DNA of 64,000 bases from Faecalibacterium sp. I4-1-79. Its GTDB lineage: Bacteria; Bacillota; Clostridia; Oscillospirales; Ruminococcaceae. The DNA lies in contig NZ_CP094467.1 in NCBI RefSeq assembly GCF_023347235.1, forward strand, positions 2,604,001-2,668,000. Reading direction: 5' to 3'. Made by a program: the position numbers and the translations under genes. Position 1 is the stretch's first letter; each line of letters begins with the position of its first letter. Shown one piece after another: positions 1 to 64,000 of the stretch. The notes beneath the pieces were generated by a model, which saw only the letters and a list, made by a program, of their open reading frames with translations, had not been told where the DNA came from and ran no database searches.

Positions 1-438
1 GGTATTGCGCTGCTTACCGCCATGCGCTCCAAGGACCCCAACAGTCAGGTGGGCGCGTGCATCGTAAGCCCGGAAAACAAGATCCTTTCCCTAGGCTACA
101 ACGGGATGCCCATGGGCTGCAGCGATGACGAGATGCCTTGGGAGCGGGAGGGCGCCCCCCTGCAGACCAAGTATATGTACGTCTGCCACGCCGAGCTGAA
201 CGCCATTCTCAACAGCGCCCACAACAACCTGAAGGGTGCCCGGGTGTATGTGACTCTGTTCCCCTGCAACGAGTGCACCAAGGCCATCATCCAGTCCGGC
301 ATTGCCGAGGTGGTGTACTACGGCGACAAGTACCACGACAGCGATTCCAGCATTGCGGCGCGGTTCATGTTCGAGCACGCCGGTGTCCGGCTGACCCCCT
401 ATAAGCCCACCGGACGCCGGGCAGAGCTGGAGTTGTAA
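1..438 (+). CDS. dCMP deaminase (5' partial)
   Basis: The open frame runs in from the left edge, so the N-terminus is missing; the first Met in the window (base 22) is internal. Counting from that Met, the cytidine/deoxycytidylate deaminase zinc site is clear: C-H-A-E (His56, Glu58) and P-C-N-E-C (Cys82, Cys85). The family converts dCMP to dUMP for thymidylate synthesis in the cytosol. The GYNGMPMGC stretch fits ComEB-type dCMP deaminases. The C-terminus is intact. The family call is firm; the native start cannot be seen. Confidence 0.9.
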
Positions 439-452
439 GCATAACCTTTTTA

Positions 453-481
453 TTGCAATTCGCAATAATTTATGTTATTCT
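453..481 (+). promoter_or_regulatory. Candidate promoter of the small hydrophobic-peptide mRNA
   Basis: TTGCAA (453-458) and TATTCT (476-481) are separated by exactly 17 bp. The predicted transcript begins near 488 and has a leader of about 145 nt before the TTG start at 634. Confidence 0.5.
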
Positions 482-488
482 ACCCATA

Positions 489-532
489 AGACGCTGATTG
501 CATCATTGGTGGTCATGCTTTCTGTCCCGTAT
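489..532 (+). repeat. Leader segment homologous to the antisense RNA 5' end (inverted copy at 814-849)
   Basis: The plus-strand leader reads GACGCTGATTGCA...GGTCA.GCTTTCTGTCCCGTAT. The minus strand from 849 down to 814 reads GACGCTGACTGCA..GGTCA-GCTTTCCGTCCCGTAT. The 16-mers 517-532 and 814-829 match 15 of 16 as an inverted repeat. The mRNA and the opposing small RNA would therefore begin with nearly the same sequence. Confidence 0.65.
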
Positions 533-633
533 CGCTGATTCTTCCTGTACATGGAACGAAGCAGAGGTTCAGGGAGGGAAACTTTTTTGAAGAAAACTTC
601 CCTGCGCCTTGAAGGCGAAGGGAGGGATATCGT

Positions 634-771
634 TTGAATCTGACAGAAGTTTTGAATCTTCTCATGGTCATTCTCACCCTGTTGGGACTGATTTTGGAAG
701 TAGTCCGTCTGACCGTCGAGGTCATGGATAAGAACTCGCAGAAGAAAAATGACGACAACAAAAAAGATTGA
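634..771 (+). CDS. Small hydrophobic peptide, type I toxin/holin-like (45 aa)
   Basis: This is a TTG-initiated frame of 45 residues with a GGGAGGG ribosome site 7-8 nt upstream. It has one hydrophobic segment (about residues 5-28, rich in L, V and I) and a charged tail (KNSQKKNDDNKKD). This plan resembles short membrane toxins of Firmicutes type I toxin-antitoxin loci and 'putative holin-like toxin' peptides. Its stop codon lies inside the stem of the downstream terminator. An opposing promoter-terminator unit overlaps its 3' end, as in txpA/RatA or fst-type loci. Toxicity is inferred from architecture only. Confidence 0.6.
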   Translation: MNLTEVLNLLMVILTLLGLILEVVRLTVEVMDKNSQKKNDDNKKD

Positions 772-808
772 CCGCCTCCAGAGTTCCAGCCTGAGCGGTC
801 AATCTTTT
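762..808. terminator. Bidirectional terminator shared by the toxin-like mRNA and antisense RNA
   Basis: There is a perfect 14-bp stem (762-775 with 795-808, AAAAGATTGACCGC and its complement) around a 19-nt loop. The stem ends in A/T runs on both strands, so it can stop transcription both ways. Confidence 0.75.
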
Positions 809-854
809 GACTAATACGGGACGGAAAGCTGACCTGTGCAGTCAGCGTCCTTCT
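762..854 (-). ncRNA. Antisense small RNA opposing the small hydrophobic-peptide gene
   Basis: The minus strand carries a textbook promoter: TTGACA (889-884), a 17-bp spacer, and TATACT (866-861). Transcription would start near 854 and end at the 762-808 hairpin, giving an RNA of about 90 nt. Its 5' part can fold as GCTGAC-loop-GTCAGC. It overlaps the last codons and terminator of the peptide gene. This is the arrangement of a convergent type I toxin/antitoxin pair. No ORF with a ribosome site is seen in it. Confidence 0.65.
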
Positions 855-910
855 GTTTATAGTATAACCTTTGCCGTGTTCTTTGTCAAGGCAGGCACGA
901 ATGTTCCCTC

Positions 911-967
911 TTGACCTTCCCGATGCAACGTATTATAATAGAATCACAGCTTGAATAAATATTCAGC
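911..967 (+). promoter_or_regulatory. argF promoter with ARG box operator
   Basis: TTGACC (911-916), a 17-bp spacer and TATAAT (934-939) form a strong promoter. Just downstream, overlapping the expected start site, 950-967 contains the dyad CTTGAATAAATATTCAGC. It fits the ArgR/AhrC box pattern (TGAAT, A/T-rich centre, ATTCA). Arginine-dependent repression of argF is inferred from this position. Confidence 0.75.
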
Positions 968-995
968 GGTTATTGCATAGAGAGGGAAATATACA

Positions 996-1991
996 ATGGA
1001 ACTGAAAAATCGCAGCTTTTTGAAGCTATTGGACTACACCCCCGCCGAGATCGGGCAGCTGCTGGAGCTGGCCGCTGACCTGAAAGCCAAAAAGAAGGCC
1101 GGTATCCGTCACGACCAGCTGCGGGGCAAAAATATTGCCCTGATCTTTGAAAAGACCTCCACCCGCACCCGCTGCAGCTTTGAGGTAGCCGCCCACGATC
1201 TGGGCATGGAAGTGACCTATCTGGACCCCTCCGGCAGCCAGATCGGCAAAAAGGAGTCCATCGCCGATACCGCCCGGGTGCTGGGACGGATGTTTGACGG
1301 CATCGAGTACCGTGGCTACGGTCAGCAGATCGTGGAAGAGCTGGCGCACTACGCCGGCGTGCCGGTGTGGAACGGCCTGACCAACGAGTTCCACCCCACC
1401 CAGATCTTGGCCGATTTCCTTACCATTCAGGAACATTTCGGTCATTTGAAGGGCATCCACTTTGTTTACTTTGGGGACGCCCGCTACAACATGGGCAACA
1501 GCCTGATGGTGGGCTGTGCCAAGATGGGCCTGCACTTTACCGCCTGCGCACCCAAAAAGTACCAGCCGGACCCCGCGCTGGTGGAGCAGTGTCAGGCCAT
1601 TGCAGCCCAGACCGGTGCCACCCTCTCCTTTGAAGAGGACCCCGTCAAGGCCGCAAAGGGCGCAGACGTGCTGTACACCGATGTGTGGGTGTCCATGGGC
1701 GAGCCGGTTGAGGTGTGGGCAGAGCGCATCCACGATCTGGCCCCCTACCAGATCAATCAGGATCTGATGAATATTGCAGGCCCGGATGCAGTATTTATGC
1801 ATTGCCTGCCCGCCTACCACGACCACAAGACCACCGTGGGCAAGGAGATGGGCGAGCGCTTTGGCCGCGATGCCATGGAGGTGACCGACGAGGTGTTCGA
1901 AGGCCCCCAGAGCATCGTGTTTGACGAAGCCGAGAACCGGATGCACACCATCAAGGCGGTCATGGCAGCCACCTTGGGATATCAGGAATAA
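996..1991 (+). CDS. argF: Ornithine carbamoyltransferase
   Basis: At 331 aa this is the usual OTC length. It transfers carbamoyl from carbamoyl phosphate to ornithine, making citrulline in arginine biosynthesis in the cytosol. Visible signatures are the carbamoyl-phosphate loop S-T-R-T-R (55-59), HPTQ (133-136) and the ornithine-binding HCLPA (269-273). The ATG at 996 follows GAGAGGGAAAT. It stands alone, between its own promoter with an ARG box and a hairpin terminator, which points to control by arginine through ArgR. Confidence 0.96.
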
Positions 1992-1995
1992 AGAG

Positions 1996-2031
1996 ATAAG
2001 CCCGGAAGGCTCGCAGACCTTCCGGGCTTAT
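1996..2031 (+). terminator. argF terminator
   Basis: The stem ATAAGCCCGGAAGG pairs perfectly with CCTTCCGGGCTTAT around an 8-nt loop (2010-2017), starting 5 nt after the argF stop, and is followed by TCTAT. Confidence 0.85.
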
Positions 2032-2061
2032 TCTATCTAAAAATAATTTTCCGCTCAGCAA

Positions 2062-2631
2062 TCATTCCGAAACTGCATTCTGCAGTTTCAGCACGCCTGC
2101 CTGCGTCAGGCGCTTACGCAGCAGCGCACCCACGATGCAGGACACCACGATCTTGCCCAGATCCAGCGCAATAAAGGGGTAGACGCAGACGGTCAACGCG
2201 TAGCCCAGCTCGCACTGCATCTGGAACACGAACCATGCCGTGCCCAGCACATAGCAGGCGGCATCGCCCAGCACCAGACCCACAGCGGAAACCACCGGGT
2301 TGCCCTTGCTTTTTTCAATGAACATGCCGCCGATGAAGGCCAGCAGCAGATAGCCCACCAGATAGCCGCCGGTAGGGCCTGCCAGCTTGGCAAGGCCGGC
2401 ACCATAGCCGGAGAACACCGGAATGCCGATGGCGCCCAGCGCCAGATAGATGACCACGCTCAGGGTACCGAACTTCGGCCCCAGCAGCCATGCGGTCAGG
2501 CAGATAACAAAGTTTGCCAGCGAGATGGGCACGGCTCCGATGGGCACGGTCAGCGGGCCCAGCACGCACAGCACGGCAGCCATCACAGCGGTGACAGCCA
2601 TCTGATAGGTAGTCAGTTTTTTGTCTTTCAT
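2062..2631 (-). CDS. bioY: Biotin transporter BioY (ECF S-component)
   Basis: This is a membrane protein of 189 aa with about six hydrophobic segments. It carries the BioY signature: LGPKFGTLSVVIYLALGA, then GIPVFSGYGAGLAKLAGPTGGY. It captures biotin as the S-component of an energy-coupling factor transporter. No AT module is adjacent, so it probably uses a shared one elsewhere or acts alone. The start at 2631 (MKDKKLTTYQ) has GAGGGG upstream; an upstream frame extension lacks such a site. A palindrome at 2730-2753 lies in its probable promoter. Confidence 0.93.
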   Translation of the reverse strand: MKDKKLTTYQMAVTAVMAAVLCVLGPLTVPIGAVPISLANFVICLTAWLLGPKFGTLSVVIYLALGAIGIPVFSGYGAGLAKLAGPTGGYLVGYLLLAFIGGMFIEKSKGNPVVSAVGLVLGDAACYVLGTAWFVFQMQCELGYALTVCVYPFIALDLGKIVVSCIVGALLRKRLTQAGVLKLQNAVSE

Positions 2632-2729
2632 AGTCAGTTTTCCCCTCTGTTTTTTCGTTTTGCAAGGCATCTGTGCCCGAGTATACCGCACCGGTGCGCC
2701 GCAGGTCAACGGAAAAGTTTGCAAAGGGT

Positions 2730-2753
2730 TTACAATCAGAATTTTGATTGTAA
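2730..2753 (-). promoter_or_regulatory. Palindromic operator candidate upstream of bioY
   Basis: TTACAATCA and TGATTGTAA form 9-bp perfect arms around 6 bp, about 100 bp upstream of the bioY start. On the minus strand a TACAAT hexamer inside it could be a -10, with TTAAC upstream. It does not match the BirA half-sites I know, so the regulator is unassigned. Confidence 0.4.
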
Positions 2754-2771
2754 TACTGTGGAAAGTATGTT

Positions 2772-2871
2772 AAAATAAAAATGACCGCCCACAGTCTCGC
2801 AAACACTGAGCGGTCATTCTTATTGACTACTTAGCCGAAGGAAACTGACCCTTGCAGCCAGCACCCTTTCT
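2772..2871 (-). ncRNA. Second copy of the antisense-type small RNA, without a toxin partner
   Basis: The minus strand has TTGACA (2906-2901), a 17-bp spacer and TATACT (2883-2878), the same promoter layout as the RNA at 762-854. The predicted RNA shares GCTGGCTGCA..GGGTCAG.TTTCC, then TAGTCAA and ATGACCGCTCAG, with the first copy. It ends in a 9-bp stem (2780-2788 with 2810-2818) followed by T-rich sequence. No small hydrophobic ORF is present on the opposite strand here. It may be an orphan antitoxin or a trans-acting RNA. Confidence 0.5.
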
Positions 2872-2925
2872 ATTTGCAGTATAGCCCATTTTGCACGAAA
2901 TGTCAAGAAAAACACGGAGGTTCCC

Positions 2926-3498
2926 ATGGGTGGAGGTCATGTATCGCGGCCGGATTTCGGGATGCCGCAGCCGGATGCGGCGTACCCGCTGACCGAGTTC
3001 TATCTGCTGGCGCAGCAGGCGTTGGAAAAAAGCGGCAGCTTTATGCTGCCCGCCCTGTACGCAGGACTGCAAGCCCCTGCCCGGCGCATCTACCGGGAGG
3101 AGGCCGCCGACTATTTACAGCTTGCGGCAGCTCCGGCAGAGGGCCTGACCCGGCTGCTCTCCCCTGCCCGGATGCAGCTTTTATACAGCAGCTTGCAGGT
3201 GCAGCAGGACGGCACCCCTGCCGCCCTACTGCTGACCGAGGAGTGCACCCGCCTGACCGTGGCGGTGCAGCTGCTGCCGCCCTTTGTTTGGGAGGACCCG
3301 CTGCCGCCGCTGCCGGATGTTCCGGCGGCGCTCACCCTGCAGCTGACCATGCAGGATGTAATGGCCATTGACACCGCCCCCGCCGCACTGGCGCACAAGC
3401 TGGTGCACAGCGCCGACGGTAAATGCTGGCTGCACCACCCCAAGGCCGAGACCTTTCTCTCCGAGCGGCTGGCGCTGCTGCAAAGGGTCTATAAATAA
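2926..3498 (+). CDS. Hypothetical protein (190 aa)
   Basis: I do not recognise a family. The ATG at 2926 follows CGGAGGTTCCC, so translation is well supported. The product is soluble-looking, rich in Ala, Leu and Pro, with no signal peptide or membrane segment. A proline-rich stretch (PPFVWEDPLPPLPDVP) lies near residues 118-133. It starts 20 bp from the -35 of the divergent small RNA at 2772-2871. It is probably monocistronic. Confidence 0.65.
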   Translation: MGGGHVSRPDFGMPQPDAAYPLTEFYLLAQQALEKSGSFMLPALYAGLQAPARRIYREEAADYLQLAAAPAEGLTRLLSPARMQLLYSSLQVQQDGTPAALLLTEECTRLTVAVQLLPPFVWEDPLPPLPDVPAALTLQLTMQDVMAIDTAPAALAHKLVHSADGKCWLHHPKAETFLSERLALLQRVYK

Positions 3499-3610
3499 TG
3501 AAGGAACCGCCGTACATCCCCGTGTGCAGCAATTCCTTGTCCATGAGACGATTTAAATAGCCTCCGCGTTGCTCTGGCCATATTCAGCGGAAAGACTATT
3601 ATTTATATTC

Positions 3611-3644
3611 GTGTTTGTCGCACTCTGCGGAGTGCGACAAACAC
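3611..3644. repeat. Perfect 15-bp inverted repeat
   Basis: GTGTTTGTCGCACTC and its exact complement flank a 4-nt loop (TGCG). It lies about 110 bp past the 2926-3498 gene, without an immediate T-run. It could be a terminator or a cruciform/regulator site. Apart from it and the promoter at 3675, I see no gene in 3499-3916. Confidence 0.55.
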
Positions 3645-3674
3645 ATTCTTAGTTTTTTACGCGGGGTCTTCTCT

Positions 3675-3703
3675 TTTACTTTTTTGCAATTCCGTGGTAT
3701 ACT
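3675..3703 (+). promoter_or_regulatory. Candidate promoter of the ECF sigma operon
   Basis: TTTACT (3675-3680), a 17-bp spacer and TATACT (3698-3703). It predicts an unusually long leader of about 205 nt before the sigma start at 3917. The leader contains short G/C-rich self-complementary stretches such as ACCGGTAAACCGGC. Confidence 0.45.
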
Positions 3704-3916
3704 GACCGGTAAACCGGCAGGATATCCAACCTCTGTCGGAGAACGTGGACGTGCCTTGCGGTCCGGTGCGTCCGGCACACAAAAAATGGAAGGAACCGGG
3801 TTTTGTTCTGCAATAATCGGGGATGCTGAGCCGTATATTGAGTGAACGTCCCCGTGAGAACCACAAACATTCCATCGAGAAGCCCGCTTCCGGGCATCCA
3901 AGGAGAGTTTATAACA

Positions 3917-4411
3917 ATGGGACAGCTGACCAGAAACGAAGTATTTACCTTGGCGGTGCAGCGTTACAGCGACACCGTCTACCGCACTGCGGTGCATAAT
4001 TGCCGCTGCACAGCCGATGCTGAGGATGTGGTGCAGGATGTGTTTGAAAAACTGCTGCACTACAACGGCATCTTTGAGAGTGAGGAGCATCTCAAAGCAT
4101 GGCTGCTGCGGGTGGCCATCAACCGCTGCCGGGACCTGACCCGCGCCGCCCACCAAAAGGACACCGAACTGGACGAGAACCTGCCCGCCCCCGATGTCCT
4201 TGCGGAGGACGGCAGCGTGCTGGATGCCATCCGCACCCTGCCGGAAAACTACCGCAACGCCATCTATCTGCACTACTACGAAGGATACACTGCGGCAGAG
4301 ATCGGGCGGATGATGGCGGTGCCCACAAACACGGTACTAAGCTGGCTGCGGCGCGCACGGGCACAGTTACATACGATGCTGAAGGAGGAGATCGAAGATG
4401 AGGTGGTATGA
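3917..4411 (+). CDS. ECF-type RNA polymerase sigma factor
   Basis: This is a 164-aa sigma-70 family protein. Region 2 (about 10-80) shows DAEDVVQDVFEKL and WLLRVAINRCRD; region 4 (about 105-155) has the helix-turn-helix GYTAAEIGRMMAVPTNTVLS. The start at 3917 is set by AAGGAGAG 9 nt upstream; the longer upstream frame has no such site. Its last codons overlap the next gene (14 bp), a membrane protein that probably acts as its anti-sigma or signal partner. The inducing signal is unknown. Confidence 0.88.
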   Translation: MGQLTRNEVFTLAVQRYSDTVYRTAVHNCRCTADAEDVVQDVFEKLLHYNGIFESEEHLKAWLLRVAINRCRDLTRAAHQKDTELDENLPAPDVLAEDGSVLDAIRTLPENYRNAIYLHYYEGYTAAEIGRMMAVPTNTVLSWLRRARAQLHTMLKEEIEDEVV

Positions 4412-5561
4412 ATATAAGATGGAGGTCGATGACCTGACTGCCCCGGACGATCTGAAGGCAAAACTGCTGGCCATGACCGACACCCTGACTGCGGAGGAAA
4501 AGGCCGAGCCCATGATGGCTGCCCCCGCCCCGCAGACCGCTGCACCCGCAGCACCCCTGAACACCGAAACCAAGAAGAAAAAGCCCATCCACTTCCCGGT
4601 AAAGCAGCTGGGCACGCTGGCTGCCTGTCTGGCTGTGTGCGTGCTGGGTTACAGCACCCTGCATCTGGGCATCGGGATGGGCAGCGCCAAAAGCAGCGCG
4701 CCCGCCCTGTACGCAGCCGAAGGCGCTGCCGACAGCTCCGCTGCTTCTGTGGCAGCGGGCGGGTTTGATCTCCAGCACGCCGCGCTGGACAGCACCCCCG
4801 AGGCGGTGAATTACAGTCTGGAGGCAGACGACCGCTCTCTGGAAACGGAGTACAGCGGCACCGGCAGCGCCGAGGCTGCTGCCCCTGCGGTGGACAGTGC
4901 CAAGATCATCTACACCGCCAACCTGACGCTGGAAAGCAAGGACTACGAAACAGCCCGCAGTGCACTGGACAGCGCTCTTGCCGAGGCGGGCGGCTATCTG
5001 GAATCCAGCAGCGAGTACACGCGCACCGGTTCCAGCCGCTCTGTAAGCCTGACCTACCGGGTGCCGCAGGCCAACTACCAGAGTTTTTTGGATGCTGTGG
5101 CCGCTGCCGGTAATGTGACCTATCGCAGCCAGCAGGCCGATGATGTGACTACCCAGTATATGGACGTGTCCGCGCGGCTTTCTAATCTGCAGGCACAGCG
5201 CACCCGCTTACAGCAATTGCAGGAACAAGCCAAAACTCTTTCAGATCTGTTGCAGATCGAGGACTCCCTCACCGAGGTGCAGTCCCAGATCGAAAGCTGG
5301 CAGAGCCAGCTGGACTGGTACAGCGATCAGGTGCAACAGTGCACCGTGTATATCGACCTGAATGAAGTGCAGACCTACACCCCTGCGGACGAAGGCTTTT
5401 TCTCCCGCATCGGCTCCGCCTTTACCGCTGGCTGGGGCAACTTTGTAAACGGCTTGCAGCAGCTGGTAGTGGCGCTGGCCTCCGTCTGGCCGCTGGCAGT
5501 GCTGGCGTGCGCCGCCGTTGCCGTGGCGCTTGTCTGGCGCAAAAAGCACCCGAAGAAGTAA
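4398..5561 (+). CDS. DUF4349 membrane protein, putative anti-sigma partner
   Basis: The protein has 387 aa. A short N-terminal cytosolic part (1-68) is followed by a membrane segment (about 70-88), an extracellular part, and a C-terminal membrane segment (about 357-378) ending RKKHPKK. The extracytoplasmic region holds a DUF4349-like domain from about residue 168 (AKIIYTANLTLESKDYETA), with a coiled coil (LSNLQAQRTRLQQLQEQAK). AAGGAGGAG sits 9 nt before the ATG at 4398, inside the sigma gene, so the pair is translationally coupled. An anti-sigma role is inferred from the coupling and topology; no zinc-finger anti-sigma motif is seen. Confidence 0.75.
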   Translation: MRWYEYKMEVDDLTAPDDLKAKLLAMTDTLTAEEKAEPMMAAPAPQTAAPAAPLNTETKKKKPIHFPVKQLGTLAACLAVCVLGYSTLHLGIGMGSAKSSAPALYAAEGAADSSAASVAAGGFDLQHAALDSTPEAVNYSLEADDRSLETEYSGTGSAEAAAPAVDSAKIIYTANLTLESKDYETARSALDSALAEAGGYLESSSEYTRTGSSRSVSLTYRVPQANYQSFLDAVAAAGNVTYRSQQADDVTTQYMDVSARLSNLQAQRTRLQQLQEQAKTLSDLLQIEDSLTEVQSQIESWQSQLDWYSDQVQQCTVYIDLNEVQTYTPADEGFFSRIGSAFTAGWGNFVNGLQQLVVALASVWPLAVLACAAVAVALVWRKKHPKK

Positions 5562-5585
5562 CTCCCGTAGAAATCCATTTTCCGC

Positions 5586-5620
5586 AAAAAGGCTTCCTCC
5601 CGGCTGGGGGAAGCCTTTTT
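5586..5620 (+). terminator. Terminator of the sigma/DUF4349 operon
   Basis: AAAAAGGCTTCC pairs with GGAAGCCTTTTT, giving a 12-bp stem ending in a T-run, 24 bp after the stop. Confidence 0.85.
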
Positions 5621-5640
5621 GCAGCCCCGTTGAAAAAACC

Positions 5641-5685
5641 ACCCCTGTCCCGCCGGGCTTCTACGCCGGGAGACAGGGGTTGTTC
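5641..5685 (-). terminator. Terminator of the UxuB-like gene
   Basis: ACCCCTGTC (5641-5649) pairs with GACAGGGGT (5672-5680), with further G/C pairing inside. The minus strand continues into a T-run (complement of 5632-5637). Confidence 0.7.
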
Positions 5686-5705
5686 TGTATATTTTACAGT
5701 ACTTA

Positions 5706-6560
5706 TTATACGCCGGAATAAGCCGAGAAGCCGCCGTCCACCGGCAGGCAGATGCCGGTGATGAAACCGGCTGCCTCATTGTTCAACAGGAACAACAGTG
5801 CGCCCACAAGGTCTTTTTCGCTGTCGCCGAAATGTCCCATGGGGGTGGCGGCAAGGATCTTTTTGGTGCGCTCGGTAGGGGTGCCGTCCTCGTTGAAGAG
5901 CAGCTTTGCGTTCTGCTCGCTGGCAAAGAAGCCCGGGGCGATGGCGTTGACCCGGATGCCCACCTTACTGAAATGCACCGCCAGCCACTGAGTAAAGTTG
6001 GTCACAGCAGCCTTGGAGCCGGAGTAGGCAGGGATCTTGGTCAGGGGCAGGTAGGCGTTCATGCTGGAAATGTTCAGGATGTTGCAGCCCTCGCGGCCTA
6101 CCATCTGACGGGCAAAGGCCTGCGTGGGCAGCAACGTGCCAATGAAGTTCAGGTTGAACACCATCTCCACGCCGCTCTCGTCCAGATCAAAAAAGGTAAC
6201 GGTGTCACTTTCCAGATCGGCCATCTCAAAATATTCCTTGTCCGTGTTGGCGCGGGCGTTGTTGCCGCCGGCACCGTTCACAAGGATATCGCAGGGGCCA
6301 AGGTCTGCCAGCACATCCTCGGCTACCTGCAGGCAGTTGGCCTTGTTCATCACGTTGCAGGTGTAGCCCTTGGCGGTGCCGCCCTCGGCCTCGATCTCGT
6401 CTGCAAGCTCCTTGAGCTTATCCATGTTGCGGCCCAGCAGCGCCACCTTTGCGCCTGCCCGGGCCAGCGCCTTGGCAAAAATGGAGCACAGCGTGCCGCT
6501 TGCGCCGGTGACAACGGCTACCTTGCCGGTGAGATCGGTGTTCAGTACATTCTTTTCCAT
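5706..6560 (-). CDS. uxuB: UxuB-like D-mannonate oxidoreductase (SDR family)
   Basis: This is a 284-aa short-chain dehydrogenase. It has the nucleotide-binding VTGASG (17-22), NGAGG (95-99), catalytic Ser165/166, Tyr179 and Lys183 (YSGSK). The segment FFDLDESGVEMVFNLNF, together with the ending DGGFSAYSGV, matches my memory of the Bacillus UxuB (YjmF) group, which reduces D-fructuronate to D-mannonate in hexuronate breakdown. It ends at a terminator convergent with the sigma operon. A cluster of TGTTCA/TGAACA half-sites lies upstream. The exact substrate is inferred. Confidence 0.8.
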   Translation of the reverse strand: MEKNVLNTDLTGKVAVVTGASGTLCSIFAKALARAGAKVALLGRNMDKLKELADEIEAEGGTAKGYTCNVMNKANCLQVAEDVLADLGPCDILVNGAGGNNARANTDKEYFEMADLESDTVTFFDLDESGVEMVFNLNFIGTLLPTQAFARQMVGREGCNILNISSMNAYLPLTKIPAYSGSKAAVTNFTQWLAVHFSKVGIRVNAIAPGFFASEQNAKLLFNEDGTPTERTKKILAATPMGHFGDSEKDLVGALLFLLNNEAAGFITGICLPVDGGFSAYSGV

Positions 6561-6838
6561 AACATCCTCCTGTTACAGCTGTATTCATTGGCTAGAGTAT
6601 AACAGAAAAAGACGGTCTTTGCCAGAACGTTCTTATTATAAAATGGGAAAGTTTTACGCTTTTTGCCGGGCAACAAGCACGATATCTTCTGGATGCAGTG
6701 CAGACGGAATCGCGCAAAATCGCAAAAATGACCGTTTTTATCTTGAAGATCTTCTAACTCTTTCTGCGGCAAAGCCAGTATGATAAACGCATGACAAACA
6801 CATCCTACTTCGGCTCCGCTGCCCGCAGCGGGCTACAC

Positions 6839-7074
6839 TGTTCAAGCGCAGCGGCCTGCGCCTATGACCCACAGAGTTTTGAACAATGTGGGCATTCAGA
6901 CCCGGAAACGCCGCATTCCGTACCCACAATGTTCAACCCGCACGATGTGAACATTTGACGTAGAATAGTTTCTTTTTACACACTGATCAAATATAAAAAG
7001 TTATAATAATATTCTACACTGTTCACGCTGCACAATGTGCAACAGCGGCGGTGCTTCCCACTTTGATGTGAACA
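6839..7074. promoter_or_regulatory. Cluster of TGTTCA/TGAACA half-sites and dyads
   Basis: In 236 bp with no gene, the hexamer TGTTCA or its complement occurs at 6839, 6880, 6930, 6948, 7020 and 7069. Two make a dyad, TGTTCA-N12-TGAACA (6930-6953). The site at 7020 has the same 12-bp spacing to a degenerate half (TGCAAC). A 14-bp inverted repeat (6879-6892 with 6923-6936) overlaps them. This looks like multiple operator sites between the UxuB-like gene and tRNA-Met. Nothing else is seen in 6561-7079. Confidence 0.5.
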
Positions 7075-7079
7075 CAAAA

Positions 7080-7112
7080 AAGCAGGTTGAATTCATAGAA
7101 TTCAACCTGCTT
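7080..7112 (-). terminator. tRNA-Met terminator
   Basis: AAGCAGGTTGAATTC pairs perfectly (15 bp) with its complement around a 3-nt loop, and the minus strand ends in TTTTTT. Confidence 0.9.
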
Positions 7113-7114
7113 GG

Positions 7115-7191
<77 letters not shown>

Positions 7192-7307
7192 ATATTTACT
7201 TTTTGCTTTTCAGCGGTTCTCGCTGACTGCTCAAGTATAATACCACAGGCCGGACAGAATGTCAACCCTTTTTGCGAAAAAATTTTCGTATCCTCTTGCC
7301 ACAGCTT

Positions 7308-8198
7308 TTAATGCGTGATCGTCCGGTGCTGTGCACGGTATTCGGCGGGGGTAATGCCGTACAGGCGGCGGAAGGTTTTCAGGAAGCTGCTGTAATCCGG
7401 GAAGCCGCTCTCGGTGCAGGCGTTCAGGACGGAAACGCCCTCCTCCAGCGCCTTGCGGCAGTGCTGCATCCGCAGATAGGTCAGGTAGTTGTGGATGCTC
7501 TCCATGGTGCACTCCTTGAACGCGCGGGAAAGGTGCTCCCGGCTGGCGTAAAGTTCCTGCGCCAGCTGCGCGGTGGTAAGGGTCGGGTCCTGATAATGCG
7601 CCTGCAGGTAGGCCACCGCGCGCGCAACCAGTACACTGGTGCTGCTGGGGGCAGCGGTCTGTCCGCTGCCGGTGGCCTGCGTGATGAGCAGCAGCATCTC
7701 AGCGACCTGCGCCTCAAAAACGATATCCCGGATGGAGTCCGACAGTTCCTGACTTTGCGCCATGCGGATGAAAAGCCCCTTGAAGTCCCACTTGCGGCAG
7801 GCCTCGCTGTCCAGCACGGTGAGCTCGTGCATCCAGTCTGCATTTTTCAGGTTCACGCGGCGACGGGTGGCCTGCCAGAGGGCATCGTCGATCTGGATGA
7901 CCAGACGATCCGACTGGGCATCGTCGATATTGAAGTTGCCGGAGTGGTAGACCTGAGAGGGAAAGTAGACCAGCTCCCCCACATGGACCAGATACACGCT
8001 GCCGTCCACCGAGTAGCGCACCGTGCTGCCGCCGATGGGGAGCACCAGCTCGTGATACGGGTGGGAGTGCACCACAGACTGCTTGTTTTCCCAGTTCGTG
8101 TACCATGCGACCAGAAGCCGGGTGTTGCTCAGCCCCATCCGCGCCTGCGCTTCCGTAAGGACATTATCTATATAATGTGTGACCCGTTCGATGCCCAT
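7308..8198 (-). CDS. AraC-family transcriptional regulator
   Basis: The protein has 296 aa. The N-terminal half carries a cupin sensor (HSHPYHELVLPIGG near 43-56), and the C-terminal 100 residues an AraC double helix-turn-helix (LTTAQLAQELYASREHLSRA; FPDYSSFLKTFRRLYGITPAEYR). AAGGAG lies upstream of the ATG. It is divergent from the YcxB-like gene and the TRAP/GH31 genes, so it probably senses a sugar and controls them; no operator is proven. Confidence 0.88.
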   Translation of the reverse strand: MGIERVTHYIDNVLTEAQARMGLSNTRLLVAWYTNWENKQSVVHSHPYHELVLPIGGSTVRYSVDGSVYLVHVGELVYFPSQVYHSGNFNIDDAQSDRLVIQIDDALWQATRRRVNLKNADWMHELTVLDSEACRKWDFKGLFIRMAQSQELSDSIRDIVFEAQVAEMLLLITQATGSGQTAAPSSTSVLVARAVAYLQAHYQDPTLTTAQLAQELYASREHLSRAFKECTMESIHNYLTYLRMQHCRKALEEGVSVLNACTESGFPDYSSFLKTFRRLYGITPAEYRAQHRTITH

Positions 8199-8447
8199 AG
8201 CCGCTCCTGCTCCTTGTTAAAAAAATAAGAATCATTCTTTTACGTCCTTTTTTGACCTAGTATATCAGTACATATCACATTTTGCAACATTTAAATCACA
8301 AAATCTGCGGAAAATCCATGTGTTTTTTAGTATGATAAGGGTGCAAGGAGACGAGATTGACCAAATACACAAAAATGTTGCAACGTTTTTGTGCTTATCG
8401 ACAAATGTGTCGGTCGCATTTCGTGACCGCCTGAAAGGAGTCCGTCC

Positions 8448-9023
8448 ATGCAGACCTCAAAGAATCATTTTGAAGCCAAAGTGGTCTTTAACGATGAGAC
8501 CATCCGCCGGATGTTCCGCACAGAGTTCTACACCTACGAAGGGATGCGGCACCTGCTGTGGCTTGCAGCGGCCTTTGTGCTGGTGATGGCGGCGCTGTTC
8601 ACTGCCATCCCTACCGTGATCAAGGTACTCTGCCTGCTGGTGGGCTGTGCCATGTTCGCCATGCCGGACTTTTTGAGCCGGGTGGCGGCAGAAGGCGTCA
8701 TCATGCAGCGGGGCGGTGCGGAAACTACCGTGAGCTGCCGGGTCAACGATGGCGGCGTGGACGTGGAAAACGGTGCGCACATCCCCTTTGCAAAGATCGA
8801 CCGGCTGGTGGAGGATGACCAGTATTTCTACATTTTCCAGAGCCGTCAGATGGCCGTGATGATCCCCAAGGGAAGCCTGCTGCCGGCAAACCCGGAGCGG
8901 TTTGCAAAGGTGCTTGCCAAGGAGACCGGCAAGGACTGGCAGCGCTCCAAGAGCCTGTGGGGGCTCAACCTGAAAGACCTGATCCAGATGGGAAAGGACC
9001 GCTTTCAGCGCAGCGCGTCCTGA
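8448..9023 (+). CDS. YcxB-like membrane protein
   Basis: This 191-aa protein has two adjacent membrane segments (about 36-75) and a C-terminal cytosolic domain like that of YcxB proteins (HIPFAKIDRLVEDDQYFYIF, then MAVMIPKGSL). GAAAGGAGTCC precedes the ATG. It lies between the AraC regulator and the TRAP operon. Its role is unknown. TCACAGCC/GGCTGTGA (9047-9066) forms a small hairpin after it. Confidence 0.75.
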   Translation: MQTSKNHFEAKVVFNDETIRRMFRTEFYTYEGMRHLLWLAAAFVLVMAALFTAIPTVIKVLCLLVGCAMFAMPDFLSRVAAEGVIMQRGGAETTVSCRVNDGGVDVENGAHIPFAKIDRLVEDDQYFYIFQSRQMAVMIPKGSLLPANPERFAKVLAKETGKDWQRSKSLWGLNLKDLIQMGKDRFQRSAS

Positions 9024-9108
9024 GCGCTGCCCGCAATTATGCTGTTTCACAGCCGGTTGGCTGTGATCGTGGGACACGATAAAAACAAGATAAGGAAGGA
9101 AAGACACT

Positions 9109-10143
9109 ATGAAAATCACTCGCAGACAGTTCGTACAGGCCATGGCAGTTGCTGGTGCATCTGCCCTGCTCACCGCTTGCGGCGGTTCCTCCGGCAGCAC
9201 TGCCGGTTCCGGCGCAGCTGCTGCCACCGGCGGCAACTTCAACCTGAAGCTGGGCCACAATCTGGCCGAGGATCACGCTGTGCACATCCAGCTGACCAGC
9301 TTTGCAGAGCAGGTCAAGGAAAAGACCGGCGGCAGCATCAACATCCAGATCATCCCCAACGGCACCCTGGGCAGCGAGGCTGACATGATCTCCCAGATCC
9401 AGGCAGGCGCACTGGATATGGCAAAGGTTTCCGCTTCCACGCTGGGCAACTTCAGCGAGAAGTACAACGCCTTCTCCGTGCCTTATGTGTTCAACGATCA
9501 GGCACACTACTACAGCTACATGGACAGCGACTCTGCAAAGGCAGTCTTTGAGTCCACCGACGATCAGGGCTTCCGCGGCCTGACCTGGCTGGATTCCGGC
9601 GCACGCTCCTTCTACACCAAGGCTACTGCCATCCGCACCCCGGCTGACCTGAAGGGTCTGAAGATCCGCACCATGGACAGCCAGATGGCCATCGACATGA
9701 TGAACTGCCTGGGCGGCTCCGCTACCGTTATGGGTTACAGCGATATCTACACCGGTATGCAGCAGGGCGTCATCGACGGTGCCGAGAACAATGTCACCGC
9801 ACTGCGCGACCACGGCGACGTGACCAAGTACTACTGCTTCGACGAGCACACCCGCATCCCCGATATGGTGATCATCGCTTCCAGCGTGTGGAACAAGTTC
9901 TCCGACGAGCAGAAGTCCATCGTGGCCGAGTGCGCTGCTACCGCTACCGAGGAGTACAAGGACGCCTGGAAGAAGTTCGAGGACGAGGTGCTGGACAAGG
10001 CTGTGAACCAGAACGGCGTTGAGCTGGTCAAGGATGTGGATATCGCCGCATTCCAGGCCGCTGTGCAGCCCATCTACGACAACCTCAAGACCTCTAACCC
10101 CACCACCTACGCGGTCGTGGAAGAGATCCGCGCAATGGCCTAA
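9109..10143 (+). CDS. dctP: TRAP transporter solute-binding protein DctP
   Basis: The 344-aa binding protein begins with a twin-arginine-type lipoprotein signal (TRRQF at 4-8, lipobox ending at Cys24), so it should be tethered outside the membrane. The DctP fold is recognisable: KLGHNLAEDHAVH, then ADLKGLKIRTMDSQMAIDMM, and QQGVIDGAENN. TRAP systems import mainly carboxylates using ion gradients. Together with a UxuB-like enzyme nearby, an acidic sugar is a reasonable guess. It is the first gene of dctP-dctQ-dctM. Confidence 0.92.
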   Translation: MKITRRQFVQAMAVAGASALLTACGGSSGSTAGSGAAAATGGNFNLKLGHNLAEDHAVHIQLTSFAEQVKEKTGGSINIQIIPNGTLGSEADMISQIQAGALDMAKVSASTLGNFSEKYNAFSVPYVFNDQAHYYSYMDSDSAKAVFESTDDQGFRGLTWLDSGARSFYTKATAIRTPADLKGLKIRTMDSQMAIDMMNCLGGSATVMGYSDIYTGMQQGVIDGAENNVTALRDHGDVTKYYCFDEHTRIPDMVIIASSVWNKFSDEQKSIVAECAATATEEYKDAWKKFEDEVLDKAVNQNGVELVKDVDIAAFQAAVQPIYDNLKTSNPTTYAVVEEIRAMA

Positions 10144-10178
10144 ACGCCAACGCATTGCTTTCCATTCTTATCTCCCAA

Positions 10179-10209
10179 GCTGCGGGCGGCGCACGATGCT
10201 GCCCGCAGC
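10179..10209 (+). other. Intercistronic stem-loop between dctP and dctQ
   Basis: GCTGCGGGC pairs perfectly with GCCCGCAGC (9 bp), without a T-run. Such stems often protect the abundant binding-protein message from decay. Confidence 0.55.
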
Positions 10210-10244
10210 TGCGCGGGAGGGAATGAGTTCAAGGAGATGATCTT

Positions 10245-10733
10245 GTGAAAAAACTGGATAAAATTCTGGATAATGTCATGCGTTTCCTCATGGCAGTGGC
10301 AATGTTCGCCCTGCTGGCAGGCGGCACTTGGCAGATCTTTACCCGCTGGATCCTGCGCAACCCCTCCACTGTGACGGACGAGTTTCTGCGCTACGTCCTG
10401 ATCTAGGCATCCATGATCGGTTCTGCCTACTGCTTCTACAAGGATAAGCATCTGGCACTGGATCTGGTCAAGGGCCGCGCAAAGGGTGCGTTCAACGTCG
10501 TGCTCAGCGTGTTCATCGAGGCCGCTATCGTGTTCTTTGTGGGCTACGTCTTTGTTTACGGCGGCTGGAAGCTGACTGCAAACGCCACCAACGTTTCCTC
10601 GGTCATGCGCATCCCCTTCAAGTTCCTGTATTCCATCCTGCCGATCTCCGGCGTGTTCATCATTCTGGCTCGCGCGCTGAAGTATGTACAGCTCTTCGCG
10701 GAGCGTAAGGAAAAGAAAGGAGAAAACGCATAA
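10245..10733 (+). pseudogene. dctQ: TRAP transporter small permease DctQ with in-frame amber codon
   Basis: A GTG start (10245) follows AAGGAG by 8 nt. The frame encodes a 4-helix DctQ-type protein of about 162 aa but meets TAG at 10404-10406 (codon 54), then continues open to 10733. The context is FLRYVLI-stop-ASMIGSAYCF. DctQ proteins usually have Trp here, so a single TGG to TAG change explains it. Without readthrough only 53 residues are made. An ATG at 10413 has no good ribosome site. The downstream dctM start overlaps its stop (TAATG). Either the transporter is broken or the amber is suppressed. Confidence 0.85.
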
Positions 10734-12052
10734 TGGTTGCACAGGCTACGTTACTGCTGTTCGGTTCCTTCTTTGTCATGCTGCTGGCCGGTGTGCCCAT
10801 CTCGGCAGGCATCGGCATTGCATCCATCTTCACGGCACTGTTCAGCATGGATCCCGCAATTTTTGCCCTGACCGCCGCACAGCGCTGCTTCTCGGGCATT
10901 GACTCCTTCTCTCTGCTGGCACTGCCCTTCTTCTCTCTGGGCGGCAACATCATGAACAAGGGCGGCATTGCAAAGCGCCTTGTCCGTCTGGCACGTCTGG
11001 CTGTGGGCAAGATGCCCGGCTATCTGGCTGCCACCAACGTTCTGGCTAATATGTTCTTCGGTGCCGTTTCCGGTTCCTCCGTGGCAGCTACTTCTGCCAT
11101 GGGTTCCATCATGGCTCCGCTGGAGCTGGATGAGGGCTACGACCCCAACTACTCCGCAGCCGTCAACATCTGCTCTGCCCCCACCGGCATCCTGATCCCC
11201 CCGTCCGGCCCGCTGATCCTTTACTCCATCACCGCCGGCGGCGTCTCTGTGGCTGCTCTGTTCATGGGCGGCTACCTGCCCGGCATCCTGATGGGTCTGT
11301 GCGTGGCTGGTCTGGCTGTGTTCATTGCCGTCAAGAAGGGCTATAAGTCCTCCGCCGTCAAGGACCCCGACCCCGCCGTCAAGATCATCATTGATGCAGT
11401 GCCCTCTCTGCTGGCCGTCATCATTGTCATGGGCGGCATTCTGGCAGGCTTCTTCACCGCTACCGAGGCTGGTGTGGTGCTTTGCCTGTACTGCGGCCTG
11501 CTGTCCATCCTGTACAAGGAGATGACCTTCAAGAGTTTCTACAATCTGCTGGCAGACACCATGGAGAGCAGCGCTACCATCCTGTTCCTGATCGCCGCTT
11601 CCTCCATCATGTCCTACGTCATGAGCTACTCCGGTATCCCTGCCGCTATCAGCAACGCACTGATGAGCGTTTCCAGCAACCGCTACGTCATCCTGCTGAT
11701 CATGAACGTGTTCCTGCTGGTCATGGGTATGTTCCTGGATCTGACCCCGGCTGTCTTGATCTTCACCCCCATCTTCCTGCCCATCACCCGCAGCATCGGC
11801 ATGAGCGATGTGCAGTTCGGCATCATGCTCATCATGAACCTTGGCATCGGCTCGGTCACCCCGCCGGTCGGTTCCTGCCTGTTCGTGGGCTGCGGTGTCG
11901 GCAAGGTCAAGATCGAAGGCGTTACCAAGTACATTGTGCCGCTGTTCGCCGCCATGGTCGTGGCACTGTTCCTTGTCACCTTCATCCCTGCCATTGCGCT
12001 GTGCGTCCCGTACCTGTGCGGTCTGGTGCCCAGCCTTGGCTGGACGTTCTAA
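10733..12052 (+). CDS. dctM: TRAP transporter large permease DctM
   Basis: The 439-aa protein is strongly hydrophobic, with about 11-12 membrane segments, as in DctM-type subunits. Typical stretches are ANMFFGAVSGSSVAATSAMG, ILIPPSGPLILY and NLGIGSVTPPVGSCLFVG. It forms the transport channel of the TRAP system with DctQ. Its ATG overlaps the dctQ stop (TAATG), so its translation should depend on ribosomes finishing dctQ, which the amber codon at 10404 would impair. Confidence 0.94.
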   Translation: MVAQATLLLFGSFFVMLLAGVPISAGIGIASIFTALFSMDPAIFALTAAQRCFSGIDSFSLLALPFFSLGGNIMNKGGIAKRLVRLARLAVGKMPGYLAATNVLANMFFGAVSGSSVAATSAMGSIMAPLELDEGYDPNYSAAVNICSAPTGILIPPSGPLILYSITAGGVSVAALFMGGYLPGILMGLCVAGLAVFIAVKKGYKSSAVKDPDPAVKIIIDAVPSLLAVIIVMGGILAGFFTATEAGVVLCLYCGLLSILYKEMTFKSFYNLLADTMESSATILFLIAASSIMSYVMSYSGIPAAISNALMSVSSNRYVILLIMNVFLLVMGMFLDLTPAVLIFTPIFLPITRSIGMSDVQFGIMLIMNLGIGSVTPPVGSCLFVGCGVGKVKIEGVTKYIVPLFAAMVVALFLVTFIPAIALCVPYLCGLVPSLGWTF

Positions 12053-12168
12053 GCCCTGACTGTTCCGGGTAAAGCAACGAATACGTTGCCTCCATTTCTC
12101 TGAAGATATCCTGCATCTGAGGGGGAATGGAGGCATTTTTTATCAAAAACTTGAGAGGAGTAAAAACT

Positions 12169-14664
12169 ATGGAGATCTGCTCCCGTTTTACCGGCATGGA
12201 GCGCAAAGACGGCGCTTTCCTGCTGCATACTGATAACGCTGATATCAAGGTCTGCTTTGTGACCGATGAGATCGTCCGCGTCCGCGCAAGCTTTGACCAT
12301 GAGCTGGCAGAGGAGTCCTACGTCCTGATGACCACCGCATGGGAGGATCGGATGGACGAGCTGTTCAAGGGTGAGCGCACCCGTGTGGAACCCTTTGCCG
12401 CCGAGGTCACCGAGGATGACAGCACCCTCACCTTTGCCACCGGCAAGGTGACGCTGGTGGTGGACAAGGACCCCATCAACTTCAAGCTGCTGGCTGCCGA
12501 TGGCTCCGAGCTGTACAGCACCCTGCCCGGCAACCCCTTCGTTAAGGACGCCAACAACCGCGTGGTGGCTTACAGCCGGATGAAGGAGGACGACTGCTTC
12601 TACGGCTTTGGCGAAAAGACCGGCCTGCTGGATAAGAACAAGACCTTCCAGCGGGAGCGCGCCACCGACGCCATGGGCTACGATGCCGAGAAGATGGATA
12701 CCCTCTACAAGCACATCCCCTTCTACATCCGTCTGGATCGTGACACCCACAAGGCTGTGGGCGTGTTCTACCACAACTTCTACGAGTCCGTGTTCAACAT
12801 GGGCTGCGAAAAGAGCAACTACTGGCCCCGCTACACCTATTTTCAGGCAGACGGCGGCGATCTGGACTGCTTCCTGATCGGCGGCGACACCATTGCCCGC
12901 ATCGTGGACAACTACACCCTGCTGACCGGCCGTCCGGCACTGCTGCCCAAGCGTGCACTGGGCTATCAGGGCTCCAGCATGTACTACCCCGAGCTGGAAA
13001 AGGACAGCGATGACGCTGTGCTGGGCTTTATCGACACCATCAAGGAAGAGGGCTTCCCCATCGATGGCTTCCACCTGTCCAGCGGCTATACCAGCCAGAA
13101 CAACAAGCGCTGTGTCTTTACATGGAACACCGACCGTTTCAAGGACCCCAGCGCCTACTTCCACGCCATGAACGAAAAGCACGCCCAGAACGTGCCCAAC
13201 GTCAAGCCGGGTGTCCTGCTGTGCAACCCCCGTTTCGACGAGTTCAACGCAGATGACGTATTCGTGAAGGACAGCAAGAACCCCGAGACCTACGGTGTCG
13301 GCAAATGGTGGGGCGGCGACGGCGCATTCTGGGACTTCACCAAGCCCGAAGGCCGTGCAGCCTGGAAAAAGTACCTCACCGAGTCCATCATCGCCGTGGG
13401 CACCGATTCCGTCTGGAACGACAACTGCGAGTACGACAGCCTGATGGACAAGGACTGCACCTGCGATTTTGACGGCAAGGGCGGCACCATCGGCCAGCTG
13501 AAGCCCCTTATGAGCACCCTGATGTGCAAGGTGGGTGCCGATGCCGTGGTGGAGCACAACGCCAAGGCACGCCCCTACATGGTCTGCCGCAGCGGCAGCG
13601 CCGGTATCCAGCGCTACGCCCAGACCTGGTGCGGCGACAACTACACCAGCTGGAAGAGCCTGAAGTACAATATCCCCATCATCACCGGCATGGGTCTGTC
13701 CGGCCAGCCCAACGAAGGCGCGGACATCGGCGGCTTTGCCGGCCCCGCACCCACCGAGGAACTGTTCGTGCGCTGGGTGCAGAACGGCATCTTCCAGGCC
13801 CGCTTCTCCATCCACTCCGCCTCCAACGATAACACCGTCACCGAGCCGTGGATGTTCCGGGAGTCTGCAGACACCATCCGGGACGCCATCCTGCTGCGTT
13901 ACCGCTTTACCCCCTATCTTTACAGCGCCGAGTACGAGGCCAGCCAGACCGGTGCGCCCATCATGCGCGCTTTGGTCTACGACTTCCAGAACGATCCCAA
14001 GGCATGGGAGGAAAGCTTCGAGTTCCTGTTCGGTCGGGATATTCTGGTGGCCAACGTTCTGGAAGAGGGCGCCAAGACCCGCACTGTCTATCTGCCCGCA
14101 GGCTGCAAGTGGTACGACTGGAACGATAAGTTCCGCTGCTACGAGGGCGGCCAGACCATCGAGGTGCCGGTCACCATGGCTACCATCCCCATGTTCGTCC
14201 GCGAGGGCGCAGTCATCGCCATGGCAGACAACCAGCTGATGACCATGGAGGGCGACCACACCACCGCCCTGCACCTCATCGTAGCACCCAAGGGCACCAC
14301 CACCACGACCCTGTACGATGACGACGGCATCACCAACGATTTCAAGAGCGGCGTGTACCGCAAGACCACCATCACCACTACCGCAGGCGAGCGGGTGACC
14401 ATGAACTTTGCCTCCGAGGGCAGCTACAAGGACACCGTGGAGACCATCAAGGTGGAGATGATCGCCAAGGAGAAGAGCCCCTTCTGGGTCACGCTGGATG
14501 GCCGCAAGATCGAGCACTTCCTCAACCGCCGCAAGTTCGACGCCGCTGCCGAGGGCTGGTATTACAGCCAGAGCAAAAAGGCTGTCGAGGTCAAATACGC
14601 AAACCCCGCCAAGGATCACGAGTTGACTGTTTCGTTTGAGCAGTTCGACCTGATCGGTATGTAA
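12169..14664 (+). CDS. Glycoside hydrolase family 31 (first of tandem pair)
   Basis: The protein has 831 aa from the ATG at 12169 (GAGAGGAG upstream; an earlier Met at 12127 lacks a site). The GH31 barrel is clear: nucleophile Asp418 in VWNDNCEYD and acid/base Asp490 in TWCGDNYTSW, then DIGGFAGP and the Pro-rich C-terminal beta domains. No signal peptide is seen, so it acts inside the cell on imported alpha-linked oligosaccharides (glucosides or xylosides). It follows the TRAP genes by about 115 bp. The second copy begins 21 bp after its stop. Confidence 0.93.
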   Translation: MEICSRFTGMERKDGAFLLHTDNADIKVCFVTDEIVRVRASFDHELAEESYVLMTTAWEDRMDELFKGERTRVEPFAAEVTEDDSTLTFATGKVTLVVDKDPINFKLLAADGSELYSTLPGNPFVKDANNRVVAYSRMKEDDCFYGFGEKTGLLDKNKTFQRERATDAMGYDAEKMDTLYKHIPFYIRLDRDTHKAVGVFYHNFYESVFNMGCEKSNYWPRYTYFQADGGDLDCFLIGGDTIARIVDNYTLLTGRPALLPKRALGYQGSSMYYPELEKDSDDAVLGFIDTIKEEGFPIDGFHLSSGYTSQNNKRCVFTWNTDRFKDPSAYFHAMNEKHAQNVPNVKPGVLLCNPRFDEFNADDVFVKDSKNPETYGVGKWWGGDGAFWDFTKPEGRAAWKKYLTESIIAVGTDSVWNDNCEYDSLMDKDCTCDFDGKGGTIGQLKPLMSTLMCKVGADAVVEHNAKARPYMVCRSGSAGIQRYAQTWCGDNYTSWKSLKYNIPIITGMGLSGQPNEGADIGGFAGPAPTEELFVRWVQNGIFQARFSIHSASNDNTVTEPWMFRESADTIRDAILLRYRFTPYLYSAEYEASQTGAPIMRALVYDFQNDPKAWEESFEFLFGRDILVANVLEEGAKTRTVYLPAGCKWYDWNDKFRCYEGGQTIEVPVTMATIPMFVREGAVIAMADNQLMTMEGDHTTALHLIVAPKGTTTTTLYDDDGITNDFKSGVYRKTTITTTAGERVTMNFASEGSYKDTVETIKVEMIAKEKSPFWVTLDGRKIEHFLNRRKFDAAAEGWYYSQSKKAVEVKYANPAKDHELTVSFEQFDLIGM

Positions 14665-14685
14665 CACTGTACGGAGGAACCTCTT

Positions 14686-17202
14686 ATGCTGCTGCGTAGT
14701 TTTGAATCCTTTGAAAAGACCGAAAACGGCTACCTCATCCACGGCGATGCCGCTGATGTGAAGCTGATTTTCATGACAGACGATATCATCCGCATCCGGG
14801 TGCACTTCGACAAGGGCACCCCCATGGAGGAGGAGTCCTACACGCTGGTGACCACCGCGTGGGAGGACCGGATGGACACCCTGCTCAAGGACGAGCGCAC
14901 CCGCATCACCGCGCTGGATGTCCCCTGCGCCGAGGATGATAAGACCCTGACCTTTGAGACCGCACACCTGACTTTGAAGCTGTTCAAAAAGCCCTTCCAC
15001 TTTGAGCTGTTCGATAAGTCCGGCAAGCTGATCTATCAGGATCTGCGGGAGCGCGCCTTTGAGAAGGATCAGATCGGCCGTCTGAGCCACTTCTCCAAAG
15101 TGGACCGGGAATACGACCACTTCTACGGCTTTGGCGAAAAGACCGGCCATCTGGACAAAAAGGGGCGCCGCCTGCGGATGTCCCCCAAGGATGCCATCGG
15201 CCACGACCCCGAGACCGGCGACCCGATGTATAAGCACATCCCCTTCTATATCCGGGTGAATGAACACGACCTGCGCCCTGTCGGCCTGTTCTACCACAAC
15301 TCCTACGACTGCGTGTTCGACCTTGGCGAGGAGCTGTCCGGCTACTGGGAGCGCTACTGCTACTACCAGACCGACGGCGGCGACATCGACCTGTTCCTGC
15401 TGGCCGGTGAGACCCTGCCCGAGATCCTGAACGAGTACACCCTGCTGACCGGCCGCAGCGCCCTGCCCACCAAGCAGTCTCTGGGCTACTGCGCCTCCAC
15501 CATGTACTACGCTGAGCTGGAAAAGAACTGCGACGAGGAGATCTACAAGGTCATCGACAAGCACGAAAAAGAGGGCATCCTCATCGACAACTTCTGGCTG
15601 GCCTCCGGCTATTCCAGCGGCGAAAAGGACAACCTGCGCTATGTGTTCAACTGGAACCACAAGCGCTTCCCGGATCCGGAAAAGTTCTTTGAGAACATGA
15701 ACGCCCGGGGCATCAACGTCATCCCCAACCTGAAGCCCGGCATCCTGAAGCACCACCCCTACATCGACCTGTTTGAAAAGAACGATGTCTTTATCAAGAC
15801 CCCGGACGGCAAGGCTCCGTACTATGGCCGCTGGTGGGGCGGCGAGGGACGCTTCTTCGACTTCACCGGCCCCAATGGCCGCAACACCTGGAAGCAGCTG
15901 CTGGAGGAGAACATCCTCAAAAAGGGCACCAAGACCGTCTGGAACGACAACTGCGAGATGGACGGCGTGGAGGATCGCGACGCCCAGTGCGACTTTGAGG
16001 GCAAAAAGGGCACCATGGCAGAGCTGAAGATTCTGCATTCCAACCTGATGGCCTACACCGCCAAGCAGGCGCTGGCAGATGTGTACCCCGGCGAGCGCCC
16101 CTACATCATCAACCGTGCAGGCTACGCCGGTATCCAGCGCTACGCACAGGTGTGGGGCGGCGATAACCTGACCGACTGGCGCACCGTCAAGTTCAACATT
16201 GCCACCATTCTGGGCATGGGTCTGTCCGGCTGCTCCAACATGGGCTGTGATATCGGCGGATTTGCGGGCCCCGCACCCGAAGCAGAACTGCTGCTCCGCT
16301 GGCTGCAGAACGGCATCTTCCAGCCCCGTTTCTGCCTGAACTCCGCCAACAACGATAACACCGTTACTCAGCCGTGGATGTACGAGGAGAACCTGCCCTA
16401 CATCCGTGCAGCTTACCAGCTGCGCTACCGTCTGATGCCCACTTTGTACTCCCTGATGTACGAGTCCAACCAGAACGGTATGCCGGCATGGCGTCCGCTG
16501 TTCCTGGAGTTCCCGGACGACCCCAAGTGCTACACCGACAAGAACCTGACCTTTATGTTCGGCAAGAGCATTCTGGTGGCGAACGTGGTGGAAAAGGGTG
16601 CCACTACCCGCACCGTCTACCTGCCCGCAGGCTGCACCTGGTACGATATGAACGATAATCTGCGCGCATACGAGGGCGGCCAGACCATCGAGGTCCCGGT
16701 CACGCTGGCAAGCATCCCCATGTTCCTGCGCGGCTCTGCCGTTGTGGTGACCACCGAGGACGTCAAGCACATCCTCAAGGACACCATGCACCAGATCGAC
16801 CTGCTGGTCGCTGCCGAGACCGACACCAGCTTTGTGCTGTACGATGACGACGGCCACACCGAGGACTACAAAAACGGCGTTTACGCCAAGACCACCATCA
16901 CCGTCAAGGCCAGCGACCGCACCGACATCCGCTTTGCCACCGAGGGCAGCTACGAATCCCCCGTGGAGCGCATGACCCTGAAGCTGGTCAGCAAGAAAAA
17001 GGGTGCGCTCTGGGCCAGCGTGGATGGGCAGCAGCTTCCCCAGTACATCGTCCGCGACGGCTGGGAGGCCGCAGAGTCCGGCTGGTACTATAACCTGCCT
17101 GACCGCACCATCTGGGTCAAGTTTGCAAAGCCTGCCAAGAAGGACTTTACGGTGACTGTCTCCACCGAAAAGTTTGACCTGATCGGTATGGCAGAGGACT
17201 AA
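14686..17202 (+). CDS. Glycoside hydrolase family 31 (second of tandem pair)
   Basis: The 838-aa protein is collinear with the preceding GH31 gene along its length, including Asp421 (VWNDNCEMD) and Asp493 (VWGGDNLTDW). The pair probably arose by duplication and then diverged (TSWKSL versus TDWRTV near the active site), suggesting different aglycone preferences. GGAGG lies upstream of the ATG. It is cytosolic, with no signal peptide. The operon ends at the terminator 17241-17285. Exact specificity cannot be read from the sequence. Confidence 0.93.
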   Translation: MLLRSFESFEKTENGYLIHGDAADVKLIFMTDDIIRIRVHFDKGTPMEEESYTLVTTAWEDRMDTLLKDERTRITALDVPCAEDDKTLTFETAHLTLKLFKKPFHFELFDKSGKLIYQDLRERAFEKDQIGRLSHFSKVDREYDHFYGFGEKTGHLDKKGRRLRMSPKDAIGHDPETGDPMYKHIPFYIRVNEHDLRPVGLFYHNSYDCVFDLGEELSGYWERYCYYQTDGGDIDLFLLAGETLPEILNEYTLLTGRSALPTKQSLGYCASTMYYAELEKNCDEEIYKVIDKHEKEGILIDNFWLASGYSSGEKDNLRYVFNWNHKRFPDPEKFFENMNARGINVIPNLKPGILKHHPYIDLFEKNDVFIKTPDGKAPYYGRWWGGEGRFFDFTGPNGRNTWKQLLEENILKKGTKTVWNDNCEMDGVEDRDAQCDFEGKKGTMAELKILHSNLMAYTAKQALADVYPGERPYIINRAGYAGIQRYAQVWGGDNLTDWRTVKFNIATILGMGLSGCSNMGCDIGGFAGPAPEAELLLRWLQNGIFQPRFCLNSANNDNTVTQPWMYEENLPYIRAAYQLRYRLMPTLYSLMYESNQNGMPAWRPLFLEFPDDPKCYTDKNLTFMFGKSILVANVVEKGATTRTVYLPAGCTWYDMNDNLRAYEGGQTIEVPVTLASIPMFLRGSAVVVTTEDVKHILKDTMHQIDLLVAAETDTSFVLYDDDGHTEDYKNGVYAKTTITVKASDRTDIRFATEGSYESPVERMTLKLVSKKKGALWASVDGQQLPQYIVRDGWEAAESGWYYNLPDRTIWVKFAKPAKKDFTVTVSTEKFDLIGMAED

Positions 17203-17240
17203 AAAGCCATTTCTAATCTTCTTTAATTCTTCTTCAAAAA

Positions 17241-17285
17241 CACGATGACCCGTGGGGGAGCTCCCCACGGGTCATCGTGCTTTTT
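17241..17285. terminator. Bidirectional terminator between GH31 and MATE genes
   Basis: CACGATGACCCGTGGGG pairs with CCCCACGGGTCATCGTG around a 5-nt loop. T-runs follow on the plus strand (17281-17285) and on the minus strand beyond 17241. Confidence 0.9.
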
Positions 17286-17292
17286 ATAGGTT

Positions 17293-18669
17293 TCAGGCTT
17301 CAGTCTGCGTCTCCCGCCGGAGGATGCGGCAGACCATGAACAGGCAGTAGAACATTGCCAAACCCCACGCAAAGGGATTGGAAAGGCAGATGCCCAGATA
17401 CCCAAGGCTGGTCTTTACTGCCAGCACGCCGCCAAGGCTGCGGCCAATGAGCTCGCCCACGCCGGAAACGATGGCCAGCACGCTGTAACCAAGCCCCTGC
17501 AAGGTGTTGCGGAAGATCATCAGCAGGCCGTGGAAGCAGAACAGCATACTCATGACGCTGAGGTACTGGATAGCTCCCGCCGTGACGGCAGGGTCGGCAT
17601 CGCCCAGCACCAGCCCCACCGCGTAGGGCTTGATGAAAAAAATCACGCCCCATGCCACGGCGCAGTAGAGCAGCTGCACCATGCAGCCGTCCTTGATGCC
17701 CTGCCGGATGCGGTCGGTGCGGCGGGCGCCGTGGTTCTGCCCCACATAGGTAGCCATGGCCATACCTATGCTCTCCATGGGCAGGGTGAACATCTGACGG
17801 ATCTTTTCGCCTGCGGTCTGGGCTGCCACTGCGGTGCTGCCCAGCAGATTGATGGCGTCCTGCATGATGACTGCACCGATGGCCGAGACCGAGTATTCAA
17901 ACCCCATGGGAAGGCCGATGTAGGCCAGCCGCCTGCAGTGCCTTGCCGAAAGCAGGGTGCGCAGCTGCCGGAAGGAAAGCCCCTCCAACTTTGCCGTGCG
18001 GGCAAAGAACCAGTAGGCGCACAGCCCGCCGCTGAGCAGCTGGCTGAGCACGGTGGCAATGGCGGCACCGTCCACCCCCATGCCCAGCGGCACGATGAAG
18101 AGATAGTCCAGCAGAATGTTCACCACGCTGGCGACCAGCAGGAAGTAAAAGGGGTGCCGGGAATCCCCCAGTGCTCGCAGCACGCTGGAAGCGTAGTTGT
18201 ATAGCACCGTAGCCGGGATGCCCAGAAAGATGAGCCGGATGTAGAGCACCGCATCGGTGTACAGCTCCTCCGGCGTATGGATGAGCCGGAGCAGCGGCCC
18301 CGCCATCAGGGTGGTAAGCACCGTAAACACCACGCTCAGCACCAGACAGAGCAGTGCGCCGTTCAGCAGGTATTTTTGCAGCCCGTCCTTATCCTTTGCG
18401 CCAAAGGTCTCTGCCGCCGGGATGCCAAAGCCCACGCAGGCTCCCTGCACAAAGCCCAGAATAAGAAAGTTGAGGGAGTAGGTGGTGCCCACCGCGCCCA
18501 GTGCATCGGTGCCCAGACACCTTCCCACAATGACGGTATCCGCAAAGCTGTACAGCTGCTGGAATAAGGTTCCCAGCACCAGCGGCAAGGCGAACCGCAG
18601 GATCTGGAACAGCGGCTTGCCCACAGTAAGGTCGGTGGTGCCGGAGCGCTTTTGAGAAGTAGCTGCCAT
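17293..18669 (-). CDS. MATE family efflux transporter
   Basis: The 458-aa protein has 12 predicted membrane helices. It shows the MATE N-terminal pattern (LPLVLGTLFQQLYSFADTVI) and the symmetrical second half (VAAQTAGEKIRQMFTLPMES). The family exports cationic drugs or metabolites using Na+ or H+ gradients. AAGGAG precedes the ATG. It is a single gene, convergent with the GH31 operon. Substrate unknown. Confidence 0.9.
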   Translation of the reverse strand: MAATSQKRSGTTDLTVGKPLFQILRFALPLVLGTLFQQLYSFADTVIVGRCLGTDALGAVGTTYSLNFLILGFVQGACVGFGIPAAETFGAKDKDGLQKYLLNGALLCLVLSVVFTVLTTLMAGPLLRLIHTPEELYTDAVLYIRLIFLGIPATVLYNYASSVLRALGDSRHPFYFLLVASVVNILLDYLFIVPLGMGVDGAAIATVLSQLLSGGLCAYWFFARTAKLEGLSFRQLRTLLSARHCRRLAYIGLPMGFEYSVSAIGAVIMQDAINLLGSTAVAAQTAGEKIRQMFTLPMESIGMAMATYVGQNHGARRTDRIRQGIKDGCMVQLLYCAVAWGVIFFIKPYAVGLVLGDADPAVTAGAIQYLSVMSMLFCFHGLLMIFRNTLQGLGYSVLAIVSGVGELIGRSLGGVLAVKTSLGYLGICLSNPFAWGLAMFYCLFMVCRILRRETQTEA

Positions 18670-18913
18670 AAAGAAAACTCCTTATTATGGTATTTTCTTC
18701 ATTCTATCATGGACAGCCGCTTTTCCCAAAGTGGTTTTGTGACAGGAAGCTATCTTTTTGTGATGGAAGCGCGGAAGCCTCCGTTTTTACAGTTGCTTCT
18801 TCTGCGGTGGAAAGTTCCGGCTGTTTGTTTGCAGAACCATGAATCCACTTTTTGATGCAGCCCTTTGCAGGTCTACGCCCATCCACCACACAGCCGTTTT
18901 TACTGCCAAAAAG

Positions 18914-18949
18914 AGAGGGCTGGACGGTGCCAGCCCTCTTGACAAGGAA
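18914..18949 (+). repeat. Dispersed hairpin repeat (copy 1; copy 2 at 45179-45211)
   Basis: AGAGGGCTGG pairs with CCAGCCCTCT around ACGGTG, followed by TGACAAGGA. The 32-bp core recurs at 45181-45211 inside element 2, just before its cargo genes. Nothing else is visible in 18670-19021 except A/T-rich sequence before the sigma gene. Confidence 0.7.
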
Positions 18950-19021
18950 AAACACAAGGCTCTTTATTATAATAAAGCTATAAGAACAGAATAAAGACAA
19001 TTATTTGAGATTTTTGAAAAA

Positions 19022-19612
19022 ATGGAAATCATTTTGATGATATGGGACGTTTTAATAGACGGGAAGGGGGTGAACCGTATCCAGACAGAATTATTGCTGC
19101 GGAAAGCGCAGAGCGGAGATACGGGTGCGCTGGACACTCTGATTGCAGCGTACTATCCACAAATTCTGAACTATTGCCGTTGGCATACAGCGGACGAGCA
19201 GCAGGCGCAGGATGCAGCACAGGAAACCTTTTTGAAAGCGGTGCGCTGGCTGGATTCCTGTGGTGGATTTCAGGGGGCATTCCGTCCCTTTCTGTACAAA
19301 ATCGCAAAAAACATTTGCATCGATCTGAACCGTACCATGGAGCGGTCGGAGGTATCGCTGGAAAGCTTGCCGGGCGAACCCGCCTATCAGGAAAGCGGCT
19401 TTGCTGCGGCAGAGGAGAAAGCAAGCCTGCGAGCGCTGACGGCCCAGTTGGAGCCGGAACAGCGGGAACTGGTATTGCTGCGGTTCGCACAACAGCTTAA
19501 ATTGCGGGAGATCGCGCAGATCACAGGTCTGCCCCTGCGCACGGTGCAGTCCCGCCTGCGTGCCGCATTGAAAACCTTGAAAATGCAATTGGAAAAGGAG
19601 GACTGGAGATGA
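19022..19612 (+). CDS. ECF-type RNA polymerase sigma factor
   Basis: The frame is 196 aa. Region 2 shows ALDTLIAAYYPQILNYCRWH and DAAQETFLKAVRWL; region 4 shows LKLREIAQITGLPLRTVQSR. The start is uncertain: the ATG at 19022 lacks a ribosome site, whereas a GTG at 19070 follows GGAAGGGG very closely and gives the usual family length. It overlaps the next gene by 4 bp. Together with the membrane protein and ABC genes it forms one operon, like sigma-controlled ABC cassettes. Confidence 0.82.
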   Translation: MEIILMIWDVLIDGKGVNRIQTELLLRKAQSGDTGALDTLIAAYYPQILNYCRWHTADEQQAQDAAQETFLKAVRWLDSCGGFQGAFRPFLYKIAKNICIDLNRTMERSEVSLESLPGEPAYQESGFAAAEEKASLRALTAQLEPEQRELVLLRFAQQLKLREIAQITGLPLRTVQSRLRAALKTLKMQLEKEDWR

Positions 19613-20340
19613 ATCGAGCCTTTGAAAAAGAACTGTCCAGAGCACTGGCGACAGAGCTTGACACAGCCGCACCGAAAACGCTGCTGCGCCGCTGCCGGGC
19701 GGAACATGTCGTAAAACAACGGAGTGGTTGGCGCGATTTGCTGCACTGCCAGTTCAAATTGCTGGGCTGGAAGGTCTGGGCGCTGGAAGCAATGGCGGCA
19801 CTGGCGTTGTACAGTGTGGGCCGGGAACTTGCCCTGTGGGAGAAGGCATGGACATTACGCAATGCACTGTTTGGTCTGAGCACACTTGCCATGCTGACAG
19901 CCCTGCTCGGTCTGCCGTTTTTATACCGGGCAAGTCAATATAAGATGCTTGAACTGGAACATGCCACATATGCAGGAATCGGTCGTCCACTGGTGATGCG
20001 GTTTTTGCTGCTGCTGGCGGGGGAAACAATCCTGCTGGGAGTGCTGGTACTCAATGTGCGGGCAGCCGTGCCATGGAGCATCGGGCAACTGCTGGCGGTG
20101 CTGACCGTGCCATTTCTGACTGCAAACAATGAGCTGCTTCTGCTGCTGCGCTGGGTGCGCCCGGAATGGATGATGACCGGGGCTGTACCGCTGTTTGCAG
20201 GGCAGCTGTGTTTGCTGCGGTTCGTGCAATTATCGGAACTGCCGAAAGGTCTGCCACTGGCGGCGGGCGTGCTGGTGCTCTGTATGGTGTTGCAGTGCAT
20301 CCGGCTTGCCGCCCGGTCAGAATATATTGCAGAAGGCTGA
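19609..20340 (+). CDS. Membrane protein, putative anti-sigma or ABC-associated
   Basis: The 243-aa protein overlaps the sigma gene by ATGA. A charged N-terminal part (1-55) is followed by about six membrane segments. Position directly after an ECF sigma gene suggests it restrains the sigma factor, but no anti-sigma domain is recognised. Its helix count also fits an ABC accessory membrane protein. Confidence 0.6.
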   Translation: MNRAFEKELSRALATELDTAAPKTLLRRCRAEHVVKQRSGWRDLLHCQFKLLGWKVWALEAMAALALYSVGRELALWEKAWTLRNALFGLSTLAMLTALLGLPFLYRASQYKMLELEHATYAGIGRPLVMRFLLLLAGETILLGVLVLNVRAAVPWSIGQLLAVLTVPFLTANNELLLLLRWVRPEWMMTGAVPLFAGQLCLLRFVQLSELPKGLPLAAGVLVLCMVLQCIRLAARSEYIAEG

Positions 20341-20352
20341 AAGGAGCAAGCC

Positions 20353-21234
20353 ATGGAACTGAAAATTCAGAATATTACAAAGCGATACCGGGATAAAACG
20401 GCGGTGGATGATGTGTCCATCACGCTCACGCCGGGTGTGTGGGGACTGCTGGGGGCGAATGGTGCAGGCAAAACAACCTTAATGCGGATGCTGGCGGGCA
20501 TTCTGCGGCCCAGCAGTGGCCGGATTTTGTGCGATGGGGTGGAGATTGGGACGCTTGGTGCGGCCTACCGGGAAAAGCTGGGATATCTGCCGCAGGAATT
20601 CGGGTTTTACCCGGAATTCACGGTGCAGGACTATCTGGAATATATGGCGGCGCTCAAGGGTCTGCCGCGCACAGAGGCTGCCCGGCAGATCGACGCACTG
20701 CTGGAGCGGGTAAGCCTCACTGAGGTGCGCCGCAAAAAGATCATAAAGCTTTCCGGCGGTATGAAGCGCCGGGTTGGCATCGCACAGGCACTGCTCAACG
20801 ACCCGGAAATTCTGATTTTAGATGAACCTACGGCAGGGCTGGACCCCGGAGAACGGGTGCGCTTCCGCAATCTGCTGTCGGAGTTTGCGCAGGAACGAAT
20901 CGTTCTCATTTCAACGCATATCGTTTCGGATGTGGAATACATTGCGGCCGAAAATGCCGTGATGAAGGCTGGCAAAATCATTGCACAGGACACCACCGAA
21001 GGGCTGGTAAAGCAGATCGAAGCCAAAGTCTGGCAGGGGAATATCCCGATGGAACAGCTTGCCCGGTGGGAATACCGGCTGCGGGTGGTGAACCTGCGCA
21101 ACGAGCCGGACGGAACGGTAACATTGCGGTATCTGGCGGATGCACCGCAGCTGCCGGACAGCGTCCCGGCACAGCCCCGGCTGGAAGATCTGTATCTGTG
21201 GCTTTTCCCGGAGGAAATGGAGGAAGCAAAATGA
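20353..21234 (+). CDS. ABC transporter ATP-binding protein
   Basis: The 293-aa protein has Walker A GANGAGKTTL (about 34-43), signature LSGGMKRRVGIAQALL, and Walker B EILILDEPTAGLDPG. It is the drug/lantibiotic-export or membrane-remodelling class (ABC-2 type). The stop overlaps the permease start by 4 bp (ATGA). AAAGGAGC lies upstream. Together with the permease it forms an ABC-2 exporter. Confidence 0.92.
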   Translation: MELKIQNITKRYRDKTAVDDVSITLTPGVWGLLGANGAGKTTLMRMLAGILRPSSGRILCDGVEIGTLGAAYREKLGYLPQEFGFYPEFTVQDYLEYMAALKGLPRTEAARQIDALLERVSLTEVRRKKIIKLSGGMKRRVGIAQALLNDPEILILDEPTAGLDPGERVRFRNLLSEFAQERIVLISTHIVSDVEYIAAENAVMKAGKIIAQDTTEGLVKQIEAKVWQGNIPMEQLARWEYRLRVVNLRNEPDGTVTLRYLADAPQLPDSVPAQPRLEDLYLWLFPEEMEEAK

Positions 21235-22484
21235 ACCTGTATCGTTTGGAATTGAAACGTGTGTGCAAAACCCGTATGACAGCGATTCTGCTGGCCATTG
21301 CACTGGTGCTGGCCGTGGTCATGGCATATCTGCCGGTGACCTTTATCGGCTGGACGGAACTGGATGCCAGCGGAAACGAAGTGCGTTACACGGGTCTGAA
21401 AGCAATCCGGAAACGGCAGGAGCAGCAGGTATCAGGTACCATCACGCCGGATGTCATGCAGGAAGCACTGGAAGCCTATCAGCGGGTGTACCGGCAGTAT
21501 GATGCAAGTTCCATCAACGACATCCCAACCGAAGTGTTTTATAAAGAACTTGCCCGGTATCAGCCTCTTGTGAACAACGCAAAGGAAGCCTTTGCCGACT
21601 CGAAAACCGGCATGGCACCGGGCGTGATGGGGCTGACCGCAGAGGATATGCAGAACTTTTACAGCCAGCTCCCCAAACGGCTGGAATCGGTGATCTGGCT
21701 GGAACAAAGCGGAAAGCCCGGCTATGCGCAGGCGCAGGCCATTGCACAGAAAAAGTTCGATGCTGTACAAAAACCGTTTACCTATTCATTTGGGGTCAGT
21801 CCAGACGCAATGGATTACCAGACCCTGTTGAGCTTGCTGCTCACCCTGCTGTGCGCGGTGATTGCGGCCCCGGTGTTTGCATCGGATGCACAGACCGGGG
21901 CGCAGGACATCCAACTGTGCACAAAAAACGGCGGTCTGCGGCTAGCAGCGGCAAAGCTAGCGGCGGCGTTTAGTATCACAGGGGCGGCGTATCTGCTCTG
22001 CGGCGTGGTGTGGATCCTGGTCACGAATGCTCTATTTGGCTGGGAAAGTACCCAAACTTCCGTGCAATGGCTGTTTTCTGTGACCAGCCTGCTGCCGTAT
22101 ACCGTTGGCCAGATGGAGTGGGTCATGCTGGGGGCAAACTTCCTGATCTTCTTTGCGGAGGTGGCCTTTGTGCTGATGGCATCCGTATGGGCCAAGAACA
22201 ACCTGACCGCTTTGTCTGTGGCGCTGATCAGTGTGGTGGCACCGCTGATCGTTTATATGGTCGTGCCGGGCTCCTTTGGAGAATGGCTGTCCACCCTGAT
22301 TCCGGCAGGGGGCATTGGGCTTTCCAACGCATTACTGTATAAAATGATCAGCTTTGATTTTCTCTATGCAGGCGGGCATGCCTTTTTTCAGGCAGATGTA
22401 CTGCTGGCATCGGCACCGATCAAGATCGTTCTGCTCGTTGGATTGGCAGCATGGGGGTATCTGCGAAAGACCAAGGTGGCTTAA
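21231..22484 (+). CDS. ABC-2 type transporter permease
   Basis: The ATG at 21231 overlaps the ATPase stop. The protein is 417 aa. One N-terminal helix (about 14-32) is followed by an extracellular domain of about 150 residues (EQQVSGTITPDVMQEALEAY), then five to six helices. This layout is common in ABC-2 exporters of peptides or drugs. Substrate unknown. A strong terminator follows 19 bp after the stop. Confidence 0.85.
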   Translation: MNLYRLELKRVCKTRMTAILLAIALVLAVVMAYLPVTFIGWTELDASGNEVRYTGLKAIRKRQEQQVSGTITPDVMQEALEAYQRVYRQYDASSINDIPTEVFYKELARYQPLVNNAKEAFADSKTGMAPGVMGLTAEDMQNFYSQLPKRLESVIWLEQSGKPGYAQAQAIAQKKFDAVQKPFTYSFGVSPDAMDYQTLLSLLLTLLCAVIAAPVFASDAQTGAQDIQLCTKNGGLRLAAAKLAAAFSITGAAYLLCGVVWILVTNALFGWESTQTSVQWLFSVTSLLPYTVGQMEWVMLGANFLIFFAEVAFVLMASVWAKNNLTALSVALISVVAPLIVYMVVPGSFGEWLSTLIPAGGIGLSNALLYKMISFDFLYAGGHAFFQADVLLASAPIKIVLLVGLAAWGYLRKTKVA

Positions 22485-22502
22485 AAGGAAACGCTACTGA
22501 AA

Positions 22503-22546
22503 AAAGTTCATCGGATGCATAGAAAACTGCATCGGATGAACTTTTG
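22503..22546 (+). terminator. Terminator of the sigma/ABC operon
   Basis: AAAAGTTCATC pairs with GATGAACTTTT, with further inner pairing (GATGCA/TGCATC). Beyond it, 22547-22876 holds no gene, only a second hairpin (22651-22692, AAGGCAGGCACAC...TACCTGCCTTT) and the element-end repeats. Confidence 0.8.
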
Positions 22547-22793
22547 TGTCTTAAGCTCCCTGCCATGAATCATAGTTGTGAATGTACATTTGATGCGTGG
22601 TCCAACATTCTTTCCACAACTTTCTCGTATTATCTTTCAATAATAAGCACAAAGGCAGGCACACCATGTTTCCATAGTGTACCTGCCTTTTTCGCCTTTA
22701 CGGGTTCAGTGTATCTACTACACCAATCCGTCTATTCACTTCTTACACCACACCGCTTTGTAAGGCTCCTTTTCGGGAAAACGTCCCAAAATT

Positions 22794-22814
22794 GGTGTAG
22801 TTGTGGTGTAGTAC
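22794..22814 (+). repeat. Element-2-type arm repeats (GGTGTAG) at the end of remnant X
   Basis: GGTGTAG occurs twice (22794, 22805), with inverted CTACACC near 22717 and TTACACC near 22743. The same set stands at the right end of element 2 (47150-47246). They resemble integrase arm-binding repeats. Confidence 0.6.
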
Positions 22815-22876
22815 CGCAGATGTCGTTTGAAATTCGTTTTAAATTTCATCGCATCTGCGCTTTATTTTTGCGTTTT

Positions 22877-22903
22877 ACTGCTCAATCGGCTTCATCGTGG
22901 GGA
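22877..22903. repeat. Attachment site copy 1 (lysS 3' core)
   Basis: A 27-bp copy of the last codons of lysS (begins ACTGCTCAATCGG, ends CGTGGGGA), identical to 39875-39901 and 47309-47335. It separates remnant X from element 1. Confidence 0.9.
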
Positions 22904-23020
22904 GCTTGACTGGTGGTGATTTATAGCTGTTTACAAGTGTTCATAAGCCTTTGTTTGTGCAAGATAAAAAGGTCTTATTTTTCGCAACTCTACGCAACTG
23001 TTTACAGCTATTCTCAAATT

Positions 23021-23053
23021 GGTGGTAAGTCAGTGGTAAGGCTGGTGGTAAAC
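23021..23053 (+). repeat. Integrase arm-type repeats of element 1
   Basis: Three GTGGTAA repeats (GGTGGTAAG at 23021, AGTGGTAAG at 23032, GGTGGTAAAC at 23044). Two more stand at the opposite end of the element (39791-39810), and TCAAATT precedes both sets. Position next to both ends and the integrase suggests arm sites. Confidence 0.65.
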
Positions 23054-24100
23054 TTATTCGTTTTCGTGAGAGTGCCAACGCTTCAAGACTTCTTCCACCT
23101 GTCCAATAAGCTGCTCCTTGTTCGGCATATACAAGACATACCGGGATGCAAAAATCTGATTCGACAAACCGCCCAGCGCATACTCGGCTGCTACGCTGTC
23201 CTTGTCGGTGCAGAGGATGATGCCGATAGGAGGATTATCTTCCGGGTCGTTGACCTCTGCGGCGTAGTAGTTCAGATACATATTGATTTGTCCGGCAGCT
23301 TCGGGCGTAAGCTTGGTGGTTTTCAACTCGATCAGCACATAGGCATGCAAAATCTTATTGTAGAACACCATATCCACATAGTAGTGGGTGTTGTTCACTG
23401 TGACACGCTGCTGTGTGCCGACAAACATAAAGCCCCGGCCAAGTTCCAGCAAGAAATCTTCGATTTGTCGCACCAGTGCTGCTTCCAAATCGCTTTCAAG
23501 GAACGGCTTTTCTTCCGGCAGTCCCAAAAACTCGAATACATACGGGTCCTTGATGATGTCCTCCGGCTTTGTGTAGTCCACACCTTTTTCAGCCAATGCT
23601 AAAACTTGTTCCTTGTTGGCATCCCCACGAGACAAGAGCAGCCGTTCAAACAGGGAACTTTCAACCTGACGTTTCATTTCACGGACAGACCAGCCAGAAT
23701 TGACCGCTTCTTTTTCGTAGAAGCTGCGCTTCTCCTTATCGGAAATGGATAACAGCTCACAGTAGTGCGACCAACTCAATTTTCCAGACACTGTCTGGAA
23801 AATTGGATAGCTGAGATAGAACTGCCGCATATTGTAAACATTCGAGCGCGAAAAGCCCTTGCCAAGCTCCTTTGTCAACGCCCTGGAAAGCTGCGATAAG
23901 GTCTTTTCACCATATGCAGCACGGATGCTGTCATTTTGTTCACAACGAACAACGATCTCACCAATCTTCCAATAAGTTGACAGCAGTTCCTGATTGACCT
24001 GCTGTGCTACATTTTTACGGGAAACTTCCAGCAGAGAACGAATCTCGCTCACTGCCGGGGCAAGAACCTGCGCTGCGAGGGTTACAGATTTATTTTCCAT
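23054..24100 (-). CDS. YhcG/DUF1016-family PDDEXK nuclease
   Basis: The 348-aa protein has an N-terminal helical DUF1016 domain (about 10-165; VNQELLSTYWKIGEIV, YGEKTLSQLSRALTKELGKG). The C-terminal PD-(D/E)XK nuclease domain shows VDMVFYNKILHAYVLIELKT (D, then E-x-K). The ATG overlaps the integrase stop by 1 bp, so the genes are coupled. The family is implicated in DNA processing and phage-defence contexts; its placement between int and att is unusual and may reflect element maintenance or defence. Length is full. Confidence 0.9.
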   Translation of the reverse strand: MENKSVTLAAQVLAPAVSEIRSLLEVSRKNVAQQVNQELLSTYWKIGEIVVRCEQNDSIRAAYGEKTLSQLSRALTKELGKGFSRSNVYNMRQFYLSYPIFQTVSGKLSWSHYCELLSISDKEKRSFYEKEAVNSGWSVREMKRQVESSLFERLLLSRGDANKEQVLALAEKGVDYTKPEDIIKDPYVFEFLGLPEEKPFLESDLEAALVRQIEDFLLELGRGFMFVGTQQRVTVNNTHYYVDMVFYNKILHAYVLIELKTTKLTPEAAGQINMYLNYYAAEVNDPEDNPPIGIILCTDKDSVAAEYALGGLSNQIFASRYVLYMPNKEQLIGQVEEVLKRWHSHENE

Positions 24101-25368
24101 CAGTCATTTTCCTCCTTTCCTTCAAATGTCGTGGTTGCAGATAAGAACTCTGCAAACTTGTCGATTTCCTTTTTCTTGAGATTTTTTGTGGCCTCAGTGT
24201 AGATGTTCATGGTAGTGGTAATATCGGCGTGGCCCAGTACGTCTTGAATGACCTTCATGTTGATTCCGGCCTCGCAAAGCCGGGTAGCGCAGGTGTGCCG
24301 CAAGGAATGGCAACTAAACTTCGGAAGCAGGACAAGGTTCTTCGGCTTAATTGTACCGCTTTCGCATTTTGCCAGCTGTTCCTCGTTGCAGTCGCGGATG
24401 ATACGGTCAATGCCTTTATTGATGGTGCTGTGATGCTGGCACTCGCCAAAACGGTTTACAAAAATAAAATCCGTATAGCCATCAATCGTCACCTTGCAGG
24501 AAATTCCAGTTTTCTTCTGATACTCTCGCTCTTGTACAAAAGCAGCCTTGACTGCCGGAGTCATAGGCACAATTCGATTTCCAGCTTCCGTTTTGGGTGT
24601 ATTGATTCCGTACAGACAACCTTTCTCCCGGTGGCTGTAATAAATCAACGTGTGATTTACACTGATTTCACCCGTATCAAGGTTGATGTCCTCCCAGCGC
24701 AAACCCGTTGCCTCACCAGCACGGAGACCACATTCCACCATCACAGTAATGATGGGAAGCCAGTGATTGTACTTCTCACTGTTTTTCAAGAAGTCCATCA
24801 ACAGCTTCTGCTGGCCTGCGGTCAGAGCCTTGCGGCGTTCGCTGTCCAGATTGTGCGTCTGCTTCAACTCTTTCAACGCATTATCGGATGGATTGATGCG
24901 GAGATACTCGTCCTCAACCGCAAAATCCAGCACCTGATGCAGCACTGTATGGATGTTCTCCACCGTTGCCACTTTCAGACGCTGCGAATCCACAAGGCCA
25001 TTGTAAAACCGCCGCACATCCGACTTTTTCAGGCTTCCGACCTTCCGCTTTCCAAACTCCGGGAATACGTACATCTTGTACATATACTCGTAATTGACCA
25101 GTGTGTTGGCTTTCAGCCCCTTTTTCAGTTGCAGCCACTGCTCGTGAATGTCATTGATGGTCGCGTTCCGCGCTTCCGAACGAATGCCATCACTGCGGTC
25201 ACGCTGAATCTCTGCTTCTTTCTCACGAAGTTCTTCCAGACTTTTGGCGTACACATTGTTGCGCTTGCCGTTTTCACTGCGCCAGCGGTACTCATACGTT
25301 CCGTTACTGCGCTGATATTCACCTTCCTTTAGAACACGCTTCTTTGAGTCTTTTCTTCTTTCTGCCAT
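24100..25368 (-). CDS. int: Tyrosine-type site-specific integrase of element 1
   Basis: The 422-aa Tn916-type integrase has an N-terminal arm-binding domain, a SAM-like core-binding domain (about 75-165), and a catalytic domain. The latter holds Arg in CGLRAGEATGLRW, HSLRHTCATRL, the GHADITTT box and the nucleophile in NIYTEAT. It catalyses integration at the lysS 3' end and excision with Xis. The start at 25368 (MAERRKDS) has GGAGG 8 nt upstream; the Met five codons earlier lacks a site. It is 38% or so like the integrase of element 2 by eye, not a recent duplicate. Confidence 0.95.
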   Translation of the reverse strand: MAERRKDSKKRVLKEGEYQRSNGTYEYRWRSENGKRNNVYAKSLEELREKEAEIQRDRSDGIRSEARNATINDIHEQWLQLKKGLKANTLVNYEYMYKMYVFPEFGKRKVGSLKKSDVRRFYNGLVDSQRLKVATVENIHTVLHQVLDFAVEDEYLRINPSDNALKELKQTHNLDSERRKALTAGQQKLLMDFLKNSEKYNHWLPIITVMVECGLRAGEATGLRWEDINLDTGEISVNHTLIYYSHREKGCLYGINTPKTEAGNRIVPMTPAVKAAFVQEREYQKKTGISCKVTIDGYTDFIFVNRFGECQHHSTINKGIDRIIRDCNEEQLAKCESGTIKPKNLVLLPKFSCHSLRHTCATRLCEAGINMKVIQDVLGHADITTTMNIYTEATKNLKKKEIDKFAEFLSATTTFEGKEEND

Positions 25369-25460
25369 CGTTATGTCCTCCATTGTTGGCAGAAAGCAAC
25401 CTACAGCTTAATCATACCATACCGCCGAGGTGCTTTCAACTGCCGACTTCATTTTTATTG

Positions 25461-25747
25461 TCAAATCGAAAATAATCGGTCAAGGTGTTCATCCAGCCTG
25501 CGGCGTTTCAGCAGCCGCTTCGTACCATTCCAGAGAACAAAGGTACAGTCCTTGGAATCGCTCATTTCGCGCAGTTTGTTGATACCAATGCCGGAATAGG
25601 CTGCGGCTTCTTCCAGCGTCAGATTGCTTTTCTCCCAAATCGGAACTTGTCGGGACTTGGTCCCTCCATCTTGCTGCGCAAGACCGTTCCGTCGCTTAAA
25701 GTCCCCACCGGGGACTTCATTGCTTCGCAAACGCGAACTTCTTTCAT
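25461..25747 (-). pseudogene. xis: Excisionase (xis) interrupted by a 92-bp insertion
   Basis: The downstream frame (PIWEKSNLTLEEAAAYSGIG to RLLKRRRLDEHLDRLFSI) is a Tn916-type winged-helix excisionase, close to the intact xis of element 2 (41395-41589). The original start (ATG at 25747 with GGAGG, MKEV) is cut off from it by 92 bp at 25649-25740, which shifts the frame. Translation from that ATG now gives an unrelated 42-residue peptide ending at 25619. No ATG or GTG with a ribosome site reopens the xis frame. Excision of element 1 may be impaired. Confidence 0.75.
25649..25740 (-). repeat. 92-bp insertion inside xis, flanked by AACTT duplication
   Basis: The pentamer AACTT stands at 25644-25648 and 25736-25740. 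Compared with the xis of element 2, everything between is extra. It contains a GTCCCCGGTGGGGAC hairpin and a second GGGACCAAGTCCC motif. It keeps a 42-codon frame open from the xis ribosome site. It looks like a miniature mobile sequence. Confidence 0.55.
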
Positions 25748-25960
25748 AGGCAAAACCTCCGTATTTTTGTTTGTAACCAGCAGACTGTAACCGCCACAGA
25801 AAACTTTTTCTACGGTGGTATGCTGGCAATTTTCTGTATTTATTTTTCTTATCGGTTACAGGTTACATGGTTACAGATAGGAAAATCACGTGGAATGATG
25901 CTGCTTTTTGGCAGATACAGGGTGTAACCAAACCTGTAACCAACTGTGTAAAATGGCCCT

Positions 25961-27304
25961 TCAAAACGGAAATCCCATCTGCTGAGCTTCTTCGTCTGTA
26001 AGTTCTACAAAACCGTCTGCCTCCACTTTTGCAGCGGTTACACGTTCCCATCCTTTCTGCACGCCATACTTCGGGTAGCGTTTGGCTGCTTTATGGGCTG
26101 TCCACCCCTTGATTTCGCCATTCACAATTCCTGCAGTCATGATCTCACAGATAGCACGGGTTTCCCACTCCGCAGGAAGATTCAGATTGCCCAGTGCCTC
26201 AGCGTAGAGCTGTTTGGAACATACCCGGTCACCCGTGTAATCCTCCAGAAACGCATAAATCATGCCCGCCTGTGTATCTTCCTGCATAAAATCTTTCTGG
26301 CAAATCTGCAAGGCTTCCTGCATGGCAGGGCTGAATGTCAGCTTATAATCACCGCTGTTGTAAATCGTCATGGCTTCTGCCCAAAGCTGGTCAATATAGG
26401 CACGGGATTCCGCTTCGTTATCCAGAATATGTACTTCAGCCTGTGTTGCATCCACCGGGATGGGGATAAAGCGGCGGTTTCCCGTGCGGTCACGGGGCAG
26501 GAAGTCCTGTCGATTGGTCGTTCCTGCAAAGACACATTGCCGCAAACGATCTGCCGGGTGTGTTTCATACGGGATTTTGTAGGTTTCTTTCTGCTTGCTG
26601 AGAAAGCTCTTGATTTCCTCGATGCTTTTGGCATTGGCAGTCGCAATCATTTCCGACATTTCCATGATCCAGTGGCCTTGCAGCTTGCGGAACACATTAT
26701 CATCGTCCATTCGCCGCAAATCATCCGAGAACCATTCATCTTTGATAGCAAGCAGCCGGAAGAAAGAGGATTTTCCTGCACCCTGCCCACCGACCAAGCA
26801 AAGCATCATTTCGAACTTGCAGCCGGGATGAAACACCCGTTTGATAGCTCCCAACAGAAAAATCTTCAAGGCTTCTGCGGTAAGCTCATCTTCTGCCGCA
26901 CCGAGAAAGCGATGCAAAGCGTGGCTTATCCGCTCTGTGCCATCCCACTTCAAGTCATTCAAGTAGTCCCGGATAGGGTGATAATGATTTTCGTTGGCAA
27001 CAATGCGAATTGCTGCAGACACCCGTTTTTCGCTGTACAGGCCATATTTTTCCATTCGGCGCAGAATGTACATCATATCGGTGTCGGTCAGTGTAGGGCC
27101 AGAACGCTGCCAGCCCATCGGCTTTACAATATCAATGCGTTCACTCAGCAGATTCAGCCGGATGGAATCTGCAAGAATCGGGTCGTTCTGCAAAACGGTC
27201 ACACAGTTTTGAATTGTGTTCTGAACACCACCTTTTTCAGCCTGCGAGAGCATTTTGCGGATGTTGGAAATGGTCGATCTCGTATTTTCGGATTCGTTGG
27301 GCAA
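25961..27304 (-). CDS. VapE-family replication ATPase
   Basis: The 447-aa protein uses a TTG start at 27304 with AAGGAGG about 8 nt upstream, overlapping the primase gene by 68 bp. The P-loop GGQGAGKSSF (about 187-196) and the downstream helicase-like motifs (HWIMEMSEM, VFAGTTNRQDFL) place it in the VapE/D5-like superfamily 3 group found in satellites and plasmids. With the CHC2 primase it probably starts replication of the excised element. The name 'virulence-associated' is historical. Confidence 0.88.
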   Translation of the reverse strand: MPNESENTRSTISNIRKMLSQAEKGGVQNTIQNCVTVLQNDPILADSIRLNLLSERIDIVKPMGWQRSGPTLTDTDMMYILRRMEKYGLYSEKRVSAAIRIVANENHYHPIRDYLNDLKWDGTERISHALHRFLGAAEDELTAEALKIFLLGAIKRVFHPGCKFEMMLCLVGGQGAGKSSFFRLLAIKDEWFSDDLRRMDDDNVFRKLQGHWIMEMSEMIATANAKSIEEIKSFLSKQKETYKIPYETHPADRLRQCVFAGTTNRQDFLPRDRTGNRRFIPIPVDATQAEVHILDNEAESRAYIDQLWAEAMTIYNSGDYKLTFSPAMQEALQICQKDFMQEDTQAGMIYAFLEDYTGDRVCSKQLYAEALGNLNLPAEWETRAICEIMTAGIVNGEIKGWTAHKAAKRYPKYGVQKGWERVTAAKVEADGFVELTDEEAQQMGFPF

Positions 27305-27833
27305 TCTGTTGAACCTCCTTCCGATGCTCGGTGAGAAAATGTCGATTCTCTATCAGATATTGGATGTAATCAGTATAATGCATGCTGGCAACAAAGCAGA
27401 GATGCAGTTCTTCCTCTGCTGACTTCGGCGCAAATCGTTTGCGCCAGTCACCCAGAATCGCGCTGCACTCGTACAATGTTTGGATTGGGTTTTGACCTTT
27501 ATATTCCACAATTTTCGGATACTGTAGTGGAAAAACAGGATTCCCCGAAAGTCCAAAATCTGCGACCAGCTTTTCCGCCGCCCGTCGCAGGGACAGTTGA
27601 AACAACTTTGCGGTAAAGTCAATAACATCACCATCCGCTCCACAGCCAAAACAGTGAAACCGGGAATCTACTTTCATGCTGGGGTTACGGTCTGTATGGA
27701 ATGGACAGCAAATCATGCTGCTGCGGTTGGGCTGAAAGTCATAGGTTTCTGCGGCCTGCCGAGTAGTGATATTCCGTTTTACGATTTCAAATAAATTGTT
27801 GTTCTTGAAAATTAACCTCCTTCTTATTTTCAA
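27237..27833 (-). CDS. CHC2 zinc-finger DNA primase (short)
   Basis: The 198-aa protein has a DnaG-type CHC2 zinc finger: CCPFHTDRNPSMKV followed by FHCFGCGADGDVIDF (about 42-75). The TOPRIM half of DnaG is absent, as in many element primases that work with a VapE or D5 partner. The start is uncertain. A TTG at 27833 opens the frame, but the best ribosome site (AAGGAGG) lies just inside it, so a rare start further in is possible. It overlaps the VapE gene. Confidence 0.82.
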   Translation of the reverse strand: MKIRRRLIFKNNNLFEIVKRNITTRQAAETYDFQPNRSSMICCPFHTDRNPSMKVDSRFHCFGCGADGDVIDFTAKLFQLSLRRAAEKLVADFGLSGNPVFPLQYPKIVEYKGQNPIQTLYECSAILGDWRKRFAPKSAEEELHLCFVASMHYTDYIQYLIENRHFLTEHRKEVQQIAQRIRKYEIDHFQHPQNALAG

Positions 27834-27915
27834 AAGTCCCTATCGGATGTGAAAGCCACCTGTGGGCTTACGCATCCGGCAGGGTTCCGGGGTGCGGGGT
27901 GGAAGACCCTGCTGA

Positions 27916-29523
27916 TTACAGGCTCATATCGTAGCTACGCTTCTTGGCTCGCGGCTGCTGTTCACGCTGCTGCACTTTTGCCGTTTCAAAGATACTATAC
28001 ACATTGGCAAGTACCGTCTGTATTTCTGTATTGCGTTCCTTAAAATAGTGGTATGTTTCATACCGTGCATCCTTTGTGCACATCAGAAGTTCTTTTTCTG
28101 CCCGGAGATCTTTCATCGAAGGGAATTTTTCGTCTAGGAAATCCCGCTTTAGAAATTGACGCGCTTCCTCGTATTTTGCAATTTCATCGAAGTGGGTTTG
28201 CCGAAAAATTTTCTTGTTAGGTGCTTTCAGAAATTCGCTATAAACAGATTTTGTAGAAAAATACTGACCCAAATGATGAATCTGCTCGTTGACCTTTTTC
28301 AGCTTGACTTCCGTGAGTTTCGCATCACTTCGAGCCGTCGTCATTTTTCGGTCAATACTCTCGGCAGCTTCATAAAGTTTTTCGTATGAATCATATCCGT
28401 GCTCTTGCACATAGAGAACGGTCTGCGCCATCTTCTGTAAATTTGAGATTTTGACTTTCTGGGCATAGGCATAGCTCTGCTGGGCTTTTACGCAATCCTG
28501 CAAATTTACAACCAGCCGGAGATTCGACTTGATGTACAGCGCATCCATAGGATCATTGACACGACACTGCTGCTTTTCTTTCTCGGCTGCGTTGCACTGA
28601 AAAAGCAGTAAAAGATGCTCACGGTCAAAACTGGTTCCCAGCGTTCTGGCAGAGATAAATTTCTCCCTGTCTGCTGGAAGGTAGCTGAATCGCCCTCGAT
28701 GGTCTTTCACCAAAATGCCGTATTCCAGCTTTAAGAGGTTTTGGAAATCCATAAAAGATGCAGATCGTTTTGCTATATCGGTAATGGCATTTCGGATTTT
28801 TTCCTTCTCCGTTTCAAAAGTCGTCTTTGCTGGTGTGAACCCATCGCCAAGAAGTTCCAGATTGGTAAGGTCCAGGTTGATCTGTCCGCACCGTTTAGCG
28901 TAATATTCCTGCTCTGAAACTTTAGAGAGAGAGGGGGAAAGCAAATCGATCTGATTCAAGTTTTCCCTCATGCAAATATCCATCAGAGATTTCTGTAAAT
29001 GTTTCAAGTAGTCTTTTGTCAGATGGTGCTTGTACCCTACCTTGCAGTCAATGGGTCGCTCCATAAAGGACTGCTTAGGTACATCCAGCTTTCGCAAACT
29101 GTTGATTACGATATGGACATGAATATTTCCGCTGCCATTGTGCCCGTCCATGTGCGTACAGACCAATGCCTGATGCCCCGGAAAATTTGCTTTTGCGTAT
29201 TCCAGTCCAAGCTCCTGTGCCCGTTTCCCCGTCAAGCAATTTTCTGTGCTGTCCCGTGGGTCAAAGCTGATGATGTAATGATGGCTTTTGATTTCATTCT
29301 TATTTTTGTTCTTCTGATATTCGCGGTTCAGCTGCTGGCAGGCCGCATCAAAGGAATAGGGTTCACAGTTCAGGCCGTCCAGATAAAACTCATCCCGCAT
29401 AATACGATTTCCGTTTTGGTCAAGGATCGGAGTTTTCCGAAGTTCGTCATGCTTGAAAATCAGATATTCCAGCGCAGCACCATAGTTGGAGCTCTTACTT
29501 GCGATGTGCTTTAAGATTGCCAT
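27916..29523 (-). CDS. Relaxase of element 1 (MOBP-like)
   Basis: The 535-aa protein has a relaxase/mobilisation nuclease domain at the N-terminus: catalytic Tyr candidate in SKSSNYGAALEY (about 9-20) and the metal-binding three-His motif HVHIVINS (about 153-160). The remainder is helical. It nicks oriT and pilots the strand during transfer. The start at 29523 (MAILKHIA) is preceded by AGGAAAG. It overlaps mobC by 29 bp. The MOBP assignment is inferred from motif form. Confidence 0.88.
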   Translation of the reverse strand: MAILKHIASKSSNYGAALEYLIFKHDELRKTPILDQNGNRIMRDEFYLDGLNCEPYSFDAACQQLNREYQKNKNKNEIKSHHYIISFDPRDSTENCLTGKRAQELGLEYAKANFPGHQALVCTHMDGHNGSGNIHVHIVINSLRKLDVPKQSFMERPIDCKVGYKHHLTKDYLKHLQKSLMDICMRENLNQIDLLSPSLSKVSEQEYYAKRCGQINLDLTNLELLGDGFTPAKTTFETEKEKIRNAITDIAKRSASFMDFQNLLKLEYGILVKDHRGRFSYLPADREKFISARTLGTSFDREHLLLLFQCNAAEKEKQQCRVNDPMDALYIKSNLRLVVNLQDCVKAQQSYAYAQKVKISNLQKMAQTVLYVQEHGYDSYEKLYEAAESIDRKMTTARSDAKLTEVKLKKVNEQIHHLGQYFSTKSVYSEFLKAPNKKIFRQTHFDEIAKYEEARQFLKRDFLDEKFPSMKDLRAEKELLMCTKDARYETYHYFKERNTEIQTVLANVYSIFETAKVQQREQQPRAKKRSYDMSL

Positions 29524-29890
29524 AATTCTTTCCTGCCATTTCTGCGACTTGCTCCCGCATTTCAAAAATACAGGAAATTGCATGGTTGATTTTTTCGAGC
29601 ATAGCGCGCGACTGGATACCGCCGCTGTTGAAGAACGCCGCGATCTGGTTCAGATTATTCCCGATGGCGGCAAACTCCCGTGTGATGGCTTCAATTTCGT
29701 CCGGGTGGACATAGAACACATACGAGGTATTCACGCGGCCTTTCATCAGCATCTGCGCTGTAAATTCAGAGAGGGTCATTCCGGCATCTTCTGCCTGCCG
29801 GTGTAAAAGTTCATGTACTACTTCTGTAACTCGTGCGGAGATTACTTTTGTCTTTACGATAGATTTCACTTTTTTCTTCGTTCTTGGCAT
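29495..29890 (-). CDS. mobC: Mobilization protein MobC
   Basis: The 131-aa protein has a ribbon-helix-helix-like N-terminus (VISARVTEVVHELLHRQAEDAG) and the MobC signature AIGNNLNQIAAFFNSGG (about 76-92). It assists the relaxase at oriT. AAAGGAGACCCC precedes the ATG. It overlaps the relaxase gene, giving the common mobC-mobA order. Confidence 0.9.
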   Translation of the reverse strand: MPRTKKKVKSIVKTKVISARVTEVVHELLHRQAEDAGMTLSEFTAQMLMKGRVNTSYVFYVHPDEIEAITREFAAIGNNLNQIAAFFNSGGIQSRAMLEKINHAISCIFEMREQVAEMAGKNYGNLKAHRK

Positions 29891-29930
29891 GGGGTCTCCT
29901 TTCCAAAATCAAGAATTTGATTTTCCCGGC

Positions 29931-30031
29931 AGTGCATCTGCACTCCGGCTGTGACCTGCTGCAGCAGGCCACCAATGGGCAAAATCATGTGATTTTGCAC
30001 GATGTGAGGGTATGGGGAGCGCAATCCCCAT
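29931..30031. other. Candidate oriT of element 1 (cluster of inverted repeats)
   Basis: Four short dyads follow each other upstream of mobC: AGTGCATCTGCACT (29931-29944), CCTGCTGCAGCAGG (29955-29968), GCAAAATCA-TG-TGATTTTGC (29979-29998) and ATGGGG-N8-CCCCAT (30012-30031). This is the usual place for oriT. From 30032 to 30600 the sequence is A/T-rich without genes and might hold the replication origin. Confidence 0.45.
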
Positions 30032-30600
30032 CAAGATGCCGCCGTGGAGAAACTGCCCGTAGGAGCGATTTCGTATACAAAGGCGAATCTTGCTCTTAAC
30101 CACTGTCCACTCTGTCCCAGCCCGTTCCTGCCCGATTTTCTCCGGCGTATTTTCCGGTAAGACGCGCAGAATGCACATTCAGTACCAGAGGTATCCTGCT
30201 GGGGTGGCTCATGCGATTTTCAAGGTGCGATGTGACTTTGTAAGGAATCGGGGAATTTCATCAGTGATACCGTAGTGAATTGGCTTACTTTTGAAAACAC
30301 TTCCTATACCCTATACAAACTTTAAGGGGTGTTTTTAAACCGGGTCTTTTGAAAATTCAAAGAAAATTCATTTTTCCAACGTTCCCCTCTACCTATAACA
30401 TTCTAAAATGGGCGTTTGGCATACAGATTTTCAAATTTTGTTGAACTACCTAATTTTAGAACATGGATTTTGTTTATTTTCCACTCATAAAACTAGCGGA
30501 AAGCCGTTTCACAAAAGATTTTGAAGGCCCCTACACTAATAGGAATCCGCGGGGCTGTTTTGGAATACAGTTTTGAAAATTTTTCAATTTAAGAAAAAAG

Positions 30601-30641
30601 AAAAACGGCAAAGCAGATAAAATCCACTTTACCGTTTTGTG
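30601..30641. terminator. Hairpin, probable terminator
   Basis: AAAACGGCAAAG pairs with CTTTACCGTTTT with one mismatch, flanked by A- and T-rich runs on both sides. It separates the A/T-rich region from the hsdS fragment. Confidence 0.5.
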
Positions 30642-30671
30642 TCGATAACGCGATACGCGTAAATTACTGTC

Positions 30672-31343
30672 TTGGGCTTTTCCAATAATTTGCCTTATGA
30701 GAAGATCGGCAAAAATGAGCCTGTCTGCATTGCAGATGAAGTGCCTTTTGACATCCCGGAGAGTTGGGAGTGGTGTCGAATAGGAGAATTGTTTTTTCTT
30801 CAAGCAGGAAAAAATATCTCATCTTCATCCATAAGTGAAAAGCCATTTGCAAATGCCGTTCCATGCTATGGTGGAAATGGTATACGAGGATATGTTAAGG
30901 AGTCAAATCACAGGGGTGATTATCCTATTATTGGTCGGCAAGGTGCGTTATGTGGCAATATTAACAGGGCAACAGGTGATTTCTACGCAACCGAACACGC
31001 GGTATGTGTCACAACATTTTCAAACACAAATGTTTCATGGGCCTGTATATTTCTCAAAGCACTTAATCTCAACCAATACGCTACAGCAACTGCACAGCCC
31101 GGACTTGCTGTTGGAACTATAAATAGAGTATTGATTCCTGTTCCGCCCGTTACAGAGCAAAAGCGAATCACTGAGAAATTATATCTGCTTGAACCATTAT
31201 TAGCTTCCTATGAAAACGCGCACGATTTAATCGTTAATCAGCAACATGATTTTCCCGAACAACTAAAAAAATCAATTCTTCAAGAAGCTGTACACGGCAA
31301 GCTTGTTCCGCAAGACCCTGCCGATGAGCCTGCCTCTATCTGA
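30672..31343 (+). pseudogene. hsdS: Type I restriction specificity subunit (HsdS) fragment
   Basis: The 223-residue frame holds one HsdS half: the lead-in FDIPESWEWCRIGELF, one target-recognition domain, and the conserved helix LKKSILQEAVHGKLVPQDP. It lacks the other recognition domain, has no ribosome site at its TTG start, and stops at DEPASI where HsdS proteins normally continue. No hsdM or hsdR is present. It is a relic or a silent recombination cassette. Confidence 0.7.
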
Positions 31344-31377
31344 TTTTTTGCCGGAAATGAGAATCCGCGAAAATCGA

Positions 31378-31421
31378 CAAAAATCGCCCGGCAGGTCGTA
31401 AACCTACCGGGCGACGATTTG
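31378..31421. terminator. Hairpin after the hsdS fragment
   Basis: AAATCGCCCGGCAGGT pairs with ACCTACCGGGCGACGATTT with small mismatches. Two further hairpins follow in 31422-31721 (GCATGGCGGC with GCCGCCATGC, 31541-31572; CTGCCCAGC with GCTGGGCAG, about 31663-31702). No convincing gene is seen in 31344-31803. Confidence 0.55.
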
Positions 31422-31721
31422 AAGCGTTTTGTTGTTTTCTTACATGGTATAGTTCATACTCATAGCCGGAATATTCCCGTGGCGGGGCAAGGCTTTTTTT
31501 AAGCGGTAGAAGTGGATTAGATTATAATGATAGTAAAACAGCATGGCGGCGTCCTCCCGTGGGCCGCCATGCCTTTAACTGCTGGGAATGACAGAAAGAA
31601 AGCAGCGGCCTTGATTTCTCAAAACCGCCACCAGTGAATATAAATTAAGCGTGAAAATGGGTCTGCCCAGCAGCGGTTTTTTTCTTTTCTGCCGCTGGGC
31701 AGATGTTTTTTCTTTAGATCC

Positions 31722-31756
31722 ATGATAAGAGGAATTTTTGAAGATTCCATAAAGAT
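31722..31756 (-). promoter_or_regulatory. Second response-regulator box and promoter, beyond the kinase gene
   Basis: On the minus strand ATCTT-N6-ATCTT (31756-31741) is followed after 13 bp by TATCAT (31727-31722). The spacing is identical to the box and -10 in front of the immunity operon (36493-36459). It points leftward, into a stretch with hairpins but no recognisable ORF. Confidence 0.5.
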
Positions 31757-31803
31757 TTGAAAAATGGACGGACATAAAAGACGTCCATTACACTATCGGA
31801 AAA

Positions 31804-33168
31804 TCAGCAAGGAAGTTTCATAGTAACCTTTGCGCCGCCGGTTTCTTTTGAATTTTCTAAAATAAGCTGACCATTATGTTGTTCCATAATCGAATTTGTA
31901 ATATATAGACCCATACCAAAGTGTAACTTTGAATTGCGGCTTTGATCGCCCATATAGAACCGTTCCTGTGCGTGGCATAATGCCTCTTTAGAAAACCCCG
32001 TTCCCTCGTCTGTGACTGAAATTTCCACGAAACCGTTGTTACTCTGAACATCCACATAAAGCGTTCCGCCTTGCGGGGAGTAGTCCAGCCCATTACTGAT
32101 AACATTCATAATAGCACGTTCTATCAGCACCCTATCAAATTTCAGCATTTGAGGGAGTGAAACAGTATTCATTTGCAGCCGGATTTCTTTTGTCCGGCAT
32201 AGTGATTCCATATAACCGAACAAGTGCTGCATGAACGCTGGCAAGTCTATACTTTCAATATGGAGCTGATAACCAACCGCCGCCCGTGATATATCAATCA
32301 GGGTTTGAATATATGACTGCATCTGGCCGGAGCTTTCCACGACGTAACCAGCGTATAATCGTTGCTCATCATCAAGATTTGTTTCTGTGAGTAAATCAGC
32401 ATTTCCTTGAATAACCGTCAGAGGCGTTTTCAAATCATGGGCAAGCGCGGCGATTTGCTCTTTCTGTGTCTGTTCGGTTTTCCATTGCCGTTCTAACGAA
32501 ATTTTCAGATTATCTTTCATATCTGAAAAAGATGCAAGGACATCTTCAAACTCTTTGATTTTGGCGTGTCCTACTTCAAAATCAAGGTTTTGCTTTGAAA
32601 CCTCCGCAGTTGCTTCAAAAAGCGGGGTCAGTTGTGTACGCAGGTTCTTAGCAAATCTGGCGGTCAGTATGATAATGACCAGCAGCGAATTTACAGCCAT
32701 CAGGATAAACGCAAGCGTGTCAGGAGATGGAAAATATTCCGGTAGCCATGACACTGTAAATTGAGAACCAATATAATACCTTAAAACGCAAAATTCGTTT
32801 TCCCGGACAACAAGTGCAAACTGCCTCCCCGTAGCATATTCAATATATTCTCCCTTTGCGTACAGCAGGGCAATTTCTTTTTCATCATCGTCCATATTGC
32901 TGTAAAGCTCATTAAAGTTCTTGTCCAGAATTAAGTAGCCGCATCCCTGTGGAATCACAACCTTTGTAATATCCGGGGCAATCGTCAGCGTTGGAATGAT
33001 CTCTTTTACCTGCAATTCACTTAGATTTGCTCTTGTAGCTAATCCAGCATTTACAGCAAGTCCCTCCAAACCAGAAGGGACAATAATTGCCGCTACCAGC
33101 ATGACAATGAGGGAGATAGCAAACTGGCGAAACAATATTTTCAATGTAGGTTTCTTTTTCACTCCCAT
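31804..33168 (-). CDS. Sensor histidine kinase of the lantibiotic-immunity cassette
   Basis: The 454-aa protein has two membrane segments (about 14-34 and 150-172) around an extracellular domain, then HAMP-like and DHp regions with the phospho-acceptor His in AALAHDLKTPLTVIQG. The ATPase motifs are N (NVISNGLDYSPQGG), G1 (VTDEGTGFS) and G2 (FGMGLYIT). Its start overlaps the regulator stop by 10 bp. Close linkage to immunity genes suggests it senses lantibiotics or related cell-envelope peptides, like SpaK, NisK or CprK. Confidence 0.92.
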   Translation of the reverse strand: MGVKKKPTLKILFRQFAISLIVMLVAAIIVPSGLEGLAVNAGLATRANLSELQVKEIIPTLTIAPDITKVVIPQGCGYLILDKNFNELYSNMDDDEKEIALLYAKGEYIEYATGRQFALVVRENEFCVLRYYIGSQFTVSWLPEYFPSPDTLAFILMAVNSLLVIIILTARFAKNLRTQLTPLFEATAEVSKQNLDFEVGHAKIKEFEDVLASFSDMKDNLKISLERQWKTEQTQKEQIAALAHDLKTPLTVIQGNADLLTETNLDDEQRLYAGYVVESSGQMQSYIQTLIDISRAAVGYQLHIESIDLPAFMQHLFGYMESLCRTKEIRLQMNTVSLPQMLKFDRVLIERAIMNVISNGLDYSPQGGTLYVDVQSNNGFVEISVTDEGTGFSKEALCHAQERFYMGDQSRNSKLHFGMGLYITNSIMEQHNGQLILENSKETGGAKVTMKLPC

Positions 33169-33821
33169 TTATATCCTATCCCCCATACGGTGCTGATCGG
33201 ACTTATTTTGAAATGCTCCAATTTCGCACGAATATTTTTTATATGCGTTGAGATCGTAGCGTTATCGCCTATTCCATCAAACCCGAAAACGGCTTCATAG
33301 ATTTGTTCTTTTGCAAAAACCTGTCCCCGGTTTTTCGCAAGGTATTCACAGATTGAATACTCGCTTTTGGTAAGGGGAACCGGCTGTTCTGAAACATACA
33401 GTACCTTTGCGGAAAGGTCAAATCTTATATCAGGCTCAAATGAAAGTGTGCTGTGATGCTCCCTTTTTTCTCTGCGTAAATGTGCCGCGACACGGGCGCG
33501 AAGCTCCTGAATACGAAAAGGTTTCGTAATATAATCGTCCGCACCGATGCCCAATCCAAACAATATATCTTCCTCTAATGTCTTTGCGGTCAGAAAGAGA
33601 ATCGGGCAGTCTACCATATTCCTGATCTGTTTGCAAAACTCAAACCCGTCTGTGCCAGGCATCATCACATCCAAAAGAATGAGGTCATAGAAATGCAGCT
33701 TTTTGATGTCTACATCATCCGCATTTTGACAGACTGTTATCAAATATCCATCTTTCCCCAAACTGTTCTTAATCAATTCCAAGATAGAAACTTCATCGTC
33801 AACTACAAGTAAGTGGGTCAA
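33159..33821 (-). CDS. Response regulator (OmpR/PhoB type)
   Basis: The 220-aa protein uses a TTG start at 33821, chosen because GGGAGGTG lies 6-7 nt upstream. The receiver domain has acidic residues at VVDDE, phospho-Asp in LILLDVMMPG, and Lys in TKPFR. The C-terminal winged helix shows LTKSEYSICEYLA and VWGIGYKWE. It forms a pair with the overlapping kinase. Its probable targets are the ATCTT-N6-ATCTT boxes at 36478-36493 and 31741-31756. Confidence 0.92.
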   Translation of the reverse strand: MTHLLVVDDEVSILELIKNSLGKDGYLITVCQNADDVDIKKLHFYDLILLDVMMPGTDGFEFCKQIRNMVDCPILFLTAKTLEEDILFGLGIGADDYITKPFRIQELRARVAAHLRREKREHHSTLSFEPDIRFDLSAKVLYVSEQPVPLTKSEYSICEYLAKNRGQVFAKEQIYEAVFGFDGIGDNATISTHIKNIRAKLEHFKISPISTVWGIGYKWE

Positions 33822-33859
33822 AAAATCACCTCCCGCCCCATTATACCACATTGTCGAGG

Positions 33860-34237
33860 TTACTCATCATTATTTTTAATGTCAGCTTTCCGATATTCAT
33901 TGTTGATATTTACAGCTACGGCATTGCTTATATCCACATCCACAATACTGTAAACGTAGCCGTAACTGAAATCTTCCCCCGCCACATTTTTGAAGCGTTT
34001 CGATACCTGCCCGATTTCTTCTTGCAGTTCTGACATTTCAAGACATTCATCCGTTATGGTATATGTCAGGCCGTTATATGAAATTTCATCATAGTTTGCG
34101 GCGTTCAGCTCATAATACGGCAGAGATTCATTTAACGCCTTATTTTTATCGGCGGTATCGCGGAGCGCACCGCAGGCCGATAAGCATATAAGACTTACAA
34201 GCACAATTACCACGGCAAACAGGCACTTTTTATTCAC
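33860..34237 (-). CDS. NisI/SpaI-type lantibiotic immunity lipoprotein
   Basis: A GTG start at 34237 follows GGGAGGT. The 125-aa product has a lipoprotein signal (LFAVVIVLVSLICLSAC) and then the SpaI-like pattern YDEISYNGLTYTITDE...EEIGQVSKRF...VYSIVDVDISNAVAVNINNEY. Such lipoproteins bind the lantibiotic at the cell surface and protect the cell. It overlaps the MutG-type permease by 8 bp and precedes the two-component genes. The family call rests on pattern memory. Confidence 0.78.
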   Translation of the reverse strand: MNKKCLFAVVIVLVSLICLSACGALRDTADKNKALNESLPYYELNAANYDEISYNGLTYTITDECLEMSELQEEIGQVSKRFKNVAGEDFSYGYVYSIVDVDISNAVAVNINNEYRKADIKNNDE

Positions 34238-34973
34238 TGTTTTTACCTCCCTCCCAACCATGAAACCAAACCAAACTGGCAATCAGCAGACAAACAGTGC
34301 AGCATACAGAAATAATCATACCGCTGAAAAAATCGGTTTTTACCTGTGCATACAGTTGGGGGCTATCCCATGCAAGCACAGTGTAATCCATAGCACGAAC
34401 GCCCCAGGCCCAGGGAATATATTTCCATGTAGCGTCACCAAGCCCTGTTATCATAAGGGCAGCTATTAAACTCCCTGCAATTCCCAATCCCATAGATGCA
34501 CCTTTTCCGAAGCTCATTCCAACAAACAAATGAATCAGGTAAATGGGAAGCATGGTAATCAACAATAGAATCCCTGCTTTCAGGTAAAGGCTTGCCGGAG
34601 CACCCCTATATAGTGCAGCGAATGTTCCTAACGCTAAAAATGTTGCGCCAAAAGCACAGATCATCAGAAAACCAAGTTTACCAATATACGTTGCCATGCG
34701 AGATGGGATTGTTCCCAACAAAAGCTGATAATGCCCGGCCTGATTTTCGATCTGAACAACCAGGCCCACAATAATGCCGATCAGAAACGGGAACGCAACG
34801 GCCAGCACTTCCAGATAGGCACTGATTTTGGTTGCCAGTTCCCATCTGGATATATGATAGTAACCCGCAAAAATCGCCGCACATATAATCGGAATCATGC
34901 TGTGCATATAGAGCAAAATGCTATGTTTACACTTCTGATATTCTGCTTTCCAGCAGCGAACCACAGATACCAT
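34230..34973 (-). CDS. Lantibiotic immunity ABC transporter permease (MutG/SpaG-like)
   Basis: The 247-aa protein has six membrane segments and the family start RCWKAEYQKCKHSILLYMH. It pairs with the neighbouring MutE/SpaE-like permease and the ATPase to form a three-gene FEG exporter that expels lantibiotics from the membrane. It starts 2 bp after the stop of the preceding permease gene. Confidence 0.85.
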   Translation of the reverse strand: MVSVVRCWKAEYQKCKHSILLYMHSMIPIICAAIFAGYYHISRWELATKISAYLEVLAVAFPFLIGIIVGLVVQIENQAGHYQLLLGTIPSRMATYIGKLGFLMICAFGATFLALGTFAALYRGAPASLYLKAGILLLITMLPIYLIHLFVGMSFGKGASMGLGIAGSLIAALMITGLGDATWKYIPWAWGVRAMDYTVLAWDSPQLYAQVKTDFFSGMIISVCCTVCLLIASLVWFHGWEGGKNSE

Positions 34974-34975
34974 AG

Positions 34976-35722
34976 TTACCCCACCTCCTTTTTCTCAAAC
35001 CATCTTGCAGTTAAAAATGACAGCGCCGCAAACCAGGCCAGCGAAATGACCAATACAAGTATAATCATCCAAAATGCCATTGCCGTACTCTGATCTGCAA
35101 CCGGCTCACCATTAGGCAAAATACCTAACACGGAAATCATAAGATGCGGCACCCAACTATACGGGCAGATCATCCACAAAGAGGTTGTAGCCGTGAAAAT
35201 CCCTAAAACGCTTCCAAGTCCGGCATTAAGAATAACCGTGACAAAGATACCAACTTTTTTTGATAACCATAAGCACAGCGGAACTTCCCATAGGCTTGCA
35301 ATGACAATACAAGCTGTTCCGGCCGCAGCCTGCCAAATTCCGATTGTCAGGGGAATTTCGTTGATAACTAATATTGCAAAACCGCCCAACAGATTTAGCG
35401 CCAGGAAAATGAAATTCCCCACACAGGAGTAAATACCGGCCACTCCAATTTTTGCTTTCCAGACTTTGTTCTGCGAAACAGGCAATGAAGCAACGGCACG
35501 ATATTTTAGTTTGCCATTATCCCGCTGTTCAATCAAGGCACAGGTGAGCGTAAGGAATCCAGGATAAAGCAGGATATACCACCAATTATAAGAATTGAGC
35601 TGGAACCAAAGAGGGGCAAAAAAGTTCATAAGCGCCGTTACAAACGGGGCCAGAACGATCAGCGTTTTTGTGAAAGTTCTCTTATGCTTTAGGTTCTCTG
35701 CCTGAATATATGCCATCTCCAT
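34976..35722 (-). CDS. Lantibiotic immunity ABC transporter permease (MutE/SpaE-like)
   Basis: The 248-aa protein has six membrane segments, with the N-terminal pattern QAENLKHKRTFTKTLIVLAP found in MutE/EpiE/SpaE permeases. It is the first of two consecutive, unequal permeases, which is diagnostic of FEG immunity transporters. Its ATG follows the ATPase stop directly. Confidence 0.86.
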   Translation of the reverse strand: MEMAYIQAENLKHKRTFTKTLIVLAPFVTALMNFFAPLWFQLNSYNWWYILLYPGFLTLTCALIEQRDNGKLKYRAVASLPVSQNKVWKAKIGVAGIYSCVGNFIFLALNLLGGFAILVINEIPLTIGIWQAAAGTACIVIASLWEVPLCLWLSKKVGIFVTVILNAGLGSVLGIFTATTSLWMICPYSWVPHLMISVLGILPNGEPVADQSTAMAFWMIILVLVISLAWFAALSFLTARWFEKKEVG

Positions 35723-36427
35723 TTAATATCTCTCCTTACCATTTCTGCGAATAACATCCATAAAGAGTTGTTCCAAATCTTCACCGGCGCGAAGCTCTCC
35801 CTCATATCCAAGGACGCCGCCAGCAATGATACCCACATGATCTACAATCTGCTGGACTTCTGACAGAATATGGCTGGACAAAATAACTGTAATCCCTTTG
35901 CAGGGAAAAGAGCGAATTAACTCTCGAAGTTCCTCAATCCCTAAAGGGTCAAGGCCGTTAGTCGGTTCATCCAGAATCAAAAGCTGGGGACTGTTCAGCA
36001 ATGCAATAGCAATACCAAGCCGCTGCTTCATACCAAGAGAAAACTGCCCGGCCCGTTTCTTGCCGGTATTCGTGAGCCGGACAATTTGCAATACCTCGTT
36101 AATTCGTGCATCGTCCAGGCCGAGCAATGTAGTTCTGACTTTGAGATTTTCGTATGCAGTCAGATTTTCGTAAAGCGGGGGCATCTCAATCAAAGCACCG
36201 ATATGCTCCAGATCATTCCGCTTCCACGGGTGGCCGTCAAACTCGATGCTTCCCGATGTGGGGCGCAAAATGCCGGTGAGCATTTTTAAGATCGTGGATT
36301 TGCCAGCCCCGTTCGGCCCCAGCAGACCATAAACCGAGTTGCGCCGGATGTTCAGTGACACATTGTTTACCGCCATTTGCCCCTTGAAATTTTTGCAGAG
36401 GTCAGTCGTTTTCAAAATCATATCCAT
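35723..36427 (-). CDS. Lantibiotic immunity ABC transporter ATPase (MutF/SpaF-like)
   Basis: The start at 36427 (MDMILKTTDL) has GAAAGGAC upstream; the longer frame is unsupported. The 234-aa ATPase shows Walker A GPNGAGKSTI, signature FSLGMKQRLGIA, and Walker B LLILDEPTNGLDP. It is the first gene of the operon ATPase-permease-permease-lipoprotein-regulator-kinase. No lantibiotic precursor, modification or export genes lie in the window, so this is a stand-alone resistance cassette, like C. difficile cpr. Confidence 0.92.
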   Translation of the reverse strand: MDMILKTTDLCKNFKGQMAVNNVSLNIRRNSVYGLLGPNGAGKSTILKMLTGILRPTSGSIEFDGHPWKRNDLEHIGALIEMPPLYENLTAYENLKVRTTLLGLDDARINEVLQIVRLTNTGKKRAGQFSLGMKQRLGIAIALLNSPQLLILDEPTNGLDPLGIEELRELIRSFPCKGITVILSSHILSEVQQIVDHVGIIAGGVLGYEGELRAGEDLEQLFMDVIRRNGKERY

Positions 36428-36458
36428 ATAATCAAGTCCTTTCTTTGATTTTACGGAT

Positions 36459-36493
36459 AGCATACCGGGCAATTTTGAAGATTTCATAAAGAT
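36459..36493 (-). promoter_or_regulatory. Promoter and response-regulator box of the immunity operon
   Basis: On the minus strand ATCTT-N6-ATCTT (36493-36478) precedes TATGCT (36464-36459) by 13 bp. Direct pentamers at 11-bp period replacing a -35 are typical of SpaR/PhoB-class activators. It lies about 35 bp upstream of the ATPase start. Confidence 0.65.
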
Positions 36494-36556
36494 TCCCGAA
36501 AACAGAATATGAACAATACACCGTAACCGTGGAGCATATCGCAACAAAGCACCAAC

Positions 36557-36669
36557 CTACGCATTTAGGGCCTTAAAAAGCCCTATATTTCAAGGTTTTT
36601 CCCGCATAGTCGGCGGGGTATGTGAGTGTTTTATCCTATCCCCGCCATAGTGCCGCTCTAAATGCGTAG
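36557..36669 (+). repeat. Structured repeat R1 (113 nt)
   Basis: It is bounded by a perfect 12-bp inverted repeat (CTACGCATTTAG and CTAAATGCGTAG). Inside are TTTCAAGG.TT.TCCCGCA and TTTATCCTATCCCCG, both shared with R2 (37112-37222). The two copies lie in the same orientation on either side of the small HTH gene. R1 can fold as one long-range stem with internal hairpins (GGGC...GCCC; CGGCGGGG...CCCCGCC). Confidence 0.65.
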
Positions 36670-36758
36670 AATTTACCAACAGAAAATCGCCGGTTTCTCT
36701 GGCTCCATACTCCCAGATATGGTATCATGGAAAAAATCAATCTGACGGGGGTATCAGG

Positions 36759-36995
36759 ATGGACGGACAAGAAAAGCTGCTGGACTATGAAACAATCAAA
36801 GCCGCCGTTGCCGGTGAGAAGTGGGCCACAGAAAAGGTGCTGGCCCACTATGCGGACTACATCGACGAGCTTTCCACGGTGGAGATCAGGCAGCCGGGCG
36901 GCAAAGTGAAAAAAGTCATTGACGAGGATATGCGGCAGCACATTTCCTTAAAACTGCTGGAAGCGTTGCCGAGCTTCCCGCTGGAACAAGAATAA
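36759..36995 (+). CDS. Small helix-turn-helix protein of conjugative elements
   Basis: The 78-aa protein (LLDYETIKAAVAGEKWATEK, then YIDELSTVEIRQPGGKVKKV) fits the short HTH_16-type proteins that precede sigma-like genes in Tn916-family elements. A G-rich GGGGGTATCAGG precedes the ATG. Its usual partner sigma gene survives only as a fragment at 39473. A hairpin (CCCCCGAAACAG with CTGTTTCGGGGG, 37048-37094) follows as terminator. Confidence 0.72.
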   Translation: MDGQEKLLDYETIKAAVAGEKWATEKVLAHYADYIDELSTVEIRQPGGKVKKVIDEDMRQHISLKLLEALPSFPLEQE

Positions 36996-37047
36996 CGATC
37001 AAGAGGGCTGCACCCTCTTACGCCGCTTTGCGGCTATCACCTGCACA

Positions 37048-37094
37048 CCCCCGAAACAGATACACCCGCTGCGCGTCTGTACCTGTTTCGGGGG
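37048..37094 (+). terminator. Hairpin after the HTH gene
   Basis: A 12-bp perfect stem (CCCCCGAAACAG/CTGTTTCGGGGG) with a 23-nt loop. No T-run follows closely, so termination is plausible rather than certain. Confidence 0.5.
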
Positions 37095-37111
37095 CTAATA
37101 ATGACTGTAAC

Positions 37112-37222
37112 CTACGCCTTTCGGGGCTGATAACCGCCAGTTTCAAGGCTTCTCCCGCACGTTTGCAGAGGTGGGCGAATACTTTATCCTATCCCCGTCA
37201 ATACTGGGTTCTAAATGCGTAG
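37112..37222 (+). repeat. Structured repeat R2 (111 nt)
   Basis: Second copy of the 36557-36669 repeat. The ends pair with two mismatches (CTACGCCTTTCG with CTAAATGCGTAG). Conserved islands are AACCTACGC, TTTCAAGG.TT.TCCCGCA, TTTATCCTATCCCCG and CTAAATGCGTAG; the sequences between them differ. This suggests selection on structure or a binding site. Confidence 0.65.
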
Positions 37223-37233
37223 GAACAGGCAAA

Positions 37234-37281
37234 AAGAAAAGACGCCGGACGCAAGCGGCCACATGGCCGCCGCGCCCGGCG
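37234..37281 (-). terminator. Terminator of the TTRAP-like gene
   Basis: GACGCCGG..GCGGCC pairs with GGCCGC..CCGGCGTC, and the minus strand runs into TTTTCTTTTTG. It ends the leftward pair of genes at 37293 and 37499. Confidence 0.8.
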
Positions 37282-37292
37282 TCTGCTGTTAT

Positions 37293-37502
37293 TTATTCGT
37301 TCTCGTCTGTGAAATAGAATTTCTGGCTGTCATAGTCAGAATCCGTCATACGTTTCAGCTTGGAAAGGGTCTGCTGGGCCAGCGTCCACATATCCCCGTC
37401 CATGCCCGGCATGGCTGCGGTGATCTTGCCTATCGTCCTGCGTCGGTCTGCGTTGTGGTACATACAGATCAAATTTTCTTCTTCCACGGTAAAGTGCATC
37501 AT
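37293..37502 (-). CDS. Transposon-transfer assisting-like protein
   Basis: The 69-aa protein begins MMHFTVEEENLICMYHN and contains MPGMDGDMWTLAQQTLSKLK. This resembles the small TTRAP-type proteins of conjugative elements; function is poorly known. The ATG overlaps the stop of the preceding gene. It is a remnant passenger of a larger conjugative module. Confidence 0.65.
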   Translation of the reverse strand: MMHFTVEEENLICMYHNADRRRTIGKITAAMPGMDGDMWTLAQQTLSKLKRMTDSDYDSQKFYFTDENE

Positions 37503-37864
37503 TCCTCATACCTCCAATTCATTTTTCTTGGTTCTGGCCGCCGCCTTTTTCGGGCTGGTGCCTGTTTGCTGTCGGCAAGCTGCTTGCGGATAGATGGCCG
37601 GGGCTTGCGAATACTCACATCACGGCGCTCATCTTTGTTAATCATGGCATATACCCCGTGTCGGTCTTTTATGCTGGTAAAGCACAGGGACTTATAGGGC
37701 AGCATGGCAAAGAGCCGGTCATTGTCCTTGGTGGAAGCCAGTGCGTCAAAGTGCGGTGAGATCTCCACCATAAAATGTGTCTTGTTGGGGCTGTTGGGCG
37801 CGGACAGATCTTTCAGCTTATCCACGATGCGTCGGGCCTCGGTTTCAATCCGGCTGTCATGCAA
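37499..37864 (-). pseudogene. N-terminally truncated conjugative-element protein
   Basis: The frame (121 aa from a TTG) continues in-frame upstream as RERTAKAHVTAL before running into a topoisomerase III fragment. It therefore lacks its native start and ribosome site. It shows FMVEISPHFDALAS and a basic tail RKRRRPEP. I cannot assign the family. Confidence 0.5.
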
Positions 37865-37892
37865 AGCCGTAACGTGGGCTTTGGCTGTCCGT

Positions 37893-37940
37893 TCTCGGAT
37901 AGGTCAGCAGCTTCTTTTCATACAGCGTTTGGGCATAGTC
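37893..37940 (-). pseudogene. DNA topoisomerase III (topB) fragment
   Basis: A 48-bp piece on the minus strand encodes DYAQTLYEKKLLTYPRTDS. This is the active-site neighbourhood of TopB (catalytic Tyr in LTYPRTD). It is joined on one side to the truncated gene 37499-37864 and on the other to the ABC transporter fragment on the opposite strand. Confidence 0.7.
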
Positions 37941-37942
37941 GG

Positions 37943-38626
37943 GTCAGTTTTACCATTGCCGAAAAAACGACTACGGCCATTGTCGGCCCTTCCGGGGCAG
38001 GAAAGACAACGATGTGCAACCTGATTGCCCGTTTTTGGGATGTGAATGCCGGGAAGATTACCATAGGCGGTACGGATGTACGAGATTTCAAGCTGGACAG
38101 CCTGATGAAGAATATCTCGATGGTGTTCCAGAGCGTATACCTATTTGCAGATACGATTGAGAACAATATCAAGTTTGGCTGCCCGGATGCTACCCATGAA
38201 CAAGTGGTTGAAGCGGCGAAAAAGGCTTGCTACCATAACTTTATTTCTGCCCTACCGGATGGCTATGACACCGTGATTGGCGAGGGAGGCGGTACTTTGT
38301 CCGGCGGCGAGAAACAGCGGATTTCCATCGCCCGCGCCATGCTGAAGGACGCACCTATCATCATTTTGGACGAGGCAACAAGCAGCGTTGACCCGGAGAA
38401 TGAGGATGAATTGCAGCGGGCTATCGAGGCATTGACCCATGACAAGACCATCATCATGATTGCCCACCGTCTGAAAACCGTCCGCAACGCCGATCAGATC
38501 CTTGTACTGGACAACGCTCATATCGTCCAGCGCGGCACTCATGCGGAGCTGATCCAGCAAAAGGGCCTGTATGCCGATTTTGTATCGGCCAGACAGGAGG
38601 CCATCGGCTGGAAGCTGGCTCAGTAA
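37943..38626 (+). pseudogene. ABC exporter C-terminal fragment (ATPase domain only)
   Basis: The frame opens mid-domain at VSFTIAEKTTTAIVGPSGAG. It carries the complete nucleotide-binding domain: Walker A GPSGAGKTT, signature LSGGEKQRIS, Walker B IIILDEATSSVDPE. The membrane domain is missing, cut at the junction with the topB fragment near 37941. Such half-exporters are about 570-600 aa when intact. A regulator gene follows 11 bp later. Confidence 0.82.
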
Positions 38627-38637
38627 AGGAGGTTCAG

Positions 38638-39009
38638 ATGAAACTTCATGCGTCCGGGGAGGACTACATGGAAACCATCCTTGTTCTCCAAAAGAAACTC
38701 GGTATGGTGCGCTCCGTAGATGTAGCCCGGCACATGGAGGTGTCAAAACCCAGCGTGTGACATTCAGTGGCTACCTTGCGGGACGGCGGCTTTCTCACTA
38801 TGGACGAAGATCACTTTCTCCATCTGACCGATGTAGGCCGCGAGGTTGCCGAAAAAATCTTCGAGCGACACTGCTTCTTTACCGAGCAGCTTATCGCCGC
38901 AGGCGTTGACCCCAGGACTGCGGAGGCTGACGCCTGCCGGATTGAACACATCATCAGCGATGAGAGCTTTTCACGGCTGAAAGAGGCAGCCAAACAGGAA
39001 CAAACCTAA
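38638..39009 (+). pseudogene. DtxR/MntR-type regulator with in-frame TGA
   Basis: AGGAGG precedes the ATG. The frame MKLHASGEDYMETILVLQKK continues to HMEVSKPSV, meets TGA at 38758-38760, then goes on HSVATLRDGGFLTMDED to 39009. Relatives, as I recall, have Cys (TGC) at this point of the recognition helix, so a TGC to TGA change is likely. The second half has DtxR features (ERHCFFTEQLIAAGV, EADACRIEHIIS). Only 40 residues are made without readthrough. Confidence 0.78.
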
Positions 39010-39205
39010 ACCAAATAAGACAAGCGATCCTGCCCCGCAAGACGAGGAAAGAAAAAAACCGTTGCAGGGCAGGCAGCTTCGTGCGCCCATAATGGATTTT
39101 CAAGGACTGCGGCGGTTTTGAGTACATCAAGGCCGCCGTTCCTTATGCCCCCAACAAAGGAGTGACGACTACACGCTGACACGGCGGCTTTAGGAGGGAG
39201 CCGCC

Positions 39206-39292
39206 GTGAAGCAAAGACAGCTTCGACATAATTCGGCAGGAATTTACCTGTCAAAAAAGCCTGACCGTCAATCGGCCCCCATCTGCTTATGA
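39206..39292 (+). CDS. Possible 28-residue peptide
   Basis: A GTG start follows GGAGGG by 7 nt. The frame reads VKQRQLRHNSAGIYLSKKP and stops at 39292. It may be a leader peptide or a degraded gene start in the conjugative-element remains. The sequence 39010-39205 shows nothing else I recognise. Confidence 0.25.
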   Translation: MKQRQLRHNSAGIYLSKKPDRQSAPICL

Positions 39293-39341
39293 ACAGGCAC
39301 TATCGTGGCTGGTCTATAAGCGTCATAAGTCCTCTTTTAGC

Positions 39342-39374
39342 AGCGCCAGCCGCCGTTCTTCGGATGCTGGCGCT
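39342..39374. terminator. Hairpin terminator candidate
   Basis: AGCGCCAGC pairs with GCTGGCGCT (9 bp) and is followed by TTTTG. Confidence 0.6.
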
Positions 39375-39472
39375 TTTGCTTGTCGTTTTTTCGGGAATTT
39401 CCCCGAAAGGTGTCGCTCACCGCCTTCATTTCGGTTCACCCGTCAACCCGTGAATCGAAATGGAGGTACATA

Positions 39473-39547
39473 ATGCAGAAGATCAATCTTCGGGAACTGT
39501 ATACAGACAACCTCCTGCATTATAGAATCCCGAAAACTTCCAGATAA
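39473..39547 (+). pseudogene. 5' fragment of an ICE sigma factor gene
   Basis: ATGGAGG precedes an ATG that opens MQKINLRELYTDN and stops after 24 codons. The first nine residues match the start of the sigma-70-like gene that follows the HTH gene in Tn916-family elements. The rest is lost at a deletion junction near 39510. A hairpin (GAAAACTTCC with GGAAGTTTT, 39532-39569) lies at the break. Confidence 0.5.
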
Positions 39548-39687
39548 TCAATATTATCGGAAGTTTTATGCCGCAATGACCTTTAAGGTTAAACCTCTCC
39601 AATTATTACTATACCACGACTTGATTCGGTGGGCAACAAGACATATCAGTATTTTTTCGAAATGCTCTTAATATCTTCCAAGCATGA

Positions 39688-39741
39688 AAAGCACCCCTGC
39701 CAATCTATGTGTCATCGCACATTTCATTGGCAGGGGTGCTT
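39688..39741. terminator. Terminator near the right end of element 1
   Basis: AAGCACCCCTGCCAAT pairs perfectly (16 bp) with ATTGGCAGGGGTGCTT. Equivalent hairpins sit about 200 bp from the att core in remnant X (22651-22692) and element 2 (47087-47123). They may insulate the elements from each other. Confidence 0.75.
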
Positions 39742-39790
39742 GTGTTTATTGTAGGCTGCTTTCCGTTTTACTGATGCAAATTATCAAATT

Positions 39791-39810
39791 TGGTGGTAAG
39801 TTGGTGGTAA
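39791..39810 (+). repeat. Right-end arm repeats of element 1
   Basis: Two GGTGGTAA repeats in tandem (TGGTGGTAAG, TTGGTGGTAA), matching those beside the integrase at 23021-23053. Confidence 0.65.
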
Positions 39811-39874
39811 ATCCACGTTGTTCCAGTATCGAGCGCCACAATTTCAAACGAAACAAAGCCATTTTTTGCGTTTT

Positions 39875-39901
39875 ACTGCTCAATCGGCTTCATCGTGGGG
39901 A
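39875..39901. repeat. Attachment site copy 2 (junction of elements 1 and 2)
   Basis: 27-bp lysS-terminus core, identical to the copies at 22877 and 47309. Confidence 0.9.
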
Positions 39902-40030
39902 CAGGTCAAGGAACACGCATGAAAGGCTTTATATTCCATTATAAGCCTACTCATGCGGCTTCCTTTTTGCCCCGTCCGTACGTTACCCTACGAAACTCTC
40001 CACAAGTTACCGAGGATTTGGTGTAAAAGT

Positions 40031-40052
40031 GGTGTAGTGGTTGGTGTAGTAC
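40031..40052 (+). repeat. Integrase arm-type repeats of element 2 (left end)
   Basis: GGTGTAGTGG (40031) and GGTGTAGTAC (40043), with a weaker GGTGTAAAAG just before. GGTGTAGTTG and GGTGTAGTAC recur at 47226-47246, at the other end. Confidence 0.65.
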
Positions 40053-40055
40053 GGC

Positions 40056-41288
40056 TCAGATGGAAATGCCCAGCTTACCGTTCAATTTTTCAAAGGAATG
40101 GGTCTTGGCTTCCTTGGTGGCTTCTGCGTAAATCTCCATAGTCGTTTTGATGTCCCGGTGTCCCATGATGTCCTGAATAATCTTCAGGTTGGTTTCATTT
40201 TCACACAACCGAGTGCAGAACGTATGCCGGAGATTGTGGCAGGAGAAAGGCGGCAGCAGTTCGGGTTCGCGCTTCTGCTTTTCCGCTTTTTCCAGTTCGG
40301 CTTCGTTGTAGGCAACGCTGATGCGCTTGATAGCACGGTTGACGGTCTGCGGATTCTGCGGCTGACCGAAGCGGTTCAGGAACACAAAGTCCGAGATGCC
40401 GTCGATTTCGTACTCACACACCAGTTCCAGCTCCTGCTGGTTGGCTCGTTCCTGCTCCAACACTTTCCGAACTTCGGGCAATATGGGAATTGCCCGTTTG
40501 CCTGCGGCAGTTTTGGGCGTGGACATGGTGAAGTAGCAGCCACCGACTTCATGGTCATGGTAGACCAAATTGTGCTGAATGGTAATAAACCCGCTCTCAA
40601 AGTCGATGTCACTCCAGCACAGACCCACCGTTTCCGAAATACGGCATCCCGTACCCAGCATGAAGGCGAATATCGGGAGCCAGTGCTGGAACTTCGGCGT
40701 TTTCTTGATGAAGGTCAGGAACGCCTGCTGCTGCGGCAGGGTCAGGGCGTGACGCTTGGGCGTTTCGTACTGGTGGGCGGCTTTGATTGCCGTCAGGACA
40801 CCATCCGTGGGATTCACACGGATGTACTCATCGTCCACCGCCACCGCAAAGACCTGATGCAGAACATTCTGGATGGTTTCCAGCGTGTTCAGTGCCATCT
40901 TGCCGTTGCGAACGATGCCGTTATAATAGCTGCGGATATCCGATTTGCGGATGTCCTTGAGCTTCATCATGCCGATCTCATCCCGGACGAACCGATTGTA
41001 CATATAAACGTAATTGGCGAAGGTATGCTCTTTCAAGCCCACTTTGTTCTTACGCCACAGTTCAAACAGGTCGTTCAGGGTCAGATTGCACTCCGGCATA
41101 CGGATGCCTTCTGCCAAGTCGTGCTGGATTTTCTCTTCCTTTTCCCGCAGCCCCTCCAAGGTTGCATCATAGATGGTGTGGCGTTTGCCATTTTTCGCCG
41201 TCCAACGGTACATATACAGCCCGTCACTCTTGCGATAGGTCTCGCCATCCTTCAAAACACGGCCTTTATTATCTTTTCTTCTCTGCAT
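40056..41288 (-). CDS. int: Tyrosine-type site-specific integrase of element 2
   Basis: The 410-aa integrase is of the same family as that of element 1. The arm-binding domain starts MQRRKDNKGRVLKDGE. The catalytic set is Arg in GTGCRISETVGLCW, HNLRHTFCTRL, MGHRDIKTT and Tyr in EIYAEAT. AAGGAG stands 7 nt before the ATG at 41288; upstream frame is unsupported. The gene ends 4 bp from the arm repeats. It targets the same lysS core as element 1 but has different arm sites. Confidence 0.95.
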   Translation of the reverse strand: MQRRKDNKGRVLKDGETYRKSDGLYMYRWTAKNGKRHTIYDATLEGLREKEEKIQHDLAEGIRMPECNLTLNDLFELWRKNKVGLKEHTFANYVYMYNRFVRDEIGMMKLKDIRKSDIRSYYNGIVRNGKMALNTLETIQNVLHQVFAVAVDDEYIRVNPTDGVLTAIKAAHQYETPKRHALTLPQQQAFLTFIKKTPKFQHWLPIFAFMLGTGCRISETVGLCWSDIDFESGFITIQHNLVYHDHEVGGCYFTMSTPKTAAGKRAIPILPEVRKVLEQERANQQELELVCEYEIDGISDFVFLNRFGQPQNPQTVNRAIKRISVAYNEAELEKAEKQKREPELLPPFSCHNLRHTFCTRLCENETNLKIIQDIMGHRDIKTTMEIYAEATKEAKTHSFEKLNGKLGISI

Positions 41289-41394
41289 ATAAATCTCCTT
41301 TTCGCTCACAAGATGATGAAAAGGAGCCTTACACCACGAGTATACCATGGTGCAAGACTCCCTGCAACATCAAACGGTCAATTTTCACACCGCA

Positions 41395-41589
41395 TCAGAT
41401 CGAGAATGCCTTATCCAGATATTCGTCCAGCTTACGGCGTTTGATAAGCCGTTTGGTTCCGTTCCAAAGGACGAACTTGCATTCATCGCTATCGGTCATC
41501 GACCGCAGTTTATTGACACCGATCCCGGAGTATGCCGCCGCTTCCTCCAAGGTCAGATTGCTCTTTTGCCAGATAGGAACTTCTTTCAC
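41395..41589 (-). CDS. xis: Excisionase
   Basis: The 64-aa winged-helix protein reads KEVPIWQKSNLTLEEAAAYS and ends LIKRRKLDEYLDKAFSI, a Tn916-type Xis. A GTG start at 41589 has GGAGGT upstream; another GTG four codons earlier is possible. It bends DNA at the element ends and directs excision. It is intact, unlike the xis of element 1. Confidence 0.88.
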   Translation of the reverse strand: MKEVPIWQKSNLTLEEAAAYSGIGVNKLRSMTDSDECKFVLWNGTKRLIKRRKLDEYLDKAFSI

Positions 41590-41673
41590 TTGCACCTCCA
41601 CTTCCTTGTAACCGGGTGTCTGTGACCGGGCAGGAAATTTCCAGTCCTGCCCCAGACTGTTCCCGATGGGGTG

Positions 41674-42921
41674 TCAAATCTCCGAATACTCTCCCTTTGT
41701 TCGAGGTTGTGCGGTGGGCTTGTGCGTCTGCTCTGCCTGCAAGCGGTTCAGCAGTTGCAGAACAGAATCCCGTGCTTTTTCCTTGATCTGCTCCTTGCCT
41801 TTCTGCCGGACTTCCGGCTTCAGCAGGGCTTCCTGCAAACGGGCAGAGGCGGTCTGCATCGTCTTGAGGAACTTGTTCAGAATACCGTCCAGATGCTTGG
41901 CAGTGTACTCCCGTGTAGCCTGTGGTGCTTTGCGCTCCGGCGATAACACCCACTTTTTCGTGTCCTCGATCATCCGCATATCTTCCTTCCGGGTCTCAGT
42001 GCGCACTACGTCCGTCACGACCTCCACTGCCTTGTCGTAGGCCGCAGCCGAAACATCTTCCAGCAAGGTCTCCATATCCGAAACTTTCAGGGTCAGCTCG
42101 TCCAGCCTGTCCTGCTGGGCGGCAAGCTGCTCCTTTTGCTTGGCAAGGATAAAATCCTGCTTTTCCAGATACTTGCGGTTGCCGTACTCTGCTTCTTCCT
42201 CCAGATCCAGCCCATGCCGTTTTGCAATCTCGAACAGCATCTTCCGGCAGGCTGCATCAAAGGTGATCTTGCGGTTATTTCGGCGACTGAGAGACTTGTT
42301 TGGGTCAGGCAGGTCGAAGCCCAACGCTTCCAGTGCCTTTTCCTGTTGGGGAGCTAACTCGCCATACTTGTTCTCACAGTCGAACACATGACGCTCGTGG
42401 ATATGAGGTGTGCTTTCGTCCAGATGCAGCGCCCAGTCCAGCACATGAACATGGTCGCCATACTTGGCTTTGAACTCCTCGATGAACTCCGTGACGATGT
42501 TCAGCAAGTCCTCTGCCGAAGCGTGTTCGTCCAGCGTCCCAAGCTGGTAGATAGTCTCCTCCGGGCAGGTCTTGCGGCTGGATAGCAGGTCAGGAATGGA
42601 GCGGTTGCGTTCGGTGTGCCGGATCTTGGCGTTGCGCTCGTTCTGCCTTTCGATGAACTCCGAATAGTGGCTCTCGTAGAATTGCCGTTCCACATCCGAG
42701 AAGGTTGCTGCCAGATCATTCGGGTTTTGTGGGTCGAGAGCCGAACGGAAGCCATGGAAGCAGTCCCAGTAGATGTTGACCTTGGCTCGTTCGGGGTCGA
42801 TGTGCTCGCTGTTGGTGAGGTTGAAACTTCGGTCATTGTGTTTGGGGTTATAGGTGCCGTGGGTTCCGGCTCGTCCGTTGTGTCGTGTTAATTTCAGATA
42901 AACATCCCTCCATTTCAACAT
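41674..42921 (-). CDS. Relaxase of element 2 (MOBV-like, plasmid recombination type)
   Basis: The protein is about 415 aa. The N-terminal signature NGRAGTHGTYNPKHNDRSF and the metal site LDESTPHIHERHVF (HxDExTPHxH form) mark a MOBV/Pre-type relaxase. The C-terminal third is coiled coil (KEQLAAQQDRLDELTLKVSD). The start is uncertain: ATG at 42921 is the nearest in-frame Met before the conserved region, but the best ribosome site (GGAGGG) lies just inside it. The candidate oriT is upstream. Confidence 0.83.
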   Translation of the reverse strand: MLKWRDVYLKLTRHNGRAGTHGTYNPKHNDRSFNLTNSEHIDPERAKVNIYWDCFHGFRSALDPQNPNDLAATFSDVERQFYESHYSEFIERQNERNAKIRHTERNRSIPDLLSSRKTCPEETIYQLGTLDEHASAEDLLNIVTEFIEEFKAKYGDHVHVLDWALHLDESTPHIHERHVFDCENKYGELAPQQEKALEALGFDLPDPNKSLSRRNNRKITFDAACRKMLFEIAKRHGLDLEEEAEYGNRKYLEKQDFILAKQKEQLAAQQDRLDELTLKVSDMETLLEDVSAAAYDKAVEVVTDVVRTETRKEDMRMIEDTKKWVLSPERKAPQATREYTAKHLDGILNKFLKTMQTASARLQEALLKPEVRQKGKEQIKEKARDSVLQLLNRLQAEQTHKPTAQPRTKGEYSEI

Positions 42922-43149
42922 CTTGGCGGGGTGGGTGCGCAGCAGCTTTGCTGCTGAATCTGCCGCAGGCAGTGCGCCAGATAATACCCAGTAGGATATG
43001 ACGCAAGGCATCATATCACTGGGGCAAAGGACTGCGTCCTCTGCACTCTTGCTCCGGGCAAGCTGTCCAGAAAACAGCTCGTCCGGTTTTTCAGAGGGTC
43101 ATTTTGACCCTCTGATTTTGGCAAACTGTCAACCTGACACTTTGCCAAT

Positions 43150-43262
43150 ACCCCCCTATATGGCGCGTTTTTGGACAATCGCTGCGTACGTGCGTACAAA
43201 GAAAAGGCATCTGCCGCGTACGCACGTACGCAGCAAAACGCCCAAGTTCTCCTTTATAGGGG
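43150..43262. other. Candidate oriT of element 2 (three nested inverted repeats)
   Basis: The outer arms are CCCCCTATA (43151-43159) and TATAGGGGG (43254-43262). The middle arms are GGCGCGTTTT and AAAACGCC. The inner arms are a perfect 17-bp repeat (43181-43197 with 43218-43234, GCTGCGTACGTGCGTAC). A separate hairpin AGAGGGTCA-TTT-TGACCCTCT lies at about 43096-43116. The block sits between relaxase and primase genes, where oriT is expected. Confidence 0.55.
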
Positions 43263-43263
43263 G

Positions 43264-44586
43264 TCATGCCCGCCAGCTATTGGTGGTAAGGTCGGGCTGC
43301 ACAAGGGCTTCGATGCCCACAAAGCCCCGGACACGCCGCCCGGACGAGTTGACGATGTTGTTGGTGGATTCCAGATTATACCTGCGCTGGTTGGCGATCA
43401 GTGCATCGCTGAACCCTCTGGCCTTGATCGCATTCAGGCTGTTCTCCTCACACCACATCCGGTAGACCTCATACAGCTCTTTCGAGCTGGTGCAGGCATC
43501 CGCCTTCAGGCGGATGTAGCCCTCGGATTCGAGGAAATCGAACACATTGTTGTTGTCCCGCTTCACCAGTTCCCGGTTGCGCTTGGCACGGTCGCTCTCG
43601 GTGAACTGGAAGCCATTCTTCACCAGCCGCTGCAAGCCCTCAAACGCCCACAGCAGGATGCCCTCGACCTCTGCCGCCATCTTCTCGGCAATGTCCGGGT
43701 CGTCCACACGGGAGAGGGGCTTGTCCTTGGTGGTCAGGATGAGCTGACGGCGGTAGAAACCGTCCGAGCGATCATACAGAGCCTGCAGATCGCCGTTGCT
43801 GAACGCCAGCAGACGGGCGTACATCCAACCCTGATAGCTCTGCTTGCCCTTGCGCTCCAAGTCCATCTGCCCCTGCGCGGTCACGATTGACTTGACATAG
43901 TTGGTCTGGCGCAGGGCTTCCATCCGCATATCGTCGTCCACGCAGAGCAGGGTGTGCTCCAGATCGGCACGGGCAAAGCGGTTCTCCGAGATCTTGCCGA
44001 TGCTCCCATCCTTCATATTTGTACCAAATAGTTTAGACAGCACCACGCCGATCTGCGACTTACCCTCGCCGCCGCTGCCCTTGATGACCATCATGCGCTG
44101 CCCCTTGTTGCTGGGAATCAGGCAATAGCCGATGAACTCCTGCACTGTGGGAATGTCCTCCGGGTAGAGCAGGTCGGACAGAAACCGCAGCCAATGGACG
44201 GGCTGGGCGGCTTTCGGGTCATATTTGACCGGGAGCCGGTTGCGGACGATCTCCGGCTTGCCTTCCTGAAAGGTGCCGTCCAGATACAGGGTGCCGTTTG
44301 CCAGCGCAATGCGGTCGGTGACGGGTGGGAAGTCCTCCACCTGCGCTGCCAGCTTCAGCACGTCCACGACATTGCTGACTCGTTTGGCGATATTTGCGCC
44401 GATATGGTCTCGCAGCATATCGAAAATTTCACAGCGCAGGTTCATGGTGTCTGTGACCCTGCCTTCCGGGGTGAAAAATGCGCCATTCACATAGATGAGC
44501 TGGTGGGTGCTGAGAAAATCGTCACAGAAGATAGATTCGTTGAAGAATCCTTTCTTGATCCATGCGGGGGTAAAGTTGTTTCCCAT
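43264..44586 (-). CDS. P4-family primase/helicase (D5-like)
   Basis: The start at 44586 (MGNNFTPAWI) has AAAGGA about 9 nt upstream. The 440-aa protein has a D5_N-like region (about 30-140) and a superfamily 3 helicase core with Walker A GSGGEGKSQ and Walker B LLCVDDD, followed by SNGDLQALYDRSDGFYRR. It resembles the C-terminal part of P4-type replication proteins. It probably initiates replication of the excised element at the dyads just upstream (44621-44792). Confidence 0.87.
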   Translation of the reverse strand: MGNNFTPAWIKKGFFNESIFCDDFLSTHQLIYVNGAFFTPEGRVTDTMNLRCEIFDMLRDHIGANIAKRVSNVVDVLKLAAQVEDFPPVTDRIALANGTLYLDGTFQEGKPEIVRNRLPVKYDPKAAQPVHWLRFLSDLLYPEDIPTVQEFIGYCLIPSNKGQRMMVIKGSGGEGKSQIGVVLSKLFGTNMKDGSIGKISENRFARADLEHTLLCVDDDMRMEALRQTNYVKSIVTAQGQMDLERKGKQSYQGWMYARLLAFSNGDLQALYDRSDGFYRRQLILTTKDKPLSRVDDPDIAEKMAAEVEGILLWAFEGLQRLVKNGFQFTESDRAKRNRELVKRDNNNVFDFLESEGYIRLKADACTSSKELYEVYRMWCEENSLNAIKARGFSDALIANQRRYNLESTNNIVNSSGRRVRGFVGIEALVQPDLTTNSWRA

Positions 44587-44620
44587 AGGCACACGTCCTT
44601 TCTTCGGTGCTGCGGCTTTT

Positions 44621-44792
44621 CCATGTGGTCAATTTGGTCACATGGATTTTCTCTGCCGCAACAGGTGGATAAACGTCCGTTTTGGGGGTTACGGCTTTTC
44701 AATGTGGACAATTTGTCCACATTGATTTCTCATGCCACAATAGATGGATAAACGTCCGTTTTACCTCATGTAGACAAAATGTCCACATGAGG
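44621..44792. repeat. Three dyads and two direct repeats upstream of the primase gene (origin or operator)
   Basis: The dyads are 44621-44645 (arms CCATGTG/CACATGG), 44700-44724 (perfect, CAATGTGGACAA and complement about one base) and 44764-44792 (CCTCATGTAGACA with one mismatch). They share a GTGGACA/TGTCCAC core and lie 65-80 bp apart. Between them GGATAAACGTCCGTTTT is repeated (near 44666 and 44747). This resembles iterons or a multi-site operator. The rest to 45178 is without a gene I can support. Confidence 0.6.
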
Positions 44793-45178
44793 TGAATTGC
44801 CGTTCTCCCTGCATGGATTTCCTGCCCCCTTCCGGCGGCGTTTTCCGGCTCTCCTTTTCAGGGTCTTCGCCGTGTATCCCATGCAGACGGTCATGCGGTT
44901 TTCAAGGTGCAACAGGCAAAACGGCAACAAAAAAGCCGTCACAAAACAGACCAGCCCTGCCTTCACTTTTTCTGGAAGGCCATGCTAGTCGGTTATGTAA
45001 CGGCTGAAAGCCAAGATGTTCAGCCCCGTAGGGTCTGAACAAATATGTAAAAATATGTTATATTCAATTGTTGGGATAGATTACCACAAAAATCGAGCCG
45101 TGTCAACAAAAAGTTTTGAGAAAACGTCATTTTCGGCAGCTTGCAAGAAAACGCAAGAGGAATTTTGGTAAAAAGATA

Positions 45179-45211
45179 GAGGACTGGACGGTGCCAGCCC
45201 TCTTGACAAGG
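45179..45211 (+). repeat. Dispersed hairpin repeat (copy 2)
   Basis: GAGGACTGG and CCAGCCCTC around ACGGTG, then TTGACAAGGA; it matches 18917-18948 in 31 of 32 bases. In both places cargo genes begin downstream. Confidence 0.7.
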
Positions 45212-45383
45212 ATTTTTCTATAAAAGGCTAAAATATCCCGGATTGTGCATCGGGTCGGCAATATCCGTAGCGATTACACTGTAAATGTCAATTTATTTGC
45301 AATCAACCATTTTGCGTATATTGATATTTGCTACGCTTTTTGTATGATAAACGTGTAATAAATATACTCTGACAGATGGAGGT

Positions 45384-45476
45384 ATGTATGCAGAGGAACA
45401 AAGATGTACGGGGAGATTTTGCTGTATCTACCTGTTCGATGGCAGATTTAACTTGCAGCACGCTCTTTTGAGTTGA
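45384..45476 (+). CDS. Possible small peptide(s) upstream of the TetR gene
   Basis: GGAGG is followed by two overlapping ATGs. The first (45384) opens MYAEEQRCTGRFCCIYLFDG to 45476 (30 aa). The second (45388) opens MQRNKDVRGDFAVSTCSMAD to 45471 (27 aa, Cys/Ser/Thr-rich). A promoter-like TTGATA-N16-TATGAT stands upstream (about 45322-45349). They may be a leader peptide or chance frames. Confidence 0.25.
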   Translation: MYAEEQRCTGRFCCIYLFDGRFNLQHALLS

Positions 45477-45526
45477 AGGAACCGCTCTTTATGGATATAA
45501 TATTGGCAAAAGGGAGAGCGATTTCA

Positions 45527-46099
45527 GTGAAAGAAACAAGAATTGACTTAAGAACACGAAAAGTATACGATGCACTGATAGAAGCATTTGTAAAACTGCT
45601 TGCAGAAAAACAGTTTGAGGATATTACCGTAAAGGAATTGTGTGATTGCGCCCGCACGAGGACAGCAACTTTCTATAATCACTTTTCGGATAAATATGAT
45701 TTTTTCGCCTTCATGGTTAAAGAGAAACTCAGTTCTTTCATGCTGAGTTCGGACACGATCAATGAGGACGATACATTTGAAAAATACTGCATTTCCATAT
45801 TAAATAATTCTTTGGATTTTATTGAAGAACATAAACAGATGGCACAGCATATTATGACAGATAGCCTTCTGAGTATTATGATGAATTCTATTTCAAAAGA
45901 ATTTACAGATCAATTCAGAATCCGTATGGAAAGAGAGCATCTCAGAGATGTTGACCCAGAAATCATAACCCAAATGCTGATTGGTGCGATGTCGCGGTCT
46001 GCGCGTTGGTGGATGAATCGTATGTCTGTAACATCAAGGGATGAAATCGTTTCTCAATTTTCGTTGTTCCTGCGTGGCTTTATAAAATCGAGGAGGTAA
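45527..46099 (+). CDS. TetR-family transcriptional regulator
   Basis: The 190-aa protein starts at GTG 45527 after GGGAGAG (VKETRIDLRTRKVYDALIEA). The TetR helix-turn-helix is FEDITVKELCDCARTRTATF with YNHFSDKYDF. The C-terminal domain is of the TetR_C type seen in DhaS-like regulators. The oxidoreductase gene starts 3 bp after its stop, so it likely controls that gene. The region is A/T-rich relative to the element backbone, consistent with recently acquired cargo. Confidence 0.85.
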   Translation: MKETRIDLRTRKVYDALIEAFVKLLAEKQFEDITVKELCDCARTRTATFYNHFSDKYDFFAFMVKEKLSSFMLSSDTINEDDTFEKYCISILNNSLDFIEEHKQMAQHIMTDSLLSIMMNSISKEFTDQFRIRMEREHLRDVDPEIITQMLIGAMSRSARWWMNRMSVTSRDEIVSQFSLFLRGFIKSRR

Positions 46100-46102
46100 A
46101 GA

Positions 46103-47068
46103 ATGCACAGCATAATATGCAAGGAATCTGGAAACCCTGACGGAATACAGATCATCGAGACATCAATTCCGAGGCCGAGGAAAAATCAGGTTCGGGTCAA
46201 AGTTATGGCTTGCGCGTTATCGGTGTCAGACTTTAATCCGTTTTTTGAAAAGGCAGAAACAGGAAAAGTTTCTTTTTTTACAAAAATATTAACCCAGAAT
46301 AAGCCGTTTGGCGGGGATGTTTCGGGCATCATAACAGAAACAGGAAAAAGCGTAACATCACTTAAAGTTGGGGATGAAGTTTATACATCAATTGGTGTAA
46401 GCGGTGGATGCTCAGAATATGTGACTGTGAATGCCGACAGGGTGTTCCGAAAGCCATGTAATTTATCTTTCGAGGAAGCTGCGGCAATTCCAACAGCAGG
46501 AATCGTAGCAATGGAGGCTTGTAAAAAAGCTGAAGTGTCGAAAGGAAAAAAGGTTCTGATTTATGGAGCGTCCGGCGGTGTCGGTCAATTTGCACTTCAG
46601 ATTGCAAAAGCAATGGGAGCGACAGTTACAGCGGTATGCAGTACACGAAACGTGGAACGTGCATACGCAATGGGTGCAGATGAGGTAATCGATTACAAAA
46701 AAGAAGACATTGCTGACCGTGGGACGCAGTTTGATGCGATTCTTGGTGTCAACGGCAGTGTGCCGCTTGCAACTTACAAAAAGATGCTCAAAATGGGAGG
46801 CACCTATGTAGCAATCGGCGGAAAACAGGCAACAGCGGGTTTGATTTCGCCTATCTATGCGTTGGGCAGTGGAAAGAGGATGACATTTGTTTTGTATGCA
46901 TTGGCAGTAAACCATGGGCACTTGAATGCACTGAAGGACTTGGCAGAGAAAAATAAAATCAAGCCGTATGTAGAAGCCATTTATCGACCCGCTGACCTGA
47001 AAGAAACGTTTGTACAAATCAGCAAAAACCATGCTCAGGGAAAATTTGTTGTAAAAATGGATTTTTGA
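46103..47068 (+). CDS. NAD(P)-dependent alcohol dehydrogenase/quinone oxidoreductase (MDR family)
   Basis: The 321-aa protein is a zinc-free medium-chain reductase: GroES-like N-terminus (VRVKVMACALSVSDFNPF), PFGGDVSG, and Rossmann motif YGASGGVGQFALQIAK (about 153-168). It lacks the catalytic Cys/His set of zinc alcohol dehydrogenases. GAGGAGGTAAAG precedes the ATG. With its TetR neighbour it may detoxify quinones, enones or electrophiles; substrate unknown. Confidence 0.87.
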   Translation: MHSIICKESGNPDGIQIIETSIPRPRKNQVRVKVMACALSVSDFNPFFEKAETGKVSFFTKILTQNKPFGGDVSGIITETGKSVTSLKVGDEVYTSIGVSGGCSEYVTVNADRVFRKPCNLSFEEAAAIPTAGIVAMEACKKAEVSKGKKVLIYGASGGVGQFALQIAKAMGATVTAVCSTRNVERAYAMGADEVIDYKKEDIADRGTQFDAILGVNGSVPLATYKKMLKMGGTYVAIGGKQATAGLISPIYALGSGKRMTFVLYALAVNHGHLNALKDLAEKNKIKPYVEAIYRPADLKETFVQISKNHAQGKFVVKMDF

Positions 47069-47086
47069 CAGAAAACCGAAAAATCC

Positions 47087-47123
47087 GGCAGGTACACCAT
47101 CGTGGGATGGCATACCTGCCGGA
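47087..47123. terminator. Terminator near the right end of element 2
   Basis: CCGGCAGGTA pairs with TACCTGCCGG (10 bp) around a loop, followed by ATTCTGTTTT. It is the counterpart of the hairpins near the ends of remnant X and element 1. Confidence 0.75.
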
Positions 47124-47306
47124 TTCTGTTTTGCGGGCTGGTGCAGCTACTACACCAATCCGCCTATTCGATTCTTACACCACACCGCTTTGTAAGGCTC
47201 CTTTTCGGGAAAACGTCCCAAAATTGGTGTAGTTGTGGTGTAGTACCGCAGATATCGACCGAATTTCGTTTTAAAATTCATCGCATCTGCGTTTTAATTT
47301 CGCATT

Positions 47307-48818
47307 TCACTGCTCAATCGGCTTCATCGTGGGGAACAGCAGCACATCACGGATAGATGCACTATCGGTGAGCAGCATCACCAGACGATCCACGCCGAAG
47401 CCCAGACCGCCCGTGGGGGGCAGACCGTACTCCAGTGCGTTGATGTAGTCGTAGTCTACCTGTGCCTTGCACTCGGGCTCCAGCGCCTTGCGCTCGGCCA
47501 CCTGACGCTCGAAGCGGCCCTTCTGGTCGATAGGATCGTTCAGCTCGCTGAAGGCGTTGCCGTACTCGGTGCAGTCGATGAAATACTCAAAACGCTCAGT
47601 GAAAGCGGGATCATCCGGCTTGCGCTTGGCCAGCGGGCTGATCTCCACAGGGTAATCGTAGATGAAGGTGGGCTGGATCAGCTTGTCCTCCACAAAGGCA
47701 TCGAAGAACTCGGCCAGAATGGCGCCCTTGGTAGGCACCTCGGGCAGTTCCACGTTGTGCGCCTTGGCGGCAGCGATGGCATCTGCATCGGTCTGCCAGT
47801 CGTTGAAGTCCACGCCGGAATACTTCTTCACGGCCTCCACCATGGTCAGGCGCTCCCAGTGGCTCATGTCGATCTGCTTGCCCTGATACGGGATGACCAG
47901 ACTGCCGCAGATCTTGAGGGCAAGGCGCTTGTACAGCTCCTCCACCAGATCCATCATGCCGTGGAAATCCGTAAAGGCCTGATACAGCTCAATGGTGGTG
48001 AACTCCGGGTTGTGCTTGGGGTCCATGCCCTCGTTGCGGAAGATGCGGCCCACCTCGTACACGCGATCCATGCCGCCCACGATCAGACGCTTGAGGTACA
48101 GCTCGGTCTCGATGCGCAGCACCATGTCCATGTTCAGGGTGTTGTGGTGGGTGTAGAAGGGGCGTGCGGAAGCGCCGATCTCAAACGGGGTCAGGATGGG
48201 GGTATCCACCTCCAAAAAGCCCTTCTCGTCCAGATAGGCGCGGATCTCCTTCAGGATGCGGCTGCGCTTGATGAAGGTGTCCTTCACCTCCGGGTTTGCG
48301 ATCAGATCCACATAGCGCTGACGGTAACGCATCTCGGTATCGGTCAGGCCGTGGAACTTCTCGGGCAGAGGGCGCAGGCTCTTTGCCAGCAGGGTCAGCT
48401 CAGTGGCGCGCACGCTCAGCTCGCCGGTCTTGGTGCGGAACACCTCGCCCTTCACGCCGATGATGTCGCCCACGTCCAGCTTTTTAAAGGCGGCGTAGGC
48501 CTCGTCACCCAGCTCGTCGCGGCGGACGTAAAGCTGGATATCGCCCTTGTCATCGCGCAGGTGGGCAAAGCTTGCCTTGCCCATAACGCGCTTGGACATC
48601 ATACGGCCTGCCAGTGCCACCAGCTTGCCGCTGTCGGTCTCATTGGGCAGCTCCTTAAATTCTTCCTTCAGGTCGGCGGAATACGCGTCCTGCGGGAACT
48701 TGGTCAGGGTAAAGGGGTCGTTGCCGGCGGCCTGCAGGTCGGCCAGCTTCTGGCGGCGCACCTGTACCTGCTCGCTCTCGGACAGACCCGCAGCGGGGTT
48801 TTTCTTTTGCTCTTCCAT
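47307..48818 (-). CDS. lysS: Lysyl-tRNA synthetase (class II)
   Basis: The 503-aa enzyme has an OB-fold anticodon domain (about 60-150) and a class II catalytic core with motif 2 (GRIFRNEGMDPKHNPEFTTI) and motif 3 (GGLGFGVDRLVMLLTDS). It charges tRNA-Lys. It ends LLFPTMKPIEQ, and these last codons are the attachment core used by the elements on its left. The gene remains intact because each insertion restores the end. It follows greA by a short gap. Confidence 0.97.
   Translation of the reverse strand: MEEQKKNPAAGLSESEQVQVRRQKLADLQAAGNDPFTLTKFPQDAYSADLKEEFKELPNETDSGKLVALAGRMMSKRVMGKASFAHLRDDKGDIQLYVRRDELGDEAYAAFKKLDVGDIIGVKGEVFRTKTGELSVRATELTLLAKSLRPLPEKFHGLTDTEMRYRQRYVDLIANPEVKDTFIKRSRILKEIRAYLDEKGFLEVDTPILTPFEIGASARPFYTHHNTLNMDMVLRIETELYLKRLIVGGMDRVYEVGRIFRNEGMDPKHNPEFTTIELYQAFTDFHGMMDLVEELYKRLALKICGSLVIPYQGKQIDMSHWERLTMVEAVKKYSGVDFNDWQTDADAIAAAKAHNVELPEVPTKGAILAEFFDAFVEDKLIQPTFIYDYPVEISPLAKRKPDDPAFTERFEYFIDCTEYGNAFSELNDPIDQKGRFERQVAERKALEPECKAQVDYDYINALEYGLPPTGGLGFGVDRLVMLLTDSASIRDVLLFPTMKPIEQ
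47309..47335. repeat. Attachment site copy 3 (native 3' end of lysS)
   Basis: The core covers the last eight sense codons and part of the stop of lysS. Insertion here keeps the reading frame (stop TGA here; TAA in the displaced copies). Confidence 0.9.
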
Positions 48819-48830
48819 GGTTACTCCTAC

Positions 48831-49316
48831 TTAGTTTGCAGAATGGGTGATGGCCAGCACGGTGTACTCCACGGTCTGGCCGGTGGGCAGCAGCACTTCG
48901 ACCTTTTCGCCCACAGCCTTGCCCATCAGGGCGTGGCCCACGGGGCTCTCATCGCTGATCTTACCGTTGAAGGCATCGGCCTCGGTGCGGCCCACGATAT
49001 CGTATTCCTCGGCTTCGTCCTCGCCGGTCTCGCGGATGGTGACGTGGGTACCAACGGAGACGTTATCCACGCTCAGCTCGCTCTCGTCGATTATAACTGC
49101 GTTCTTGATGGTCTGCTCCAGCTCGGTGATGCGGTTCTCCACCAGACCCTGCGTATTCTTGGCCTCGTCGTACTCGCTGTTCTCAGACAGGTCGCCGTGG
49201 CTGCGGGCTTCCTTGATCTCTTCAGCCAGCTCCTTGCGGCGGACGGTTTTGAGGTATTCCAGTTCCTCCTGCATTGCCTTCAGACCGGCAGCGGACATCT
49301 TGATCTCTTGTGCCAT
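48831..49316 (-). CDS. greA: Transcription elongation factor GreA
   Basis: The 161-aa protein starts at 49316 (MAQEIKMSAAG) with AAGGAGAG upstream. The N-terminal coiled coil carries the RSHGDLSENSEYDEAK signature with the acidic tip; the C-terminal FKBP-like domain ends QTVEYTVLAITHSAN. It rescues backtracked RNA polymerase. It is probably cotranscribed with lysS, a common pairing in Firmicutes. Confidence 0.96.
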   Translation of the reverse strand: MAQEIKMSAAGLKAMQEELEYLKTVRRKELAEEIKEARSHGDLSENSEYDEAKNTQGLVENRITELEQTIKNAVIIDESELSVDNVSVGTHVTIRETGEDEAEEYDIVGRTEADAFNGKISDESPVGHALMGKAVGEKVEVLLPTGQTVEYTVLAITHSAN

Positions 49317-49524
49317 TTGAGAATCTCTCCTTGTTATTAGCTGTATTTCTTTCGCGCAGCCACAAAGCCGCACAGGAATGCCATTTTGACTACACTATTA
49401 TAATAGCAAGCCGGTGCCTTGTCAACAAAAAAGGCGGCAGTATGGCAGAAAAAAGCGGCTCTTACCGCGCGCCTTTTCCATGCTGTCCCGGCAAGCGAGC
49501 TTTCTCCCCTGCCTGTATGAAAAT

Positions 49525-49560
49525 GCGATCCCGGAAAGTCCGCAGACCTTCCGGGATCGC
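49525..49560 (-). terminator. Terminator of the sialic acid operon
   Basis: GCGATCCCGGAA pairs with TTCCGGGATCGC, with more pairing inside. The minus strand continues ATTTTC. It closes the operon after the SGNH hydrolase. Confidence 0.8.
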
Positions 49561-49576
49561 TCTGGCCTCTTTTTAC

Positions 49577-50215
49577 TCAGATAAGCTTTGGCACCTCTGC
49601 GGTCAGCAGCTCTGCCAGCCGGGCGTGCCCCTTGCAGGTCAGGTGCATGAAGTCCACCTCGTTGAACTCGCACTCGGCGGCGTCCATAAAGTGCACGCCC
49701 TGCCGCTCGGCTACGATGCGCAGCTGCTCGGCGACCCCGCGGGATTTCTCCACGCAGCCTGCGCCCATGACGGCATCGTGGAAGCCATCCTTGATGCAGG
49801 GCGGCGCCACCACCAGAATGTTAGGCGCCTTGCCGCCCCAGCAGTCCACGCTTTTCACCTTGAGCAGCAGCCGCTCCATGCCCGCGCCGATGCAGGCAGC
49901 GTTTGCACCAAAGCGCTCCTTGACGTCGTTCGTGCCCAGCATGATGATGAGCAGGTCGATGACTTCGTGGCTCTTGAGCAGGGCGTAAGCCACGCTCAGT
50001 GCATCCATGGACTCATGCAGTGGGTCCACGAACACGGTAGTGCGACCGGAAAGTCCCTCCTCGGTGACCAGATACTCTTCGCCCAGCGCCTTTTGCAGGC
50101 GGCAGGTCCAGCGCTCGTCCTCGTTGAAGCGGATGCCGTGGTCGGCACAGTCGTTGGGGTCGGCGCAGTAGCCGTGGGTGTTGGAATCACCCAGACAGAG
50201 AATATGCTTTTTCAT
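49577..50215 (-). CDS. SGNH/GDSL hydrolase, possible sialate O-acetylesterase
   Basis: The start at 50215 (MKKHILCLGDSNTHG) has AAGGAGTG upstream. The 212-aa cytosolic esterase shows block I GDSNTHG (nucleophile Ser), Gly in block II, block III GTND, and the C-terminal block V Asp/His (DFMHLT). Being the last gene of the sialic acid operon, 8 bp after the kinase, it may remove O-acetyl groups from sialic acid. This role is inferred from position. Confidence 0.82.
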   Translation of the reverse strand: MKKHILCLGDSNTHGYCADPNDCADHGIRFNEDERWTCRLQKALGEEYLVTEEGLSGRTTVFVDPLHESMDALSVAYALLKSHEVIDLLIIMLGTNDVKERFGANAACIGAGMERLLLKVKSVDCWGGKAPNILVVAPPCIKDGFHDAVMGAGCVEKSRGVAEQLRIVAERQGVHFMDAAECEFNEVDFMHLTCKGHARLAELLTAEVPKLI

Positions 50216-50222
50216 AACCAAA

Positions 50223-51152
50223 TCACTCCTTTTCCATCGTCTGCCGGAAGTAGTATACAGCGCCCACCATCCCGGCGTCATTGTGCAGCTGCGCGGCACG
50301 AATTTCCAGCCCCTCGGCAAAGGCGGGCATGACTGCAGCCTTTACCTTGGCGGCAATGGGCTCGATGAGCAGCTTCTGCTGGGCAGACACGCCGCCGCCG
50401 ATCAAGATCAGCTGCGGGTTGAAGATATGCACCATGCCTGCAAGCCCCTGCGCGATCTCGTCCGTCCATGCGTCCAGCAGCGCCAGCACGGTCTCGTTGC
50501 CCGCCTCAGCGGCGGCAAAGATGACGCGGCCATCCCTCCATGCCGGGTCTTTCTCCTGCGCGGCGCGCACCAGTGCGGTGGTGGCGGCGTAGCGCTCCCA
50601 GCAGCCCTTTGCGCCGCAGGTGCAGTCCACGCCGTCCAGCGCGTGGGTGCGGTAGTGGCCAAGCTCGCCGCCCAGACCCCGCGCGCCTTCCAGCAGACGG
50701 CCTCCGGTCAGGATGCCGCCGCCCACGCCGGTGCCCAGCGTCACGCCGATGACGTCCGTATAGCCCTTTGCACCGCCGACCCACACCTCGCCCAGCGTCA
50801 TGCAGTTGGCGTCGTTGGCTACCGTGACCGGCAGACCGAAGGTCTTTTCCAGCTCTGCCTTGATGGGTGCGCCGATGTAGTTGGGCAGGTTGCCGCAGGT
50901 GCCCGCCACGATGCCCTTGCGGCTGTCGATCTGCCCGGTGGCAGACACGCCGATGCCCGCAAGGCTTTCCGCCGGGACGCTCTGCGCGGCAAGGAATGCC
51001 TGTGCAGCTTTCAGCACGGTGGTCAGGATGGGGGTGCGGTAGCCGTCAAAACTTACGCTCTCCTCGGCTTTCGCCAGCACCGCGCCGGCTTCGTCCACAA
51101 TGCCCAGCTTGACGGCTGTGCCGCCGATGTCAATACCAAGATAGTGTTTCAT
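50223..51152 (-). CDS. nanK: ROK-family kinase, probable N-acetylmannosamine kinase
   Basis: The 309-aa protein has the ATP motif DIGGTAVKLGIVDE at the N-terminus, TLGTGVGGGIL, and the ROK zinc site ELGHYRTHALDG followed by CTCGAKGCWE. Between NanE and the esterase in a sialic acid operon it most likely phosphorylates ManNAc to ManNAc-6-P. Start ATG 51152; an in-frame GTG three codons earlier is an alternative. Confidence 0.85.
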   Translation of the reverse strand: MKHYLGIDIGGTAVKLGIVDEAGAVLAKAEESVSFDGYRTPILTTVLKAAQAFLAAQSVPAESLAGIGVSATGQIDSRKGIVAGTCGNLPNYIGAPIKAELEKTFGLPVTVANDANCMTLGEVWVGGAKGYTDVIGVTLGTGVGGGILTGGRLLEGARGLGGELGHYRTHALDGVDCTCGAKGCWERYAATTALVRAAQEKDPAWRDGRVIFAAAEAGNETVLALLDAWTDEIAQGLAGMVHIFNPQLILIGGGVSAQQKLLIEPIAAKVKAAVMPAFAEGLEIRAAQLHNDAGMVGAVYYFRQTMEKE

Positions 51153-51170
51153 AGCCGCCACTCCCCCGTA

Positions 51171-51875
51171 TTATTTCTTTGCGGCGTTGATGGCACCGAT
51201 AAAGCGTGCGGTGATCTCTGCCGGGCGGGTAATGGCACCGCCCACCACCAGTGCAAAGGCACCGGCTTCCAGCGCCTTGACCGCCTGCTCCGGGTAGTGG
51301 ATGTGACCCTCGGCAATGATCTTTGCCGGGCACTCTGCGGACAGCTTGCGGATGAAGTCAAAGTCGATATCGTCAATGCCGGTGGTCTCGGGGGTGTAGC
51401 CGCGCATGGTAGTGCCCACAAAGTCGGCACCTGCCTCGGCGCAGAGCATGGCGTTTTCAAAGTTATCGCAATCGGCCATCACCAGCTGCTCGGGGTACTT
51501 TGCCTTGATGGCGCGGATGAACTGCGCGGAGGTAGAGCCGTCCGGGCGCAGCGCACCGGTGCCCTGCACGGCAAGGATATCCACGCCGCAGGCCACCAGC
51601 TCATCCACTTCCTTCATGGTGACGGTGATGTACATGGGCGTGCCGGGGTAGTCCTTTTTGATGATGCCGATGACCGGCAGATCCACCACCTGTTTGATCT
51701 GGGTAATGTCCCGCACGGTGTTGGCGCGGATGCCCACAGCGCCGCTCATGGCGGCAGCCTTGGCCATCAGGGGCATGACGCCGCCCTCCTTGGTGTACAG
51801 CGGCTCGTGCTCCAGTGCCTGACAGGACACGATAAGCCCACCCTTGATCTGTGCAAACAGCTTTTCCTTATCCAT
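51171..51875 (-). CDS. nanE: N-acetylmannosamine-6-phosphate 2-epimerase
   Basis: The 234-aa TIM-barrel enzyme starts at 51875 (MDKEKLFAQI) after GGAGGAG. NanE features include GLIVSCQALEHEPLY, GAVGIRANTV, PVIGIIKKDYPGTPMYITVT, DCDNFENA and FALVVGGAITRP. It converts ManNAc-6-P to GlcNAc-6-P, linking sialic acid to amino sugar breakdown. It begins 4 bp after the YhcH gene. Confidence 0.95.
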   Translation of the reverse strand: MDKEKLFAQIKGGLIVSCQALEHEPLYTKEGGVMPLMAKAAAMSGAVGIRANTVRDITQIKQVVDLPVIGIIKKDYPGTPMYITVTMKEVDELVACGVDILAVQGTGALRPDGSTSAQFIRAIKAKYPEQLVMADCDNFENAMLCAEAGADFVGTTMRGYTPETTGIDDIDFDFIRKLSAECPAKIIAEGHIHYPEQAVKALEAGAFALVVGGAITRPAEITARFIGAINAAKK

Positions 51876-51879
51876 GGTC

Positions 51880-52329
51880 TTACTCCTCCATTCTGATCTT
51901 GACAACGGCCTTGCGCACGCTGACACAGCCGTGCTGTACAAGGCCGGGTTTATGCAGCTCCTCCGGGAAGAACAGTACAAAGCGTCCCTCGCCCAGTGCA
52001 CCGGTCACTACACTGGCGCTGGCCTGAAAGCCGCAGTCCCCGGTAAATTCTCCGATCTCCGCGCCGGGCACAGTGGTGTAGCCCCAGCCCTCGCTGCCGG
52101 TAAGGTCTACCTGTAAATCAGCATAAAGCTTGTGGTACTCCGGGTGGTAGCCCGCGTCCGGGTGCAGGGTGGCATCCATCAGGTTGATGAACACCTTATC
52201 GCCGTCCACCTCGGTGCGTCCCAGCGGCAGGGCGGCAAGGTCGTGGGTAAGCAGATAGTCAATGGCGGTATCCAAGTTGGGGTGCAGTCCCCTGTACCGG
52301 CCAAGATGCTGCAGGGTATCGCAGATCAT
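51880..52329 (-). CDS. YhcH/YjgK/YiaL-family protein (DUF386)
   Basis: The 149-aa beta-barrel protein starts at 52329 (MICDTLQHLGRYRG) after GGAGG. Conserved residues are seen in YHPEYHKLYADLQVDLTG and VLFFPEELHKPGL (metal-binding His/Glu). Family members in nan operons (NanQ) speed up sialic acid anomer conversion or act on ManNAc forms. It is the first gene after an internal terminator. Confidence 0.88.
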   Translation of the reverse strand: MICDTLQHLGRYRGLHPNLDTAIDYLLTHDLAALPLGRTEVDGDKVFINLMDATLHPDAGYHPEYHKLYADLQVDLTGSEGWGYTTVPGAEIGEFTGDCGFQASASVVTGALGEGRFVLFFPEELHKPGLVQHGCVSVRKAVVKIRMEE

Positions 52330-52348
52330 TCGCGTTTCCTCCAATAAA

Positions 52349-52397
52349 AGAAGCGCCCGTCTCCCCTCTGAAAAAGAGACGGAGAGGGGCGCTTTTA
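52349..52397 (-). terminator. Hairpin between nanA and the yhcH-type gene
   Basis: AAGCGCCC pairs with GGGCGCTT with extended pairing inside, and the minus strand runs into TTCTTTTATT. It may partly reduce expression of the downstream genes yhcH-nanE-nanK. Confidence 0.7.
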
Positions 52398-52402
52398 TTT
52401 TG

Positions 52403-53332
52403 TTACAGCTTTGCGATGGCAGCTTCGATCATGGCCTGTGCCTCGGCAACGATGGGCTCATCCTCGGGGATCAGGCCGGGCATCGGGGCGCGCACACTGC
52501 CCAGCTCCAGACCGTACATCCGGCGCAAAATCTCCTTTTGCACCGCATACAGGTTGCCGTGGGCAGAGCACATCTTGTAGATGATGCGGTTGGCCTCGTA
52601 CTGGATGGCGCGTGCCTTTGTGATCTCGCCCTTTTCCAGATGGGCGTTCATAGCCAGATACAGCTCCGGCATTACGGCATAAGTGCCGCCGATGCCGCCA
52701 TCTGCGCCGATGACGCGGCCGGAAACGAACTGCTCGTCCGGGCCGTTGAACACCACAAAGTTGCCCTCGCCGCGGGCGGCAATACCGGCATCCTTGAACA
52801 TCTGGATGTCCTGCGTGGGCATGGAGCTGTTCTTCACGGCCACCACGTTGGGGTTCTTCAGCATCTCGTTCAGCAGGCTCATGGTCAGCGCCGTGCCTGC
52901 CAGCTGCGGGATATTGTAGATGACGAACTCGGTGTTGGGAGCCTCAGCGGACATATCGTTCCAGTACTTGGCAATGGCGTATTCCGGCAGGTGGAAGTAG
53001 ATGGGCGGGATGGAGGCAATGGCGTCCACGCCCACGCTCTCGGCGTGACGTGCCAGCTCCATGCTGTCGGCGGTGTTGTTGCAGCCGACGTGGGCGATCA
53101 CGGTCAGCTTGCCCTTGGCTTCGCTCATCACGGCCTCCAGAACGGTCTTGCGCTCATCGACGTGCTGGTAAATGCACTCGCCGGAGGAACCGCCCACATA
53201 CACGCCCTTGACGCCCTTGGCGATCAGGTGGCGGGTCAGCGCCTTGACGCCCTCCACCGAAATGTTGCCCTCTGCGTCATAGCAGGCGTAAAAGGCAGGG
53301 ATGACACCCTGATATTTTTTGATATCTTTCAT
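52403..53332 (-). CDS. nanA: N-acetylneuraminate lyase (DHDPS/NAL superfamily)
   Basis: The 309-aa TIM barrel has the NAL phosphate-type loop YVGGSSGECIYQ, the Tyr in FVIYNIPQLAG, and the Schiff-base Lys in NVVAVKNSSMPTQD. It cleaves sialic acid to ManNAc and pyruvate. GAAGGATATAGACCC precedes the ATG. It follows the second permease by 27 bp and precedes NanE and a ROK kinase, which strongly supports this function over dihydrodipicolinate synthase. Confidence 0.93.
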   Translation of the reverse strand: MKDIKKYQGVIPAFYACYDAEGNISVEGVKALTRHLIAKGVKGVYVGGSSGECIYQHVDERKTVLEAVMSEAKGKLTVIAHVGCNNTADSMELARHAESVGVDAIASIPPIYFHLPEYAIAKYWNDMSAEAPNTEFVIYNIPQLAGTALTMSLLNEMLKNPNVVAVKNSSMPTQDIQMFKDAGIAARGEGNFVVFNGPDEQFVSGRVIGADGGIGGTYAVMPELYLAMNAHLEKGEITKARAIQYEANRIIYKMCSAHGNLYAVQKEILRRMYGLELGSVRAPMPGLIPEDEPIVAEAQAMIEAAIAKL

Positions 53333-53359
53333 GGGTCTATATCCTTCTTTCTGTAAATT

Positions 53360-54331
53360 TTAGCCCTTGACCGCACCCATTGCGATGCCCTTGGTGAAGT
53401 ACTTCTGGAAGATGAGGAAGATGATGATGATCGGCACTGCGGCCAGTGCGGCACCGGCCATGATCAGGCCGAAGTCGGTGCTGTTCTCTGCCTGCAGTTT
53501 TGCAATGCCCAGCGAGATGGTCAGGTTGCTGGTGCTGGACAGCATGATCAACTGCATGAAGTAATCGTTCCAGCTGTTGATGAAGGTAAAGATGGCCAGT
53601 GCGCCGATACCGGGCTTGACCATGGGCAGCACGATCTTGACAAAGGTGCGCGCCTCGCTGGCACCGTCGATACGAGCAGCCTCCAGCATTTCGGTGGGGA
53701 TGCCCTCACTGAACTGCTTCATCAGGAACACGCCGAACGGCCAACCCACGATGGGGAAAATGACCGCCCAGATGGTGTTGTACAGGTTCAGTGCGCTCAT
53801 CTCACGCAGCAGGGGGATCAGGATGACCTGCTTGGGCAGTGCCATGGCGCAGACAATGAGGGTGAACAGCAGCTTGCGGCCCACAAAGCGCTTTTTTGCC
53901 AGCGCATAACCGGCCATGGCGGCGGTCAGGCAGGTAAGGATCATGGACATAACGGCCATGAACACGGTGTTGATCATCCAGCGGATGGCGGCGGGTGCCA
54001 TGGGGCCTACTGAGAAGTAGACAGGCTCGCCGTTGGCGCTGAACTTGGAGCCGAAGGGCACAGCCAGCTGCCACAGCGGGGCACGTTTCCCGGCAAACAG
54101 TTTCTGGTAGTTGGTCAGCACCCACTGGCTGGGCCACCACTCGGGGGTAGTGGCATTGATGGCGGCACCGGTCTTGAAGGAGCCGGTGATGATCCAGTAC
54201 AGCGGGAAGGCGAACAGCACCGCCATGATGCTGATGAGGATGATGGCCAGAATGGTGTAGGCGCTCATCTTTTTCAGTTTACTGGGATGGCGCTTCAACG
54301 GTTTTTGCTTTTTTGCAGCAGTTGCACTCAT
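53360..54331 (-). CDS. Carbohydrate ABC transporter permease (MalG-like)
   Basis: The 323-aa permease has six membrane segments and the EAA loop EMLEAARIDGASEARTFVKI. GGAGGTGC precedes the ATG. It pairs with the permease encoded 15 bp upstream. In this operon it should import sialic acid. No ATPase gene is present; such CUT1 systems often use a shared MsmK-type ATPase. Confidence 0.9.
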   Translation of the reverse strand: MSATAAKKQKPLKRHPSKLKKMSAYTILAIILISIMAVLFAFPLYWIITGSFKTGAAINATTPEWWPSQWVLTNYQKLFAGKRAPLWQLAVPFGSKFSANGEPVYFSVGPMAPAAIRWMINTVFMAVMSMILTCLTAAMAGYALAKKRFVGRKLLFTLIVCAMALPKQVILIPLLREMSALNLYNTIWAVIFPIVGWPFGVFLMKQFSEGIPTEMLEAARIDGASEARTFVKIVLPMVKPGIGALAIFTFINSWNDYFMQLIMLSSTSNLTISLGIAKLQAENSTDFGLIMAGAALAAVPIIIIFLIFQKYFTKGIAMGAVKG

Positions 54332-54345
54332 TGTTCCGCACCTCC

Positions 54346-55269
54346 TTAATTATCCTTGTTGCCCATCTTGAACTGGACAGCAGACAGAATGGCGATGATC
54401 ACCGCCAGCACCACGCCCATGGCGTTGCCGTAGCCGTACTTATACTGCTTGAAGGCGGTGTAGTAGATGTAGTACATAATGGTATCGGTCTTGTGGTTGG
54501 GGCCGCCGGAGGTCAGCAGCTGGATCAGTGCAAAGCACTGGAAGGAGTTGATGGTGGTGATGACCAGAATGTACAGGGTGGTGGGCATAATGGCCGGCCA
54601 CTTGATCTTCCAGAAGCACTGGAAGTCGTTAGCGCCGTCCACCTCGGCGGCTTCCACGATGGACTGATCCACGTTGCCCAGTGCCGAAACGTACAGCACG
54701 ATGGGCTGGCCCACGGAGGTAGTGAGCAAAATCAGGATGATACAGCCCAGTGCGAACCGCTCGTCACCCAGCCAGTTGATGTTTTTGTCCAGAATACCAA
54801 GGCTCTTGCCCAGATAGTTGAAGATGCCGTAGTAGTTGTTGTACATCCACTTCCACACCACGGTAACGGCGACAGAGCCGGTGACCACGGGCAGGTAGAA
54901 CACGCAGCGGAAAAGGCTGGTGGCCCACTCCGGCAGATCTACGATGGCGGAGGACACCCACAGCGAGAAGATGCAGGTGATGGGCACCGACACAATGACG
55001 ATGACGAAGGTGTTCTTTAATGCGCCGAGGAAGATGGGGTCGGCAAACAGGGTCTTGTAGTTTGCCATACCCACAAAGATATCCGCGCGGTTCATGGTGG
55101 AGTCAAAGAAGCTGGTCACCACGCAGAGGATCATGGGGTAGATGACGAAGCCCAGAAAGAAGATCAGGCTGGGCAGCAGGAAGCAGTAGGAGGCGAAGGT
55201 TTCGCGCCGTACCAGCGCACTGCTGCGTTTGGGCTCTTTCATTGCCGTCTTTGCAGCCAAGAGGATCAC
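54346..55269 (-). CDS. Carbohydrate ABC transporter permease (MalF-like)
   Basis: The 307-aa permease has six membrane segments and the EAA loop IVEAAEVDGANDFQCFWKIK. The start is uncertain: GTG 55269 follows AAAGG closely, while ATG 55242 (MKEPKRSSAL) gives the more usual length but no ribosome site. It is preceded by a hairpin that separates it from the binding-protein gene. Confidence 0.9.
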   Translation of the reverse strand: MILLAAKTAMKEPKRSSALVRRETFASYCFLLPSLIFFLGFVIYPMILCVVTSFFDSTMNRADIFVGMANYKTLFADPIFLGALKNTFVIVIVSVPITCIFSLWVSSAIVDLPEWATSLFRCVFYLPVVTGSVAVTVVWKWMYNNYYGIFNYLGKSLGILDKNINWLGDERFALGCIILILLTTSVGQPIVLYVSALGNVDQSIVEAAEVDGANDFQCFWKIKWPAIMPTTLYILVITTINSFQCFALIQLLTSGGPNHKTDTIMYYIYYTAFKQYKYGYGNAMGVVLAVIIAILSAVQFKMGNKDN

Positions 55270-55300
55270 CAGACCTTTCGTTTGAGAGTGTTTTTTCCGT

Positions 55301-55335
55301 AAAAAGGCCCCTCCCTCACCCGGAGGAAGGGGCCT
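55301..55335 (-). terminator. Intra-operon terminator after the binding-protein gene
   Basis: AAGGCCCCT pairs with AGGGGCCTT and the minus strand ends in TTTTTAC. Partial termination here would give more binding protein than permease. Confidence 0.75.
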
Positions 55336-55373
55336 TGCGGTTCAGCTGTGATGCAGTTCAGAAAAAGTAGCGT

Positions 55374-56729
55374 TTATGCCTCGGCAGCAGCGGCTGCGTT
55401 TGCGTTGTCCACGAAGGTCTTGACGGCAGTCTCGACGGCCTCGCCGGAGCCCACGCGCTGCAGCATGTTCCACCACTCGGTACGGGCAGTGGTCCAGCCC
55501 GGGGTGATCTGGTAGTAGTCGCCCAGATAGCCCATGAACTTGCTGTACTCGCTCATGACCTCGTTGCCGGCGTAGATATCGCCCACGCTGGTGCGGACGG
55601 GGAAGTAGGTGGAAGCCAGCACGCTGTCCTTGACCTGAGCGGGGTCGGCAGCAATAAAGTCGATGAAGGTCTTTGCAGCCTTGATCTTGGCCTCGTCGCC
55701 GTTATCAAAGATGCCGAAGCCCCAGATGCCGCCGCACAGCTTCGGGTCGCCGCTTTCGGTGGGGAATGCCATGGGGAAGATCTCGTCGCCGCTGATGGTC
55801 TGGCCTGCGGCAGCGGTGTCAGCGTTCAGCTGCTGTGCAATGTTCCAGCAGAAAGCCATCTGCAGGGTGCCGTTGCGGAACAGGGTGATCTCTTCGCCGC
55901 CGTTGATAGAGGGATCAAAGTTGACGCCCTTTGCATCGTACAGAGCCTGAATGGCCTTGATGTTCTCGGCAGAGTCGGCGGTGTACTTGGTGTGGGCTGC
56001 ATCGGTAAAGGTGCCGCCGTACATATTGTTGATGATGGCGCGGGTGCCCTGATCACCGCCCTGACCGCTGCAGTAGATGGCTGCCACGTTCTCGTAGCCG
56101 CCCTTGTACAGTGCGTCCACGGTGTTCAGGAAGCCCTCGGTGCTCCAGGTGTGCTTGTCGGTATCAATGTACTGGTCAGCGCCCACTTCCTTGACCTTGG
56201 TCATGTTCACGGCCATGCAGTGTGCGGTCATGCACAGGGGATACTCGTAGTAGTCGCCCTTCTCGTTGTGGCAGGCGGACTCCACAGAAGCGTAGATGTC
56301 CTTCTTGGCATCGTCGGTCCACAGATCGTTCAGCGGAGCCATAACGCCCTTGGCACCCCAGTTGGCCACCAGACGCTCGGGGCCTTCCATGACCAGATCG
56401 GGTGCGCTGCCGCCCTCGATGGCGGTGTTCACCTGATCGTCGCCGTTGGTGTAATCCAAATACTCCACGGTCACCTTGATGTCGGGGTACTTTGCGTTGA
56501 AGCTGGAGATCAGGTTCTGGACGGTCTCGTCATTGCCCCAGCCGCCGATGGGGTATGTCCACAGCTTGATGCTTGCGCCGGTGCCGGCTGCACTTGCAGC
56601 AGCAGAGGAAGCAGTGGAGGAAGCAGCAGTGCTGGTGGAGGAGGAACCGCCGCAGGCGGCCAGTGCACCGGCAGCGCCCAGAATACCGGCAGCCTTCAGG
56701 AAGGAACGGCGGGAAATGCAGTTTTTCAT
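55374..56729 (-). CDS. Sugar ABC transporter substrate-binding lipoprotein (sialic acid)
   Basis: The 451-aa protein starts with a twin-arginine-type lipoprotein signal (SRRSFLKAAGILGAAG, lipobox Cys26), then a Ser/Ala/Thr linker. It is a family 1 extracellular binding protein (EYLDYTNGDDQVNTAIEGGS, PDLVMEGPERLVAN). As first gene of the operon, it probably delivers sialic acid to the two permeases. It is divergent from the RpiR regulator. Confidence 0.9.
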   Translation of the reverse strand: MKNCISRRSFLKAAGILGAAGALAACGGSSSTSTAASSTASSAAASAAGTGASIKLWTYPIGGWGNDETVQNLISSFNAKYPDIKVTVEYLDYTNGDDQVNTAIEGGSAPDLVMEGPERLVANWGAKGVMAPLNDLWTDDAKKDIYASVESACHNEKGDYYEYPLCMTAHCMAVNMTKVKEVGADQYIDTDKHTWSTEGFLNTVDALYKGGYENVAAIYCSGQGGDQGTRAIINNMYGGTFTDAAHTKYTADSAENIKAIQALYDAKGVNFDPSINGGEEITLFRNGTLQMAFCWNIAQQLNADTAAAGQTISGDEIFPMAFPTESGDPKLCGGIWGFGIFDNGDEAKIKAAKTFIDFIAADPAQVKDSVLASTYFPVRTSVGDIYAGNEVMSEYSKFMGYLGDYYQITPGWTTARTEWWNMLQRVGSGEAVETAVKTFVDNANAAAAAEA

Positions 56730-56834
56730 GGTAGATTCTCCTTGTTCATCTTCTTCGACCCATCGGGGGATCGTACTCCGTTTTGCGCGTAGCGGCTGCT
56801 CGTGTCCGCAGCCGTTGTTTGTAACCTAATTATA

Positions 56835-57041
56835 GAAAATTATTTTCATTTTGTCCATTCATTCTTTTCATAAATTTTCATTTTTAAACCCAGCAGCCTG
56901 CACAAAATTGTGGGATATCAGAAAAAGCACAATATTTTCATCCACTTCACTTGTCAAAATAGTTACAAAACGGTACACTTTCCCCCGTTGCTTTGAAAAT
57001 TGCTTTCAGTTTCAAAATTGCAAAAATGAAAAGCATTTTCA
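56835..57041. promoter_or_regulatory. Operator candidates between the sialic acid operon and rpiR-type gene
   Basis: The 486-bp divergent region is A/T-rich and holds repeated dyads: GAAAATTATTTTC (56835-56847), TGAAAATTGCTTTCA (56994-57008) and TGAAAAGCATTTTCA (57027-57041). A shared TGAAAA/TTTTCA pattern suggests sites for the RpiR-type regulator. Nothing coding is seen in 56730-57215. Confidence 0.5.
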
Positions 57042-57215
57042 CGATTTGAATCGTTTTTTCCAAAAAAACTGTGCCCTCTGCACAGAACCGGCGGGTAAAA
57101 TGTGGTCATTACGCCTCTTGCACAGCGGCGCAGTTTCTCTTATACTTTTATATAAGAAGGTAAGCACGAACACGGCACCGGCACCCGCCGGCGGCCCAAG
57201 TCAGGAGAGGGAAGA

Positions 57216-58061
57216 ATGTCTACAAATTTTTGGGAGCTGCTGCAGCAGCATCAGGGCGACCTGACAAAATCCGGCCGCACGGTGGCGGAATATCTGGTGC
57301 AGCACGCTGCGGAGGCACAGTATCTGTCCATATCATCGCTGGCCAGAGAGTGTCAGGTGGCCGAGGCCACGGTGTTCCGGTTCTGCCGGGCGCTGGGCTT
57401 TGAGGGCTACCACGAAATGCGTATTGCGCTGGCGCAGGCCAATGCCACCGGCGTGCTGGTAAATCAGCAGGAGCCCGCCCCAGACGCCGACACCGCCACC
57501 CTGTGTGAGCACGCCTCGGCGCTGTTCATGACCGCCATCAACGGCACCCAGAACGCCCTTTCGCCGCAGGCGGTGGAGCAGGCGGTGGCGCTGCTGCACA
57601 GCGCCCGGCAGGTATTCTGCATGGGACAGGGCGGCAGCATGGCCGCCGCCAAAGAGATCTGCGCCCGGTTCGCCTGCATCACCAACAAGTTCCGTGCCAC
57701 CGCCGACAGCCACATGCAGGTCATGGCTGCCAGCCTGATGACCGAGCAGGACGTGGTGCTGTTCGTCTCTTACTCTGGCGCTACCCGGGACCTGATGGAG
57801 ACCCTGCGCACCGCCAAGGCCAACGGCGCAAAGATCATCCTGATCACCCACTACGAGGACTCCCCCGGCGCAAAGCTGGCAGACGTCGTGCTGCTGTGCG
57901 GCGCACAGGAAAGCCCGCTGGACTCCGGCAGCATCCCCATCAAGGTGGCGGTGCTGTATGTGGCCGAAGTGCTGGTGCTGCGGTATATTCTGGACGATAA
58001 GCCCGGCAGCACCGAAGCGCAGGAGCGCACCACCGAGGCGCTGGCCGTAAAGCTGCTTTGA
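57216..58061 (+). CDS. RpiR-family transcriptional regulator
   Basis: The 281-aa protein has an N-terminal helix-turn-helix (YLSISSLARECQVAEATVFR, about 34-53) and a C-terminal SIS sugar-phosphate domain (QVFCMGQGGSMAAAKEICAR; FVSYSGATRDLMETLRTAKA). GGAGAGGGAAG precedes the ATG. It is divergent from the sialic acid operon, so ManNAc-6-P or GlcNAc-6-P is a likely effector, as for NanR proteins of this family. Confidence 0.9.
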   Translation: MSTNFWELLQQHQGDLTKSGRTVAEYLVQHAAEAQYLSISSLARECQVAEATVFRFCRALGFEGYHEMRIALAQANATGVLVNQQEPAPDADTATLCEHASALFMTAINGTQNALSPQAVEQAVALLHSARQVFCMGQGGSMAAAKEICARFACITNKFRATADSHMQVMAASLMTEQDVVLFVSYSGATRDLMETLRTAKANGAKIILITHYEDSPGAKLADVVLLCGAQESPLDSGSIPIKVAVLYVAEVLVLRYILDDKPGSTEAQERTTEALAVKLL

Positions 58062-58080
58062 GCATCGACCTAAAATAGCA

Positions 58081-58121
58081 GGGATAACGGAGCATCCGCG
58101 GATGCTCCGTTATCCCTTTTT
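58081..58121 (+). terminator. Terminator of the RpiR-type gene
   Basis: GGGATAACGGAGCATC pairs perfectly (16 bp) with its complement around 4 nt, followed by TTTTT. Confidence 0.92.
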
Positions 58122-58130
58122 ACACAATCA

Positions 58131-58872
58131 TAACCCCGCGTGAAAACGCGGGGTTTGCAGAACGGCCCCATAGGGGCCATAATACCAGCCGCGCCTAAAG
58201 GCGCACAATGAGCGACGTCAACCGCACACTGACGTCGCTTTTACTTTCTCATACTATCTGTAGGCACTTCTGGCGAATCGTCGTCATCGAAATCAGCTAC
58301 ATTCTTGAATGGATCTTCGTATTCCTTGAAGCTCAACTGGTCGCACGTCTGATCGTTGAACTCTTGTTCCTGAATGTATTTGCGGATCTTGGCTTCATTT
58401 CCACCTACTGTATTTACGTAATATCCTTTCGCCCAGAACACTCTCCTTCCGTATTTGTATTTTAGGTTTGCATGTCGCTCGAATATCATGAGCGTACTCT
58501 TCCCTTTGAGATACCCCATGAAATCTGCTACGGCAAGTTTGGGCGGTATCGACACAAGCATATGGATATGGTCTGGCATCGCGTGTGCTTCTATTATCTC
58601 TACATGCTTGTAATCGCATAGTGTCCTTAGTATTTTTCCAATATCTTTTCTTAGCTTTCCGTATATCACTTTCCTGCGATATTTCGGTACTAGCACTATG
58701 TGATATTTGCAATTCCAGCTCGTATGTGATAAACTTTTCTCGTCCATATGGATGAACCTCCTTTTGCTTTAGTATGCGGTTGGCGTTACCCGCTTCTAAT
58801 TATAGCAAAAGGAGGTTCTTTTTCTACCGTTTCAACGCTACGGCTCTATTCTTCCACAAGCATAGCTTGTGG
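58131..58872 (-). mobile_element. IS200-type insertion sequence
   Basis: A single tnpA-like gene is flanked by hairpins instead of terminal inverted repeats: AACCCCGCG/CGCGGGGTT (58132-58155), AGCGACGTCA/TGACGTCGCT (58211-58239) and, at the other end, CCACAAGC/GCTTGTGG (58854-58872). The exact ends are not determined. No tnpB/iscB gene is present. Confidence 0.65.
58241..58747 (-). CDS. tnpA: IS200/IS605-family transposase TnpA
   Basis: The 168-aa protein has the Y1 transposase pattern: KYHIVLVPKYRRKVIYGKL, the HUH motif in DHIHMLVSIPPK, and the catalytic Tyr region in WAKGYYVNTVGGN. It moves single-stranded DNA by nicking at hairpin-adjacent sites. It is longer than usual at the C-terminus, with an acidic tail (ADFDDDDSPEV). 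AGGAGG stands upstream of the ATG. Confidence 0.93.
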   Translation of the reverse strand: MDEKSLSHTSWNCKYHIVLVPKYRRKVIYGKLRKDIGKILRTLCDYKHVEIIEAHAMPDHIHMLVSIPPKLAVADFMGYLKGKSTLMIFERHANLKYKYGRRVFWAKGYYVNTVGGNEAKIRKYIQEQEFNDQTCDQLSFKEYEDPFKNVADFDDDDSPEVPTDSMRK

Positions 58873-58886
58873 TTTTCTATATGAAA

Positions 58887-58920
58887 AAAATCGGTCAGAC
58901 CCGTAGGTCTGACCGATTTT
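58887..58920. terminator. Terminator of the Bax-inhibitor-1 gene
   Basis: AAAATCGGTCAGACC pairs perfectly (15 bp) with GGTCTGACCGATTTT around 4 nt; T-runs on both strands. Confidence 0.88.
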
Positions 58921-58951
58921 CAGTTTATCAATATTTTTCAGCGCTATACGC

Positions 58952-59656
58952 TTAGTCGCGGCGGCGGCTGTTGAGACCCAGCAGACGCACCACATACAGG
59001 AAGATGTTGATGAAGTCCAGATACAGCGTCAGTGCGCCATAGATGGAAGCCTTTTCCGCCAACTCGCTGTCCCCTGCGTAGTAGGAGTACATCTGGCTCA
59101 GCTTCTGGGTGTCGTAGGCGGTCAGCAGCATAAACACCACCAGACCGATGCCGGAATACAGCACCGTGCCCATAAAGCCCATGCCGAACAGCAGGCCGAC
59201 GAAACCGGTGATAAGCAGCGCAAACAGTGCCATCATCAGTTTGGGGCCCCAGCCGGACAGGTCTTTGTGGGTGGTGGTGCCGTAAACTGCCATCAAGCCG
59301 AAATACAGCGAGGTGGCAAGGAAGGCCAGCACCAGCGTGCCCACTTCAAAAGCAAGGAAATAATAGCTCAGCACCATGCCGTTGAGCAGGGCGTAGCCTA
59401 AAAACACGCCTCTTGCCGCGCCCACGGACATATTCTGTACCCGGGCGCTCAGCACGAACACCAGCGCCAGCTCGGCAATGGTGAACAGCAGGTACAGCGA
59501 ATTGACCACATAGAACAGCGGGGTGGTAGCGGTGACAAAGGCCGCTGCAAAAGTGACCAGCAGTCCCAGCGCCATCCAGCGGTAGGTGCGGGTCATATAA
59601 TCAGCCGAGGTCATTGTAGGCTCTGCATAGCCACGGTTGTAATTGTTGTAACTCAT
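58952..59656 (-). CDS. Bax inhibitor-1/YccA-family membrane protein
   Basis: The 234-aa protein has seven membrane segments and the BI-1 pattern (MTRTYRWMALGLLVTFAAAF; YDTQKLSQMY near the C-terminus). Relatives form pH-sensitive Ca2+ leak channels or interact with FtsH. It stands alone, divergent from hemW. GGAGGAACC precedes the ATG. Confidence 0.9.
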   Translation of the reverse strand: MSYNNYNRGYAEPTMTSADYMTRTYRWMALGLLVTFAAAFVTATTPLFYVVNSLYLLFTIAELALVFVLSARVQNMSVGAARGVFLGYALLNGMVLSYYFLAFEVGTLVLAFLATSLYFGLMAVYGTTTHKDLSGWGPKLMMALFALLITGFVGLLFGMGFMGTVLYSGIGLVVFMLLTAYDTQKLSQMYSYYAGDSELAEKASIYGALTLYLDFINIFLYVVRLLGLNSRRRD

Positions 59657-59765
59657 CTGGGTTCCTCCAGTCTATTCTGCCGGAGCATTTTTCTCTTGCT
59701 CCGGTCTACGGAATATAGTATACTGCATAGAAATGAACGTTTCATGAAAAAGGCTGTGATATTGT

Positions 59766-60848
59766 ATGTCCCTTGGACTTTATCTGCATATTCCCTACTG
59801 TTTTTCCAAATGCCGGTACTGCGATTTTTATTCCCACCCCGGGGAGCGGGGCGTACCGGACGCCTATGTGGACGCGCTGCTGCGGGAGCTGCACCGCTTT
59901 GCGCCGGATGCGCCCCTGCGGCCGGACACCCTCTATTTCGGCGGCGGCACGCCCAGCCTGCTCACCCCGGCGCAGGCCAAGCGGCTTATCCGGGCAGCAG
60001 ACCCCGTGCCCGGTGCAGAGATCACCTTGGAGGCAAACCCCGAGACCGTCACCGAGGAGAGCCTGCGGGGCTTCCGGGCGGCGGGGGTGAACCGCATCTC
60101 CTTCGGGGTGCAGTCCGCCCGGGACACCCAGCTGCGCACCCTTGGTCGTCCCCACAGCGCCAAGCAGGCGCGGGCAGCCTTTGCCGCTGCCCGGCGTGCC
60201 GGGTTCGAGAACATCAGCGGCGACATCATGCTGGCATTGCCCCACTATACGCAGGCCGAATTTGACGAGACACTGGAGCTGATCGAAAAAGGCGGTGCCA
60301 CCCACATCTCGGCTTACCTTTTAAAGATCGAGCCGGACTCTGCCTTCGGCAAGCACCCGCCAGAGGGTCTGCCCACCGGCGATGAAGCTGCTGATTTCTA
60401 CCTTTATGCCGTGGAGCAGCTGGAACACCACGGCTACCGCCAGTACGAGATTTCCAACTTTGCAAAGCCGGGCTATGAAGGCCGTCACAACCTCATCTAC
60501 TGGGACTGCGGCGATTATCTTGGCCTTGGCCCTGCGGCGCACTCCTGCATGGGCGGCAAGCGGTTCTGCTACGCGCCGGACACCGCCGCCTTTCTGCAGG
60601 ACGCCGCCGCACCCATCATGGACGGCAGCTGCGGCGCAGAGGACTACCTGATCTTACAGCTGCGGCTGCGCAAGGGACTTGACCTCGAAGCCTACAAAAC
60701 CCTGTACGGCAAGCAGTTTTCCACCGCACAGCTGGCCTTTGTGCAAAACTGTGTCCGCGCCGGGTACGCCACCTTTGATGGCCGCATCCTCGCCCTGACC
60801 CCCGCCGGACTTATTGTGCAAAACAGTATTCTTGCACAGCTGCTCTGA
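59766..60848 (+). CDS. hemW: HemW-like radical SAM protein
   Basis: The 360-aa protein has the radical SAM cluster motif CFSKCRYCDF (C-x3-C-x2-C), GGGTPSLL, and a HemW-type C-terminal domain (LIYWDCGDYLGLGPAAHS). HemW proteins bind heme and were long annotated as coproporphyrinogen III oxidase. The ribosome site is weak (AAGG further upstream), but the Met at 59766 fits the family start. Confidence 0.9.
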   Translation: MSLGLYLHIPYCFSKCRYCDFYSHPGERGVPDAYVDALLRELHRFAPDAPLRPDTLYFGGGTPSLLTPAQAKRLIRAADPVPGAEITLEANPETVTEESLRGFRAAGVNRISFGVQSARDTQLRTLGRPHSAKQARAAFAAARRAGFENISGDIMLALPHYTQAEFDETLELIEKGGATHISAYLLKIEPDSAFGKHPPEGLPTGDEAADFYLYAVEQLEHHGYRQYEISNFAKPGYEGRHNLIYWDCGDYLGLGPAAHSCMGGKRFCYAPDTAAFLQDAAAPIMDGSCGAEDYLILQLRLRKGLDLEAYKTLYGKQFSTAQLAFVQNCVRAGYATFDGRILALTPAGLIVQNSILAQLL

Positions 60849-60891
60849 CAGACGGATGAAGTGAAAACAACAAGGCAAAGTATCGTAAAGC

Positions 60892-60927
60892 AAAACCGCA
60901 GCGTATTTTGATACGTTGCGGTTTTTT
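60892..60927 (+). terminator. hemW terminator
   Basis: AAAACCGCA pairs with TGCGGTTTT, followed by TTGG. Its sequence resembles the hairpin at 60999-61034. Confidence 0.8.
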
Positions 60928-60934
60928 GGTGGGC

Positions 60935-60971
60935 GCGGGTGGATTGCGCGAGTCTGTTCGAATCCACCCGC
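60935..60971. repeat. 11-bp inverted repeat with tRNA-like loop
   Basis: GCGGGTGGATT and AATCCACCCGC form a perfect stem around a loop containing GTTCG. It recalls the T-arm end of a tRNA but the rest of a tRNA is absent. It lies at the left edge of the serine-recombinase region and might be part of an attachment site. Confidence 0.4.
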
Positions 60972-60989
60972 TCTATGAGTTTAGCCTTG

Positions 60990-62513
60990 TTACAAAGCAA
61001 AAGCCTCAGCGCACTTGAATACGTTGAGGCTTTTTGGTGGAGCGAAGCAACCCAAATCCGAACCATTGCCCTCTGAGGCATCTTTGGCGGCGATTTCATC
61101 GAAAGTGATGGTTTTTGTGCCGTCTTTGTAGTTGAATGTAATCAAAACTTTTTCATCGTAGAGATAAACAGCATTCACGAATGTATTGATAAGCGTTTCC
61201 CGGTGGCTTTTCACGTTCGGGTCGAGCTTGCGGAACCGGGTCAGCCAGAAACGGACCTGATTTTCACTCAACCGAGGCCGAGCGATTTTTTCTTCGGCAA
61301 TCCGAATCTCAAGTTCTTTCTGCTGGGCTTCCAGCTTTTCCAAACGCGATTTGGTGGAGTTGGTCAGCACACCTGCTTGGATGGCGTTCAGCATATTTTC
61401 AATGCCGTTCTCTACCTCGCGCATCTGCTTTTCCAGCAAAGGGAGTGTGGTGTTTTCCTGTTCCTGCAACTCCATCACTTCTGCAACGATGGCATCAATC
61501 ACGGCATCGTCCTGAATCAGCTTCATGGTTTCAGCTACGACCAAATCTTCCAGCCATTCCTTACGGACGGTCTTTTTCTTGCAGGTCTTGAAACGCTTCG
61601 CGGTGGCGCACTTATAATAATGATGAACGACCTTGTTTCTACCCGTGCCGCACTCGCCGAACATCATCGCGCCGCACATTCCGCAGAACAGCTTGGTGGT
61701 GAGCAGATAATCGTCCTCGGCTTTGTGACGGGCAGGAGCGCGGCTGTTCTTTTTGATTTTCAGCTGCACTTCTTCAAACAAGTCCTTGTCCACGATGGCC
61801 GGGATGCTGTCGGGCATCACAATGTCCTTAAAGTGGTTTTCTCCGATGTAACGTTTGTTCGTCAGCAGCGTCTGAACACTGTTGTAGGTGAACTTCTGGT
61901 TGCGGTTGGTAGTCACACCACTGTCATTCAGCCAGTTCATCAGTTCTTTCATGGTCGCGCCCTCATTGTACCGCTGGAAGGCTTCTACCACAAAGGGAGC
62001 TTTCAGCGGGTCGATTTGAAAGAACTTCTCTTCGTCCACCTTGAAGCCAATGGGAATCGTGCCGCCGTTGTACTTCCCCTTTAGAACATTCTCGGTCATG
62101 CCGCGTACGACCTTTTCAGACAGCTCTGCCGAGTAGTATTCAGCCATGCCGGTGAGCATACTCTTGACCATGATACCCGCAGGGCTGTCAGAGATAGGCT
62201 CGGTGGCAGATACCAGCTTGACATGGTTGCGTTCCAGCAGGTATTCGTAGTGTGCCGAATCGTAACGATTTCGGGCGAAACGGTCAAGTTTCCAGACCAG
62301 CACGATGTCAAACAGCCGTTTCTCGCTGTCCTTGATCATCTGCTGGAAGTCCGGGCGGTTGTCGGTTTTGGCAGAGAGCGCACGGTCGATGTAGTGCTTG
62401 ATGACCGTGATACCGTTCTTTTCGGCGTAGGCGGTGCATTCCCGAATCTGCCCTTCGATGGATTCCTCGCGCTGGTTGTCGCTGGAATAGCGGGCGTAAA
62501 TCACAGCGGTCAT
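60990..62513 (-). CDS. Large serine recombinase
   Basis: The 507-aa protein has an N-terminal resolvase domain with catalytic Ser in YARYSSDNQ (residue 10 or 11) and DRFARNRYD. A recombinase domain (GFKVDEEKFFQIDP), a zinc-ribbon (CGMCGAMMFG...YYKC) and a coiled coil follow. GGAGGTGC precedes the ATG. Such enzymes integrate and excise phages or transposons. Its 3' end runs through the hairpin at 60999-61034. Element borders cannot be fixed from the window. Confidence 0.94.
   Translation of the reverse strand: MTAVIYARYSSDNQREESIEGQIRECTAYAEKNGITVIKHYIDRALSAKTDNRPDFQQMIKDSEKRLFDIVLVWKLDRFARNRYDSAHYEYLLERNHVKLVSATEPISDSPAGIMVKSMLTGMAEYYSAELSEKVVRGMTENVLKGKYNGGTIPIGFKVDEEKFFQIDPLKAPFVVEAFQRYNEGATMKELMNWLNDSGVTTNRNQKFTYNSVQTLLTNKRYIGENHFKDIVMPDSIPAIVDKDLFEEVQLKIKKNSRAPARHKAEDDYLLTTKLFCGMCGAMMFGECGTGRNKVVHHYYKCATAKRFKTCKKKTVRKEWLEDLVVAETMKLIQDDAVIDAIVAEVMELQEQENTTLPLLEKQMREVENGIENMLNAIQAGVLTNSTKSRLEKLEAQQKELEIRIAEEKIARPRLSENQVRFWLTRFRKLDPNVKSHRETLINTFVNAVYLYDEKVLITFNYKDGTKTITFDEIAAKDASEGNGSDLGCFAPPKSLNVFKCAEAFAL
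60999..61034 (-). repeat. Hairpin within the 3' end of the recombinase gene
   Basis: AAAAGCCTCA pairs with TGAGGCTTTT. Together with flanking CAGCG..TTG.ATACGTTG and TTTTTGGTGG it is a close relative of the hairpin at 60892-60935. It could be a terminator for plus-strand transcripts and part of a duplicated end. Confidence 0.5.
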
Positions 62514-62529
62514 GGCTGCACCTCCTTAT

Positions 62530-62802
62530 TCATTCTCCGCAGACGGTGTCACCGTTCTGCACTTCCTTGATACCAGCCTGTAAAGCGGTATGGAGCTGTT
62601 CATCCGTCATGGTGTCTGCATTCAGCGCAGTCGGGGCTTTCGGCAAGGACAGTGGAAACGGAATGCCGCCCGTCAGCGTAATCTGACGCAGGTACATATC
62701 AATGGCGGTCGCCATTGGAATGCCGAGCTGCTTCAGCACATCCTCGGCTTGCTGTTTGACGATAGGACTGACCCGGACATTCAGCATTTGTGTTTTTTCC
62801 AT
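62530..62802 (-). CDS. RelB/DinJ-family antitoxin-like protein
   Basis: The 90-aa protein starts at 62802 (MEKTQMLNVRVSP) after GAGGTGAT. The ribbon-helix-helix half (LNVRVSPIVKQQAEDVLKQL and ATAIDMYLRQI) is typical of RelB/DinJ antitoxins. No toxin gene follows; the serine recombinase gene begins 16 bp downstream. It may instead regulate that gene. Confidence 0.82.
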   Translation of the reverse strand: MEKTQMLNVRVSPIVKQQAEDVLKQLGIPMATAIDMYLRQITLTGGIPFPLSLPKAPTALNADTMTDEQLHTALQAGIKEVQNGDTVCGE

Positions 62803-62957
62803 GGGTATCACCTCACGATTATTGTAATGCTTTTTGCATTACAAATCAACAGCTCCATTTACGACAAAGAAAAATCTACGAATTGCACAAGAATAAGCCA
62901 AAAGTCTCGGCAATATTCACGATATTTCAACTCGTAAGATATGAATGTGGCGTCCAT

Positions 62958-63245
62958 TCAGAACGAGGGAATACAGTTTTGCAAGATCCCTGCCATCTGG
63001 CATTTAGGGAGAACCAGTTTTTCCCACAGAGGCTTGAATATTTTCTGAACCGGCAGCATATTCCGGTTTGCAAGAGCTATCCGATAAAAGTATCTGTGCT
63101 CTTTGCTATAGCTCAGATAAGGCATCAACATCGATTCACCTTGATGTTCTCGCTCAGAGGGCCATTCTTCGGTAATGCGGAGCAGTTCGCCGTTCAGATA
63201 ATCTTCTGCGTCCTGTAACATTGCATGAATGTCTGTATCCATCAC
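62958..63245 (-). CDS. Hypothetical protein, possibly TetR C-terminal fragment
   Basis: The 95-aa frame is predicted helical (AMLQDAEDYLNGELLRITEE; PYLSYSKEHRYFYRIALANR), like a TetR-family ligand domain without its DNA-binding part. No good ribosome site is seen. It is either a remnant or a chance frame. The stretch 62803-62957 shows no gene. Confidence 0.3.
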   Translation of the reverse strand: MMDTDIHAMLQDAEDYLNGELLRITEEWPSEREHQGESMLMPYLSYSKEHRYFYRIALANRNMLPVQKIFKPLWEKLVLPKCQMAGILQNCIPSF

Positions 63246-63398
63246 CGACTTGACGGCATTGGTTTGAGTGGCCGACCCAGATATCTTAAATTATCTCTCT
63301 ATGTTTACAAAACATCTGTGATTCTCTCTTTCTATTACGTAAGGACGCAAATGAGGGGCCCCATAAACGTCCTACTAAAAAAAAAGGAGATTATTACT

Positions 63399-64000
63399 AT
63401 GTTACTCAAAAATGGAAGTACCGGAAACTATGTTATGTACCTGCAGTATGGACTGCATATCATGTGCTGCCCTCCGGGTAGTTTTGACAGCAAATTTGGC
63501 TCTGGTACTGAAAATGCTGTTAAGAAGTATCAGGGCAAAAAAGGTCTTACCCAAGATGGCATTATTGGCGATGGTACATGGAATGCACTGGTAAGCGACA
63601 TTAAAACTATCCAGCAGCTCCTGAAGAACAAAGGTTATTACGCCAGTACGGTGGATGGCCTTGCAGGTTCAGGCACTTATAACGCTGTTATCAGTTTTCA
63701 GAAAGCATCCGGCTTGACTGCCGATGGTATGGTCGGCAGTGCCACCCTGAACGCATTGAACGCTTCTTCGGGCGGTACAAGTGGTCAATCTCATTCAATC
63801 ACTCTGCCTACTGATAGAAACTATCTTTGGGCACAGAAGAATTCGGAGATTGTTAAGCTTGTTGGAAATAGCGGTTGCTCGCTTGTTGCTGTGTTGAATA
63901 CCGCTAATATCTATGGTCCTCGTGAATTCACCCCTAACGAAGTCCTGACTGCCTGTGGAAATTGGGGTGCAAACGGTCTGAATACTTGGGCTCTTCCCAG
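63399..64000 (+). CDS. Peptidoglycan-binding protein with peptidase-like domain (3' partial)
   Basis: AAAAAGGAGA stands 8 nt before the ATG, and the frame stays open to the window edge (200 codons). Two PG_binding_1-like repeats are visible: VMYLQYGLHI..KKYQGKKGLTQDGIIGDGTW and IQQLLKNKGYYAS..ISFQKASGLTADGMVGSAT. Then follows a region with NSGCSLVAVLNTANIYG, recalling cysteine peptidases (C39-like). No signal peptide is present. The lower GC than the chromosome suggests phage or element origin. It may be a lysin or cell-wall hydrolase. Confidence 0.8.
   Translation, partial: MLLKNGSTGNYVMYLQYGLHIMCCPPGSFDSKFGSGTENAVKKYQGKKGLTQDGIIGDGTWNALVSDIKTIQQLLKNKGYYASTVDGLAGSGTYNAVISFQKASGLTADGMVGSATLNALNASSGGTSGQSHSITLPTDRNYLWAQKNSEIVKLVGNSGCSLVAVLNTANIYGPREFTPNEVLTACGNWGANGLNTWALP

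Follow-up and report, generated by a model that had tools for sequence, protein, structure and literature searches.

The usual view of mobile elements that enter housekeeping genes at the 3' end is that the gene product stays essentially unchanged. The lysS locus of Faecalibacterium sp. I4-1-79, analysed here in a window of 64,000 nucleotides (contig NZ_CP094467.1, positions 2,604,001 to 2,668,000), raises the question of what becomes of lysyl-tRNA synthetase (LysRS) when such elements accumulate at its gene.

Core repeats and stacked elements at lysS

As the initial annotation had stated, the window contains three copies of a 27-bp core that matches the lysS 3' end. The copies are identical over 27 bp, and the following features frame them:

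47307..48818, minus strand: lysS, 503 aa, ending MKPIEQ-stop, lacking the tRNA_bind tail that 12 congeners have at the C terminus
47309..47335, plus strand: core copy 3, within lysS, exact repeat
39875..39901, plus strand: core copy 2, between E1 and E2, exact repeat
22877..22903, plus strand: core copy 1, on the far side of E1, exact repeat
22709..22876, plus strand: E0, past core 1, what remains of the right end of an older element of the E2 type; 92% identical to the E2 right end, core included

No match to the core arose in 100 shuffles of the window, and a search of the whole 3.23-Mb single-contig genome (25-base pattern, up to 3 mismatches) returned the same three copies only. Copies 1 and 2 agree over 39 bp (22865-22903 and 39863-39901); the base neighbouring copy 3 differs from theirs, and the lysS stop codon is therefore TGA, not TAA. 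Read on the lysS strand, the core includes TTCCCCACGATGA, which fits the motif TTCCC[gac]AC[ag]ATGA of lysS-integrating elements (vanD/vanG type). A direct repeat of 195 bp that had gone unrecorded (22709-22903 and 47141-47335, 92% identical) joins the right end of E2 to the flank of core 1, so this flank is itself where an older element of the E2 type ends, which rules out that core 1 abuts native chromosome. Ends of the E0 type lie directly after lysS in seven other genomes (G009, G018, G003, G012, G013, G030 and G002), at 85-94% identity to the window copy.

The intervals between the cores contain two different elements:

22904..39874, plus strand: element E1 (17 kb), between cores 1 and 2
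23020, 23043 and 39791, 39802: E1 arm-like repeats TGGTGGTAA (motif positions)
24100..25383, minus strand: E1 tyrosine integrase (PF00589 and PF02920)
25461..25829, minus strand: E1 excisionase (Tn916-Xis, PF09035)
25961..27833, minus strand: E1 replication block (VapE-like, 25961-27304; CHC2 zinc finger, 27237-27833)
27916..29890, minus strand: E1 mobilisation block (MobA/VirD2 relaxase, 27916-29583; NikA/MobC-like, 29495-29890)
31804..36547, minus strand: E1 cargo block (histidine kinase, response regulator, Spa1_C lantibiotic-immunity-like protein, ABC ATPase, permeases)
39902..47308, plus strand: element E2 (7.4 kb), between cores 2 and 3
40031, 40043 (left end) and 47149, 47226, 47237 (right end): E2 arm-like repeats GGTGTAGT
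40056..41348, minus strand: E2 tyrosine integrase (PF00589 and PF02920)
41674..43014, minus strand: E2 putative relaxase (LDESTPHIH motif, by eye)
43264..44592, minus strand: E2 P4-family primase (TIGR01613)
45473..46099, plus strand: E2 cargo, TetR regulator
46103..47068, plus strand: E2 cargo, zinc-type dehydrogenase/quinone reductase-like
47141..47308, plus strand: E2 right end, completing the lysS stop codon

E1 combines a site-specific integrase, flanking direct repeats and a relaxase, as expected of an integrative mobilizable element (IME); two ABC2-like permeases in its cargo score below the Pfam cut-off. For the putative E2 relaxase (41674-43014), Pfam, NCBIfam and PHROG gave no match, and we take its LDESTPHIH motif to be Mob_Pre/MobV-like. 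The view that both elements carry integrases and lack transfer machinery agrees with the scans: no T4SS family was found among the E1 ORFs scanned (small ORFs covered in part), and neither a T4SS gene nor a Tn916 conjugation module among the ORFs scanned in both elements. Both integrases bear the Tn916 arm-binding domain (PF02920), a trait of the Tn916 family, as is the PF09035 Xis of E1. The low-specificity integration of that family was not matched: of 17 integrase relatives, 11 are found downstream of lysS at a distance of no more than 27 kb; the other 6 are 66 kb off, on other contigs, or in genomes where lysS was unread.

We propose that these Tn916-type tyrosine integrases catalyse recombination between a site on the element and the conserved lysS sequence for (L)FPTMKP, with which the LysRS catalytic domain ends. 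Upon insertion one core would remain at lysS and one on the far side, and the right end of the element would provide the last lysS codons and the stop. Because this end restores that of lysS, the target would persist and elements would pile up, the newest probably adjoining the gene; E2 is the newest here if insertion always takes the lysS-proximal core. The elements may still be mobile.

Split lysS genes and severed tails

In this bacterial order, LysRS often continues past the core sequence with a linker and a PF01588 domain; in the tailed protein P0004, PF01588 spans residues 560-655 and the catalytic model ends at 498. In such an enzyme the core is a domain junction, so that insertion severs the tail. 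LysRS genes elsewhere in the order are indeed split at the core, with the severed domain beyond the element, and 27 of 29 informative cases fit this arrangement. The family contributes 15 severed tails. Other families add 15 tails in short frames (14 informative), 12 of which begin cleanly at the core, while one has a diverged core and one (G434) goes against the core rule. This second set leaves out G537 and G600, which we equate with G705 and G707 because their coordinates coincide, and G285, which the family set had included; tails in frames of 329-536 aa (G482, the second copy of G460, G503) were likewise excluded from the severed tails, and three contig-cut fused genes (G221, G318a, G073) were removed before counting. 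The split genomes are mostly drafts with many tails near contig ends. The whole split structure lies on a single contig in G188, G705 and G707; in two Pseudoflavonifractor genomes such a contig comprises lysS, three cores, two stretches in tandem and the domain cut off from the enzyme. Fused relatives with matching linkers were found for three split genes (G096/G188, G240/G171 and G432/G705).

We see three outcomes. The tail can be missing, which is the case for the window and the 14-member clade to which it belongs; it can persist as an open frame past the element, often after an element-supplied start codon; or a foreign tail can take its place, giving a chimeric full-length LysRS next to the severed native tail. 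Taken as a whole, the explanation that mobilizable elements integrating at the lysS core cut off, free or swap the tail is in our judgement very probable and, as part of it, so is the identification of E1 and E2 as integrative elements of the mobilizable kind.

The severed tails might instead be dead remnants of a dispensable extension, with leaders and starts that are incidental, which we regard as a possible but doubtful reading. It accords with the tail having vanished without trace in the window clade. Against it, the 15 family tail domains contain no stop codons, and dN/dS between severed and fused relatives, computable for 12 of 15 pairs, ranged from 0.02 to 0.33, though much of this divergence may predate the split; four fused-fused pairs gave a similar 0.06-0.33. 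The element ends provide the lysS stop codon and often also a start codon for the severed tail. An in-frame ATG was present in 10-11 of 19 unrelated leaders; of the 38 shifted frames, 8-9 had one (p 0.007-0.031, depending on the choice of representative). For an ATG with a Shine-Dalgarno sequence the counts were 6-7 of 19 and 0-1 of 38 (p at most 0.0041). The remaining 8 or 9 leader types have no ATG in frame. Each cluster was represented by one member, the first listed except that G285 replaced G210, which is listed first in its cluster and lacks an in-frame ATG; G434 and the contig-cut G610 were excluded. With first members throughout, the counts were 10/19 versus 9/38 for the ATG (p=0.031) and 6/19 versus 0/38 with Shine-Dalgarno (p=0.0007), and 1000 random choices, in which the MES cluster was represented by 6 of its 13 members, gave p values of at most 0.031 and 0.0041, respectively.

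The MES leader itself lends the dead-remnant reading some support. Its pN/pS is 0.70 in frame versus 0.57 and 0.62 in the shifted frames, revealing no coding constraint and ruling it out as a selected coding sequence. It also occurs with no tail following at 19 of 34 loci (L216, which ends at a contig end, being excluded from these short ends), besides 1 cut off and 2 odd, and with a tail at 12 of 34 (L219, 316 aa, is an unrelated frame; hence 12, not 13). On the preferred reading, the freed tails would be translated and could work.

One genome, G500, displays the third outcome: checked against tailed congeners, its LysRS has a tail of foreign origin, and the native one is found severed; the foreign tail probably arrived with the element. 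A full-length lysS together with a severed tail was also found in G199, G630, G438, G459 and G690. Across 60 fused LysRSs, tail identities hardly track catalytic identities (rho 0.10), while segments of the catalytic part give 0.25-0.75; within the window genus the two correlate (rho 0.79, 12 proteins). Not every mismatch between the domains is element-driven: the apparent swap between G055 and G235 breaks inside the tail, about 50 codons past the core, and in G038/G230 dS is about equal in both domains, with no excess in the tail. Whether the elements amount to a natural domain-shuffling system, in which one recombination where catalytic part and tail meet removes the LysRS tail, frees it as a separate protein with an element-encoded start or exchanges it for a foreign copy at an element end, so that the tail moves between families independently of the enzyme, we consider an evenly balanced proposition.

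Element-free sites and the tail in the window genus

The tandem integration proposed at the outset is upheld by the exact cores, the full-length Tn916-type integrases, the arm-like repeats at the element ends and an element-free site: congener G009 has the same flank as the window, a single core and neither E1 nor E2. In G008 and G015 there is one core, and E1/E2-type integrases are absent from the 20 kb read. Such integrases (E<=1e-60) occur in 9 of the 16 genus genomes with a short lysS, the window included, in none of the 12 with a tailed lysS, and in 1 of 3 whose lysS end was unread.

The accompanying claim that lysS is preserved at each insertion stood for E1 and E2, since G009 has the same LysRS end (100% identity as rounded), but not for the history of the site. 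Among the 27 congeners with a readable lysS, 12 encode a LysRS running about 150 residues past the core into a PF01588 tRNA-binding domain, and the core is internal in many other genera as well; in this group, then, it is often not the end of lysS. The window LysRS has no PF01588 tail, and neither its genome nor the other 15 short-lysS genomes hold a close LysRS tail, the only copy elsewhere being 35-38% identical.

These data bear on the view that serial integration took place at a natural, unchanged lysS 3' end, the tail of the congeners being an unrelated gain and nothing having been cut here. The window LysRS stops at the same point as TIGR00499; canonical bacterial LysRS has no tail, so the window clade may never have gained one. 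Known lysS elements are moreover described as barely altering the protein, and G009 ends its LysRS identically without E1 and E2. We nevertheless hold this view to be unlikely, because the tail is present in the 12 congeners and in the near genera G084, G139 and G274 (though not in G102, G060, G170 and G048), because the same core splits tailed genes elsewhere, and because short forms occupy three places in the genus (the 14-member clade that includes the window, G010 and G020). The latter were placed on a quick unrooted tree of the fetched fused genomes, the readable split ones and part of the tail-less ones, on which change counts are not frequencies. In the window clade, we infer, a tail was once present and has been lost.

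An origin of the three cores in the copying of a single segment, through homologous recombination or transposition, is highly improbable: the 195-bp repeat does mean that some flank past core 1 was duplicated too, but the copies bounding each element have just 27-39 bp in common, each interval has its own integrase and matching arm-like end repeats (TGGTGGTAA, 4 of 5 occurrences in the window at E1 ends; GGTGTAGT, 8 of 12 at E0/E2 ends), and E2-like elements bounded by two cores stand at lysS in G018, G002, G012 and G013.

Relation to known lysS elements and implications

A synthetase terminus had been thought a less common target, but lysS is an already known integration site. The vanD islands and ICEs (Tn6711-Tn6713, ICEVREfm_vanD) enter lysS of enterococci and other genera; they share with E1 and E2 the target gene, the conserved site and the 13-bp repeat given above, and the Norwegian islands likewise lack conjugation genes. 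The vanD islands differ in measuring 112-160 kb and in having the repeat 17 bp from the lysS end (PMC8301612, PMC10765050). The portions of these two reports available to us do not describe gene splitting, tandem arrays or tail replacement. Streptococcal lysS ICEs, among them a vanG-family ICE of S. suis, resemble E1 and E2 in their tyrosine integrase, their insertion at the lysS 3' end, their 13-17 bp direct repeats and a slightly altered protein end, but they are conjugative, and their effect on the protein is described, in the excerpts available, as very small (PMC4701971, PMC7168690). The Trbp111/EMAPII-type tRNA-binding domain (PF01588) is known in free-standing and fused forms and as an appendage of MetRS and PheRS, making the LysRS tail a member of the same domain family (PMC11286949). 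Neither the available parts of that paper nor titles and abstract openings, a thin basis for absence, mentioned a bacterial LysRS-PF01588 fusion, element-driven splitting of it or its swapping, and the available parts of PMC5053989 and PMC6295017 did not refer to LysRS splitting.

Like IMEs, E1 and E2 combine an integrase with a relaxase (putative in E2), and transfer machinery was not seen among the ORFs scanned; unlike IMEs generally, they are stacked serially where two LysRS domains can meet. One short conserved sequence forms a harmless gene end in certain hosts but the junction between two domains in others, and in the latter integration would repeatedly rebuild an essential enzyme by truncation, two-gene split or tail exchange. 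These loci are numerous natural replicates in which to study the role of the appended domain and whether it is active in trans. They also bear on the evolution of element ends that mend a gene after insertion has cut it, and show how a multi-element array can go on growing at one essential gene.

Cores, elements and remnants at lysS

The 27-bp core, equal to the 3' end of lysS, occurs three times in the window as exact copies in one orientation (22877, 39875 and 47309; cores 1 to 3), as the initial annotation had reported, and no match was obtained after shuffling the window 100 times. A search of the window's own genome (one contig), allowing up to three mismatches, revealed no core beyond these three. 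The arrangement is as follows:

47307-48818, minus strand: lysS, with the third core at its end
39902-47308: E2, between cores 2 and 3
22904-39874: E1, between cores 1 and 2

E1 and E2 are indeed two different elements, each carrying its own tyrosine integrase with a Tn916 arm-binding domain and arm-like repeats close to both ends (TGGTGGTAA in E1, GGTGTAGT in E2). Their description as mobilizable but devoid of transfer machinery stands for E1, which encodes a MobA relaxase, a MobC-like protein and a Tn916-type Xis in addition to the replication genes VapE and CHC2; E2 encodes a P4-type primase and a relaxase that is only putative, having no library match. The ORFs scanned in the two elements revealed no transfer apparatus. 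E1 also contains a YhcG/DUF1016 PD-(D/E)XK nuclease gene between the integrase and core 1 (23054-24100), a fragment of an HsdS-like type I restriction specificity gene (30672-31343), and cargo resembling a lantibiotic-immunity module (31804-36547; two-component system, Spa1_C protein and ABC transporter). Close to its right end, a probably truncated ABC transporter piece (37775-38626) and a fragment from the C-terminus of an iron-dependent repressor (38767-39009) look like decayed cargo.

Beyond core 1, the segment 22709-22876 shares 92% identity, core included, with the right end of E2 (47141-47308) and contains an E2-type arm-like motif. An E2-type right end directly follows lysS in seven other genomes (G009, G018, G003, G012, G013, G030 and G002; G numbers denote the genomes compared), and in four of them (G018, G002, G012 and G013) it belongs to an E2-like element with a second core at its end. 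The E2-like right end, together with the same end type in relatives, therefore indicates that the window flank is the remnant of an older element, E0. Farther out, a repeat of about 140 bp (18773-18910) has relatives just past lysS or the element arrays in G008, G013, G016, G018 and G028.

The comparison with relatives lacking the elements, proposed in the initial annotation, was provided by G009, which carries lysS, a single core and the window's own flank (94–98% identity) without E1 and E2. Among 31 genomes of the genus, including that of the window, relatives of the E1/E2 integrases (E<=1e-60) were found in 10. Where the lysS end was readable (28 genomes), they occurred in 9/16 genomes whose lysS stops at the core (short lysS) versus 0/12 with a long gene; the tenth genome is G027, where lysS was unread. 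Of the 17 integrase matches, 11 are located no more than 27 kb downstream of lysS; the other six are 66 kb off in G029, in G027 or, in four cases, on contigs other than that of lysS. Tandem arrays recur in the genus, since G016, G018 and G028 each carry a pair of these integrases in the roughly 27 kb downstream of lysS; G016 has three cores with 0–3 mismatches. A different lysS ending, MRPESN*, was observed in G014 and G029 (loci L041 and L042), whose downstream DNA appears near-identical by eye despite differing lysS genes; perhaps yet another type of element inserts here.

The core as a LysRS domain junction

LysRS continues past the core in 12 of the 27 congeners with a readable end. The ten complete tailed proteins comprise 651–665 residues, counted from the match start: the catalytic model ends at residue 498, and the core is followed by a low-complexity linker and a PF01588 tRNA-binding domain (residues 560–655), together forming the tail. 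No LysRS tail was found in the window genome, where PF01588 matched two open frames (667 and 809 aa) that probably encode MetRS and PheT. The remaining 15 genomes with a short lysS have no close LysRS tail, only a distant copy (35–38%) in frames of MetRS-fitting size. Tail-like domains 50–71% identical to the LysRS tail also occur in other frames of about 650–765 aa (G178, G246, G705, G707 and others), probably MetRS, which makes MetRS a possible source of the LysRS tail.

The short LysRS has the canonical bacterial length, and the tail is therefore a lineage-specific addition. On a quick, unrooted tree built from 112 catalytic domains, splitting had 11 origins in 11 rows, 10 of them forced by well-supported branches. 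Short lysS occupied three places within the window genus: a 14-member clade (SH-aLRT 88), G010 and G020. Because the tree is unrooted and tail-less genomes are undersampled, it is likely, rather than proven, that the window clade lost the tail.

Severed and exchanged tails

A tail search of 396 family genomes, keeping frames of up to 280 aa, yielded 18 tails, of which three were fused genes cut by contig ends and 15 were severed from lysS. All 15 start at core sequence (0–3 mismatches to 14 bases) with no catalytic residues before it; G263 and G199, with three mismatches each, match their own genus's FPTLRS version. In 11 of these 15 genomes lysS stops near residue 503, and in the others it ends at a contig edge (G263, G409), is full-length (G199) or is fragmentary (G318). 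The predicted core start was then checked on 15 further short-frame tails from other families of the order, 14 of them informative: 12 begin cleanly at the core (at most one mismatch), the exceptions among the 15 being a diverged core (G460), a misfit (G434) and a contig-end cut (G610).

On one contig of G188, lysS ends in YPTMKPKE* and is followed by an element of 8 kb (integrase, Zot-like and Mob_Pre genes) and then by a severed tail, whose linker is nearly the same as in the intact gene of same-genus G096. As this element (L150) may be a filamentous-phage-like prophage, unrelated element types would share the site. Pseudoflavonifractor capillosus An386a (G705) and Pseudoflavonifractor sp. 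An85 (G707) carry lysS, three cores and a severed tail on one contig. In both, lysS ends FPTMKPLD* at core 1; cores 1 and 2 are 99 or 148 kb apart, cores 2 and 3 are 13 or 21 kb apart, and the tail at core 3 is 155 codons long, counted from the core. Both genomes have integrase relatives about 200 bp from core 1; near core 3, G707 has them as well and G705 only a short fragment. The fused gene of same-genus G432 has a matching linker. This layout corresponds to that of the window, with two elements and three cores there too, except that the window has no tail. The claim that lysS is preserved at each insertion holds for E1 and E2, as G009, without them, has the same LysRS end, but elsewhere the same site is internal and elements sever the tail.

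One element-end type, the MES leader, places an ATG upstream of the core and ends AGGAGG...ATGGAATC. The ATG-to-core distance is exactly 93 nt in 32/34 loci of named genomes. A severed tail follows in frame in 12 of these 34 loci and a short MKP...* end in 19; of the remaining three, two read elsewhere and one is cut off. Since this leader shows no coding constraint and is also present without a following tail, rescue is not obviously what it evolved for. Across 19 unrelated leader types, an in-frame ATG was found in 10–11/19 versus 8–9/38 shifted frames (p 0.007–0.031 by representative), and an ATG with a Shine-Dalgarno sequence in 6–7/19 versus 0–1/38 (p <=0.0041). Severed tails retain open reading frames, and their dN/dS against fused relatives (0.02–0.33; 12/15 computable pairs) resembles that of fused–fused pairs, although much of this divergence may predate the split. 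Enterocloster alcoholdehydrogenati C5-48 (G690; L192, L226 and L253) has both an intact fused LysRS and a severed tail behind a MES leader.

In one genome the tail has also been replaced. G500 carries a full-length lysS plus a severed tail. The domain of this severed tail shows 100% identity to the tail fused to LysRS in same-genus G472, G618 and G550, and the linker matches too. The lysS of G500 itself bears a foreign tail, 74% identical to the native tail and 97% to a severed tail in G630, which belongs to another family. About 150 bp past the foreign tail there is a tyrosine integrase, and nucleotide identity to G618 falls at the core from 0.88 to 0.53 (25-codon windows). Full-length lysS and a severed tail also occur together in G630 and G199, where the tail is 66 and 86 kb downstream, respectively, in the orientation of lysS. 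For a set of 60 fused LysRSs, rho was 0.10 between tail and catalytic identity, against 0.25–0.75 between catalytic segments and the rest of the catalytic domain; within the window genus alone, tail versus catalytic identity gave rho 0.79 (12 proteins). G141 and G246 share 57% identity in their catalytic parts and 97% in their tails (tail dS 0.43). That such mismatches always fall at the core was rejected, the G055/G235 break lying inside the tail.

Known and new features of the site

The tandem insertion at lysS is real and of a known kind. In published work, lysS is an integration site of streptococcal ICEs (PMC4701971, PMC7168690), with the protein end little changed after insertion (PMC4701971), and of vanD islands, which share the same 13-bp core (PMC10765050, PMC8301612); PF01588 fusions have been described for MetRS and PheRS (PMC11286949). 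A literature search of open-licence papers found no description of splitting or swapping of the LysRS tail. The new aspect is the position of the site at a domain junction of the synthetase, where insertions leave an essential enzyme truncated, split or exchanged.
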